Shown piece after piece: positions 1 to 64,000 of a DNA stretch of 64,000 nucleotides (positions within the stretch are counted from its first letter, which is position 1; the number at the start of each line of letters is the position of its first letter). Source of the DNA: Morchella semilibera (lineage: Eukaryota > Ascomycota > Pezizomycetes > Pezizales > Morchellaceae); assembly GCA_009192285.1 (NCBI GenBank), contig CM018606.1, positions 920,081-984,080 on the forward strand, in the 5' to 3' direction. The notes under the pieces were generated by a model, which worked only from the letters and a program-made list of their open reading frames with translations, was not told where the DNA came from and did not search any database. The translations under genes were made by a program, and so were the position numbers.

Positions 1-321
1 GAGTGAAGCTATGGGTCTTTTGGTAGTGTTATCGATTCCCGGGATATAGCATATAACTAAATTCTATATTTTCCGTCAGCAGATGAAGTTCCCCGCTACA
101 ACAGCTCCACCTGTCAATGATCAACCATCCGGTACCCTACCCACGCATCCAGCGTATCACCCATCCCGTATAAGTACCAAGGCCGAGTGACAATCCGTGA
201 CGCTTCTGGGTGACACAAACACGTATCATGACATCATAAAAATTCAATCACGACTTCACCCCATCGTCTCCTCACCTCTTCATCATCTCCTTCCCCTCAC
301 AAACTCACCAAGATACAGAAA
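1..321. other. Left-edge intergenic / upstream region of the DUF726 gene
   Basis: No coding potential is supported here. The last 80 bases before the start at 322 are pyrimidine-rich (runs of CTC, TCATC), as is common in ascomycete promoters and 5' UTRs. No recognisable operator was seen. Confidence 0.5.
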
Positions 322-2265
322 ATGTCCCATAACGAGGACCAGAAGGAGCGGGACCTCGTCTCTCTGCTCTCAACTGAGCAGCGTGCAGAACTCACACTGC
401 TCGTCACAACGGCGATGGAACGCATGCGCAGGAACATCACAGAGATATTCGACACGCCGGCCACCGAGACGACCGTCCCACCGCCACCAAATGTGGAGTC
501 CAAGAGCGCTGAAGCTCCAGAGGTGTCTAAAGAACCCAATGCCCCCCAGAAAGCCCCAGAATCGCAGCAACAGCAGCAGCAGAAGACGGGCGGGGATCTG
601 AAGGAGCTCAAAAGGAATGCACTTACCTCCTTCGACACCTGGTCGACTGCCGTCCTTCAGCGTATCAGCGAAGCTGTCCATTCCGACCTTGATCCCTCGG
701 AGAAGAACCGGGTTCTCCGCCGCGCCTCCACGATAGCCTCGGAGGCCCCCGTGGTACCCGAGATATACGCCCCGATCCCCACATCCCTCACCGCGACACT
801 CCCACACGGATATGGGCCCATGCTGCTGCAAGCCCTTCTCCTGCTCCTCCTCTCCCTCGAGCGCTACGACGCCCGCTCCCGCGTCCTCCTCCTCATTGTC
901 GCCTCTTCCCTTCACCTCCCAGCCGAAAACCTTATCGCGCAAGAAACCCAGACCGCCAGCGCCCTGGTCAAGGCCGCGCTCATGTCCGGTGAAGAGGCCT
1001 CCAAGGCTCGCTCCGACTCTGCCCGCTCCGGAAAGTGGTGGAAGGTGGGTCTCGCCTCCGTCGCCGGTGCTGTTGCAATCGGCGTCACCGGCGGTCTCGC
1101 AGCGCCCCTCGTCGCTGCAGGCGTCGGCAGTGTCATGGGCGGTATTGGCCTCGGTGGTACTGTCGCGGCCGGGTATCTCGGCGCCCTTGCGTCCAGCGGT
1201 GCCATCGTCGGAACGCTGTTTGGCGCGTACGGCGCAAAGATGACGGGCGAGATGATGGAGCGCTATGCGGCGGCCGTCAAGGACTTTGCCTTCATACCCG
1301 TGCAGACGCAGGCGGAGCGGCTGCGCGTAACGATTGGCATCTCCGGCTGGCTCACAGCGCCGGAGGAGGTCACGTCCCCGTGGAAGTGCTTCAACGAGAA
1401 CGCAGACGTGTATGCCCTCCGCTGGGAGATGGACGCCCTCCTCGACCTCGGCTCCTCCCTAACCACAATCCTAAAGTCCTACGCATGGGGCTACGTCAAA
1501 TCCGAGATCATCAAACACACCGTCTTCGCCGCGCTCTGGGGCGCCGTCATGTGGCCCGTCGCAATCCTCAAGATGGCCCGCGTTGTCGACAACCCATTCT
1601 CGATCGCCAAGCGGCGCAGCGAGAAGGCCGGCCGGGTACTCGCCGATGCACTCGTCAACCGCGCGCAGGGCGAGCGTCCCGTGACGCTCGTCGGCTTCTC
1701 GCTCGGCGCAAGGGTCATCTACAGCTGCCTGCTGAGCCTTGCGGAGCGCGGGCAGTTTGGGCTCGTCGAGAACGTGGTGCTGTTGGGTGCGCCGGTGCCG
1801 GCGGGCGCTGGCGAGTGGCGCCGGATGCGCGCCGTCGTGGCCGGCAGGTGCGTCAATGTCTACTCCGAGAGCGACTATGTCCTCGCCTTCCTGTACCGCA
1901 CGAGCAGCATCCAGCTGGGTGTTGCGGGACTGCAGAAGGTGGGCGTCAGTGGGGTCGAGAACGTGGACGTGGGCGCCGTGGTGGAGGGACACCTGAGATA
2001 CCGCTACGTGGCGGGTATGGTGCTGCGGGATATCCTCGGGGATGATATGGAGGCGGGGGTGGTGGAGCGGGAGGAGCGGGAGCTGAAGGCAGTGATGAGG
2101 AGGGAGGAGGAGGAGGAGAAGGGGAAGGGGGGAAGCGCGGGCGCGGAGGAAGCAGAGGGCGAGATTGAGAGTGTGGTGGATAAAGCGGAGAGGGACCTAG
2201 AGGCCCGGAGGAAGAAGAGGGCGGCGTTGGAGGAGGAGAGGAAGTCGGCGATGGGGGAGATGTGA
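322..2265 (+). CDS. DUF726 / TMCO4-Mil1 family membrane-associated alpha/beta hydrolase
   Basis: An intronless 647-residue protein. A low-complexity N-terminal third (poly-Gln near residue 85) is followed by a long Gly/Ala-rich hydrophobic stretch at about residues 236-305, probably membrane hairpins. A hydrolase-like core then carries the nucleophile-elbow motif GFSLG at about residues 457-461, followed by ARVIYSCL. The C-terminus is a highly charged Glu/Lys coiled coil. This order (hydrophobic Gly-rich block, then a GxSxG elbow) is that of the DUF726 family, which includes yeast Mil1 and animal TMCO4. The family is linked to membrane lipids and clathrin-adaptor traffic, but substrates are not settled. 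The start at 322 has an A-rich context (AAAATGTC) and is the first in-frame ATG. It is convergent with DPH1. Confidence 0.85.
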   Translation: MSHNEDQKERDLVSLLSTEQRAELTLLVTTAMERMRRNITEIFDTPATETTVPPPPNVESKSAEAPEVSKEPNAPQKAPESQQQQQQKTGGDLKELKRNALTSFDTWSTAVLQRISEAVHSDLDPSEKNRVLRRASTIASEAPVVPEIYAPIPTSLTATLPHGYGPMLLQALLLLLLSLERYDARSRVLLLIVASSLHLPAENLIAQETQTASALVKAALMSGEEASKARSDSARSGKWWKVGLASVAGAVAIGVTGGLAAPLVAAGVGSVMGGIGLGGTVAAGYLGALASSGAIVGTLFGAYGAKMTGEMMERYAAAVKDFAFIPVQTQAERLRVTIGISGWLTAPEEVTSPWKCFNENADVYALRWEMDALLDLGSSLTTILKSYAWGYVKSEIIKHTVFAALWGAVMWPVAILKMARVVDNPFSIAKRRSEKAGRVLADALVNRAQGERPVTLVGFSLGARVIYSCLLSLAERGQFGLVENVVLLGAPVPAGAGEWRRMRAVVAGRCVNVYSESDYVLAFLYRTSSIQLGVAGLQKVGVSGVENVDVGAVVEGHLRYRYVAGMVLRDILGDDMEAGVVEREERELKAVMRREEEEEKGKGGSAGAEEAEGEIESVVDKAERDLEARRKKRAALEEERKSAMGEM

Positions 2266-2818
2266 ATGATACCTTTGTAGTCTAGCTTTTTATGTGTTTG
2301 TAGGAACAGGGCAAGCGTGTAGTTACATCCACGCAATTCTTTTATACCCCATATTCTGTTCCAAGTTCAGTGTATGTTGCGAATCACATTTCAGTCATGA
2401 CCTATCACTCGACGTATAGGCACCACAGAACGCCCTCCTCCACAAGCCCCCGCGCGCCCAAGGAAGGCCTCGAGATGGGTGAGCTAGAGGGGGGAGGGGG
2501 GACATGGGCCATTTCAGGTACCAGCCCCCAATACTCGCTATACTCGATACACCTGACCCTGACCGCCGCCGCCGCCCTACCCCGCCGGAACTAACATCTA
2601 AGGACGGGAGCTGACATTTTGCTACTACAGGTTCTGGAGCGCGCTGCCTTTTATGTATATATCGGCTCAACCCTTGCCCAGTTCAGTTTCTCAGGTAGGC
2701 GTAGACGTAATCATGGTTCACATCCTACATGGAATGAGGGCGGATATCCGGATCCTTATTTACTCCCCCCCCCAAAAAATAAACGGAAACTTATATACAA
2801 GACCCCCGCCCCCCGGGG
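2266..2818. other. Convergent 3' intergenic region
   Basis: Lies between the stop codons of the DUF726 gene and DPH1. It contains 3'-UTR-like AT stretches and C/G homopolymer tracts (for example 2766-2776). No gene or repeat element was identified. Confidence 0.5.
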
Positions 2819-4272
2819 CTAAGCCGCCAATCCCGGTAGTGGCTCCCCCTTCTTCGTCCTGCCCAGTCCCTCCTTCGCATAAAAGTCCATCCTGTAGCCG
2901 CTCTGCAAGCCCCAATCCTCCTCCCTCAGCCCGAGCGCGATGGTGGCCTCATACGGGCTCAGCAGCGGCCTCTCAAACGCATACCCCCAGTCGATGCTCA
3001 GCCGGGGGCACGCCACCTGGATCCACGCCCCCACGTCCTCAAACATCTTCAGCTTCCCCGGGAAGATCTCGGACAGCAGCAGCACGACGTACGGGATCTC
3101 GAGGTGCTTGAGGCGCGCCTCCAGGCGGTCGATTGTGTTTGGGTTCCCCTGGCGGCCCAGGGTGCCGAGGATCAGGCCGAACTTTGTGGCCTTCTTGGCC
3201 GTTGCGATGGCGTCGCGGCGTAGCGTGTGGAGCTCGTCGTGGTTGTAGGACTCGCGCGTGAACTTGCGCGAGTAGGGGTCGTAGCGGTAGGCGGGGAGCT
3301 GCGGGTTCTGGATCATGGCCGATTCGAGGTGGAAGCGCCCGTCGCCGACGTAGATGAGGGCGTTGACGTCGTCCGTGTTGATGCGGGGGCTGGTGCAGCC
3401 CAGGATCTCGCCCTTGGACAGCGGCATGATCTGCGGGATTGTGACGGTGTAGCCGGCGGCCTCGAGCTGCGCCTTGATGCCGTGGATGCTGGCGTTGAAC
3501 TGGATCGTGCCCACCATGGCGAGGTGCTTTCCGGCGGGGAAGTTGCGCTCGACGGTGGCGACGAGGTGCGCCGTGTCGATGCCGATGGTGACAAAGACGT
3601 AGAGCGTCTTGATCTTTGTGACGTCCACGGGGATCAGGCAGGAGTGGGCGTAGTGCACGAGGAGGTCGCAACCCAGTGCGCGCGCCGTGAAGTCGTCGAT
3701 GCAGCAGGCGCCGTACGTCACGTCGCCCATGATGAGCGTCTCCACGCCCGGGCAGAAGGTCTCGATGATGTCTGCGAGGGTGCATGCGAACAGGAGGAGG
3801 CCCTCCGGCATCTGCAGGGCCACACGCGTGGCTGACGCCCGCCGGATGTTGTGGATGGTCTTGTGGATCTCAAAGTTGTAGTTTGCGGGGAGGAGAGTGA
3901 TGGCGTCGTTGAGCGCCTGGTCGTTCAGGATCTCGGGCGGGATCTGGTTAATTGCGCGGCCGCCGGTAGGTCGGCGGGGTTTGGGTGCCACTGTGAATGG
4001 AGGGTTAGTTGGGGGGGTGTACTAGGCCTCGGACAGAGGTGGAGGTGGGGGTTACGGCTGGATTACGGCCGAGAAGGACCCATACGTTGGAGGGCATCGC
4101 CTTCTTCAATGCCGGCACTGGCGGGCTTCTGCGATTGCAATTCCGAGGCCGTGCGTTTGCCGACAAAGCGCTTTCGGGGCTGCTTCGGCACAGAGGTTTC
4201 AGGGATATTTGGGGCTGCTGTGGGGGTAGTAATGGTGGAGGAGGTAGTGGCGGGGGTGTCTGGGGAGGTCAT
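2819..4272 (-). CDS. DPH1: Diphthamide biosynthesis protein 1 (Dph1), 3-amino-3-carboxypropyl transferase subunit
   Basis: Two exons on the minus strand: 4272-4086 and 3990-2819. The 95-nt intron has a GTATGG donor, an ACTAACCC branch point and a CACAG acceptor; 452 codons result. With Dph2, Dph1 makes the first diphthamide intermediate on eEF2 by a non-classical radical-SAM reaction. The three conserved Fe-S cysteines are visible in GACCIDD, HSCLIPV and VACPRLS. The N-terminus carries the family's PRKRFVGKR patch, then [10 protein letters not shown]. Exon 2 seen alone appears to begin at a GTG, but the first exon supplies the true ATG. It acts in the cytosol. Its length is normal for fungal Dph1. 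Confidence 0.93.
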
Positions 4273-6271
4273 CGTGGAGGGTTAGGTGAATCTCTCTCCT
4301 CTGATATTCAGGGGAAGGGCAAGTTAAAGTCCGAGAGTAATATTATGCCCGTTATCTGTGACTAGGGAAGGGTTGACTGTCAGATAATTCCTGGGTCATC
4401 ATGCATGTGCAAGATCTGTAGGTACAGGAACTATACACACCCTGCAGGAGATTCTGTCTGTGCTATTCGTTAAACCCACAGCTCTTCGTAATGAAATATA
4501 AGAAGTGTGAGGGGGTGCGATGGATGTTTGATGTTGTTTGGAATGAATCCTTGGGGGGGGATTTTTGATCGTTGACGCGGGGTTTCGCTTTCCTTACTAA
4601 AACCCTAACCCAGTCAGCAATCGATAAGTTCTCTACATATGGGTACATGTAGGTACATGTAAGGCAAGACTTAATTACTCTCATAATTAATATATTGTTA
4701 CTACTATTATTACTCCATTCCCTGATACCTAAAAGGATAATAGGAGGACAGGTACATAGAATTCCCCTTCCAGCTAGAATTTCCAGCTCGTATTTTTCTT
4801 TCTTGGGCACCGAGTTGTTGAGTTCCCATCGAGTCTTGGGTACTTTGATAGGAGGAGCACATTGAGAGTCACCCTTGCTTGTGGCTGCACATACCAGGGA
4901 AAACGATATCATCTCGCTTCTTTTTCACTACTTTACCCACAGAGGCGCATCCTGCCTGATCTGAGCACCTGCATACATACACACATAAATAGATGGAATA
5001 TCTTGTGTAAGCCTGGGAAATGGAGTAGAAAAGCCCGATCTAATCTAGCAGCAGTGGAGATCATCCGCGTTGGCGGGCCCTCCCTTCTTGCCTCATCCCC
5101 ACATTTTTCACAACCTAATGCACGCCAAGACAGGGTTGTGTGAATGAAGTCATTCCTCACCTTTCCCCCTCTCTCTCTCTTTGCTTGCTTGCTTGCTTGC
5201 TTTCTTGCCTGGAAGGTGGGGGTAAAGGAAGGGAAGGGTATCCGGAGGGGGCTGTGGAAATGCACACAGCACAGCACAGGGTTTCGAGACCCACGATTAC
5301 AAACTCGGCTGTTTTTGGTAGGCCCCCAGCTGAAAAGAGAAGAGGAAAAAAACCCCACCAAGTTGTCCCGTAAGAACCTCGCCTTTCTTCGGCACCGATC
5401 CTGTTTTTTTTTCCTTCACCCTCTTCTGCACCTACGACAGAGAAGATTCTCTGGCTGGCTGGTAGGTACTCTGTGGACTGGACAGACAGACGGATGCTGG
5501 ACCCGAGTAAACACTCAAAAGCTGGCCTGCACCCGCCAGGACCTCAGGGTCTTTTGTCGCCGTCTTTGCTCGTTTCCCGTGAGAGGCTGTCAGGGAATCC
5601 CCCAACAGGTTGTAGTTCTGCTCTTATTGCTGCTGCTACTACTAGTAATAGTAGTAGTAGAAGTACTAGTAGTGCCGTGAGTGCCCCCCCCGTCGTCTAC
5701 TTTCTTCGTTTCTTTCTTCCCTCCTTCCTTCCTTCCATCCTTCTCTATATACTACTATAACTATAGTATAGCATTATCCCCGCCATTGCTACTATCCCTG
5801 CTGTCTGCCTGTTTACTGTTTACTGCCTGTCTGCCTACATACAACAACTGTCTGCCTGTCATGTTGTACCTAGATCCGACTCACAGACCGCCTCACTGCT
5901 TTCGGACTAACGCACCCCAGACAACAACGACGACAACAGCAACAACAAAAGCAACCGCAACGGGGAGCCCCAGCGCCAGCACAACGACACTCCTTAAACC
6001 CACCTTATTCAAGCTTCATACAAGTAAGGGTGAGTACTGTACAAAATATTTCCCATCCCCTATTTCCCATCTTCCTCTTTACTATATCTATATCGCACAG
6101 TCAGCTTGCACATGTCAGGGCCTTAAAATAGCACCTTCCATGTGTTTCTAGAACAAGCAGCTAGACGTAATAGCGCTAACACCCCCCGTCCCAGAGCCCT
6201 CTCTAAACTCCGACGACGACGGCCATCCCGTAACCGCAACCGCAACCGCAACAGCCCCCCACAAAGACCCC
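4273..6271. other. Long upstream / intergenic region, low complexity
   Basis: Two kilobases without a supportable gene. It holds simple-sequence tracts: GCTTGCTT repeats near 5180-5205, TAGTAGTAG near 5640-5665, CTTCCTTCC near 5715-5745 and AAC/GCAACN repeats near 5925-5965. ORFs here are low-complexity and look spurious. The part next to 6272 probably contains the 5' UTR of the HMG-CoA lyase gene. Confidence 0.5.
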
Positions 6272-7711
6272 ATGAATAACGTCGCTCTCAGTCGTCCACT
6301 GGGCGTATATTACGCCCGTGGTTTCGCCGCCTTCTCCAACTTCTCCTCGGTCCTCAGACTGCGCCCGCGCCTCCCCCACAAAAATAGCTCCCCCCACCAC
6401 ATCGCCAAGCAGCAGCAGCAGCAGCAGCTCCACAGCCAATCAGCAGCCAGCGTTAGGAGGGGTTCCACACACCAGGCCAAGCCCCCAACAGCTGCACAGG
6501 ACAGCACAGCAGTAGCAGCAGCAGCGGATATGACGGTTGAGCAGAAGGCAGCGTCGCGCGGTAAGCGCGTGGTGAAGATTGTCGAGGTTGGCGCTAGGGA
6601 CGGTCTGCAGAATGAGAAGGGTGTTGTGCCCACAAAGACGAAGATTGAGCTCATTGAGAGGTTGAGCTCTGCGGGGCTAAGGCACATTGAGGCGGGGTCA
6701 TTTGTCAGGTACGTACTTATGCCACATGTACCCCCCAGACTACCCCCGCTAATCCTCCCCACCCAGCCCCAAATGGGTCCCCCAAATGGCCGATACTCCC
6801 GAGATCCACGTCCACCTCAACAGCAACCCCCCGCCCGCGCCCGTGCCAATAACATACAGCTACCTGACGCCCAACATGAAAGGGCTGACCTCGTACCTGT
6901 CGGCACCCCCGCAGCGGCCGTCATCACAGCACTCCTCCGAGATTGCAATCTTCGCTTCCGCCTCGGAGGGCTTCTCGCAGAAGAACCTCAACTGCTCAAT
7001 CTCCGAGTCGCTCGGGCGCTTCCGCCCCGTGGCAAAAAAGGCCCTCGAGGAGGGAATCAAGGTCCGCGGGTATGTCAGCATGATCATCGAGTGCCCGTAC
7101 GATGGGCCTACACCGCCGGCGATGGTCGCAGACGTGGTGGAGGAGTTGCTAAAAATGGGGTGCTATGAGGTGTCGTTGGGGGATACGAATGGGGTTGGCA
7201 CGCCAGGTTAGTTCCCCCCCCCCTTGGGAGGGAAATGGGTGAGAACGTTGGTGGGCTAATGAATGATGTAGGAACGATTGGTAAGCTGGTAAACTACCTC
7301 GTCAAGGAGCGTAAGCTCCCGGCGGAGAAATTAGCGGCACATTTCCATGATACGTATGGGCAGGCTATTGTAAACTGTCTGGTAGCGCTCGATGCGGGGA
7401 TCAGTACGTTCGACAGCAGCATTGCGGGCCTGGGCGGCTGCCCGTATAGTAAGGGCGCCACAGGCAACGTGGCGACCGAGGATTTAGTCTATTTGTAATT
7501 GCACCCCCCCCCCCCCCCCCCAATATTTTGTAGCTGTGGATGTGTGTGCTGACGGTTGTTGTTTTGTAGCCTTGAGGGAACTGGCGCCAAGACAAATGTT
7601 GACCTACATAAGATCGTTGAGATCGGTGACTGGATCTCCCGCGAGCTTAGGAGAAAGAACGAGAGTAAAGTAGGCACAGCACTAATGGCGAGGAAAGGTA
7701 CAAAACTGTAA
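6272..7711 (+). CDS. Hydroxymethylglutaryl-CoA lyase
   Basis: Exons 6272-6708, 6767-7206, 7272-7494 and 7570-7711 give 413 residues. The enzyme splits HMG-CoA into acetyl-CoA and acetoacetate, the last step of leucine breakdown. Family motifs are in place: [12 protein letters not shown] (catalytic Arg/Asp), [12 protein letters not shown], the metal-binding HFHDTYGQ, and [14 protein letters not shown] with the active-site Cys. The first ~85 residues are Arg/Ser/Gln-rich and acid-poor, fitting a mitochondrial presequence; an internal ATG at 6530 could start a shorter form. The C-terminus reads GTKL, a plausible variant PTS1. The TAA stop lies inside a perfect GTAAGT donor, and a good acceptor follows at 7791-7792, so an alternative C-terminus ending at 7856 is possible. 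Intron 3 contains a long C homopolymer. Confidence 0.93.
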
Positions 7712-8810
7712 GTTTTGTTTATATGTATATTGCATGTCCGTTTTTTTCTTTCTTTCTTTCTTGTTTTTTTACTTACAACTTTTTGGCTCTAGGGTGTTTT
7801 GGGATTACTTGATTGCCTGGATTCGTGCCTGTATTCGTTCCTTCCGTCCCTCCTAACTTTTTTTTTTCTTTTTTTTTTTTGTAAAACTTGGATATCTTTC
7901 TTTGCTTTGTTTATTTTGTTCCCCCCTGCGCTTTGTTTTTGTGGGGATCTGGGGTTTTGGGGGTTATATTGTGAATTGTGCTGTTTAGATGGATAGGGAT
8001 ACCACGCTCCTTTCTTTCCTTTCCTTTTTTTATAACTCTTAATGTAGCTAGCGAGCAGGGTTAAATAATTGACCGCGAGATGACTGAACATATACATATA
8101 CATATACATAACCCTTGTGGCCTGCTGAAACTAAAAATAAAAATATGTGTGCTGGCCGGTTGGTTGGGAGTCACGAGGCGTCACTCGAAACGGCCCCTGG
8201 TCCCGCTGCTGCCACGAGATGATGATGGAGATACAATAATTACTCTGGTACGGACAGCGCTGGGTTGTGGCCCCTGGGGACGGATGTATCATTCGTTGGT
8301 GGGTGCTTGTGCGAGTGAGATCCTGTGATTGGCGCATCTGGGCTGCCCCTGGACCTTGGAATGGTCGGTTTCGTGTGCCCGGATCTAGACACTACATGTA
8401 TGTATCATCGACATATACTTGTTCCGCCGCGGGAGAGGGGGTACTGCGCTGAGTGGTGGGTTGTGTATATAGTCCACTGCATGCTTAGCTATAGGGCACA
8501 GAGCTGTGATGCCGCTCTCGGTGTCTATCTTTATGGCAGCAGTACTTAGCCCCTCTAGAATAATATAAAATATCAGGGCCGGTGGATGGACTATTCCCCA
8601 AACAAGTTAGAGTAGTTCTGCCCACACCCCCGGCCGATCCCGGACAGCCGAGGCAGAGCCGCACTCCGCGTTCCTGTGGATTGGGTATATATCAGCACCT
8701 GCATCCCTCCACCTTCACTTCACCTCACCTCACTTCACTTCACTTACCTCACCGCCGCCACCGCACCTCATTCATCCCACCACAAATACAAACACAGACA
8801 AACACCCACG
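7712..8810. other. 3' region of HMG-CoA lyase and upstream region of SDHAF4
   Basis: 7708-7792 is a candidate alternatively spliced terminal intron of the lyase gene, and 7793-7856 a candidate alternative terminal exon. The rest holds T-rich tracts (7857-7885) and short repeats. CTCACTTCA-type repeats at 8715-8750 precede the SDHAF4 start. No other gene is supported. Confidence 0.5.
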
Positions 8811-9176
8811 ATGCCGCCCCGCCTCCCCCACCCCCGCCTCCTACTACACCTACTCCGCCGCCCGACGCCCCACCACCACCACCCCCGCCACACCTCCACG
8901 ATCCCACGCGCGCCGCCATCCCCCCCGCGCCTCGCCCCCGCCGAGCAAGCCGAATTCGAGCGCCTACAGCGCCTCTCGGGCGGCAACGCCTTCACCACCT
9001 CGCAGCACCACAACCCCGAGCCCGCCGGGGCGCTCGAGCACCCGGATGTCCGCCGCGGCGCGCCGCCAGAGTTTGAGGGCGACGTCAACCCGCGCACGGG
9101 GGAGGTCGGCGGCCCGAAGAATGACCCCCTCAGACATGGCGATTATAGCTTTAATGGGAGGGTTACGGACTTTTAG
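8811..9176 (+). CDS. Succinate dehydrogenase assembly factor 4 (SDHAF4/Sdh8, DUF1674)
   Basis: A single-exon 121-residue protein. The N-terminal ~45 residues are Arg/His/Pro-rich without acids, a mitochondrial targeting region. The C-terminal block PEFEGDVNPRTGEVGGPKNDPLR, then HGDYSFNGRVTDF at the very end, is the diagnostic DUF1674 signature. SDHAF4 binds the flavinylated Sdh1 subunit in the matrix and helps complex II assembly. The start at 8811 was chosen because it gives the leader directly and follows a CACCCACG context; the reading frame stays open upstream but is low-complexity. Normal size for the family. Confidence 0.93.
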   Translation: MPPRLPHPRLLLHLLRRPTPHHHHPRHTSTIPRAPPSPPRLAPAEQAEFERLQRLSGGNAFTTSQHHNPEPAGALEHPDVRRGAPPEFEGDVNPRTGEVGGPKNDPLRHGDYSFNGRVTDF

Positions 9177-9683
9177 CCCCGGGGTGCATGTAGAGTAGAT
9201 AGGAATGGGAATAGATGCGCATAGTAGGATTGTGGTTAGTTGTGTCGTTTGAGTTTGCGCTGGAGTACCCATATGCCTGGTCTTAACGCTGGACTGGCTT
9301 GGCCGCATATAGGCTGCTGTGTTGTAGTGTGCAGAAACTGGCCAGGCCTATATATATAGAAACGGGTTTTGTAGAATTGCTCAGTGGTGCTGTAAGTTCT
9401 GCCCTGCGTCTGTCTGGGCCCCGAACGTCACCACACCGAGTCGGATCGGTGGCTGATATGGACCCAGGGCTGGAACGGAGTGAAATACATGACGGGGGTG
9501 TCCCGTTAACTGGGCGTAGGCGTACCTACATACGTCTCCAGGTAATATGTAGCTTTAGCTGTACGTAAAGGCCGTAGTACGGAGAGATAATTATAAAGAG
9601 GACAGTAGTAGTGCAACCCTCTGTTTCTCTTGGGGGTGGCGGCCTTCGGCCTCCCTCCCCCCCAATTCCCGCCAGTTTGACCT

Positions 9684-10075
9684 TTGATGCAATCCAGTTC
9701 ACAGGCTTTGATGCGTTGCCAAGGAAAGGACCTTTCCGCTCATAAGCTACAACGACACAAACAAAAGCATCGTGGCGTGGCCTAGTGGTAATACACTGGG
9801 CTTCGTCATATGACCACGACAGGTTCAAATCCTGGTGGGAGCAGTGATGAGAATGCCCAATATGGTAGCGACGCTCTTGAGGGATGAGTACTCACTCACA
9901 TAAGTCTTTTGTTGCCGGCTTTTTTTTATCAATAAAATTATTTTTTTAGCCTTGGGTGCTCTGTATGGCGGATGATGTGCCAGAGACTACCTAGGGGTTG
10001 TAGGTGCTTCTCTACTTTAAAGTATGGATATCAAGTTCTCCTGGGCTTCTAGTACAACTGTTATTGGGTGCTTAG
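9684..10075 (+). repeat. tRNA-derived SINE-like repeat, copy 1
   Basis: The core is a tRNA-like head at about 9774-9844, with a pol III A-box-like TGGCCTAGTGGT (9778-9789) and a B box GGTTCAAATCC (9822-9832). A tail follows and ends in a T8 run at 9920-9927, which could stop pol III. A second copy lies in opposite orientation at 31793-32365. Identity between copies begins about 90 bases before the tRNA-like head and continues past the T-run to about 10075, so the repeat unit is larger than the pol III core. The head does not fold as a normal tRNA: the acceptor ends do not pair. It is therefore not called a functional tRNA. Confidence 0.75.
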
Positions 10076-10615
10076 TCAAATACTATTACAGAAACTTTCA
10101 AAGCGGATGTAATCCAGTACATAATAGAATCCAGTTCAACAGGCGAGTGATATCCCATGAGCCGCACCACAGCGCACCCGGGGCACTGTCCCCCGCCTAG
10201 TACACACCCACATACCCCCCCCCCCCTCCTCCATACATACATACATACACATAGACTCCACCAGTGACAGGGCCGAGCTGTAACAGTTATATGTATACGT
10301 CTGGCCGGGCGAGACGACCGACTGGCACAGCTACATGTACCCCGGGCAGTACCAAATACACTGTACCAGCTTAAACATGACAAAAGACTCCACCACAAAC
10401 CATCACTCGACCAACCACCACCGCCACCACCACTGCCCGCTGTACATACATGTACATGCACAGACACATGCAGCTACCCATACGAAAACGGAGAGAGAGG
10501 GGGGGGGGGGAGACCAATTCTAGAACCCCTACACCAACACTATATATCCAGTCAGTACTACATACCCCAACAGCCCAATATCACGATGTATACCAATGCC
10601 CATAGACCACCCACG

Positions 10616-10670
10616 CCCTGCCCTGCCCTGCCCTGCCCTGCCCTGCCCTGCCCTGCCCTGCCCTGCCCTG
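10616..10670. repeat. CCCTG pentanucleotide tandem array, 11 units
   Basis: Eleven uninterrupted CCCTG units. A related GGGCT array occurs at about 41217-41245. Both are simple satellites and produce spurious Gly-Gln-rich ORFs. Confidence 0.95.
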
Positions 10671-11106
10671 CGCATCATGATCTGCTTAATTCCACGATCA
10701 TGTAATCCCGGGGGAGCACCTGCAGTCCATACTTTGGCATTCCCGGCCACGGACGCTCCTTCATAGGCCGTCACTCGCCCGCGAGAGAAATTAGCCGGAT
10801 CCACCACCACCACTCTCAGGGCGTTCATTAAACCCAGGCGGCGCAAAGGGGGGACCTTTCGACCCATCCGCCCCTTGCATTCACTCGGCTGAATCAGATC
10901 ACCCGGAACCCCCACGCAAGATGGGCTCTAAAACCCTTTTATCTTTTTTTTAATAAAAAGAAATGCATTGTTTTGTTCTACACATAACCAAATGATGGGT
11001 CCCTTCTAGCTAGCTACATATACACATGACACACATAAAAAGCGAACTGATCAACAATTCCCTATACCCAAAAATGAAGAAAGAAAAACCCCCCGCCCCG
11101 CACAGC

Positions 11107-13012
<1,906 letters not shown>

Positions 13013-15550
13013 TGTGCCGGATCAACTGGCTGGAGTTTTATATACGGATTGGAATTGATTCTATTGAGGAGAAACAGGAAGAGAAGAAAAGCACACAGAG
13101 AGGGCAGCGGAGCAGAAGAGTAGTGGGGTGATGGCAACAGAGGAAGGAGAACGGAGAAGATGGATTCTGAAAGGGCAGAGGACACGACGAGTTTAAATGC
13201 CTCTTCCTCCTTCTCCTCCTCCTCAATCAAAGGTCATGAGGACGCAACCTCAAAGATGAGTGAGGGGTCTCTCGGATCGGACAGACAAGTGGAGAAGAAA
13301 AAAACCTTTTGAAACTCTGCAGCTTTGCTCACCAGCGCCGTGGAAATACCCAGGGAGCTACATGAAGCCGCGCTGCGTGTATACAACAGAGGGGAAAACG
13401 AAACGAGAAAGGTTGGCCCAGCTAACTACTTACAAAAAGGTCTAGCAGAGATGAGATAGCGGAAGCCAAATCGAGAAGATCGTGGAGTCCCGGGGACTTG
13501 GGAAAAAAAGCGGTAGAAGGGGGAGTTATTTTTTTTAAGAAAAAAATACTTACAAAAGTTTCGGTGTATATATCTATGTAATGCAGCTGATGCCGATGAA
13601 CCCCTCCCCCTGCCTGAAACCTGGGATTCACCGCTGTTTGGAAGAATTCCAGTTGCGGGGACGCCCATGGGGGGTGGGGGAACTGAAACTAGTAAACATT
13701 TGAGCAATTCAAAGGTTCAGATGTCTGTGTGTCTCAGATGTCGGAGAAACCCTACTAAATGTTAAAAGCGTTTAAATGGTTAAACTCAAGCTTTAGCCGG
13801 CCCCTGCTAGGGGATAAAGCGGGGTACCTAATTCTAGGGTAGGGCTTATTATGCACCACCCATCCCTCCCCCCGCACCCCTGCTTCTGCCTCTCCCACGC
13901 GAGGGCGAGGGGTGCCGGTTTTAGGCACATGCCGACCGACCGAGATTTTAAACGCCATCTCTTCAACGCCAGACCCCTGCCGAGCCTGCCAGCGTAAACG
14001 TCGGAGACTTTTATGGCTGTCTGCAAGTGCTCGCTCGTTCCCGATGAAGGCACGGAAGCCCCAGAGGACGGGTGGGTAAAGTCAAGAATTATACCTAGAC
14101 TACATGTAAAACCAACGACTACCCCTGCTGGAAGTACCGATATATGCAACTAACGGAAAAACTTGAACCTGGAAACACTGTGAATCAGAATCATGGTCAA
14201 GAAATATTTCGACTAGAAATATCCAACAAACCCGGGGTTTCCGCGGTCACAATCCAAAATGGAAACCCTCCATCTACTAAAACACGAGACGAGAAATTTC
14301 TTTTGGTTCATTGCGTACATAGCTCTCATTCCTGGGGAGGACCTCGGGCTATTGACTTCCAGCCATCCACCTAGAGTATATGGTTGTTTTTCCGTTTAGC
14401 CTGAGTGTATATCTACCTAGCTAGCCACTCTAGAACCACGCCTCATACAGACTCTCCCGTGCGTGCGCCCTCGCTTCGGTCTCCAAAAGCAACGCCTCGT
14501 TCGCTAGCTCCAACTGTGTACTGTCATAGATTGACAATTGCGGTCAGGTGAATCCAACCAACCAACCTCAGAACCTCGGGCCACGATGGAGGAAGGAGGG
14601 AATGAGGCTGGTGGCCCTGAAATTTCAAGGTCCACTACTACTCTATTATATTCATTTAGCCGAATTGCTAAAGAGTGCCGAATATCAAGCCTTAGTTAGT
14701 CTCACTTTCGCTGACTTCACACCGATTACCCGACTTGCTTGTCCTCCTGGCCCCCATACACAAACCACAATCTATCGCAAGTACGTGTATACCGAGTATG
14801 CCTGTCAATATATCCCGTCCCACAGATTATCTATGTACGTAGGCACTAGAGTATCCCATACTCACAATTATACAGCGTCGAGGCTCGACAGCACCTGCCA
14901 TTTTCCTCTGCTGAAACCCGATACCCCACGATCTGAACCCCAGGCAGAAGCATATTCTCGCAGCTGACTGACAGCTAGCTCCTTCTGGTGTCCCGGCTCC
15001 CCAGTTTCTTTCCCTGCCTACTCGTGATGATGTAGCCCGTCAATCTTAGGGCAACAGGGCATGTGGTTCCCGAAATCACTTCTAGCTCCAACGGCCAGGA
15101 TAGGATAGGGTAGATAGGTATGGAGGGTGTGGTCTTCCCTGAATATTCCAGACCATATATACGAATAGACCTGCCATGCTAGCATATCATCCCATCCCCG
15201 CGTTAGAGCGATCCTAGCGTGGTGGGGGACGCCTGGGGTTCGCTTGGGGTTCAGGCTGGGGAAATGGGGAAATCGGGAATCGAGCTAGAGTATGTAGAGG
15301 GTGCGCCCCATGTTATTAATTTTTTTCTTTCCTCTTTGCCTTCCTGCCCCATGGGCAGATAATCCGGAGTTATGTACGGGGAAATGATGGACACCGTGGA
15401 AGCGAAGCATAAAGGTGCAGGTTATTTAAATGGGCACGAGGAGGACCTTCCCCCCCGCAATTGATTGGGATTCCTGTCTGTCAGTCATAAGTTTGGTCGT
15501 ATCTTTATTGCGACTTTTGGGCTGCTTCTTCTTTTTCTCCCACTTCCAAG
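13013..15550. promoter_or_regulatory. Shared upstream region of GH51 arabinofuranosidase and sugar transporter
   Basis: 2.5 kb between two divergent starts. The minus-strand sequence GGCTAAA, the published core of XlnR-type activators in Aspergillus, occurs at 13792-13798, 14395-14401 and 14655-14661. Whether these are used is inference. ORFs here are short, uncorrelated with any family, and rejected. Confidence 0.4.
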
Positions 15551-17257
15551 ATGGCGATTCCACCAAAGTGGTACCAGTTCCTGGTCGGCCTGTTTGCGTC
15601 GATAGGATCCTTCAACTACGGGTATGATCTGGGTATCATTGCCCAGGTCGTTGCTTCAGATTCCTTCGTTGCAAAGTTCAACCCTTCAGATAATGAGAAG
15701 TATGTCCTCTTCCTCGCTGTTGTTGATGATATATATATACTGATATATGTGGTGTCTTATATAGAGGTCTTGTAGTATCACTGTTTACCGCAGGAGCTTT
15801 CTGTGGCTCGTTCTTCGCAGGCTACCTCGGTGACTGGGTCGGCCGTCGTGGAACAATTGCAATCGCCACAGCCACCTTCATTCTCGGGGGTGGTCTCCAA
15901 GCTGGCGGCCAGAACCTTGCCTTCCTCCAATCTGGACGTTTCGTTGCTGGTATTGGGTAAGCCCACAAGCCCACCTACATACATAACACCAAAGCCAGAA
16001 CTAACAAACCACAGTGTCGGAGTCCTCTGCATGATCATCCCCCTCTACCAAGCCGAGCTGGCCCACCCGACAATCCGAGGCCGTATCACCGCCCTACAGC
16101 AGTTTATGCTTGGTATTGGCGCGCTCTGTGCCTCCTGGATCGGCTTCGGCGCCTACAAGGGCTTCGCGCCCACCGACGACAACCAGTGGCGTGTCCCACT
16201 TGCCATCCAGTGCGTCCCCGCTGCAATCCTCGGCCTCCTCATCTTCCTGTTCCCCGAGTCCCCCCGCTGGCTCATCGACAACGGCCAAGTGAGCCTCGGG
16301 CTGCAAACCCTGGCAAAACTGCACGCCCATGGCAATGAGGACGACCCCTGGGTCCGCGCCGAGTTCGAGCAGATCCAGGAGCAGATCACGCACGAGCATG
16401 AGCACAGCGCCAAAACCTGGGCAGAGCTGTTCAAGACAAAGTCCAATTTCCGCCGCATCTTCCTGTGCGTGGCACTGCAGAGCTCCATCCAGTTGACGGG
16501 CGTGAGCGCAATCCAGTACTACTCGCCCGATATCTTCAAGCAGATTGGCGTCAGCACTGAGCGCACACTGCTGTACCAGGCGTGCAACTCCATCATCGCC
16601 CTCGTCGGCCAGTTCTTGTGTATCCTATTCATTGACCACTTTGGGCGACGCTGGCCGCTGATCATTGGGAACTTGGGCAACTGCATCACATTCATTGTGG
16701 GAGCAATATTGCTGGCCCGGTTCCCGCCAGGGGAGGACAATCCAATGAGCGCACAGATCGGCTTCATCGCGACGACATGGATATATAACTTTTCGTTCAG
16801 TGCTATGTGTGGGCCGCTGTCGTGGATCATTCCATCAGAAGTGTTTAATACAGCAACGAGGTCGAGGGGTGTGTCGTTGGCCACGATGATGAGCTTTGCG
16901 ATGAACACAATGATTGGGCAGGTGACGCCGATTGCCATGACGAATATTCAGTGGAGGTATTATATCCTCTTTGTAAGTCTCCCTTCTCGTTGTCCCCTCC
17001 ATGTGTTTGGTAGTGGTAGTAGGCCGGTTACTGATAAGCTGTCTTTTTAGATTGTGTGCAACTTTACGAATGCCATCTTCTTCTGGGCACTCCTTCCCGA
17101 GACCGCGAAGGTTCCCCTCGAGGCTATGGACAAACTGTGGGAGAATGCCCCCTGGTTCGTGCCCACTATGGAGACTAAGGACTATCTTGAGGATCTCCAC
17201 GAGAGGGAGTTGGAGATTGATAACAAGCAGGCCATCAATATCGACCATAAGGAGTAG
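15551..17257 (+). CDS. MFS sugar transporter (sugar porter family)
   Basis: Exons 15551-15699, 15765-15956, 16015-16972 and 17051-17257 give 501 residues. Twelve hydrophobic segments can be laid out. Sugar-porter signatures are present: GYDLGII in helix 1, GDWVGRRG after helix 2, PESPRWL before the central loop, QLTGVSAIQYYSP in helix 7, DHFGRRWPL after helix 8, and PETAKVPLE before the acidic C-terminal tail. This places it in the proton-coupled hexose/pentose/disaccharide porter family at the plasma membrane. The specific sugar cannot be read from sequence, but the divergent arabinofuranosidase suggests arabinose or arabino-oligosaccharides. Confidence 0.92.
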
Positions 17258-18070
17258 AGAGGTAATCTGTGGGTTTTTGTTTGGGATGGGTGGGGGTTAT
17301 GTTATTGTAGTATAATTTAGTTTATGAGGCGGAATGATCACTTATTTATTCCATTTTAAATACCTTTTCTGCTGTAGTTATGATGAAATATATAGATTGT
17401 CAAGTGTAAAGAACAGTCAGAAGAGAGTAAAGTCTCGTGCGTGCCCATTCCTTACAGCTTTCTATTTAGGGTGATGGTGGATGATGATGGATGAGATGTT
17501 GGCACGAGTGAGAGACTGTGCACATAACATCATCAATCCATCTCTGACAAGGGTCCTGTCCTCCTTGCCGAGAGTCTTGGCACTTGACCCTCCGTGTCCT
17601 TTCACAAGCTTTTGATCCACAAAAGGCCACAAAGGGGCGAACGCATCATCCAGACACTCGGACTCAGTCACAGACACAGAACAGACACACAGAACACAGA
17701 CAGACAGACACAGACAGACAGACAGACAGACACAGTTACACGTATCAGAGATATCAAAATATCAATCCATAATCTACATAATCCAACTGTCTTCTCAATT
17801 ACAAGAAAAGGCTCTCTCTCCCCCCCTCTCTCTCCCCCTCCCCCCTCTCTCACTCACTTACTTGACCTTGGGCCAATTGTTGGTTTTGTTATCAATTACA
17901 CGGATGTCCGCGTGAACAGAGCTTCTTTTTCTTCTTCTCCAGCGAACAACTATCAACTAGCATTCCTTGCTACTCTCCCCCCCTCCCCCTCCCTCGATTC
18001 CACCACTACTGGCACTATCACCACCAGACAGCTCGCAATTTCCCCCCTACACAACCTCAATTAACTTGCC
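17258..18070. other. Intergenic region with CAGA-rich simple repeats
   Basis: Contains a CAGACAGA tract (17680-17735) and CT-rich tracts (17815-17850) before the next gene. No gene seen. Confidence 0.5.
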
Positions 18071-19879
18071 ATGAAGCCCCCACCAGGCCTCAAGCTTCGC
18101 CTTATAGCTGGCAGTCAATCCATCTCGACTCGCCGCCTTCTCATATTCCTTTCAGGCATCCTCCTCCTCTCCCTGTCTGCGCTCCTCTTCATCCCAGCAT
18201 CTCTCCTCACCTCCGCCGAGGAGTCCGTAATCAATCTCGACATCCCACACCCGCACATTCCCGATTCAATCAAGGACCTCAATCCCTTCAAACCCACCTC
18301 GCACACGCCTCCTCCACCGCCCTCCTCCACAAACTCAACAGGCTCCAGCGAGTCGTGGTTCTCCAGCTGGCGCTGGCTCAACCCGTTCTCGAGCGATATT
18401 GCGCACGGCGAAGAGGAGCGCAGCGTACTCCCGCCTATGCCAAAGAGATGCCCGGTGTACACGTTCTACGACTCGGACGCGGATGGAAAGGATGCGGAGG
18501 TCGAGGACCGCCTGCTGCTGGCTTGGAGGCGCGCGTTCTGGGCGCAGGGGTTCAAGCCGGTGGTGCTGGGGATGGGTGAGGCGAAGGAGCATGGCCTCTA
18601 TAGGGTTATTAGGGATACTGGGAACTTTCATCCGGACTTTGAGAAGGAGCTGATGAGGTGGTTGGCGTGGAGTCGGATGGGCACTGGGGTATTGGTGGAC
18701 TATAGGGTATGTTTGTATTGCGCCGGGGGTTATAGTATCATTGGGTAGGGCGGTACCTAACAAATGTGTGAAATGGTAATATAGGTCATCCCCATGGCGC
18801 CATACGACGACCACACGCTCACAGCCATGCGTCGCTGCGACTTCACTTACGCGACGCGCTACGAGAATTACGGGCATCGCATCTTCTCCGGCGACAAAGC
18901 TTCTATAGACTCAGTGCTAAAATATATCACCAGTAACAAGGCCGACAACGGCACCGTGACCATCGAGGGCGCTACCAAACTCGCAAATACCCTCTTCCAC
19001 ATCGACCCTCTCCCCAAGTCCTTCGCCGACTACACCCCCGAGGCCATCGCGCTCAAGTACCCCCAGCTCTCCTTCACCGACCTCCCCGCACTCATCAACG
19101 CCCACCTCCACGAATCTTGGCTCTCCCTCTACTCCAGCATCTCCCTCCTCCTCCCCTTCCCAGAGACTCTCGGCGCTCTACACTACCCAGCCTCGCTCCT
19201 CGCCGCCCGTCTGTCCTCCTGCCCGCCGACCAACCCGCAGCCCGCCTCCTGCCCAACCAACAGGCAGTCCTGTAAGCCGTGCAAGAAACCGCTGACGGTG
19301 ACGCCCAGCAAAACATTCACGAACGAGACTGGCGTCTTCTCCCTCGGAACCATCCCTCATCCATACACGTTCATTGCCCTCACAAACCCAGACATCAACC
19401 TCTCCACCGACTCCGACGAGCGCTCCATCCGCTTCGTCCGCCGCCGCACCCAGCGCGACGAGTGGCTGCGCGCCGTGACGACGCCCGTGTCTGTCGGGAG
19501 CGCGCCGCGCGTAGTCACCATCAAGGCGGCGACCGCGAACCCGACGGCGTCGACGATACTCTCGACTAGCGACGCTGGGTTCAAGGATATCGAGTGGACG
19601 CTTGGCTTCACGCTGCCCGAGGAATCGGAACTGAAGCTCGAGGTGCCAGAGCCGGATGCGAAGCAGGTTAAGGTGCTCGAGACGGCGCATAAAGATGCTT
19701 TCAGCGCGCGAGACGGCGGTCGGAAGAGGAGGCTACGTAGGGCGGTGGAGGCGTGGAATCTGGGGGGTACAGAGGTGTGGAGGTTTGGGAAAGCGTATGT
19801 GGAGAGAAACGAGGTGGAGAGGAAGCGGTGGAGCGAGGCGGAGGGCGCGTTTGGGAGGGGGATGGCGGCGGATGAGTAG
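18071..19879 (+). CDS. Conserved-looking type II membrane protein of unknown function
   Basis: Two exons (18071-18706, 18785-19879) give 576 residues. The short basic N-terminus is followed by one strong membrane segment (LLIFLSGILLLSLSALLFI, about residues 25-43), then a Pro/Ser-rich stem (residues 75-120) and a large lumenal domain. That is the layout of Golgi or ER type II proteins such as glycosyltransferases. The domain begins KRCPVYTFYDSD and carries VLVDYRVIPMAPYDDHTL across the splice junction. A Cys-rich patch (SCPPTNPQPASC, then SCKPC) occurs near residue 390. I do not recognise the family and assign no activity. The C-terminus is highly charged. Confidence 0.75.
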
Positions 19880-21100
19880 TGGTTTGTTGGTTGGGGCGTG
19901 GAGAGAGGTTTGGTGTGTGGATGGGCAGGTTAGGTTAGTTGGCAGGTGGAAGGGGGAAGGGAATTATTAGATCGTGATGAGTTTTACTTATTTTTCTACT
20001 CCTGTTTTGTTTTGTTTTGTTGGTTTTTCCTTTGTTTATTATTAAATATCCCACGTGCAGGTTGATGGCTGTTATTTTTTTTATTCGTTTCGTGTCTATT
20101 GATTTACCATTACTAGCTCTTAGGGCTTCACTTTGCAGAGGGATGGGGGGGGGGGGGGGTGGGGAGTGGGGAGTAGGATGGGGGTTGGGTACGTGTATAT
20201 CATTAAAGATATCTATTTCTCCGAACCCCGATAGCACCACAAAACAAACCCTCCAATCATTGACACTGACGCGAGTGAGAATCCATGATCAAAGGCAATT
20301 TCCCAGCTCCACATCTGGGGGCGGGGACTCGGCCTGATACCTGCTGGAGTGGAGTATACGGAACCTAACGGGCTGTGGGTTCAGTTCCAGCTGCTACATA
20401 CATACTTGCCATACCTACTTACACAGTACCGTGCCATGTTTGCCTACTACAGCTGAGGAATGGCGGCAATTAGTAGGCACATGTGTGATGTGCGTGTGTG
20501 GGGAAAGGGGCTATGAGCTCGTCGGTACATGTACTTTGTAGGTTGGGTTACATGTAGTTACCTGAGGCCACCCACCCACCCACTCACTCACGCTCTGGGT
20601 ATGTACATGGAGACCTCTCTCTCTCCAGCCGGCCGCTCACAGTACCTGAGTATACAAACAAACCCGGGGGATTCAAGTCACCGCCGTATACATATAAAAC
20701 GTATGTATAGCTATAAGGGTACCACTCTTCGGCCCCATTTCTTTTTGTTAGATTGTGTGCTTTATACCCGGTAATCTCGCTCGCTATAAAAACTTCCGGG
20801 GGTACCCTTATAGAATGCTTTCGCTGTGTATATAATAAGTCCCCCCCCCCCCTCCCCCGATCCCCGCCCCCAAAACCGACAGGGAAAGTAGAACAAAAGG
20901 ATTCTAAATACAGTGTTGAGAATGAAAAAAAAAACTTTCCAAGATATATAATAATCAACCTCATTATATGGTACAAATACAGAAGCAGAGCACACACACA
21001 TGACGCCGTTTTAATTCATGTTTTTTGATTCCTAGTTTTGTGTCTAATACCCCTATGTCCCCCGAGAGACAAAGGTCCTGTGCCTGACCCTCGCTGACCC
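19880..21100. other. Intergenic region between two genes pointing at each other
   Basis: Contains G-runs (20147-20158) and C-runs (20842-20852). A 13-bp inverted repeat CTATAAGGGTACC lies at 20711-20723 and 20801-20813 and may be a small foldback element of about 100 bp. TACATGTA occurs at 20526 and 20549. No gene seen. Confidence 0.45.
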
Positions 21101-24100
21101 TCAATCCCCTCTCACTCTACCCGTGCCCTCGCTCTGTGGCTGGTCAGCACCCATTACAAATCCCCAGTTCGCCTTCCTCTTCTTCTTTCCCTTCCTCTCG
21201 CCGTACTTCTCGTCGAACTTCCTGATCTCCGTGAGAGAGGACATGTCGTCGCTGATGCTGGCACTAATCTCCTCGAGCGCCTTGACAAAGTGGCGATCCT
21301 CCAGCAGCCTCTTCTCGGGATATTTGTATTCCACACCCGTGGCCTTTGCCTTTGCGGCGTCGGCATTCTCCTCGCGGACGCAGGCAAGTGCGGCGGAGAC
21401 ACAAATGTTCTTCAGGTCAGATCCAGAGAATAGATTCGTCTGGTCGACAATGGACTGCAGCGATACGCTGGGCGCTACGGCTTCGCCTTCAAGATGTATT
21501 TTGAGTATTTCAAGTCGGTCATCACGGGTGGGAAGGTCGACAAGGATCCTACGGGGAAGACGGCGGAGAACTGCATCATCGAGGTCGAAAGGTCGGTTGG
21601 TAGCGACCATTATAAAGGCCGTGGTTGTCAGATCGGCCCATTCTTTCAGGAACTGGTTGATTATCTCACGGTGGGCGGTTCTGGTTGAGTGGCTATGGCG
21701 GCTACCGAAAATTGCGTCGGCCTCGTCTATAAATACCACACAGGGGGAGAGTTTTTTGGCAAGGGAAAAGATAGCTTTGACGTTCTTTTCACCTTCGCCG
21801 ACATACATGTCAAAGATCTCAGATCCACTGACTTCGAGAACCTATGGTAGGATTAGAAATCGGTCTCGACGAATTTGATTAAGAAGGGGTTTACATACTG
21901 TAGCTCCACTCTCTTTAGCGACGGCTTTCGCCAGCAAAGTTTTACCAGTACCGGGTGGGCCGTATAATAATACACCCGGTATCCTGTCTGTTGCTAAAAC
22001 ACCATACTTGAAGGCCTCTGGCCTTATGAGTGACATTGAAGTTAATGTCTTCAAAGCCTCGATGGTTTCTTCTGGGGCCCTGACCGAGGAAAATCCTGTA
22101 TGGATGTTCTCAGGGTTGATGACCCCACCCAGGAGCTTCTTTTCATGTGGCGTGCAGTTCTTTGGTAGTTTTGGTTTTGTGCTTTTCCATCCCAAGCCTG
22201 CTGCAGTGAATGACGCGTCAAATGAGCCATCCATATCTTCGATTTCCTTGATGGTTTTTAGTCGAAGACGCTCATCAGCGGCCCAAGCGAACTTTACTGC
22301 ATCGCTATCCTCGAGAAGATCAGCAGCCTGTTTAATTTCCTCAATTCCAATCTCTCCTCCTTTGCCTAACCGTTGGCCTAGCACAGCTGTCGCGACACGG
22401 TGAACCCGATCAAGTTCCAAATAGTATCCGTAATTCCCGAAACGACCGTCTCATTCTCGCCCTTTTTCAGATGCCAGTCCTTGGGGACAGTCAAGGTGAT
22501 AGCCTGGCCTGTATCCCCACTTCTCCTTCGGATCACATCACGTAAGTGACGAATGTTGACTTCTCGTATACGAGCTTCTTTGTCAACCTTGAAAACATCG
22601 CCTAGTACATTATAGAGGTGAGGGGGGATGAGAATTGTCCTCTCATAAGAATCCTCAGGCTGAGATTGTATCAAACGTATCCCGGATTTTGTGAGGTTCT
22701 CGGAGGTCTCTTCCACCGAGGTTGTACCAAGAATTATGATATTTTCGCCATCTCGGCGCCGCCGTTGAACTATATCGTGAAGCATGCGAATTACAGCATC
22801 CCCAGAGTTCGTTCTTTCCAGTTCACGGTAATCGCGAATATGGACTATTGTTTGGTTTGGTTTTGATAGGTGCTGGGTTTTTATGATTTCTTTCGTGTTT
22901 TCTTTAATATCCTTCGTCACTTCTGGAGCCGGGGTACTAGCGGTAGAGGGGAGAGGTCTCGCTGCTCGTTTTGTTTGAGCGGCGGTAATAAGGGCCTCCA
23001 AAAGTGCCTGCATTTTCTTCTCGTTTGACTGATCCGGGGCACTTTCATGCGTCTTGAGGCCTGCGCCACCGATGGAAGAAATTGGAATCACAGTCGCACC
23101 TGCTAATCGCCCAGATACCAAAAGCTGCTTTAAAGGCTCAGGAAGATTGTTAATGAGTTGTGAGGAAAATGCTTTCTGTGGTGAAGGTTCTGGCTCGGCC
23201 CCATCTTCCTCTTCATATTCCTCTTCTTCGTGCTCCTCAGCATCTTCCTCGGTTTCCTCGGCCTCTTTTGAGAGGGAAGAAGCGAGCTGGGCATCGTATC
23301 CTATGGAGCGTATTGCGTGAGACGAAAATCCAGGAGAGGTCGACACTGCAGTTTATCATTAGTCTTTGGAGTAGATTAAAACAATGGATAATACTCACAA
23401 TGCCGTGAGTCACCCAAGAAATCACCGGCTATCTCCTCTAAATCCTGGGCATCAATCCTTACAAGATCTGCCCCAACATCTGATGCTACAGACTCCACTA
23501 CTGAATCCAAAAAGTAGATACCACCTTCCTTCGGGAAGTGGAGAAGACAATTTGACTTCATAGAGGGGAAGCTATCTAGGTATGTTGCCTTGGGCAGCAT
23601 TAGTCCGGCTTGTACATGCGTCATTACCTCCTTCCAGACAACCTCGTCTACCCAGTACCGGTGCTTCTTCTCTTCTGTTATCTCCTCAAGTAGCTTGTTG
23701 ACCTCCTTGTCAGCGTCTAGCCCTTCTTCCGATTCGGCTTTCTCTAGCTCCACAAGTTCTTTAGCTCGGGAGATCCCAAGCTTCCTATTCTCCGGATCTA
23801 CTATGCTGTCCTCCCTCAGTGTTACCCCATGTTCAAGAAACCAAGCCGGCACCTCGGGCTTCGGCATTGACGGGGCTACCTTAGGCAGCACCCGTCCTGC
23901 CCGTGTCTTGGTGCCCGATGGCCGTCCTCGAGCTCGTTGGGGCCGGTCCGCCGGGTTCTCATCACTGCCTGCGGTAAAAGGTTCCTCCTCCGATTTTACT
24001 GTGGCCTCCACAGGCTCTCCATCCGCAGTTGAGACCCCAGCCCCCTTTGTTTCCCTCAGGGGCGAATCAACCGGGATATCAGCCTTCTTGGTGAAGAGAT

Positions 24101-24305
24101 CCGCAGGAGTGGTAACTGGCTTGAGAGGATCCTTCGGGTCGGTCTGGAGGGTTCTTGGGGTGCCATGGAAGCATCTTGTCGTGCTCCGGAGGTGTTGTGA
24201 GGGGAGGTTCGGAAGTGGTCTTCGTCGCGCGATGGGGAGCACTGACAGAAGCGCCCGTCGGGTTACAGCTAGCATCAGCCTTGAAGTAAATTGTATGGAA
24301 GGCAA
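21101..24305 (-). CDS. Mitochondrial-type AAA+ ATPase (Msp1/ATAD1-like AAA domain), apparent one-base frameshift
   Basis: Exons 24305-23399, 23345-21899 and 21841-21101. The N-terminus (ARRRPLPNLPSQHLR...) is Arg-rich and looks like a mitochondrial presequence. A long charged region follows, then a C-terminal AAA module: Walker A GPPGTGKT, Walker B VVFIDEADAIF, sensor VATNRP, arginine fingers VLRRLPRR, with the linker VRAPEETIEALK before it. This resembles Msp1/ATAD1 and related fungal mitochondrial ATPases of about 1000 residues. The exact orthologue is uncertain. Within the middle exon the frame shifts near 22440-22450. No GT-AG intron repairs it, but one extra T in the TTT of GGTCGTTTCGG joins the frames without a gap and makes the total 1031 codons. 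This is probably an assembly or sequencing slip, or else a real lesion. Confidence 0.82.
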
Positions 24306-24935
24306 GCTGTTTCGGGCTGCCCTTGCACGTTGGAGGATCGAAAGGTTCCTCGAGTGGTTCTTGTCGCTTGTATCTGAAGCTTCCAGGACTAATTATTTTT
24401 TCCCTTAAGAAAAGGCGGAAGTGCCAAGGCAAAGGAGTCACTATCGGTTTCTTATCTTATCTGATCATCTTATGTCTTATCAGAGTCAATGATTGAGCTG
24501 ACAGTCTGAACCAAACCGTAATTAGGACTCAATCTCTCTAGTATAATCTCATTTAGTTGGTTCTGGGTGACTGGTAATTAATCCGTGCTGGTCAAATGGC
24601 AGTGATGGTTAAGCTCGTTCCCAGCGTCTCGAACGGGAGTAGAGTTAGCTTTTCATCATAAAATACATTGTGTGAATATACCTATGCTTGAGTAGCTGGT
24701 AGGGTATTGGTCTCGGTACAGCTATGTTTAGATTCACTTCCAAGAACTCAATACGGAAAATCATCTTGGCTGTAACGTCTTTTATTCGAAACCTATCCTG
24801 CAGTTTTCAATCATAAGCCATCACTCGGTTTCTGCAACACTGCGAATACACAAAAAGAATACCAAAATAAAATAGAAACACAAAAACAGAAAATGAAAAC
24901 TCTTTTTAATCTAAATATCTAAGGAAGCTCTCTTC
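24306..24935. other. Intergenic region between tandem minus-strand genes
   Basis: AT-rich, with no ORF of interest. It contains the 3' UTR of tryptophan synthase and the promoter of the AAA+ gene. Confidence 0.5.
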
Positions 24936-27275
24936 CTAAAACCTAAGATCCCACCCAATCCCAGGCCCCAGTCTCGGCAACTCCTCGGCCACATGCTGTA
25001 CATCCTTATCACCCCTGCCCGAAAGACAAATCACAACATCTTCTCCCTTCTTCATAGTCTTAGCCAGCTCCATACCACCATAGATGGCATGTGCGCTCTC
25101 CAGCGCTGGAATGATTCCCTCAAGCTCTGACAGCTTTCGGAAGCCTACGAACGCCTCGGCATCGGTAGCCGCAATAAACTTTGCGCGTCCTGAATCTTTC
25201 CACGAGGCCAGCTCTGGGCCGACACCAGGGTAGTCCAGACCTGCAGACACAGAGTGCGTCTCATCAATTTGCCCCTCGACGTTCTGAAGGACATAGGTGC
25301 GTACTCCGTGGAGAACACCCTTGGTACCACCTGTAAGCGTCGCAGAGTGGCGTGCGGTATCAAGTCCATCACCACCAGCTTCGACACCAAGAAGCTTAAC
25401 GCTAGGGTCGTTAGAAAAAGGGTAGAACATGCCGACGCAGTTGGAGCCACCGCCGACACACGCTACTACAGCGTCGGGAAGTTTTCCACGGAGAGCCTGG
25501 AGCTGGGACTTGGTCTCGTTTCCGATAACGGATTGGAATGTTCTTACAATGGTCGGGAAGGGGTGGGGGCCGATGGCGGAACCGATGATGTAGTGAGTGG
25601 TTGAGAGATGAACGACCCAGGCTCTGAGCGCCTCGTTAACAGCGTCACGGAGTGTCCTGGAGCCAGCTTCAACAGCCACGACTTGTGCGCCTAGGAGCTT
25701 CATTCTAAAGACGTTGAGCGCCTGACGGCGAACATCTTCGGCCCCCATGTAAACGGTGCACTTCATGCCGAACTTTGCGCATACAGTCGCAGTAGCAACA
25801 CCATGTTGACCTGCACCGGTCTCGGCAATGATTTCAGTCTTTCCGAGGCGGCGGGCGATGAGAACTTGCCCAAGAGCGTTGTTAATCTTGTGAGAGCCTG
25901 TGTGGTTGAGATCCTCACGCTTGAGCCAGATATTGGCGCCATCGCAGTGCTCGGTGAGGCGATCCGCGAGGTGGAGTTGGCCAGGGCGGCCCATGTAAGG
26001 GTAGTAAGAGCGGTATTCCTCCCAGAAGGCGGGGTCCTCGTTGGCCGCTACAAATCCGGCTTCAAGTTCCGCAAGACAGTCCATTAATGATTCGGGGACG
26101 TACTGACCACCGAACTCGCCGAAGCGGTCAGGGATCGCCTGCGGGGGTAACGTTAGCAAATATTTATTATAGTTATTGGCTACGAGGTGCATACATGGGA
26201 GTCGAGCTCTGAGGCGCTGAGTGCCATGAGCTGGTCGCCGAGCCCAGGGCCGGAGGGAACGTCCTTGTCAGTGATGACTGCAGTAGGGTGCGCGACACCG
26301 GTCTCGGTGGCTTTTGAAATGGCCTCGACCATTCCGACCTCGCGGGTGGTGGCATCGGTGTCCCTACCGACAATATGGGCGCAGTACTTCCTGACGGCCT
26401 CTGGCCTGGAACCCGGCGCCGCCTCGTCAAGAACGTTTACAATCTGAGATCCGATAACGACACCTTCCGCAAACTCACCGACAGAGAGGAAGTGCTCGCG
26501 GGTGGACACACCGAAACCGACTGCAATGGGCGTATTACCGGATGACTCATGGACTCTCTTGCAGAGATCCCCGAGACCAGCATTGAGCGTTCCGGTTGCA
26601 CCAGTTACACCCATACGCGACACGACATATATGAATGAGTCTGCGATCCTGCACAGCAGCTTCAAACGTGCGGGGCTTGTTGACGGCGCAATCAATGGCA
26701 CGTAGCTCATTCCCTCCTTTGTGCAGCTCTCGCGGAAGCGGACGGCCTCCTCAGGGGGGAGATCACAGACAATGAAGCCGTTGACTCCGGAGGACTTGCA
26801 GTCCTGAACAAACTTCTCGTCGCCGTATGCAAGGATTGGGTTATAATAGCCCATGAAAAGAACAGGGACCTTTAGACCTTTGGCGCGGGCATCACGGACG
26901 ACGGCGAGCGTTGTGGTAATAGAAACGCCGTTGAGGAGGGCAACGGTGTTAGCTTTTTGGATAGTCGGGCCGTCGGCAATGGGATCGGTAAATGGGAGAC
27001 CGAGCTCGATGAGGTCTGAGGGGTATGCAAATTAGTTTTAGGAAATATGGATAGATGTTTGAGGAATCTTTTCGTACCAGCGCCACCGGCCTCCATAGCT
27101 AGCATCACATCAACGGTCTCGCCAGCTGTTGGGTATCCAGCAGTAACATAGGTGACAAGGGCTCTCTGTTTGGGACTGTGTTAGCTTCAATTACTTATTA
27201 TTTGGGGGGCTAAGATGAATGCACCCTGCCCTCGGCCTTGCACCTTGCGAATGCTTGCTTAATTCCGTCGGCCAT
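24936..27275 (-). CDS. Bifunctional tryptophan synthase (alpha-beta fusion)
   Basis: Exons 27275-27225, 27165-27078, 27015-26195 and 26138-24936 give 720 residues. It converts indole-3-glycerol phosphate plus serine to tryptophan. The alpha domain comes first: [27 protein letters not shown] with the catalytic Glu and Asp, [11 protein letters not shown], and GFGVSTREH with the phosphate loop. A short linker ([10 protein letters not shown]) leads into the beta domain: [29 protein letters not shown] with the PLP lysine, [10 protein letters not shown], and the PLP-phosphate loop [10 protein letters not shown]. The fused alpha-beta order is the fungal arrangement (yeast TRP5, Neurospora trp-3). 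The first exon encodes only 17 residues. Three palindromes lie 250-390 bp upstream. Confidence 0.96.
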
Positions 27276-29576
27276 TGGGTATTTGTCAAAAGTATATATA
27301 TAAAAAGTAACTGACTGGCTGTTGGGTGGTTGAAAAAAAAAAAAAAAAGAAACAGCGGGCTCGTCCAGTTACTTATATAGAGCTTGTTCGGGGGTGACGT
27401 TTCGTTTCGAGAAGGAAAAAAAAAGGTTGGAGGGGCAAGTTGTAACGTTCTTGGATGGCGGGGGGGCGCAATAGGTAATCGGCTAATGGAGCCGCAACCC
27501 CCGATAACAGGTACACCCCATAAATTCATTTGGTGATTAAACACCAAATCCCGAGTATCAACCGCCCGACGCAGGGGTACAGGGGCATCTATTTGGTGAT
27601 TAAACACCAAACCCACACCCGCCGGCGCACTTTATCTGAGTGATTTGGTGTTTAAACACCAAATATCTCCCGATAGACATTCATTATTTCCCGGGCGGCC
27701 GGGCGCGGTAAGATTGACGTCAAGTAGGTACATCCGACGGGAGGGATCGATTATACTGTTCCTGTTTCTGCAAGAGTCACACCTAGGCTTAGGACATTAA
27801 CTAAAAAATCTTAGGTGCAGAAACACAATATTAATTGCAACGTCTTCAAAATAACACAACCACAAAGTAACTGTGGGGGAAATTCTGTATATGAGTTCCC
27901 CGGTAGTGATTCGCTTACTTGTAGCACCGAGAAGTATCTACGCACTCTTCACATTTCGGATAAATGGTAGCGGATGATCTCAGATGGAGTGGTGGGTAAA
28001 TAACGATAATAGGGATCAATAATTGCTTTCTAAGGTTCTTAAATTCGAGAGCCACCGACTTGAACCACGATAATCTGCACGCGTTAAGCATAGCTCTGTT
28101 ACAAAATCCCTCTGGCCCTCTAGAGACCCCCAGCCTGCTGCAGTAAGCAGATCCGCAATCACATATACACCAGTCATCGGGAATCAAATACGCAAAAATT
28201 TGCCACTAACACCCTAAGATACTAGGGATAGGTACATGCAGATATACATCTTGTAGAAGGTCTAAATCATAAATCTGGAATTTCCTGACTGGTACGAATT
28301 AAGATACGTCAAATTTGGGATTTAGGTGGCTACCCCAAGGTATATGGGTCAATGGGAAAGTCCTAGACAAAAGAAAAAAGGTAACCTAGCTTCTTGGGGC
28401 CTCGCTGTTTTATGCAACCTATCCTAAAATCATATTTCTTGTAAACTAACTTAGCCTTGGGTATAGAACATCCTCGTCGCCTCTATTTTAATTTGAAATC
28501 TCCAGTCAGGAAAATACATCGTTGCGAACGTACTGTGGAACCCGGGTTACCTTGCCCCTAGTTACAAAGGTTTAAGTTTCGAGCAGAAATCCCAACTGAC
28601 TAAAGAAAGCCAAACGACCCAAAGGGCCTAGCGGATATATAGTCTCTGAGTATTCTAACTCATGAGATTTTAGCGTTAGGGATACCATCACCGTAGAGAC
28701 ATCATTGGAGATATCCGAGTTAGAAACGAAGTCACGCTAGGAAAGAGGGCATGAAGATGATGACTCAAAATTGTCTTTGGATTTGAACCTCCTATCAGAC
28801 CACCTCCTAAAAAAGTCAGTTTCCGGTTCAGAGTTTATGGCGGTTTAGAGTGAGTATTGATGGTGGAGTAGAGTTTGTTCTGATACCGTTAGCTGATTCT
28901 TAAACCCGGAAACCTGTAAGAGAAACCCCTAAAAGCCCATGGCTATTAAATAAAGAGCCCCAACCCCCAGATCTAGACCCCCTTGGTCAGGCTGTTCCCG
29001 GCGGTGATATATATTTCTAGCAAGAGAAGAGGTCGATATTATGTCCTATTGCTCGCCTCCCAGTACTCCATAATTCTTATGTCTCTTAGGAAAGTCAGAG
29101 ACTAGCTGATCCTAGAGGTACAGCTTATTTTAGCGGAAAAACAACTGCCACGTTACCTGGAAACGAAACACAACGGTTTAGCAACACCTAGGACAGAGGA
29201 GACATTTAGTTGAGGACAGGTCGAACAGGTTCTATCGGTCCCAAACCACGCAGTACGGTTGTTGCAGCCGAATAGGGCCTATGTATATCAAGCTGAGTTA
29301 GATACCTAAGTTATAAGTGGTTGTATTTTCCAATTACACGGTGGCCTCCTTCCATAACACATGTTTCGTTATTTGTGTGATGATGGGTTAGACATGTACT
29401 TAGAAGGTAGTAGTACATGTAGTCTGGGGTACTCTGTGACATCTTTCACCAGGTATCACTCGACTCGGCCGCTACTGGCTTGGCTTTAACGACCAGCATC
29501 CAAGGATGAGGCTCTAATCCCCGCCATATGTAAAAAAATCCCACCATCCTAAGTCGTGGAGTGGAACCAACTCAAA
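27276..29576. other. Divergent intergenic region between tryptophan synthase and mt tyrosyl-tRNA synthetase
   Basis: 2.3 kb. The 27.5-27.7 kb part is GC-richer and holds three palindromes (listed separately). From about 27.75 kb it turns AT-rich, with no gene visible. TACATGTA occurs at 29414. Confidence 0.5.
27528..27664. promoter_or_regulatory. Three copies of a 22-bp palindrome upstream of tryptophan synthase
   Basis: Copies at 27528-27549, 27591-27611 (last base not kept) and 27643-27664. Each has arms ATTTGGTG and CACCAAAT around a six-base centre (ATTAAA in the first two, TTTAAA in the third, which is a perfect palindrome). Spacing is 63 and 52 bp. They could be operator sites for a dimeric regulator of the trp gene or copies of a tiny mobile hairpin. 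I do not know a fungal factor with this site. Confidence 0.7.
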
Positions 29577-31302
29577 ATGCCTCCTCCATCGCTCACCCGG
29601 CCAGCAACTCTACTCCTCCGGTCCTTCACCCGTAGCCAGCCCCGGCCGATACACCGATGCAGGCCCTTCTCCGCTGCCGCAATCAGATCCCAGACGCTCC
29701 TCCAACACCTGCAGGAACGAGAACTCGTCGAGTCAGTAACGGGGTATGTATAACTGTAGTGAAATCTAATATTTACCGCAATTGGCTTCTAAAAGCTATC
29801 CAGAACCTCTGGAGACCTCGAGAACTTGATCGAATCAAATCCCATAACCACGTATGCCGGCGTTGACCCAACCGCGAATTCGCTCCATGTCGGGCACCTC
29901 CTCCCTCTCATGAACTTGCTTCACTTCTACCTCAATGGTCACCACTCTATCGCACTCGTATAACTCCTTTGCGCCTCTTTAATTAAGTATCGGCTGACCA
30001 AGGGAGGTTGGCAAAGCTACCGCATCGGTCGGGGATCCATCTGGGAGGACCACGGAGCGTGATTCTGTAGAATCACAGCGGTTGCAGAAAGCGTTCGATT
30101 CAATATGGCGCCAGATCGACGGATTCTTTGAGAGCGCGGAGAAGTATGCGTTACTTAGAGGGTATAGTCAGGAGAAGCTTGGAAAGAGAGAGTTGGTTAC
30201 AAACGGAGAGTGGTTAGAAGGGTTAGGGTTTGTAGAGTTTCTGAGTACTGTCGGGAGGCATGTCAGGGTCAGCCAAATGCTGGCAAGAGAGAGGTAGGTT
30301 TTTCCAAATATACTACGGGGGTTGTCAAACAGCTGGTGGCTTGGTTGGTCGGCGATGGGGGCCAGGCGCTGATTGATATGGGGAATAGTGTCAAGGGACG
30401 GATGACGACCGGACAAGGCATCAATTTTGCAGAATTCACATACCAACTATTACAGAGCTATGATTTTTGGCACCTCCATAACCATAAAAACTGCCGTCTA
30501 CAAGTAAGCTTAGCTCCCCCCCCCACCCAAAAATCCTTCCAGACCTAATTCCCTCTAGATCGGCGGAAATGATCAATTCGGCAACATTACCGCCGGTATT
30601 GACCTAATAACCAAACTGCGTGCTCCTGCAACCCCCTCTACCCCTAACACTACTCCCTCAAAATTCGACCCTGCATATGGCCTTACAGTTCCCCTCCTCA
30701 CTACACCCTCTGGCGCAAAATTCGGTAAGACGGCCGGGAACGCCGTGTGGCTTGACCCAACCCTCACCTCCCCCTTTGAGCTCTACCAGTTCTTCGTCCG
30801 CCTTCCCGACGACGTGATAGGCAAGTATCTTAAGATGTTCACCCTGCTGCCGCTCAAGACGGTCAGCAGTGTTCTCGAGGAACATCTCGCGAGTCCTGAG
30901 AAGCGTCGCGCGCAGCATTTGCTCGCGAGTGAAGTCGTGATGTTAATCCACGGTGTAGAAGAAGCGAAGCGCGCAGAGGTCCAGACAAGGCTACTATTCC
31001 CGGCACCTGGAGAGGCGATCAAGGTTTCTGCGGAGGAGATCTTGCAGCTCCCGGGTGTGGTGGAGGTACCTAGGAGTGAGGTGGTGGGCGAGTTGGTGAC
31101 GAAACTTGCGAGGAGAATTGGGGTGTGTAAAAGTAAAGGGGAGGCCGATAATGTAGTGAGGGGTGGCGGTTTATATGTGGGATTAGGTAGCGAAAAGGTA
31201 GTGGATACAAGGGCAAAAGTAGAGGAAGGGTGGCTGGTAGATAATGAAGTACTGCTGGTAAGGTTTGGGAAGGGTAAGTTTTGTGTGGTTAAAGTGATTT
31301 AG
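29577..31302 (+). CDS. Mitochondrial tyrosyl-tRNA synthetase
   Basis: Exons 29577-29743, 29804-29957, 30007-30293, 30389-30503 and 30559-31302 give 488 residues. A basic mitochondrial leader precedes the class I catalytic core: [18 protein letters not shown] (the HIGH motif as HVGH), [42 protein letters not shown], and KFGKTAGN (the KMSKS equivalent, with Thr for the usual Ser). The C-terminus has an S4-like RNA-binding region ending [12 protein letters not shown]. In Pezizomycotina this enzyme (Neurospora CYT-18) can also help group I introns fold; whether this one does cannot be read by eye. The upstream in-frame GTG at 29556 was rejected in favour of the ATG. Confidence 0.94.
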
Positions 31303-31835
31303 ATAGGTCTTTTAGGTTTGTAAATAGCTTTCCCCAGGGTAATTATATATCCACCTTCCAATTAGAGATTTCATGGTAGCCACGGAGTGCCTGCATATAT
31401 GCACTTTTGGCTAGCAATGAGGTAGTTACATGTATGTATCTGCACCCAACCAGAATCTTAGAGCAGAGGTTAAACACAAGAAGTCAACTAATTACTAGAT
31501 TTGAGTTGAGTTAGATATTGTTGTAATCTGTGTTGCCCAGAAGCACAGTCAACCAGTCTGCCCTGGACTATGTCCGGCACACATACATGTACTTATATGT
31601 GACCATCCCATGAATACATAAGATACCTCTCCTGTACAGAATATATGTAACTACATACATATGTAAGTATGCTACACATTCTTTACTATATATCTACTGT
31701 TCAAATTACAAAAGATACGTATCTGTTTGTCTCGAGTGATAGTTCATGATCCACGAGTACATCTCTTACACAAATTCCACTAGCCCCAATAACAGCTGTA
31801 CTAGATATCCATACTTCAGAGTAGAGAAACATCTA

Positions 31836-32057
31836 CAACTCGCGGTCGCGAGGTGGTAGCCCCTAGTACCGCAAAAGTCCGTTGGGTAAGACTAGTCTCT
31901 TTTTCCAGGTTCGCAGCGTAAGCCACACCATTTTTCTGTGGCTTATGCCGTGAACCCGTAAGAACAGACCGGTCTTATCCAACGGAATTTTGCGGTAGTA
32001 CGTACCGTAGAGAGAGGATTAAAACTCAACTCGCGGTCACGAGGTGGTAACCCCTAG
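31836..32057. repeat. 31-bp direct repeats flanking the nested hairpin element
   Basis: 31836-31866 and 32027-32057 are near-identical direct repeats (CAACTCGCGGTC...CCCCTAG, two differences), 191 bp apart. The part containing CTCGCGGTCGCGAG is itself a small palindrome. Copy 1 of the SINE-like repeat keeps only the CTAGGGG-type end at this point. Confidence 0.75.
31869..31995. mobile_element. MITE-like hairpin element, 127 bp, TA target duplication
   Basis: Flanked by TA at 31867-31868 and 31996-31997. The ends are CCGCAAAAGTCCGTTGG and the complement of CCGCAAAATTCCGTTGG, and pairing continues imperfectly almost to the centre (AAGCCACA / TGTGGCTT). The whole element can therefore fold as one long hairpin. 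The TA duplication points to Tc1/mariner-type mobilisation. It has no coding capacity. Confidence 0.75.
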
Positions 32058-32449
32058 GTAGTCCCTGGGACATCATCCGCCGAACCATACAGAGCACCCA
32101 AGGCTAAAAGAATAATTAAATTGATAAAAAAAAGCCGGCAACAAAAGACTTATGTGAGTGAGTACTCATCCCTCAAGAGCGTCGCTACCATATTGGGCAT
32201 TCTCATCACTGCTCCCACCAGGGTTTGAACCTGTTGTGGTCATATGACGAAGCCCAGTGTATTACCACTAGACCACGCCACGATGCTTTTGTTTGTGTCA
32301 TTATAGTTTATGAGCCCTCCATTTCTTGGCAACGCATCAAAACCTGTGAACTGAATTGCATTACAGGGTAATGAAAGGCTTCAAAATTAAATGGCTACAT
32401 GTACCCAGCACACTGTGAGATAGATGATTTGATTAAGTACAGTACCAAA

Positions 32450-32607
32450 AAGAGGGGTGGGATCACTACGGTATTCTCGTTGGTACGCTAGCATTGCGAT
32501 AAGAATACGGTATTTGTACAGTACTCTTCCCCTAATGCCGATTTAATTCGGTATTTATCACTAAATTCCGTAGTCCTATGGTAGTGATTTCACCCCATTT
32601 TTTCATA
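32450..32607. mobile_element. MITE-like element, relative of the 58.2-kb element
   Basis: Ends in GGGGTGGGATCACTAC (left) and GTAGTGATTTCACCCC (right, the near-complement), followed by ATTTTTTCATA. The right half, including CACTAAATTCCGTAGTCC, matches the element at 58227-58502. Length about 150-160 bp. Confidence 0.6.
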
Positions 32608-32952
32608 CTGTAGGTATCTAGTGCATAGTTAGTTGATGGACAGATTGTAGGTACATGTATTCAAGCATATAAGTCAAGTAATGATATGTTTATAAGATCT
32701 ACGCCGCCGTGGTTTCAGCCTAACTACATGTGGCCACATGTAGCTAAAGCGTCCTCCTAGCTCCCTTCTTGAGCTAGCGGGGCGTTACTACATAGCAATA
32801 CCTACATGTAGTAGAGCCCTTCCCAGTGTCAATGATACCACGGCGCCTATTAGATATGTAAGTATGTAAGCTCTTATGATATCTAGATGAACTTTAGAGC
32901 CTGTGATCAATGAATGCATCTAGCCACATTTTCCAATTACCCGGAGATAATA

Positions 32953-33116
32953 GAGAGTTTTAGCTACGCCAATTGAACAGAAAGTCGGACAGGTTGGACA
33001 GAAATTCTAGCTGTTTTATGCAAACACTTACAAGGATTTAGCCAATAAGAGGTGCAGGACTTTCTGTCCAAGTGCTCGACTTTCTGTCCAACTCGTGTCG
33101 TGTAGCTAAAACTCTC
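32953..33116. mobile_element. MITE-like element, 164 bp, perfect 15-bp TIRs, TA duplication
   Basis: TIR GAGAGTTTTAGCTAC at 32953 and its exact complement ending at 33116, with TA on both sides. Inside, GACTTTCTGTCC-type motifs occur near both ends in opposite orientation (two on the right, two degenerate ones on the left), like subterminal transposase-binding repeats. Confidence 0.8.
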
Positions 33117-33409
33117 TAATCCCGCACTCGGTAGAGTATGCACTGACAAATCCTGTCAAATAAATTAATCGGACGCAACATGCAATGCACACACCACATG
33201 CGCATACAATCCTCTCGAAAAACATTGAATTGTGAACCTTTATAGAGAAGAGTATAGTAGCTACATGTAAGTAGGCACCTGTAGGGGACGTATCACACAA
33301 CCTCTAGAAGTGTAAATACTCACGGCTCCTCGTCGGTGCCTTGAGCTTGTAACGTAATAAATCAGGAAACTTAAGCAGGATTCTATTACTAAAAGCGGAC
33401 AGGGTAATA

Positions 33410-33542
33410 CCCGGGGCAGGTAAAAAGTACCGGACAATAGAGGTTTTTGGTTCGCCAATGGGTGCGCGTACAGGCGAGAACTGCTGCAAAAAGAGCCCAG
33501 AGACAAGACCTGCATTGTCCGGTACTATTTACCTGCCCCGAG
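33410..33542. mobile_element. MITE-like element, 133 bp, ~29-bp TIRs, TA duplication
   Basis: The left arm starting CGGGGCAGGTAAAAAGTACC (33412-33438) pairs with the right arm 33514-33540 at 26 of 27 positions. The TA dinucleotides at 33408-33409 and 33543-33544 fit a target duplication. Non-coding. Confidence 0.8.
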
Positions 33543-34512
33543 TACATTTGTTGGCCATTGGCACTGAAACATTACCTGTCGGACCCAACCCCGTATCAAA
33601 TGAGCACATTGTATGCTCAATGATATTATGCGTGCCAATCCCTATAATCATTCTCCTGTCAAATTTAAACCCCATAACCCAACTTGTGCCGATTGGAGTC
33701 TTATATGCGCATCTCCCAAAATCTCTGCGCTGTAATGTGAAATAGCTGAGGATTAGCAAACAAGTTCTCCAACCACGAGAACCAAGGAGTCCCACTTTAA
33801 GATAGGATATCCATTCCAACTGAGACCTTCATGATGCGCCGCACCATATTTAAAAACGAAAATTGATAGGTGCGCACGCGCAGCACTTCCAACTGTTGCA
33901 CAAGAATTGTCAGCGCTAACTGGCTCGACCAGATTAATCCCGTGCGTAGTACCTCTCTACAACGCGCCGTCCAGCCAGGTACCCTAGCTTCACCTGCATT
34001 CTAATAATGTGGGAGGCTAGGGTGCAGCCTGGATCCCGTAATTCATGAATTTCGACCGCCATCTTTGATAACCCGCAGCAGAGGTAGCTTCAGGTTGGAG
34101 ATGGAAGAACATAGCCATATGGACGAGGGGATGTTTTGCCAACTCATGCGAAATCTTCACTTGTTCAATTGCAGAGGCAAGATCTGAGGATCAGGCGTAT
34201 GCAATCGGTAATCGAGCGTAGCTCTCAATCTGCAGCTTCCAGCTCCAATTGGGGAGCAATTGATTTTGTAAGGCGAAGTTGTGTGCGTCGTGCAGATGTC
34301 ACCCGCATTTGCATGTCTGCCTGATCATCCTCAAAAAAAAAAAGAAAAAAGAAAGAAAGAGTGCAATAAAGCCATAAAGCCAGAGATGAACAAGGAAGCT
34401 AGGGGGGCATAAGTACAGCTCTGTGGTAGCTAACTTGCTTTTATTCTAATTTTCTCCCTTTTGCTTGTATTTCGCCCAGCGGCCTCCCGCCTTCTCACCA
34501 GCTGCTACCACC

Positions 34513-36112
34513 ATGTCCGAAGGCTCCTACTGCCGTCAATCAGGGTGGAGTGACGTTCTAATATTCTTCCTTGGGAACATCATATCTCACGCGGCTACTG
34601 TTCCACCTTCTCCCGGGAGTACCGTCAGGGATATCGCGGAGAAGGTGCTGCTTGCTATATTGGTGCCGTACTATGGCGTTGGACGAGCAGTGATAATAAT
34701 CTTACGCGGTGCACTCTTAGAAAGTACACCGCTTCAACAAGCAGCGAGGGCTGGTGCTCTTTGTGTAGTTGGGAGAACTCGGCAATGGGACCCCAATGGA
34801 AGGGTAATGTCACAGGCAGGCAGTGATCAATTTTCCAATATATTCGACCCTCGTAAGGCGGTCTCAGAGCAAACCCCTTTAGAGCGTAAGTTATCAGACA
34901 AGCTTTTATATTCAATGCAATAGAATGACTGAGTTCATTAGATCCCTTCTTCTTCTGTAGACACTTCGGCTATGGCCGCAATCCATCGGAGCTCCACGGG
35001 CAGTGGCACTTAACGAACGAGTACGCTATATACCTACTTGGGTCTGCAGTGGAAGTAGAGGAGTCCCCTCAAGAAGAGTCCCCTCGAGAAGATCCCACAT
35101 CGCCCGCGCTTGAAAGTTATTCACAATCCGTAGGAGTTACAATTCCTGAGATAAGTCCGCCCCAAGTACAAAACACATCGCCAACCACCCAAAACAGGGA
35201 TTCTATAAAGTCCCCTACTTCTAGCCTCAATGCCCAGGATTCAGGACCCCCAACCAAAAATAGTCAACCAGTCGTCAAACTTCCCAGTAACCATAGTTTC
35301 GTTAAGCCGCTGATTTCAATTTTCCAAATTGTTTATGCGTCGGTGGATATATACCAAAGCAGGGGAAATCAAATCCTCCTTTATGGTTATGGTGCATATA
35401 GTTTTGTGGTAATTCCTTACATCCTAATGTCCTTCATGAATCTTATTGCAGCAATTTGGTGTCCGGAATATCCGTGTTACTTCATGGTAGAATCAAGAAT
35501 TATGAGTGAGGCACGGGCAAGGGGATGCTTTTTCAACGGAACAGTAGGCCGTGTAAAGACGCCGCCTAGTATCACCACTAAAGAAGTACCTGGCGAAGTA
35601 GGCCAAGATATTGTTGAGAGGGAGATTGTAAGTAAACCCGTCCTACCTCGCACCTTCACTAATAACCCGATGAATGTATGCAGGTGGACGCAGTTATTGG
35701 GCCACGAATTGTCCGCAAACCTTCAGACCACCTAAAGTCGAATAAGCGGATATCATTGCTTGTTGCTTGTCTCCTCACAATCTGTGTCATATCAGGGCCA
35801 TTCGTCATTGTAGCTGCATTGACTAGGTTCCACTCCAGACAGAGCACCTTCTCCCAAACAGGTTGGCTCCTAGTTTGGTTCCCGATAAATCTCGTTGCGT
35901 TGGCCTTAGGAGGCGTTTCCATTGAAAACCGCCGGGGCGGCATGATTCGCAACGCTGTTACGGCCTACCATGTGTTTACCAAACCGCATTCCCGAGCAAT
36001 GTATGTCGTATATGCTGTCCTAGCCGTCTGTTGCTTGACAGCCCCCACTTTGTGGGTTTTCTATGTTACCGGGACGTCTATCATGAAGTCCACGGTTTGC
36101 CAGGAAGTCTAG
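34513..36112 (+). CDS. Multi-pass membrane protein of unknown function
   Basis: Three exons (34513-34885, 34942-35627, 35684-36112) give 495 residues. The start has a good CCACCATG context. An N-terminal segment (WSDVLIFFLGNIISHAATV, then an ILVPYYGVGRAVIII helix and PLQQAARAGALC) precedes a charged Ser/Pro-rich loop (about residues 170-255). Further helices follow: LISIFQIVYASVDIY, FVVIPYILMSFMNLIAAIW, LLVACLLTICVISGPFVIV, WFPINLVALALGGV and VVYAVLAVCCLTAPTLWVF. The phrase HGQWHLTNEYAIYLLGS lies just after intron 1. I have an impression of similar uncharacterised proteins in filamentous ascomycetes but cannot check it and assign no function. The acceptor of intron 1 is the only one of two AGs that keeps the frame; the other (34960) is a stronger-looking site. 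Confidence 0.72.
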
Positions 36113-37128
36113 GACGAAGGAAATATACATATTTCTGTTTCATTTGTCGGTTTTTGGGTCATGTATTATATTATGATTGATTAGTTATATTAATGATGAA
36201 TAAATAAGATACCTACATACCTCTCTGAATCTCACAATATCATCCATACGGTGACCGAATACCAGAGCTTAATAAGATTTCTACATTCCACATCTCACTA
36301 AGACCTAGAGCATGTTAACTCTTAGGCATAAGTGCATGTAGGCGTATCAGTACCTTCTATTATTTCAATCGGCTGTGAATACCGGTGTGATAGTTTCTTA
36401 CCATTTCTATGTAGCATTGCTTGCAGGCTAGAGCCGCTGACTGACCAATTGATTGATTGGTACTTTATGGTCAGAGTCGCCAACATACTGTGGCAAGAGA
36501 TGAAATCGAGAGGAAGGCTATCAGCTTACGTTCTCAGCATCTGTTCCTTGCCCAGGGTTGCGTGAACATGTGCGGCGAACGTACAGCAAGATGTCCGAAT
36601 GGGGTGGGCATGGGACCAAGACGTGTACAAGTACAAGTAAGTTAATGTTCAGGGTAAGAATACCACACACACGGAAGCTTCTGCGTTCTCAAAGAAACAC
36701 ACCTCACTAGAACTTTACATACTTACATATAAGCAAGCACGGCCACATACTATCCCATAAGCTGTTACCTAAGTGCTGCCAACACGGGACAGCACTTCTC
36801 ACGCGTAAGCCACAGAATTGTAATGGGCAACTGTGATGTAATTCGTACCATTGGTGATGCAGAACTGTGCGGGCAATACCGGCTGCTACCAAAGATACCG
36901 TAAAAAAGCTATCACTATGTACCTTAGTCGAGGGATGTGTTGGTAAATACCGCTTCGGTTCCACTACCCTATCCGACATTGTATGAACGAAAGTAACTAC
37001 TGAGAAAAGAAAGGAAAAAACTCCATTATTTCAAAAACCTAGAATAACATGTACAGCATCGTTACCAACCACTTTTCCTTTGCCCCTACAAATCTATATC
37101 ATCTATTCGTCTGATTCCGCATCCAAAC
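36113..37128. other. Intergenic region between the membrane protein and NSA2
   Basis: AT-rich. No gene or clear repeat element was found. Confidence 0.5.
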
Positions 37129-38140
37129 TTAGACCAACAAGACCCTACACACACCCCACCCAATTAGTTCAAGATCCCCCAAAGGTAAAAGCAAACAAGC
37201 AAAAAGAAAACTCACGCATTGACACATCCATCGTTCTCCGGGTTATTAGTAATCTGCGCCCATCTACCCCAAACGACCTTTCCGCTGGCAGTGACCATAC
37301 CCAACTCCGAGACATTGACCTCAATGATGGTACCCTTCGTCAACACGCCCAACTGTGTATACATGGGACTCTGGGGGTTCTTCTTGACGCTCAACAACGG
37401 CAGCTGCACCGTCACTCCGAGCTCCGGATGCGTCACATTTGCCTTCTTGTACCTCAACCCCATGGGCCTAATAAACCTCTCATACTTGACGGGCCTTCTC
37501 GTGAAATCACTACCCACAAACGTCGGCTTCGTGATGACCCTCTTCCAGCCCTTCTTTGCCGTCTTCTTCCCCGTCTTGACGACCTTGAACATCTCCTCCT
37601 CACTAATACCACGGACCTTTGGCAGCGGCACGCTGAACTTTGCCGCCTTCTCCGCACGCTTCTGCTTGATTGCCGTGGAGAGCGCCTTGGCATTGGTGGG
37701 CTGGGAACGGTCGAGCAGGTAGGGTGGTAGCGGGTTTGCGGAGGGCTCGCTGGGGCCGTCGGATTTGACGTTCTTGGCCTCGTGCTGCTTGAGGGTCTTG
37801 CGGAGCTGGATCTTCTCGGCGTGGCGCTTTTTGGCGTAGAGTTTGGCGCGGAGACCTATGAAGTTTTGGGCATTCTGGGATGCTTTGTGGCTTTCACGGG
37901 CGGCCTTCTTGCGTCTGGGGGGATTGTTAGTAGGGATGGAGGGAGGGAGAGGTGGGTGAGAGGTGGGTGAGAGGTGGGTGAATATTTACTTTCGCTCATC
38001 GTGATCAAGCCTATATAATAGTGAAGATAATTAATTAGTATACTACTCTAGAGTATATATTGCTTAACTCAAGGGAATGGGAAATAGTACCTCTTCCCGT
38101 GAAGCTTCTGCCAGCGTTCGATATACTCGTTCTGAGGCAT
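37129..38140 (-). CDS. NSA2: Ribosome biogenesis protein Nsa2
   Basis: Four exons on the minus strand: 38140-38091, 38010-37990 (21 nt), 37914-37216 and 37129-37144 (16 nt), giving 261 residues. Nsa2 is a nucleolar GTP-pathway-linked 60S assembly factor, related in fold to eS8. Motifs: [78 protein letters not shown], and the C-terminal NDGCVNAVLLV, which needs the tiny last exon. Without it the frame would stop after CVNA inside a GTGAGT donor. Intron 2 carries three tandem GTGGGTGAGAG units. It is divergent from ORC1, with only 286 bp between the starts. Confidence 0.95.
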
Positions 38141-38426
38141 TGTGTTTTTTTTTACAGCTCTGTTGAATGCCCTAGATCTGTCGGCAGTTTAGTTTTAGTG
38201 GGGGGGGGGGGGGAGGTGAAGATACGTTTGAAGTTTTCCCACGAAATCTTGGCACGCTAAAAAAGAAATCCCACAAACACGCGAAATCCCTTGGCACTGA
38301 CCCTCCCAATTAATTAAGCGTTCCACACAATACGCGTCTCCCCTTTACCTTGGAGACTTCCGGACCTCCAGCAATTGAACGAACAATTCAACACCACACC
38401 CAAACTTCCCCCCCCTCCCTCCCTAG
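38141..38426. promoter_or_regulatory. Bidirectional promoter of NSA2 and ORC1
   Basis: 286 bp between divergent starts. It holds a G12 homopolymer (38200-38211) and no recognised factor site. Confidence 0.5.
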
Positions 38427-40975
38427 ATGCTCGCCGGCCTCTTCGCCTCCACAATGACCACAACGACGACGACAATGGCTTCGCACCCCGCCCCCAAATC
38501 AAAGTCCACAATCACCAAAGCACGCGCACTTCTCCGTGGCGTTGGCGTCGCGCGCGAAGACAGCGACGACGAGCTCGGCGACGAGGACCTCCCCTGGGAG
38601 TGGATCTACAGCGCCGAGCCCGACACATTCGACCAGGTCGGGCGGTCCGAGATCAACGGCAAGAAGCGGGAGATCATTGGCGCGCGCACAGGGGAGTTTG
38701 ACGTGCACGTGGGCGACTGTGTGTTCATCAAGGGCGATGGGCTGCAGGGCGAGGCGTACGTGGGCATGGTGTGCGAATTTGAGGACTCGGCGGAGGGAAC
38801 GGAGGATGATATGGCGGTCAATGTCATGTGGTTCTCGACCGAGTTCGAGATCAAGAACAAAGAGAAGAAGAGGATGGATTTCTTGCCAGTGAGTCCCCCC
38901 CCCCCCTTGGAGGAGAGAGCATTGCCGGTGGAAAGCTTTGAGGGCTATGGGGGGTGTGTGTATGCTGATAATGCGGGTAGAATGAGCTCTATATAAATCC
39001 TTCCTATAACCTGTGTCCGCTGCGCTCGATCAATGGGCGCGCAAAGATTCTGTCGCATAAAAAGTTCAATGCGCAGTTCCCGAATGGCGTCCCTAAAAAG
39101 TCCCGCGACTACGGCAAAGTCTTTATCTGCCGTCGCGGTTGCAACCCCCGAACAGCAAACTACACCCCCGAGCTCGACTGGGATATAATCTACAAAGGGC
39201 GCGATACAGATATCTTTGCAATTTGCGAGCTGGTAAAGCAGGGAACCAAGGCCACGAGGAAGAAAGCGCAGAAACACGCCGCGGCAGAGAACCGGGAGAA
39301 TCGGGTACGGCCAAAAAGAAGACGGAGAGAGACCTCAGTGGGCTCAGATGATAGTGAAGATCAGGATTTTATTAGAGAGGGAACAGTGGAGACAATACCC
39401 GAAGAAGACGAAGATGGAGAGGAGGACGACTTTGATGTCAATGATAATTTAAACCGGAAGATCAAAGCCCCCCGAACGCCGAGTAAGAGGCGTACAAATT
39501 TCACTTTCAGCACCCCAACACAAAAGAGCCTCCTCACACCCACTCGAAAGAACCTCCTCACCACTCCCACCCGCCGCACCCCCACCTCCGCACGCAAGTT
39601 CACAACCCCGACAAACCGCAAAATCACAATCAAGAAACCTCTCCTCTTCACACCCCTAAGCACGCGCACACTCCCCCATCTATCCTCGCCCTACGCCGCC
39701 GCCCGCCACCACCTCCATGTCTCCACCCTCCCCGCATCCCTCCCCTGCCGCGAAGCCGAGTTCAACGAAGTCTACACCCAGCTCTCCGCCGCAATCACAG
39801 AAGGCACTGGCTCCTGCATCTACATCTCTGGCACCCCCGGCACCGGAAAGACCGCGACTGTGCGCGAAGTAATAACACAGCTCCGACACCTGGTGGCGCT
39901 GGAAGAGCTCGACGATTTCACCTTCGTCGAGATCAACGGCATGAAAGTCACCGACCCGCACCAATCCTATTCCCTCCTCTGGGAAGCCATCAAAGGCGAC
40001 CGCGTTTCCCCCTCCCAAGCACTAGGCCTCCTCGAGTCCGAATTCAGCACACCCAGTCCGCGCCGCGTCCCCTGTGTCGTCCTCATGGACGAGCTCGACC
40101 AGCTCGTCACCAAGGGGCAGGGCGTCATGTACAACTTCTTCAACTGGCCCGGCGGGAAATACTCGCGACTCATTGTCCTCGCCGTAGCAAACACCATGGA
40201 CCTGCCCGAGCGCACGCTCAGCAACAAGATCAGCTCGCGCTTGGGGCTGACAAGAATCACCTTTCCCGGGTACACGTATGACCAGCTGATGACAATCATC
40301 CAGAGCAGGCTCGAGAGTGTCCAGGGCGACATTGTCGACTCGGACGCGATCCAGTTCGCCTCGCGGAAAGTGGCCGCCGTGTCCGGCGATGCCCGTCGGG
40401 CGCTCGACATCTGCCGCCGCGCCGTGGAGATGGTAGAGTATGCGCCCGCCGCGGCCGGCAGCGAGAACGAGGAGAACGAGGCTCCCAGCACCCGGCGGCT
40501 GAGTGGGAAGCTGGCCATGATGCGGGAGGATAATGACGATGGCCGCGGCGGCGGCGGGATCAAGGCGGGTGGAAGGGTGACGATTGCCACAATCAGGCAG
40601 GCGATCCTGGAGGCGACTAGCTCGCCGGTCCAGGTGTTCCTGAAGACGTGCTCGCTGTCGTCAAAGGTCTTTTTGGTGGCGCTGCTGGTAAGGTGCCGGC
40701 GCAGCGGAGTGGGCGAAAGCATATTCCGCGATGTGCTGGACGAGGCAGCGAGGATCGTCAAAATCCAGGAGATTGGGGTTGAAGAGCTCGGCGGTGGGGC
40801 TAGAGTTGGTGGGATCGAGGCTGCGGTGAAGGGCCTGGTGGAGGCCGGCGTCGTAGGGGTGGAGAAGAAGGGGAGCGGTGGGGGCCGCGTGCGGTTCCTG
40901 ATCAACGAGGAAGAAATCAAGGCTGCCCTCAAAGACGACAAGGAGATTGGCGCAGTTGTAGGAAGAGCCGGATAG
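38427..40975 (+). CDS. ORC1: Origin recognition complex subunit 1 (Orc1)
   Basis: Two exons (38427-38888, 38981-40975) give 818 residues from the first ATG; 38475 (MASHPAPK) is an equally likely start. Orc1 is the ATP-binding origin-licensing subunit in the nucleus. An N-terminal BAH domain (about residues 60-200: VHVGDCVFIKGDG, VMWFSTEFE, NELYINPSYN) is followed by a basic linker with four repeats of TPTRK/TPTRR-like motifs, likely CDK-type TP sites. The AAA+ domain then follows: Walker A SGTPGTGKTATV, Walker B CVVLMDELDQL, sensor 1 VANTMD, sensor 2 SGDARRALDICRRAV, and a C-terminal winged helix. The intron contains a C-run at its 5' end. Confidence 0.95.
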
Positions 40976-41454
40976 AGAATTATAGAGAGGGAGAGAGAAG
41001 CAGAGAAGGATAGGGCAGTATACACATTATTCGTATGCATCGTTTGTAGTCCCTGTTGTAGTAGAGTGACTGATACCTTATGATGAAAGAAGTATGGACT
41101 AATGGACCTTGATAATGACAGTTTCTTTCTTTATCTCTTTCTTTTTGTCTGTACAATGTATTTATCTATTTATTTTTATTATCTCTTTTTATAATTCACG
41201 GGTTTGGACTGGGCTGGACTGGGCTGGGCTGGGCTGGGCTGGGCTAGATCGGGTCTGTTTTTTGTTTGTCTTGGGGGATTATTATTTTGTTATATAAAGA
41301 TGTATCCGCCCCCCTTCAGCACGGCATAGACAAATGATACCAATGGCACCAGCAACTTTTAAACTCCCGTCTGCGCATCTCTCCCAAGCATACTGCGTGC
41401 CTCGTTCATTACATTAATCCAAACCCCCAAACCCAAGCGTCCGTCTATCCACCA
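40976..41454. other. Convergent intergenic region with GGGCT repeats
   Basis: A GGGCT tandem array lies at about 41217-41245, flanked by GGACTGGGCT variants. No gene seen. Confidence 0.5.
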
Positions 41455-41847
41455 CTACTCCTTCTCCAAATACTCCGCAATCTCATCATCACTGTCATTC
41501 TCCTCCTCCGCGAGCCTCGCCCTCTCCGCCGCCTGCGCCCTCTGCCTCCTCCTGAGCTTTGCGCCCCACGAGTCATCTTCACCGTCGCTCTCCTCGTCCA
41601 TGCCCGGCTTCCTCCTAGTGGCCATAGCCGCATGGCTCGACTCCTCGGTGGGGTCGATCTCGCGCGCGTGGTCCTTCTCCTGGAACTTTGCCTGCATCTT
41701 GAGGATGTACGGGCGCAGCAGGAGGTATCCGCCGATGATGATGACCATGCGGAAGATGTCGTGCGGGCGGTAGGACTTGCCGAGGAACTCGATCGTGTTG
41801 TCGGGTCCCAGGACGTGCGTTCTGATGTACGTAGTGATGGAGTCCAT
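41455..41847 (-). CDS. PGA2: Pga2-like ER/Golgi trafficking protein
   Basis: A single-exon 130-residue protein matching the size of yeast Pga2, needed for processing of Gas1 and alkaline phosphatase in the secretory pathway. One membrane segment (DIFRMVIIIGGYLLLRPYIL, about residues 29-48) is followed by a basic/acidic cytosolic tail with WGAKLRRRQRA and an acidic end (ENDSDDEIAEYLEKE). The order of RP(Y)ILK after the helix and the W-G-xx-RRRQ patch is typical of the family. The start is the first ATG of the frame. Confidence 0.85.
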   Translation of the reverse strand: MDSITTYIRTHVLGPDNTIEFLGKSYRPHDIFRMVIIIGGYLLLRPYILKMQAKFQEKDHAREIDPTEESSHAAMATRRKPGMDEESDGEDDSWGAKLRRRQRAQAAERARLAEEENDSDDEIAEYLEKE

Positions 41848-43970
41848 TTTTTGTGTGTGTATGTATGCGTGTGGTCTGAAGGGTCTTTGGGTGAGGCTTT
41901 TCTATTGTTTGGGAGAGGGAGAAGGGGAGGTTAGGGGTGAGGGAGTGAGAGAGAGGGAGTGAGAGAGTGAGAGTGAGAGAGTGAGAGGAAGAAGAGGAAG
42001 AAAAGCTTGCAAGGTGAGATCTGGTTTCTTTTCTGCAGTAGCTGGACCGTGCACCTCAAACTAGCTGTGCCGATTCTGCGGGTTCGATTTGAGGCAATTG
42101 ATTACCGTATCTAGTATGTATCTACTAGCGATGAAATGGCGCATATAAAGAAGTAACTACCAACTTGGTATCAGCTACTTTACTAATTGTCATCAGGATT
42201 ACACTCTATCATCTATTTCCAACGGTCCATGGGTCCTACATAGCTGGTGTCTTGGCAGCCTTCGAGGGAAGAAATTTCCGAAAAGCTGGTTGGTTGGTTG
42301 ACTGGTTGCACCGTACTGAGCTTGAGAACCACAGGCGATGTGACCGAGTGACAATACATGAATCTCATCTGCCCACTCACTACCGGGATTTATAGAGGTT
42401 TGTATTGTATACCCCTTATTTAGATCTACGGCGCCCTTTAGACACTACTTAATTCTGTGATTTACATATGGTACATGCAGGAATGGGCGTCTAGGGGTGT
42501 TTCTCAGGCCTTTCAAAGAGTGATATAACGATACCTCGCTCTCCTCAGGAAGATAGGCAGACCTTTATACCACAACACCACCCGCCGTAAGAAAACCCGG
42601 GTGACAATGGATGACCGAACCCACCCACCACCACCGACCCTGCACATCACCAACAAAGAAGAAACCCCAGATAAAAGCACAGAGCCCCTAAGCCCGTCAA
42701 GCGTAGCAGCCTCCCTCCCCCACCTATTCCCCACACTGCATTCACAACCCTACATAATCCCCATCACAAGGTATCACTCAACTCCCGCGGGTGAACATTA
42801 ATTACGGACCAACGAAGAAAGGCATCAAGGTTCAAATTCAGAGATATCGGTCTGGGTTACCAAATCAAACCCTTTCAACCGTTGATCATATCGCCAATTT
42901 TCTTTTCGTCTCACTACTCTAATCGGGCCCGTAACTACACATCCTTCATGGGGAAGAGAGCGTCGCTGGGGGGCCAAGAGCATCTTCGGTGCAGCAAGAG
43001 TTTCATCTCGAGCGGAGCCACGACCACCAAGATGTGTCTTCTGGGTGGTGGAGGGTTCCATCGCCCCCCTAGAACCGCTGTAGTGTATGCATCATGTCAC
43101 GTCACGCTGAACCACTCGAGCGGCACTTTACCTACGTTCGTTTTGAGCACGGGGGTGACGCATGATACACAGAATGGGCCTCATATCCCGGTGCCTGCGA
43201 GCAGCAGCCCGTCTCTCTGTAATTATATAGTGCAATGCTTAGGGAGACCCTATCCAGTCCACCCGATGAAGCAAACGGTGCGGATATATCCGCATATACA
43301 CCCAGTCCAGGGCTTTTCTAAGCCAATATTTTAGGAAGCAGAGCGTTACAATCACATATGCCAGCTACTACACATGCATGCATCCTTCCATCTCGACAGT
43401 CTCTGCAACAATTTCCGGTATTTTGGCGGGACTACATGTGTCTATATTAGGGGTTGTAGGCGCGATCTTATCACACCTCATTCTTTACATATCGGCCATA
43501 AAGGGAGGGCCCACCATATCCAGATAGTGGTGGCACAAGAGATTTATATACCCCGAGTTCTTCGGCGTCGCTGCTCACTACAAAGCGTCGAGGGTGTAAA
43601 GGCGCAACCTGATCATTTCCATGGAGAATATATGTGCCAAGACCGTGCCGACGACGTTAGCGGTACCCATATATAATATGCCATGTAAGGGAGAATTGCG
43701 GTGTTCTTCACATATTTTTTTAAATGCTAGAGGCGGGCAAAAATCACCTCTCCCTTCTCGGATACCTTGTCGCCCGTTATTTACACTCACTCGGATTAGC
43801 ATTGAGGGCTACATAAGCTAAGGACTTCATTGTTTTCTAGAGGCTCATTGGTTATGTAGATATGAAGGAATGCTCCCTGTCTTTATCTCTAATATCATTA
43901 CGAACGTCAAATGGATAAGAAATAATATGGAGGAAAGAAACGGTATAGTACATAGTGAAAATTCATGATA
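41848..43970. other. Intergenic region, no gene recognised
   Basis: A GAGAGTGAG low-complexity tract (41938-41995) lies in the PGA2 upstream region. The remaining 2 kb contains only short unrelated ORFs without domain features. Confidence 0.5.
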
Positions 43971-45068
43971 TTATCTCCTGTCTCTGTATCCCTCCCTTTC
44001 CTTCGACCCTGATCGTGACCGCGTTCTTGACCGCCTGCGTTTTCTGTACGGGTCATCATCTCTCCTTCGATCTCTTACCCTATCTTTATCTCTATCGTCC
44101 CACTTTCTATCATCCTTTCTTTTTAAAGAATCCACTGATGATGTATTGGATTTCCTTTCCCTATCCAACCCAGCCATTACCCTCTCTGCGGCACTACTAG
44201 CGCCCCTTCTTTCCTGACCTACTTGTAATGCAGTAGCCGGAACTGTTACCGACCCAGACGCACCGACGAAATCGATCGCCGACCTCTCCTGTGTTTGCCG
44301 TTTCTCCAATACCTCTTGCTGGCTCTTTGCGAGTCTAGGCGCAAAGGCTTCTTCGGGAAACCCTGTTGGGTCCCAAACTTCAGTAGACAGATTGGTTGCA
44401 TACTGATCGTCCCCACTGAGGCCCACAAATGCCGTGAGCTTTTCAAGCAAATTCGGGTTCCGCAGTGCCGATGAACGTAGGAGTTTTTCGTTAAAGTGGA
44501 TTCCCTGGCGCTTGAGCTGGCGAAAATGCTCGAACTTTGCCGCGGCCTCTTTGGGTTCGTCGCCGGGTGGGGAAGGGGGTATATCTGGAATTGATGTTGG
44601 AAAAGTTAAGGAGCGGATGGTCGCGCGGTTGAGGGAATACGGCGAGAGCTCCTCTTGGTTATAGAGTTGCGGGATTGGGGAGGGTGTTCGCGGTGGTCGT
44701 GAAGGTCCCATTACTGGACCTATCTCGTCAGCCTCTTGGGCACGCGTTGCTTTGTCGCTGGCTGATGTTGTTGTTGTGTCTGACCACTTTCTTTAGCGAT
44801 TTCGTCCTTAGAGTTTAGTCGGTAGGGAAGTCTGTTTGAGTGACACCTTTCAAATCCTCGGCACGAGCTTCTAGCAAGATTTCAGGAGTCGGGGGTGCCT
44901 GTGTATATGTCATGTCAGCGCTTGAACTACTATAACTCTAGAGAGCTATCTTAACAACATATGTACCTTTCCTATTTTCATTAACGGAGGACCAGAAGGC
45001 TCGTCTCGCTCTGGAGACTTTTGTTGTTCTTCCTCCTCGCTATCACTACCATATTCAACCAAGCCCAT
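43971..45068 (-). CDS. HCNGP / SAP30BP-like nuclear protein
   Basis: Three exons (45068-44967, 44898-44847, 44779-43971) give 320 residues. The protein opens MGLVEYGSDSEEEE, a hallmark of the HCNGP family (human SAP30BP, a transcription co-regulator also tied to splicing). The central HCNGP domain reads KFEHFRQLKRQGIHFNEKLL, RNPNLLEKLTAFVGL, and YATNLSTEVWDPTGFPEEAF. The C-terminus is Arg/Asp/Ser-rich (RDRRRDDDPYRKRRRSRTRS), like splicing-associated proteins. The middle exon is the least certain part: it is 52 nt and its 3' acceptor (GGTCAG) was chosen because it alone keeps the frame with a GTGTCA donor. Confidence 0.85.
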
Positions 45069-45306
45069 GGTGTGTATGTAAGGATTTTTTCCTTTGTGAC
45101 CGAATGGCAAAGGAAAGAGAGGTCTCGAACAATATACTGAATTGAAGCTCCAGGCCAAGAACATTGCGAAACACTACCATTACCCGGCCCACAAAGCCTC
45201 AACGCGCCCGTCAGCAGAGGCGGGCAACTCCAACGATTCACCCCGCCAAACGATACAGCTCCAGTCCATCCAACCCATTACACAGCACAACCATCTATTC
45301 CCAGCC
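45069..45306. promoter_or_regulatory. Bidirectional promoter of the HCNGP gene and proteasome beta-6 gene
   Basis: 238 bp between divergent starts. TGGCAAA at 45105-45111 resembles the 3' half of the yeast Rpn4 proteasome element (GGTGGCAAA), but two bases differ. Confidence 0.4.
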
Positions 45307-46356
45307 ATGTCTTTATCCAGTGTAGAGCCTCTCTCATTAGACCCCACATATTCTTTCGAAGCGTCGCAATCTAGAGGTCACTCAGGTGCTCCCAAGCAGC
45401 ACTCGTTCAACCCGTAAGCTCCCGCATAGTTCCCCCAGTCATAGAGTTCCATCTTTAAATATCAACTTTTGATATCGCACTCCATCAAGCTAATATCGGC
45501 TTGCTACAGCTACACTGACAATGGTGGAACTATTCTTGGAATTACTGGCGATGACTTCGTCGTGCTTGCCGGCGACACCAGACACACTTCCGGTTACAAC
45601 ATTAACTCCCGAACTGAGCGAAAGGTCTACCGACTAGGTGATGACAACAGCCTCATCTTGGCTACAGTTGGGTTTGGTGCGGACTCAAAGGATGTTGCAG
45701 AAACTATGACAAGGGCTGTTAATGTTAGTGTGCCATTCTACCACCTGCCAGTGGAAAAAACGTCTAACTGCGATGTTCAAATACTCTTTGTAGGACTTTA
45801 AATTCAACCAAAACCTGAAAGATATGACTGTAAGTGCGGCCGCGCAGTACCTATTCACTGTTCTGTACGGAAACAGATTCTTCCCCAAATACACACACTG
45901 TATCCTTGCGGGACTAGATAAAGATGGTACAAGGCACGGAACCCTAGACTTTCGTGGACACTAGTTGACAGGTTGTACTAGGCAAGGGTCGTCTATACTC
46001 CTATGATTCTATCGGCTCATACTCAAAAGAGGGCGAACGAAGAGCGGCTGCCGGTGCTGCATCATCGTTGATCGTCCCCTTCCTGGATAACCAGGTAATA
46101 TCACTTTTGGTTCCAAAGAATTACTTCGACTAACATCCTGCTAAAGGTTGAATTCAAAAATCAATACCTTCCTGCCTCTAATGGCACCCAAGAAAGGCCG
46201 ATTGAAGCCCTTCCTAAGGAAACTGTCATCAAGCTCGTCAAGGATGCATTTACTTCCGCCACCGAACGTCACATTGAAGTCGGTGACGGTCTACAAATTG
46301 TCACCGTCACAAGGGATGGCGTCTTTGAGGAGATGACGGAATTGAAGAAAGATTAG
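45307..46356 (+). CDS. PRE7: 20S proteasome subunit beta-6 (Pre7/PSMB1)
   Basis: Five exons (45307-45413, 45510-45723, 45794-45926, 45982-46094, 46147-46356) give 258 residues. This non-catalytic beta-ring subunit has a short N-terminal extension (residues 1-30, ending KQHSFNPYTDNGGT) and lacks the catalytic Thr after a GG cleavage seen in beta-1, -2 and -5. Typical blocks: GTILGITGDDFVVLAGDTRHTSGY, RKVYRLGDDNSLILATVGFGAD, AAQYLFTVLYGNRFFPKYTH, GKGRLYSYDSIGSY, and AAGAASSLIVPFLDNQV. The size fits beta-6. Confidence 0.95.
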
Positions 46357-48363
46357 TCTAGATGTCATCGGTGGGAAGTGGTTATCAAAGAGCGTTAGAT
46401 TCGGCTTTCTTTGTAGAATCGAAAATCAGATAACGTTTTTGCCAGGGTTTTCATATGGAAATGATTGGAATTACACTTTTAAAGGTTACCAGATCCGGTC
46501 ATATAAGCAACCCTCTATGATTTCACTAAACCTACCATGTGACAACCTAATAAAATCCCGTCAGCTTACCAAATTCTTAATATCAATTCTAGGAGGAGTC
46601 CTTATTGAATATATATCTAAATGAGCCGCTGGCGGAAAATAGGGCTCCATCCGGATATCCGAAGACGTTGTATTCGCTAGGCGACCCATTTAGTAAAAGT
46701 CGCCAATCCGTATAGATCCATTATCGATGCGGCTGCAGAGTTGGGGATTTAAATGGCAATTTAATATAGTGATGGTGCTCATTGCAAATCTTACGAGATA
46801 ATGTCAATAAATGTCTAAAAGTTATAATGATAATGATGGTCAAATATTGGTTGGGACGCAAAGAAACGGAGTTATCAGCCAAACAGGCTATTCCCCCCCC
46901 CCCCCCCCAGGCCCACCAGTCAAACATTACTTTGGGACCGTCCGGCAGTCCCCCGGCTTTACCATACAACGCCTGTTAGGCATGTGCAAATGGAAAGACG
47001 GGGTTTGAGTCTCCCGAACAAGAATGTAGTGACTGTGAAACCGAATATATTTAGTCTACCAAAAACCCCGTTTAGACTTACACCCGAACGAGCACTTGGA
47101 TTTTGTCGGGTTTTATCGGGTTTCGCGCACTACATCCACGACTAAACATCCGACCGTGGCTAGGGGCGCCCAAGGGAGCACATACATACATGTAGTAACT
47201 ACATGTAAATGTACTTTATGTACTATGTGCATCGCTGAACCAACCTGAAATTTTCCGGTGTAAAGATTGAGACCTCCTACGCAGAATACTGTTGCACCGA
47301 TAGCGTACTAAATTGCGGCCATTGCTGGTATTGTAATTAAATTTCGGGTCCTAGTATTCGAATATGTAGCTCGGGGAGTGAGTTGGGTCATCAAATATCA
47401 CTCGGTTGTATTCGAGATTTCTTGGCTATATCAGCTAGTCACTCTAAATACATTACATACCGCGCCAAAACTCGAAAACTGGCTACGTATATAAGATCGA
47501 AACTAGAGTAAATACAAACAGACACTCCCAGAGCTAAATAATACTTTCAGCCAATCGTTGTAGAGATAATCCCTGGACGGAGATAGTTTTTTCGAGTAGG
47601 TTGTCCCGAATCAGATCCAATTAGGCTTAGCGTCTTTGATAAATCAACTCTGTTTGGCAGCCAGTCTGAACAAAGTTTTATGGAATTAAGAGTTGGGAAT
47701 GGTTTTTAAAAACTTCGGTTTCCAATTGTCTAACAGAGCCGCTGCATAACGGAGTTTCGTATCTATGAAAACTGCCAAACGGATCCCTAATGTCCAGACC
47801 CGCTCAATCCAACGCATGATGTGAAGCTAAAACACTTTTGCGCACATATTTAATCTTTGCATAGCCTAGGACTATCTCTAAGTATCCAGTTTTCCTTTCA
47901 TTTCCCTTCATCTCATTATAGCAATCATTTGAAACCATTTTATGTAGCAGGAATGAAAAGTCTGGAACACCTGGGACTCGGTCACAGTAGAAGAAAACAA
48001 ATTATCTAGCAAAGAGTATCTAAGCCCGGATGGGGGAGTATACCAACCAACGAAAACCGGGTCCTATCTAGTCAAGAATTGGCTTTGATCTTTCAAAACC
48101 ATAGTACCAACCCCGAAACAATATCTTCAAAGTCTTATCGCCAAACATTTCTTTGCTGATCGTGCGCCTTTAGCATCGTCAAGTCAACAAATACAATCGC
48201 CGATATTTCTTTTGGAAATCCGCACAAAAAAAAGGGGGGGAAAGAAAAAGAAAAACAGCAAATCGCCACTTATCAAATAATACTTGTCTAGGGTATTCTG
48301 AAGTTTCTCTCATTACCAACTGGTCCCATGCAATGGCGCACTTATTTCTTTCGGATCTCGTCT
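46357..48363. other. AT-rich intergenic region
   Basis: Two kilobases without a gene. C-run at 46886-46899, two TACATGTA near 47188 and 47203, and one candidate foldback element at 47026-47133. Confidence 0.5.
47026..47133. repeat. Candidate foldback element, about 108 bp
   Basis: The left end GTAGTG...TGAAACCGA and the right end TCGGGTTTCGCGCACTAC are imperfect complements. TCGGGTTT is repeated inside the right arm. No clear target duplication. Confidence 0.35.
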
Positions 48364-50975
48364 CTAGGTTCCACCGTGATGATGATTAGGCTGCATGTGA
48401 TATCCGGTCTGGGTTGTATAACCATTCCCGTACTGTCCGTAACAGTTGGTCGGGTCATATGGTAGCATGGAGATAACACTCTCCCTATGGTGGCTATTAT
48501 CCACCATTGCAACATGAGGAACCAGACGCTGAGTCTGTTGGAATTGATGGGGATGAGGCATAATTGCTGGCGGAAAAGCGCCTGAGTAAACATCATCTAC
48601 CTGCTGACGGAAAGTAGATGGGTCTTGAGAGATTGTAACATGGGTAGCAGCTTGTACAGTTCGTGGAGAGACTGGAGGTTCGGGAGTAATAGGCTGATGG
48701 GACCCTCCATTATTATGAAATCCTGCATACCCAGATTGGAACGGCTGATGAAACGTTATGCCTGGAATATTCCCCTGAAATCCATTATGCCTAGTAACCA
48801 TTTGCTCGTTAGGGTACTACAAATGTTCGTTAGTAATGAGTGAGATTTCTGGGAAACGTTTGGGTCATACCACATATGGTACTTGACTAATAACAGACTG
48901 GTTGGAAAACATTGAAGCCCCAGACGGACGGCGTCCATGATCACGTTGTTCCACAAGCTGGACACTGAGGCGTGCAGCAAGATCTGCAACCGCCTCCATA
49001 GAGAACGGGAATGATTGTGAGACACCAAATCTTCTAATCTGTTCCATATGAGACATTTGCTTGTTTGTCCCAGAGCCACCAAGACGCGGGCCTGCGGGGT
49101 GTGGGGCAATGCGAGTTGGTTTCTTATGAATCTCGCGTTTTTGAACATGGATATGCTTTCCAAGGAATAAAGAGTTGTTCTAGCGGAATAGTTTTAGTAC
49201 GGTAACTACATAGATGCGAGGGTAGGATTTTAGCGAGACTTACTTCCTCTTCCAAAGCTTTATTAGCCATCTCCTCAGTTTCGTACTTTACAAAGGCGAA
49301 GGCATTACGACCAATCCCTGGATAGTAATATTAGTGCCGTCTCTATTTAATTTTACACTTCTAGGGGTTCCCTTACCGTTTTTACTAGCCCTATTCACAA
49401 GGTTACATTCAACAATCGTGCCGTACTTGCTAAATCTTGCTCTGAGCTCATTCTCCTCGACTGCATCCGGATTGAGTTTCCCGATAAATATGGAAATAGG
49501 ATCAATTTCAACGGTATGAATTCGTGGAATAATGTTCGGCACTGAAAAGTTGCTTGTCCAATCAGCAGTCCAGGCGCAGTGATGGCGAAAATACTATGCG
49601 TTTAAGTGAAGTTTAGATAAGTATCTATTACAGAATAATCTTGAATGAGGGTTAAATGAGGAGGCAAACCTGATAGCAATCCACAGCGTCCTGTCTGTAA
49701 GCAAACCTAATAAAACATCTTCTTCCTTCCTTTGTCCCTCGTACAGGCAATGGGTCCCCGTCCCTTGCAAATTCCAGGGTTTCGGTCTCTCCAAATCCAA
49801 AAAGGATCTTACGCGCATCACTTTCGTTGAAAATATTACTATCCATTTTGCTTAGAACGAGAGTCCTATTAACTTTTGCTGGTTCACAACGAATACGACG
49901 ACCAGTGGAGTCAATGATAGCATTTCTTCCATCGCGAAGAGCTAATCTTGCAATCTCGTCACACTTTGAATTTGATCAGTAAAATAAAATAAATTAATAA
50001 CTAGAGTAGTGATTACCTCGAATTGGCAAAAGCTATACGGATTGCTTTTAGTATCCCTGCGAATTTTGACGTGGAGCCTTCCGAACTTTCCAAAATGGGA
50101 CTGTAAACTCTTCATGAGCTGGTCGTCAGTCTGAGTCGCCGCGAGGCTGTACACAGTTTCATTATTTAGTTTTCATTATACATAATACCGATGATGTACA
50201 AAGGGGAACAAACTTAGCCACAAAAATGCATGCAGATGGCAGTCCATGCCTTGCAAGATCTTTCACGTCGTCATCAGAAACAAAATCATTTGGACTATCT
50301 TCTGTCGAATCGGTGGCTTCCTCTGAAACTTCATCGACAGAGACTCGATCAGTTTCTTGGGAGCTAAAATCATAATGGTTGATGGAGATTAGGCCAGAGC
50401 TAGAGACGTTAGAGCCGTCTTCGGTAATATTGCACTCTGGTTGTAGCTCTGATGCAATATCTATTTCGGCCTGTTGGGCTTTGTGGTCGTTAAAAGCTTC
50501 CAGCAGCCTTCCTTGGAGCCTTGTTGGACCTGAAATATCTTGAGAAATTGAGAAGATATCAAGTGAAGAAAGGGTCTTTCCCCGGGGTCTATTGAAATTC
50601 CCTGTTATTTTTGTGTGATTGTTAGAACTCGAGCCTCGTTATCTATTTGCTTAATTATGTAATGTTTCTAAGAACTATGCTTCTGCAAGTATATCACTAT
50701 ATGAGTGTAACTAGAAAGAAAGTTCCAAGAGGTAACAATGGAGACCATGCCCCTCCTTTAAACTTTGGATATAATATATCAAACTAAATTGGATAGGATG
50801 TCTTACTCGAAGGACTGGTTTTCACATCAGTTGGGGTAGTTGGCTGGGATACATCGTTGATGGTATTGCCAGAGCTGCTTGCAACTGATGGACAAGCAGC
50901 AGGGGATTGATGATGATTGGTATGACACTCCGCTTTAGTTGGGGTAGCTGGACACACCAAACCTTCGGGTAACAT
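48364..50975 (-). CDS. RRM-domain RNA-binding protein
   Basis: Eight exons on the minus strand (50975-50807, 50601-50214, 50146-50017, 49963-49670, 49593-49377, 49317-49244, 49179-48871, 48816-48364) give 677 residues, all phases consistent. RRM 1: CIFVANLAATQTDDQLM...HFGKFGRLHVKI...NPYSFCQFE. RRM 2 is degenerate: TLVLSKMDSNIFNESDARKIL...CFIRFAYRQDAV. RRM 3: SIFIGKLNPDAVEENELRARF...GTIVECNLV...NAFAFVKYETEEMA. RNP1 and RNP2 aromatic positions are kept in RRMs 1 and 3. The acidic N-terminus and the Gln/His/Pro-rich C-terminus (HQFQQTQ, HMQPNHHHGGT) look disordered. Probably a post-transcriptional regulator; I cannot name the orthologue with confidence. Confidence 0.88.
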
Positions 50976-51444
50976 GATGAGCGCAAAAGCTACTGGGAAA
51001 ATTGGGTAGGGAGATCTGAAGCTGAGCTTGACTTTAGATTGAATTTTAAAGAGACAGTAGATATACTGAGATTGAAAGAACTATCCCTTATCAAGGAAAT
51101 GCTATTCGTAGTAAGGAGTACAGGAACGAAGGAGAGTAGAGAGATAGTGAAGGTGAGATGAAGAAGGTGAAGAAGGTGAAGAAGTAGGCGAAGCTCGAAA
51201 GAGTAAGATTAAAAGGAAGAGAGTAACTGAAACGAAGTATATCTGAGTATAGGACGCGTATATACTTTTTCGTTGTAGATCTTCTAACACTGGAACTACA
51301 TGTATGTACTACGTGATGCGTGTTACTCTTAGAGTGACTTTAGATGTACTGGGTCTTGCCGAATTCTGTTACGTAGCTCGAGACGGCCGGTACATGTACA
51401 TGTATTTTATGTAGAAGGGTTTGGAATATTACTGTACTCGCGCG

Positions 51445-51507
51445 TTAATTAAGTCCTGAGAAATTTTGTGAGCCCGTTGCTACCAAGAATTCTCAGGACT
51501 TAATTGA
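51445..51507. repeat. Short foldback, about 20-bp arms
   Basis: The left arm TTAATTAAGTCCTGAGAAAT and the right arm AATTCTCAGGACTTAATTGA are near-perfect complements around a 21-base loop. It could be a minimal MITE or a hairpin. Confidence 0.65.
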
Positions 51508-51532
51508 TACGTGGGTATATTATGAACATGTA

Positions 51533-51626
51533 CTTGCTGAAAAATAAAGTACATGTATGGTCCCAAGGTGAGCCAGATAGCAATTAGGGATCTTCGGGTT
51601 GGGGCCATACTTTATTTCTTAGCAAG
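51533..51626. mobile_element. Foldback element with a 6-bp CATGTA insertion in one arm
   Basis: Flanked by TA (51531-51532, 51627-51628). The left arm CTTGCTGAAAAATAAAGTA continues CATGTATGG; the complement of the right arm reads CTTGCTAAGAAATAAAGTA then TGG. The arms agree except for point changes and the extra CATGTA, which turns a TA into TACATGTA. Confidence 0.8.
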
Positions 51627-52398
51627 TAAATTAAAATTAGATATTACATGTAGATATAGCCCTTTCATAATACTACATGTAGGCTGGGCCGAGCGCCGCA
51701 TATATGGAGTAGTAACTTTCTAAAAACATACATGTATGTAGCCCCCGATATCTTCATCAGGCAATTCTACCAAAACTTTACTACAAATCTCAAGCCCTCA
51801 ATCTGGCAACCTCTCTTAACCTGGGAAGAGTAGTGGCTCTATGGCTACGAGGCTCAGTCGGGCTAATATTATGCAAAGCAGACAAAGTGCACATGTGGTT
51901 ACAATGCTTCATATAAAGTACATGTACTTACTACATGTACTCAGGGTGTCGGAAAATGATGCACATTCAATGATTTATCAACCACCAGATGATTACATGC
52001 CACATCAGGTTATTTCCGGGTTAATATGAGCGCTTAGGTTCTTATTGTGGCTAGGAACTAGAAAAAAATAGTCTGTTATTAATTCTTTTCTGTGACCTTC
52101 ACCACTTATTTTTACTACCTTGCAGTGACTTCTTCCCTGTGGGGCAAACCTTTAGTATCTACATGTAGAGATGATTCTAGGCAATAAAAAAGGGAATATA
52201 TACTCGAAACTCCCACCTAGAAAGTATTTTGGGTTGAATTACTTGGGTGTATTTAGGCGTTGTTAAGTCAAAATGTGCATCACTTTCCAACTCAAACATA
52301 GGGCCCCTTAAGGACGTACTACATGTATACCTTCCTTTATACATGTACCTAACACGACTTTACATAAGTCCTTTGTAAGTACATGTACATACATGTAA

Positions 52399-52690
52399 TA
52401 TGGAGCGGTGGATGTGTCAAAAGTAATTTTACCACTGGTGGTATAAGCACTGAATTTCAGTCCTTGTTCCAGTATAAATGCTGACCTTCAGTCTTTATTC
52501 TGCATTATCATTAATACCAACAGTTTCACACTGGTGGTGAAATTCCCCACCGGTGGACAATGTTCGTACATGTATATACTAGCATTATATAGCCCCTTTT
52601 AGCCAAAAGGTCTGTGCTTAATTTATCCATTTTAATGTATAAATGCTGGTATTATTTTCACTGTTGGTAAAATTACATTTACCGCACCAT
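52399..52690. repeat. Candidate imperfect TIR element, about 290 bp
   Basis: The left end ATGGAGCGGTGGATGT and the right end (complement ATGGTGCGGTAAATGT) are similar. Both are followed by AATTTTACCA, and CACTGGTGG / CACCGGTGG palindromes lie inside. Ends not precisely defined. Confidence 0.4.
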
Positions 52691-52926
52691 AGTAAACCTA
52701 CATATACGAAGACTGCATGGAATTTATAGGTAATTTAATATTATATTGTTGCGTGTACGGCTGTACTACATGTAGGTAGGTACAATAGTAGCAAGTGTGC
52801 CAAGAGCTTTTGTTATCCTGATAAGATAGCATTTAGTGCTAAAAAGTTGCCCCGCATTTGCATGCGAAGAGGTACCGAGGGTAATTTCGATTTTCCTCAA
52901 CATATCGCAGTCGGATCATATTAATC

Positions 52927-54125
52927 ATGGCTCTGACCCAGACTTCTCTCGATGCTTCACTTCCCCTCATTGCTCGCGGGAAAGTGAGGGATGTATACTC
53001 CCTGTCAGACGATTCCATACTTTTTGTTGCGACAGACAGGATTTCTGCCTACGATGTGGTTATGAAAAATGTTGAGTCCCACTTTCGAAATAATCTACGA
53101 GAATCAAGCTTTACTAAAAGGATTTGGCGGCAGGGTATCCCAAACAAAGGCAAACTGCTTACCGCCCTCTCTGAATTCTGGTTTTCTATTTTATCGGATA
53201 TTTGCCCAAATCACTTTATCTCCTCTTCGCTAGATGCTCTTCCAGAATCTATTAAGCCATATGCGGACCAACTAGAGGGCAGGAGTATGGTCGTAAAGAA
53301 GTTGAAGGTTTTTCCCGTAGAGGCAATTGTTCGTGGATACATTACCGGGAGCGCCTGGAAAGAATATAAAAAAGAGGGAACAGTTCATGGGATTAAAGTG
53401 AAGGAAGGACTTAAAGAGAGTGAGATGTTCGAGAGGCCATTATTTACACCTAGTACCAAGGCAGAGCAAGGAGAGCATGGTGAACAAATAGTCCTTAATT
53501 GTGATTGCCTTTACTCCAGCCAGCTGACAGATAGCCTCTCTTAGACGAAAATATCCACCCAGACAAAGGTATAGCCCCATCAATTTTAAACCCCAACAGT
53601 TCCTAGCTCCAATTCCCTGACACAGACCAGTGGCCGAGCTGGTTGGTGAAAAATATGCAAAAAAAATTGAAGAACTCTCCTTGGCCCTGTACACAAAGGT
53701 AGTCTTTCTTTTACATTATAAAATTAAATGAATTAATTCTTTACCAACACCACTAGGCCCGAGACTACGCAGCCGAACGTGGGATCATCATCGCCGATAC
53801 TAAGTTCGAGTTTGGGCTTGACGAGAACGACCGAGTAGTCTTGGTTGACGAAGTTCTTACTCCTGGTTAGTATTTTTGTCCATATACAAAGGCTTCTGCT
53901 TACTCGTCGTACATAGACTCTTCCCGGTTCTGGTTTGCCTCCAAGTACGAAATGGGCAAAGGCCAAGAAAGCTATGACAAGCAATACCTCCGTGATTGGT
54001 TAACAAGTAATGGGTTTAACGGGAAGCCTGGCATCGAGATGCCGGCGGAAGTAGCCAAGAATACCAGTCTCAAATATTTAGAGGCGTACGAAATGTTGAC
54101 AGGAAGGAAATGGTGTCCGTCTTAA
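52927..54125 (+). CDS. ADE1: SAICAR synthetase (phosphoribosylaminoimidazole-succinocarboxamide synthase)
   Basis: Six exons (52927-53070, 53134-53479, 53545-53568, 53631-53698, 53757-53865, 53917-54125) give 299 residues. The enzyme joins aspartate to CAIR in purine synthesis. Family motifs: [11 protein letters not shown] (nucleotide loop), [70 protein letters not shown], and [14 protein letters not shown]. Exon 3 is only 24 nt. Intron 1 is 63 nt, a multiple of three, without an in-frame stop. It is convergent with CIA30. Confidence 0.95.
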
Positions 54126-54292
54126 TTTCATATACATCACTTCATCATAGCGATGATGCTTTTAGCTAAAGCATGTAATGAAAAGTAAAACTGAGTTTGC
54201 CAGGCAGGTTTTAGTAAACTATCATAGCTACTCTACGTCGCCACTTATATATGTCGCTGAACTTATACGACCACCCTAGTCGATATCCGTTA

Positions 54293-55253
54293 TCATTTTC
54301 GGAGACTTATGTACTTGTCGATGGGGTTTAGGCATGGGAACACTGTCCGTATGATTGGTAGCCTTATATGTGTGTTAGTTACATAATGCTTTGGAACATT
54401 TATTAGAGTATGTACCCATATTCTATCGATGCAAAGCTCGAAGGGTCCTGGGATACGGTCAATCAACCCGATACCAATGGTTCGGACCTTCTCCCTTAAC
54501 ATTTCTCCTTGTGGCTCAGTCACCCGGCCATGGTTTGTCCTTACAAACTCGTCAGTCGGAATCTAGTGTGAATTCAGTATATAATCAACCGAAGGGGGAA
54601 TTGTTTGTTATAAGAGCACATACATGAATAACCTCCCACTCCCCCGGGGTCTTCGCAAATAGTCTATGCTGATGCAGGTCTGACTCTACTATCGACTCTG
54701 TCTGTATATTTATAAAATACTTAGACCCATCGCTCTTTATCCTCAGTGCTAAAAAAGCATAAGGATCTATGTTCCAATATGGCCTGCCAAACAGGGTCCG
54801 CCCACGCTCAACAGTACGCCACGCAGCATACCCAGACCGTTGAACACTTGGCCTGTCAGGAGGAAGCTCGATCGAGACATTTCCGTGAAAGCGGCCATAA
54901 AATTGTTTCTCTTTTCCTTCTTCAGGTGGGAACGGATCTAGATCCATCTTCACCTTAGAGAACCCGCCTATATCGGCGTCAGAGAAAGTAACGATCTTAT
55001 CTAAGGAGGATGGGTGGCGGAAGGAGAGAATCTCCATATCATCAAAGTCACCAGTCACTCCCTGTAAGCTAAAGACTGCAAATCTGATTAGATGCTTTCG
55101 ACTAGAAATGGGGCACCTTCGGATGAAATTTGGTGTCATATCAGTATATAGTTATTAACTCGGCGACATACCTTTGTGACTGCTGGACTTAAATTCATCT
55201 AATGTTCGTTTGAGGAAGCCTCCCCTTTGGAGAAGCTTGAGAGCTGGCCTCAT
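54293..55253 (-). CDS. Complex I intermediate-associated protein 30 (CIA30/NDUFAF1-like)
   Basis: Exons 55253-55172, 55075-54624 and 54562-54293 give 267 residues. CIA30 assists assembly of the membrane arm of NADH:ubiquinone oxidoreductase in mitochondria. The galactose-binding-like domain shows SFRHPSSLDKIVTFSDADIGGFSKV, GNVSIELPPD, RSGYAAWRT, DPYAFLALRIKSDGSKYFIN, and TNHGRVTEPQGEMLREKVRTIGIGL with PGPFELCIDRIW near the end. The N-terminus is basic, fitting mitochondrial import. After DRIW the last ~30 residues do not resemble the family, and a GTACAT donor lies there, so a further intron could exist and the last 30 residues are uncertain. Confidence 0.87.
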
Positions 55254-55699
55254 TTCCGAGATCAGTTGAAATTCTTTTGGTTGTTGGGCGTATTTCAATT
55301 AGTGTTAGAGTTGTGTGAACTCATGAGGCTCCACAACAAAGATGTCACCGTTGCGCCACAGCTTTGTGATGCATATGTAATCTGTAGCTCGCCTAGACCC
55401 AGTTTAGTCTCGTTCCCAGACCCCAATTGGTTGTATGGTTTTCAATACCGGAAGGGTCTGGTGTGCTTGCCCGAAAAGCTATTGCTCCAGACCCTACTAC
55501 GATGAACCTATATTATCTACCGGTCACAACCACCACCACCAACATGGGCTGGGAACGAGACTAGAGTAGACATAAATACATACATGTATGTAAGTACAGC
55601 GGTGAGTCGGATAACCACAATTCCGCCTGCAAACACCCATTCTAGTCGTGTTCCGTACGATGATATATATACATGTAGGTATCCGGATCCTCTAGGCCG

Positions 55700-55817
55700 C
55701 TGTTGAGACTCGCAGAATCCAGGACTGCCTATCAGGAATAAAATTGCTAACAAGCACGGGCTCAGTGACTATGCCACACCTTGAATAAGAAGTCCTGGAT
55801 TCTGCGAGTCTCAACAG
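55700..55817. mobile_element. MITE-like element, 118 bp, perfect 27-bp TIRs
   Basis: The left TIR 55700-55726 begins CTGTTGAGACTCGCAGAATC; the right TIR 55791-55817 is its exact complement. No obvious target duplication at these limits. Confidence 0.75.
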
Positions 55818-55878
55818 TCCCGGGGATAGTACTGCGGCTCTAAGGGGAAATGCAGACATAGCTGCAGCTGTGCCTACT

Positions 55879-56000
55879 CTCGTAAAGTCCTGAGTCCTGA
55901 CGTTTGTGAAATGGGCCACTATTGCATACACCCAAAATCATGAGCTTGGCGGATCTTTGTATGGCATGCAATATTGGCCCATTTCACAGGACTTTACGAG
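55879..56000. mobile_element. MITE-like element, about 122 bp (family also at 58.87 kb)
   Basis: The left arm CTCGTAAAGTCC...TTTGTGAAATGGGCCACTAT and the right arm ending GGACTTTACGAG pair imperfectly over about 45 bases. TTTGTRAAA, CACTATTGCATAC and GTATGSYATGCAATA are shared with 58871-59000. Confidence 0.7.
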
Positions 56001-56508
56001 CACAGATGTAAACAGATCCCCAATAGAGTGCTCCACTCTACTCGGGTCGTATGCACATAGGCGCCTCGCCTAATTTTAGCCTTAATACCAGTTCACTACC
56101 TCACTCTACAGTCGGCCCCAATTTGGGGCGCAAGTGCCCGAAAAAATTAATTCTGGGCTCTCATTAATATCAATGTTATTAAACTTAGGAACCGGTTATG
56201 TGGTTCTTTGGAATAAGAATCTTGCTGTGCGGACTGTCTTACCAGACGCCCATATATGATGTATGTACGTACTCGATCGTATGCACTTCATACAGTATAA
56301 ACGTAGCGGAATCACTACAGTACTGTAGCATTCTCATCTGCCCCTCCTCACACGATTGCTTAACTTTGATATCTTATTCATGCACTCTAACTCTTAAGGT
56401 CTTGACGGTACTGACGCTACTCCTGTTCCCTTACGTATCATGTACTACGCGCGCGTGTAAGTTACAGAGCCATGTGGTGTCCAAGCTTAAGCTACGTACA
56501 TGTATGTA

Positions 56509-56753
56509 TTGTGGGGTGACAAAAGTTCTCGTGATTTCTGAATAGCAACCAGCAGAAACTTTCTAAAAGTCTAATCCGGAAAGCCGGTAATAGGGACTTA
56601 AACCTACACGCAGGTACTATGTTCTAATAGCCTTCAGCTCTCTAACCATACCAATATCTTTCTCCCATCCCTACTTAGTTAGTAGTCGCCAAGTTATAGT
56701 CGTTCCGTGACCTATTTATGTATAAAATCACGAGAACTTTTGTCACCCTACAA
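56509..56753. mobile_element. MITE-like element, 245 bp, TA duplication, about 30-bp TIRs
   Basis: TA at 56507-56508 and 56754-56755. The TIR begins TTGTGGGGTGACAAAAGTTC, and the right-end complement differs at one base over about 30. The interior, read on the minus strand, has a GGTTAGAGAGC A-box-like and a GGTTTAAGTCCC B-box-like string about 50 bases apart, suggesting captured tRNA-like sequence. No coding capacity. Confidence 0.75.
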
Positions 56754-58226
56754 TACTTACTTACGTACGTAGTATATGCATGTAGATATGTAGGTCAGGA
56801 GAACGTGTGAGAAACATACGTCGATCAACCTTGGAAAATACATGTATCCTGACCTAGACCACATGTGGTGCCCTTGCAATAGTCTCCATAGAACAACGAG
56901 CTGTCTCCATACAGAGCCAGTATAATATACATGTACATGTACTAATACGAAGTATCCATATAGAGCAATAGCACCCTGGCCCTGAGATCTAGATACGATT
57001 TCTCGCTGGGCTTTATCTGAGTTTATAAGTACAATTCACCCTACCGATAACTACATAACGGTGTTAATTATAGTTCTGAATGTAACATCATATAATAATT
57101 ACGGGGAGGGTCGGCGGTAAACTCGAAATTGTCGGTCGAGTGATAGTTTGTGATCTGTTTGTTACGCCGCCACCAGTATACATATAGTATATTAGTGACT
57201 GCTCAACTCCTTGGTCCCAGTTCAACAACATGCATGTAATCATGGACTTCTTCTTTTAAAAGTGGGTGATATGTATACATTATCTTTTTTAATTCTAGCC
57301 AGCTCTAGATAAGTCCAATAAGATTACATTTAGTTTCTCCGGGCTTATCACCTGCATGTAATCTCATTTACAGTGCGCGTTCGAGCGTTCATTAGTATAC
57401 ATGTATACGTATATTCCCTAGCTAGCTTACCACGCATCCCCTGTTATGAGATTTTTGCGGATTAGCAAATTGTTTCCATGTTGATATAAGCATTTACATC
57501 TTAATATATCCCTTAGTCTATATACTAGTAAAATTCTGACCCCCCAAGAAGCAAATTTTCTGTGGCTTTACTAACAGATCTCGTTATCTCCCTTGTTAGA
57601 TAATAGATCTTCCATATATACGAATTTAATTCCCCTATTATAGGGGGGCCATAATTGACAGACTAAGGAATAACCCGGAACTAAAAAAGAGAAAAGAAAA
57701 GAGAAAAAAGAGTCTGCTATCAATTTCTGGCCTCATTTTTTGGTATCTGGATGTAACTTCTGTTGTTTTTTGCGCATGCACACTTTAAGCTTTGCAACTT
57801 GTTACTTTGTATACATATGCATAGGATCGACAGTTAACGTTTTTGTCCTTAGCATAAATGAAACTCTTGCCTTCGTCTCTTGTAACACTACATGTACTTC
57901 TTACTTAATATTAACGTCACAAGTCGATCCCTATTTCTCTCTAAAGACAAGCCCCTAATTACATGTAGCAAATATTTTATAACGAAATATCTCTAACGCA
58001 TACTAGGCAGTAGTAGAATATATATATATACTCAAAACTTTCACTTAGCGAGTATCTTACGTTGAGGTACTCGAGTGTACATACATGTACATGTATTTAG
58101 GCATTGTCGAGCTCGAGTCAAAATGAGCACCGTACCACTTCACCCTGGGTACATACACGCATAATATACATGTAATTACAAAAGCCTAATCAAACGGCTT
58201 CCACAGTATTGATATCAAAACTATAT

Positions 58227-58502
58227 TATGAAAAACCGGGTGAAATCACTACCATATGGTTACGGATTGTGACAAATACCCAATTAATCCGTACTGTACC
58301 AATACCTTATTCTTACCACATTGCTACAGCACCAAGGGCCGGGGAGGACCGGGATCACTACGATATTAACCCCGTCAATACACTGGCAATGCGGTAATAT
58401 TGGTACAGCCCTCTTCCTCCAATGTCGTATTCGTTCACTAAATTCCGTAGTCCTATGATAGTTGATACTATAGTGGTAGTAGTTTCTCCCCGTTTTTTCA
58501 TA
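58227..58502. mobile_element. MITE-like element, about 276 bp, relative of the 32.45-kb element
   Basis: The left end TATGAAAAACCGGGTGAAAT and the right end ...CTCCCCGTTTTTTCATA are imperfect complements. CACTAAATTCCGTAGTCCTATG is shared with the 32.45-kb copy. GTGGTGATCCCACCCC just beyond the right end matches the other terminus type, so copies may be nested or composite. Confidence 0.65.
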
Positions 58503-58870
58503 CTGCAGCTGTGGTGATCCCACCCCTCTTTCTAGTACTGAATTTTATGATCTGAGATACCTATATAATTTGTAGGTAATGTAAATATACTACATATGTA
58601 TATACAGTAATTATAAATAAACGCGGATCATACGTACGTATACATGTCGGATGTATTAACAGACAAAGTTGGGTACATGGTTAGACCTCATGATCAGTTA
58701 CACGTTGAGTGTACTGCTTAATTAATTAAATAATTTTAAACTACATGTACCTTGCATGTAGTAATCGAAGGCGATGTCTGGAATTAGAGAGAGGGCCCAT
58801 ACCAGTGTAATAAAAAGAGAGAAGAATCGAATCCCACTTTCTTGCCGTACTACATGTATTGTATTATGTA

Positions 58871-59000
58871 CTCGTACTTTCCTGACGTTTGTAAAAAATG
58901 ATCACTATTGCATTGCATACTAATACAAATACGCGCCAAGTCTAAAATTTAGTATGGTATGCAATAGTGGTCCTCTTTACAAATATCAGGAAAGCTCTTG
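58871..59000. mobile_element. MITE-like element, second copy of the 55.88-kb family
   Basis: The left arm GTACTTTCCTGACGTTTGTA and the right arm TACAAATATCAGGAAAGCTC are near-complements. The internal CACTATTGCATTGCATAC / GTATGGTATGCAATAGTG arms match the first copy. Confidence 0.7.
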
Positions 59001-60024
59001 CAGCATGTTTTTGTTTGTTTGCTGCGCCCCTGACATGAGAAATCTTGGCACTTCCACCCACGGTACAGGAACCGCTCGCCAATTTCCCTGGCGCTGAAGA
59101 AACCTTTATTTGGGCCCCTGAACGAGACCGTTTTGTAACCCCAGCAAAGTGGCATCTCAAGGGCGGTACATGTAGGTACTAGTACATGTAGTTATGGTAT
59201 TATCGCTGGCTCCAGCTCGCGTGGGGTGCCTGCAGATAGCTCTATTCCCCAATTCATTTCAGGCACAGTAGGCATAATTGATGGCGCGACCTGTTTTGAC
59301 GGGGATTACATCTAAGACGGATGAGATCTATGGAACTTCAACTTCAACTTCAAGAGAACCCGATTTTCTCAGCCGGCCAACCAGTTTCCGATCTGTGTTG
59401 GTTGGTTTCTGTTAGAGGGACCAGCCCCCTGTTCCGTGCTGCCCAAAGAGCTGTGTCAGGTTTTGCGGATCTTGACGCGCCTAACTCTGGAGAGCTGTGG
59501 AGTCTATCTTGAGTAACACACAAGCCAGTTGACAAGTTGAACCTTGCGGGGAGCTAGCCATGCATTACTAGAACCCCCCCCCCCCTTGTCCCCTTTTCTC
59601 ACAAAGATCCTGTCAGCCTTCGTTTGTACGGGTGTCTCTTCTACTTACATACCACTATTTCCCTCGAGGATTCCTTGTCATTCCTTGTACCAATACACCG
59701 TATCCCGCTTATTTAGGGAAATACTTTTCCCTTTCCTTTCCTTTTTTAAACCTACAAACAAAATCCCGCATATGCTTGTTGACTGCAACAATCTGCGGGC
59801 ATCTAATACACATTCTCTTTGTTTAGTGACGGGTGGTATTATTGCATCTTTGGCATAGTATTGATTGGCGCGCCTTTTTTCTCATCAAACTCAACTTCCT
59901 AGGGAAGTTCTGGGATACTTTCTTTTTTATTTCTTTCTCTAATTCTAAAGGCGTAACACAACTTTCACTACCAATTTGGGCAACTGGATTTGCTCTTTTT
60001 AGACCCCCATTCATATTCAGCTCG

Positions 60025-61880
60025 ATGCGGTTATCACCGGCCCTTCTTCTCACAGTGGCTGCGATTGCGTTCGCTTTCCAACCCACTACAGAATTCGACG
60101 TAGTCACCCCATCAGATAATTCACAATGGAAGCCAGTATCTAAGTTAGGGGCTAAGAGAAGCACTCCTCCTCCTACTACTACCACTACTACAGTACATAG
60201 CCTGAAACTCAGACGGCGACCCGACTTTGTAAGCTAATACTCTTTCTATTCAAATAACCTTTATGCGAATACTGTATCCAATTAGAGGCCTTTTTTACTG
60301 ACAAGATCACGGTAGGATAATGGCCTTCACCCTGAGATCAGAAGCATACAAGCTGCAAACAGAGTAACGGAAAGGTTTAGACGGAGGGGACTTGAGGGAC
60401 CGAGTGTAGATGGGGAGAAGGTCGTTCAGCAACTAGAACAGTCCTTGGAACGACGAGGGCTTTTGCCGAAACGAGAGAGTTCGGGAGGACCCGATACCGA
60501 GAGTCGTCGGGCTTCAGCTACAGCCGGGATAATACCAGCGGAAACACCGAGAACGCCTGACTCCATGGGTGTTGGCCAAGATGGGACGGACGTGTGTGAG
60601 TTTTTCTCTCCTTTTTAGGGAATATCATTGTTAATGCCGAAAGCATAAAACAGCATATTTTGCGGAAGTGATGTTTGGTTCTGAAAACAAAACTTTTATA
60701 TTGATAATTGATACTGGAAGCTCTGATACTTGGATTCCCTCCAGCAAATGCACATCGGAAGCATGTAAGGTCCATTCCACTTTTGGATCGGAGGACTCGG
60801 ACACGTTAAAGATCACCCAAAAGACTTTTGATATTAAATATGCTGGTGGTGACGTTATGGGCACCGTTGTTACCGATTCAGTCAAGTTTGCTGGTTTTGA
60901 ACTATTGCTCTCATTTGGTCTTGCGTCGGAGGTCTCAGACGACTTTGTAAACTTCCCTATTGATGGCATTTTAGGGCTCGGGTTTGGGGATGGAAGTCAA
61001 CAAAAAGTCCCTACGATCATGGACGAGTTGGTGGACAAAGGGTTGATAAAGTCAAAGTTGTTTGGGGTTGCGCTGAGCAGGCATGGTGATGAGGTTAATG
61101 ATGGTGTCATTAACTTTGGTGGTATAGACTCTGGGCTGTTTGAGGGCGATTTAACGTTCACGCCATCTGTCTCGGACCAGGGATTGTGGGAGCTGGAGCT
61201 AGACGACTTTAGCGTTAATGGGAATGCACTACAACTTAGTGGGAAAACAGCTATTATTGACACGGGTAGCTCATTGGTAATAGTCTAGTCTTCGTCTCCC
61301 GACCTTACTCTCTACTAGTATCTAATTGGAATTGTTCTTATAGGTTTTCGTTCCGCCTAAGGACGCCATGAGAATTCATTCGTTAATTCCAGGAGCAGAA
61401 GCCAGCGGGGAAACATTTTCGATTCCTTGTAACTCGGATGCCACTCTTGAATTCACCTTCAGTGGAGTTACATACAAGGTTCAGCCAATAGATTATATCG
61501 GGGTGGAGGTGGTGGAGAAAGAGAGTATGTGCCTCTCGCTGATCCTCTCGCGTCAAATCATGGACAAAGACACCTGGATTCTTGGGGACTTGTTTCTCAA
61601 GAACGTTTACTCCGTGTTCGACTTAGAGAACAAGCGCATTGGTCTTGCGCCGAGGCGAAAACGAGACGATGGCTCTACCTCAGCGTCCGAAACTGGTAGT
61701 ACGTCTCTTATAAATGCGCCGGCACCAACAACTACCGGATCATCTTCTAATTCCAATGCATCTCCTGCTGGTGATGCAACTCCATTCGGATCAAGTGCGC
61801 CGCCGGCACTTACATCTCCCTCCTTTCTGATATTTTTAGCATCGCCTTTCGTATTAGCTATCACTGCAGTTTTTTTGTGA
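60025..61880 (+). CDS. GPI-anchored pepsin-like aspartic protease (yapsin type)
   Basis: Five exons (60025-60228, 60286-60311, 60381-60595, 60654-61276, 61344-61880) give 534 residues. A clear signal peptide (RLSPALLLTVAAIAFAFQ) precedes a propeptide with several dibasic sites (RRRP, PKRES). The catalytic domain starts near DVSYFAEVMFG; active-site motifs are IIDTGSSDTW and AIIDTGSSL, with the flap Tyr in IKYAGGDVMGT. WILGDLFLKNVYSVFDLENKRIGLA closes the domain. A Ser/Thr-rich stalk and a hydrophobic tail (FLIFLASPFVLAITAVFL) then indicate a GPI anchor. Probably acts at the plasma membrane or wall. Exon 2 is only 26 nt. Confidence 0.92.
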
Positions 61881-62449
61881 TATATCCCTTTTTGTTCTTT
61901 TAACCATAATTATGGTAGCATTAACCTTTGGCTTATTATTCTATTACCATAGCTTCTGGGGTTCTTTTACTACATACATCATACAATTTCTTTTGTCTCT
62001 GTTAATATACTGGGCGCGAGGAAATATTTTGGTATATAGGTTCCGATTCTTCTTGTTTCGTTGTATTCAATTCGTGTGGGCGGTTTGATCCTTTATTAGT
62101 ACGCGGGATATTTAAAACACAGTTTAGTGGCGGTGTTAGGGGGAGGGGGGGGGGGTTCATGGAAAATTTTAGCTTAGAGTAAATAGTTAAATACATGGTG
62201 TTGAGTGATATTGTAGGTTTGGCTCTGAATAACGGGCATCGAGTGATTTTTGGTGCCAAATCATATCAGTACGATAGTTGACTAAGCGCAACCCCCTGCA
62301 GTTGCTGCAGAGGCCACGGAACGACGACCCTTTAGACTTTTGAACCCCCTCTAAAGCATCGCTGTTGTTTCTCAATATCAAATATTCCCCACCAAACCAA
62401 CAACTACATCTCAATTCTTCCGTCCTTTGAGTAACTTGGATATTTTCCG
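61881..62449. other. Intergenic region between the protease and delta-COP genes
   Basis: AT-rich 3' region with a G-run (62143-62154), then the delta-COP promoter. No gene seen. Confidence 0.5.
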
Positions 62450-64000
62450 ATGGTACAGCTCCTGCCTTGTTTCCAAGTTCATCTTGGATGTAGTCCTAAT
62501 CGGGTGCCTATACTATAGGTTGTGCTTGCAGCTTCAATTTGCACCCGAGGGGGCAAGCCCGTGCTTTCACGCCAATTCCGCGAGTGAGCCTATCTTGCGG
62601 TTTGAAAGGTTTCTAGTAGCGATGAAGCTGATCCGAGATAATAGGATGCCTCGTTCTCGTATCGAAGGCCTCCTCGCATCATTCCCGAAACTTACTGACA
62701 CAGGTACTCAGCATACCACCATCGAGACAGAGAATGTTCGCTATGTCTACCAGCTTCTTGTGAGTTTAACTCATTCATAAAACCATATATGTGACTGACA
62801 AAGTCTCTAGGACGAACTCTACCTTGTTCTCATAACCAATAAGCAGTCAAACATTTTGCAGGACATCGACTCATTGCATCTGTTCGCCCAGGTCGTATCC
62901 TCAATCTGCAAGTCACTTGATGAGCGGGAGATTCTGAGAAATTCATTCGAGCTTTTGAGTGCATTCGATGAGGTTGTCTCTTTGGGATATAGGGAGAATT
63001 TGGGTCTACAGCAGATCAAGACTTTCTTAGAGATGGAGAGTCACGAGGAGAGGATTCAAGAAATAATTGCGAGGGTGTGTTGCCTCACCTGGACAGGCCT
63101 AAATCGTGGATGTAGGATGTGGGGGATTGAAAAAATACTGATTGAGAATCTATATAGAACAAAGAATTTGAGGCTACCGAGGAGCGGAAACGTAAGGCTA
63201 AACAGCTCGATCTCCAGCGGAAAGAAATGTCTCGTAATGCTTCTGGTATGGGTTCCGGGGGTATGGGTTCATCCGGTCGTTCTTCAACCCCACGTGCCCC
63301 GCAATTCCCGACATACAACCCTCCCTCAAAGCCTGTGACGGATACCTACGACTCATATGAGGCTGAAAAGAAAAAGACATTTTCGTCAGCACCCAAGGGC
63401 AAAGGTATGCAGCTTGGGCGTAAGTCAAAAACAACAGATATGTTTGAACGTGTCCGCGGGGATCTTGGTGCCGACGCTGAGGAACGTGCACCTCTGGTCC
63501 CGTCGACACCAGCCCAGGAGGTTGCGTCCCCTACAAGGGCCAGCTTTTCGGGCGATCGGAAGGCAGTCCAAATCATCATTTCAGAGCAGATATCTGCCTC
63601 TCTTAATCGTGAAGGTGGTGCCAAGAGTTTTGAAGTCAAGGGTGACCTCCAGCTTCGAATTATGGACCCTGCACTCTCCAAGGTGAAGCTCAATGTCACA
63701 GCCGAGCATGCAGACGCCCAGTTCCGCACCCACCCAAAAGTTGACAAAGGATTATTCTCTTCAGAGTCCGTCATCCAGCTTAAGGATCAAGGACAGGGTT
63801 TCCCGGTGAATCAACAGATTGGCGTACTCCGCTGGCGTACTACAACTGGTGAAGCGCCTTTGGCGTTTACTATATGGGTTAACCAGGGCGCCAGTGCCGG
63901 AAAATACAGTGTCACAGTGGAATATGAGCTCACTGGAGATGACACACTTCGTGATGTTATTATCAACATCCCATTCCGCCGTGATGAACCAACTGTGACG
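62450..64000 (+). CDS. RET2: Coatomer subunit delta (delta-COP), 3' end beyond the window
   Basis: Exons 62450-62452 (only the ATG), 62519-62583, 62645-62759, 62811-63074 and 63158 to the right edge, where the frame is still open. Delta-COP is part of the COPI coat for Golgi-to-ER transport. Its longin-like N-terminus reads [63 protein letters not shown] charged helix ([21 protein letters not shown]) and a Gly/Ser linker precede the mu-homology domain ([52 protein letters not shown]). The annotated part covers about 430 residues; the MHD end is missing only because of the window edge. Confidence 0.94.

Follow-up and report, generated by a model that had tools for sequence, protein, structure and literature searches.

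A palindromic octamer abundant in the genome of Morchella semilibera is probably a scar of insertion at TA dinucleotides

Introduction

HIP1 of cyanobacteria is a single palindromic octamer that occurs genome-wide far above expectation. In the fungus Morchella semilibera, the octamer TACATGTA, a palindrome identical to its own reverse complement, likewise stands far above expectation; however, unlike HIP1, it has one-mismatch neighbors that are also in excess, and its sites arise as insertions. The Tc1 footprint of C. elegans has the same eight bases, with CATG between two TA dinucleotides, but here the word is found in a fungus, in about 22,000 copies and as one dominant product, while one-ended footprints are unconvincing.

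In the relevant passages of a Phytophthora paper, taCATGta is named as a rare footprint of Tc1 excision (PMC3520976). The same octamer is known in Phytophthora as motif-1 or M93, which is described as abundant upstream of 12,070 Phytophthora genes (PMC3520976, PMC3597505), and a footprint origin of motif-1 is explicitly rejected there owing to its abundance and conservation (PMC3520976). Compared by published description, motif-1/M93 is the same word and highly abundant, but it is treated as a transcription factor site, whereas here we observe insertion at TA and decay in alleles. Published passages on other transposons describe short excision scars that are TA-flanked after end joining (0 to 3 bp for ZB and 0 to 4 bp for Passer), and A+T-rich, palindromic targets for Sleeping Beauty (SB) and ZB (PMC7913693, PMC9976928, PMC2874221). 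The short scars of SB, ZB, and Passer and the A+T-rich palindromic targets of SB and ZB resemble what we describe below; in assays, however, their products vary, whereas here CATG is fixed and is seen by its genomic accumulation. Among the matches listed from the open-licence literature, no title or abstract reports a genome-wide accumulation of a TACATGTA scar.

Results

The window, the whole 64,000-base stretch of DNA that was analyzed, contains 49 exact copies of TACATGTA, compared with a mean of 0.83 and a maximum of 4 in 100 dinucleotide shuffles. Markov models of orders 0 to 4 predict 1.0, 0.8, 1.3, 2.4, and 10.8 copies, respectively, the controls of higher order already containing the TACATGTA excess in their own expectation. 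In the 56.8-Mb genome, the octamer is about thirty times over-frequent, and we counted 22,206 copies versus 3,723 of the reversed word. It is the most over-represented octamer, by excess, in a 244-kb sample of the genome. Among words of the form TA-X-TA with X of 1 to 8 bases, examined over 125 kb, TACATGTA stands well above all others of its length (108 sites versus 2.6 expected), and the second-ranking octamer of this form is TATATATA (41 versus 4.3). The summed counts of one-mismatch neighbors are also raised (176 versus 85), mainly through transitions. An initial annotation had claimed massive enrichment and at least 40 sites, and both claims are borne out by these counts; nine of the 15 positions it quoted are exact and six (51299, 51392, 51551, 56931, 57402, and 58081) are off by 1 to 4 bases, and the range it gave, 8393 to 59195, encloses the starts of 47 of the 49 sites, with those at 4644 and 4654 lying outside.

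Positions 4644 to 59190 (first copy 4644-4651, last 59183-59190), no strand: the 49 TACATGTA octamers, by exact word count
Positions 51297 to 59190, no strand: octamer-rich zone of low GC that contains 32 of the 49 copies, with MITE-A, MITE-B, and MITE-C
Positions 51391 to 51404, also 56928-56941 and 58082-58095, no strand: tandem form TACATGTACATGTA, by exact word

Using stop-to-stop open reading frames (ORFs), rather than gene models, as a proxy for coding sequence, we found none of the 49 window sites in ORFs of at least 180 amino acids (23,161 bases); in the 244-kb sample, ORFs of this length (58,177 bases) contain 2 of the 127 sites. With a threshold of at least 140 amino acids, at which some ORFs surely arise by chance, the numbers are 4 of 49 and 11 of 127, and at 110 amino acids or more they are 6 of 49 and 17 of 127. 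The assertion that the octamers lie outside genes is therefore largely right. Outside long ORFs, their density is 0.87 per kb. Crowding is seen at 51.0 to 59.2 kb, where 32 of the 49 sites fall, GC is low (39.5 to 45% at 51-59 kb), and three MITE families are present. The tandem form accounts for 501 of the 22,206 genomic copies (2.3%), and the rate per TA measured in the sample likewise predicts 2.3%. Its frequency thus equals the rate for independent hits, and one MITE-C copy carries a 12-base insertion, in agreement with the proposal that tandems reflect repeated visits.

Aligned paralogous repeat copies within this one genome allowed empty and scarred alleles to be compared.

Positions 51935 to 52291, + strand: MITE-A copy with a ATGTACTCAGGGTGTCGG... 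end, right end truncated; its sister L060 is 99% identical
Positions 52160 to 52167, no strand: octamer in MITE-A, present in only the window copy and sister L060 among 20 aligned copies
Positions 52399 to 52691, + strand: MITE-B copy, TA followed by TGGAGCGG...ACCGCACCA and TA, from the alignment of copies
Positions 52567 to 52574, no strand: octamer as a 6-base insertion at TA in MITE-B, reading GTTCGTACATGTATATACT, from aligned copies
Positions 56507 to 56755, + strand: MITE-C copy, TA followed by TTGTGGGGTGACAAAAG..., with ends like those of the transposase-bearing element L038
Positions 56605 to 56612, no strand: decayed octamer TACACGCA in MITE-C, at a shared 6-base insertion

As the initial annotation had anticipated, TACATGTA alternates with plain TA: at five places, four in MITE-C and one in MITE-B, sister copies carry an empty TA where others have gained 6 bases or, at one of these places (copy L079), 12 bases in the tandem form. 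The direction of change in the repeat copies is from TA to TACATGTA. At the MITE-B site at 52567, the six bases are absent from 20 of 21 other aligned copies, 14 of which read exactly GTTCATATATACT. In MITE-C, copy L115 has a 6-base gain where the remaining 21 of 22 rows carry none, and copy L102 has one at a site that reads TTAGTTAGTAG in the window copy and in L171; few copies are informative there, as most MITE-C rows have diverged around it. Another 6-base insertion is common to 4 of the 22 rows, two of them intact and two decayed; at this site, 56605 to 56612, L103 and L111 retain TACATGTA and L079 reads TACATTTA. Seven additional MITE-C copies yielded no new TA-to-TACATGTA case. Among 26 insertions of 3 to 14 bp in 82 copies, five create TACATGTA, two more are decayed forms of it, and no other inserted word of at least 6 bp was listed at two places. 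The MITE-A site at 52160, a sixth case, is complex, in that it would require an inverted hairpin loop plus the 6-base gain. An exact 17-mer matching the inverted-loop empty allele was found, but at a locus, L100, that does not belong to MITE-A, and the case therefore remains complex. One possible change of TA to TACATA was also seen, in copy L121.

Flanking bases reveal a target signature. A at position -3 and T at +3 occur together at 49 of 127 TACATGTA sites, compared with 57 of 408 and 461 of 4,131 control sites (Fisher p = 9e-9 and 5e-15), a symmetric pattern, as in transposase targets, that corresponds to a target preference of the Tc1/mariner type. The signature is present at the decayed neighbors TGCATGTA (17 sites) and TACGTGTA (4 sites) and is found on one side only at CACATGTA (12 sites) and TATATGTA (29 sites). 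A neutral balance of gain and loss, estimated from seven gains, predicts 0.75 sites per kb (0.30 to 1.54), a range that covers the observed 0.87. Two of the six insertion cases sit in window copies, a region chosen for its octamers, and without these two the estimate is 0.43 to 0.53 per kb. As judged from the sequence, the sites do not appear to be maintained against mutation, and the scars seem to decay instead of being kept as control signals.

Potential donors were sought among transposases and element ends. The genome contains 69 matches to DDE_3 (Tc1/mariner) transposases, 57 of them above the cut-off, and 96 to DDE_1 (pogo) transposases, duplicate contigs being counted twice in both cases. 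Families with TA-flanked CA...TG ends exist as well, but the two tested differ from the octamer in target preference. In the TACAGCG family (356 ends with at most two mismatches versus 1 in the control), 19 of 35 flanks carry A at -3, but 32 of 35 carry G at -1, unlike TACATGTA, where the frequency of G at -1 is 0.26; among 20 flanks of the CAGTC family, just 5 carry A at -3. For a CATG-ended element, 289 kb contained no recurring TACATG-started 13-mer free of TACATGTA. The outer stretches of four of the DDE_1 loci gave no donor: L168/L169 have a terminal inverted repeat (TIR) reading TA followed by ACGCCAG, L166/L167 share only an 8-base match, GTACAGTC, and in two of the four no TIR was seen. 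Tc1 would also be expected to leave one-ended footprints (TACATA/TATGTA). These exceed expectation, TACATA occurring 222 times versus 87 to 119 expected, but they lack the TACATGTA flank signature and appear unconvincing; TACAGTA is also in excess. No change from an occupied to a scarred state was seen at a single locus among the duplicate contigs compared, which were identical (C9/C10 and C12/C13, 100% over 9,952 and 9,963 bp; L033/L034, over 3,468 bp) and therefore uninformative on strain variation.

Discussion

We propose that TACATGTA is an insertion scar at TA, probably left by excision of a Tc1/mariner-type element. A TA-acting process would convert TA into TACATGTA by adding CATGTA, with a preference for targets that have A at -3 and T at +3 relative to the TA, often TAnnTAnnTA. 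A second hit at the same site would give TACATGTACATGTA. Scars would build up mostly outside coding sequence and decay through ordinary mutation, such that the roughly 22,000 genomic scars would lie near a balance of gain and loss. We infer that the agent was a transposase of the Tc1/mariner superfamily and the scar its excision footprint. The footprint could consist of TA + CA + TG + TA left by a CA...TG-ended element, or of TA + CATG + TA formed through self-annealing 4-base overhangs; the latter would better explain the single dominant product. In this genome, the donor family may have become scarce or died out. From the original idea of a nematode Tc1 scar, the TA-derived insertion with TA kept on both sides stands; the nematode setting gives way to a fungus, and Tc1 itself is not retained.

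Insertion of CATGTA at TA might instead proceed without transposon excision, through a break-repair or polymerase habit or a novel integrase acting at TAnnTA sites. The single dominant product, the lack of a matching donor, and the unconvincing partial footprints speak for this explanation, as do further short palindromic insertions (e.g., ACGTAC, TCATGA, and ATTAAT), each of which was found a single time among MITE-A copies. Nevertheless, we consider it unlikely: a constant word would require a constant template, which transposon ends provide and error-prone repair does not, and passages on SB and ZB, members of the Tc1/mariner superfamily, describe A+T-rich palindromic targets (PMC7913693).

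Less probable still is a selected protein-binding site, as in the Phytophthora proposal of a homodimeric factor of the Irx/KN homeodomain type. The word is a palindrome and scarce in long ORFs, passages of the Phytophthora papers class it as promoter motif-1 (PMC3520976) and M93 (PMC3597505), and the genome has one Homeobox_KN match (G000:C14:782200-782292), a putative binder. But the resolved cases arise as a 6-base block at TA rather than by base changes, one insertion has decayed in two of its four descendants, one-mismatch neighbors are in excess, and the density is consistent with neutral balance; the initial annotation had named such a site as an alternative, and the insertions, decay, and neutral-range density count against it. 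Its other alternative, a microsatellite-like expansion of ACAT/ATGT units, fares worse and is very improbable. TACATACATGTA contexts and ACAT repeats are over-represented too, and 16 of the 49 window sites touch an ACAT/ATGT repeat or tandem; however, the other 33 touch none, and the empty alleles have no such repeat. We regard a highly iterated palindrome preserved as a perfect word, like HIP1, as equally implausible. A single octamer does exceed all others in excess, but such constraint would predict few one-mismatch neighbors, which are instead in excess, and the neighbor TGCATGTA has the same flank signature as TACATGTA.

If an insertion scar at TA is the right reading, the top over-represented octamer of a fungal genome would be a mutational scar and thereby a record of earlier transposition, and motif finders would be warned that a palindromic word can become abundant between genes and yet have no regulatory role. 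The claim made for Phytophthora motif-1 would also become directly testable through strain alignments. More speculatively, and with considerable doubt, an undescribed TA-targeting element or enzyme might leave a perfect self-complementary CATG scar and might also have made the Phytophthora TACATGTA "promoter motif." If this were true, a word that ranks among the most abundant proposed as regulatory, in two distant lineages, would be transposition debris.

Abundance and location of the octamer

The initial annotation held that the self-complementary octamer TACATGTA, of the form TA-CATG-TA, is massively enriched, and the counts bear this out: the window contains 49 sites against 0.83 expected from dinucleotide shuffles, and the whole assembly (56.76 Mb in 23 contigs, duplicates among them) contains 22,206, against 3,723 of the reversed word. 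In a 244-kb sample made up of the window and 18 of 20 fetched 10-kb stretches (two were left out as duplicates), we counted 127 sites, with 3.3 (order 1) or 4.9 (order 2) expected; scaled up, the order-1 expectation gives ~760 sites genome-wide, a roughly 29-fold excess. Among TA-X-TA words (X = 1 to 8 bases) in 125 kb outside long open reading frames (ORFs), TACATGTA leads by a wide margin for its length (108 sites versus 2.6), the second octamer being TATATATA (41 versus 4.3). The sites also lie largely outside coding sequence, as had been claimed: stop-to-stop ORFs of ≥180 amino acids hold 2 of the 127 sites (0 of 49 in the window), and with ORFs of ≥110 amino acids 17/127 fall inside (118 kb, 0.14 per kb) versus 110/127 outside (126 kb, 0.87 per kb). 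Two stretches rich in long repeats (L015 and L025) contain no TACATGTA in 20 kb, as expected if scars take time to build up.

Zn2Cys6 is a fungal domain, and its 49 matches in this genome, together with the window's genes (SAICAR synthetase, ORC/Cdc6-like, aspartyl protease, and a PALP gene taken for tryptophan synthase), indicate that the genome is fungal. Contig pairs C9/C10, C12/C13, and C21/C22 are near-identical within the one assembly (two with 100% identity over about 10 kb, the third with matching repeat and transposase positions) and represent either duplication in the assembly or two nuclei from a single strain.

Empty and filled alleles in MITE copies

The 50- to 60-kb zone of the window contains copies of three MITE families whose ends carry TA:
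51935-52291, MITE-A copy
52399-52691, MITE-B copy
56507-56755, MITE-C copy

The proposal that TACATGTA replaces a plain TA is upheld by +6 (once +12) insertions in MITE-B and MITE-C copies, compared with sister copies without them. The MITE-B window copy reads GTTCGTACATGTATATACT; the six bases are absent from 20 of 21 other copies, 14 of these 20 reading exactly GTTCATATATACT, and copy L059 has an AT run of equal length there. Among 22 aligned MITE-C rows, L115 reads GTACTACATGTATGTTC, with the six bases absent from the other 21. At the site of TTAGTTACATGTAGTAG in L102, the window copy and L171 have TTAGTTAGTAG and L103 has TTAGCTAGTAG, most other rows having diverged there. Another +6 insertion is common to four MITE-C rows: L103 and L111 keep it intact, the window copy has the decayed form TACACGCA, and L079 has the decayed form TACATTTA. 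L079 also has a +12 tandem at a position that reads CCTATTTATG in the window copy. Seven further MITE-C copies added no insertion case. Only the window copy and sister copy L060 have the MITE-A site at 52160; 18 other copies lack it. One possible reading is an inverted hairpin loop together with a +6 insertion, but a search for the empty inverted form of the site did not find one. In a list of 26 insertions of 3 to 14 bp from 82 copies of the three families, 5 create TACATGTA and 2 represent its decayed forms; apart from these, no inserted word of ≥6 bases is listed at two places. The list enters the L102 insertion as +10 and, because of a neighboring deletion, omits the shared insertion in L103.

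Elsewhere, MITE-A copies L074, L076, and L065 carry single palindromic or near-palindromic insertions of 4 to 6 bp (ACGTAC, TCATGA, ATTAAT, ACGT), possibly scars of other elements. Most MITE-A copies (window copy and L060-L078) have ATGTA...TACAT flanks, and 8 of ~40 ends read from aligned copies adjoin a TACATGTA, as if the family preferred ATGTACAT. The transposase-bearing element L038 resembles MITE-C at its ends and is likely the autonomous partner of that family.

Target signature, decay, and balance

A at -3 together with T at +3 occurs at 49/127 TACATGTA sites, versus 57/408 other TAnnnnTA sites (P = 9e-9) and 461/4131 plain TA near sites (P = 5e-15); the longer form TAnn...nnTA occurs at 20/127, versus 11/408 and 106/4131, respectively. 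Base frequencies at -1 are A 0.29, C 0.32, G 0.26, and T 0.12. In the six insertion cases at least one flank of the empty allele already carried A-3 or T+3, which taken alone is weak support for a target preference because about 54% of plain TA has one or the other.

One-mismatch neighbors of TACATGTA number 176 versus 85 expected, and most of the excess consists of transitions; the flank signature is retained around TGCATGTA and TACGTGTA and on one side only of CACATGTA and TATATGTA. From the tree lengths of the three MITE families and seven gains (the tandem counted as two), the expected balance of gain and loss is 0.82 per kb (0.33-1.68) with 22 MITE-C copies and 0.75 per kb (0.30-1.54) with 29, to be set beside the observed 0.87 per kb outside long ORFs. 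Leaving out the two window-copy cases, which are subject to the choice of region, gives 0.53 per kb, or 0.43 per kb if the tandem is also counted once. Tandem forms had been interpreted as repeated visits, and their frequency agrees: 501 tandems against 22,206 octamers genome-wide (2.3%), the same 2.3% expected from independent insertions at 1.13% per TA, the rate in the 244-kb sample.

Candidate agents and related sequences

The case for TACATGTA as an insertion scar is strong, and a transposon excision product is the best available reading of that scar. TA-using transposases are common in the genome (69 matches to the Tc1/mariner domain DDE_3 and 96 to the pogo domain DDE_1, duplicate contigs counted twice), and CA...TG ends are present in several families. 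The anticipated Tc1/mariner transposases and CA...TG-ended families are present, but the families tested as donors by their target flanks, TACAGCG and CAGTC, do not match the octamer, and the donor was not found between them. TACAGCG ends (356 versus 1 control) belong to a family with transposase-bearing loci L032, L033, L036, and L037; its flanks at 20 fetched loci have A at -3 in 19/35 and G at -1 in 32/35, unlike TACATGTA, and, in line with the ATGTA flanks of MITE-A, it favors ATG ahead of its TA. In the CAGTC family, just 5/20 have A at -3. The one-ended scar TACATA/TATGTA (222 versus 87-119 expected) lacks the flank signature. As a guess, a self-complementary CATG overhang would account for the single product. 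A pogo-type element with GTACAGTC ends (C12, about 222831-224953; L166, L167) appears to have used the first TA of a TACATGTA as its insertion site.

Passages on footprints describe 0 to 4 bp and TA-flanked repair (PMC7913693, PMC9976928, PMC2874221), and an excerpt of PMC11472053 has a CATG-binding BEN domain used with DNA containing TACATGTA. The octamer is listed as M93 in part of PMC3597505. Sections of PMC3520976 present it as motif-1, upstream of 12,070 Phytophthora genes, pointing to KN/Irx homeodomains and bringing up Tc1 footprints, of which motif-1 was not expected to be one. Whereas those sections do not favor a footprint origin in Phytophthora, the scar reading of the same octamer is strong here.
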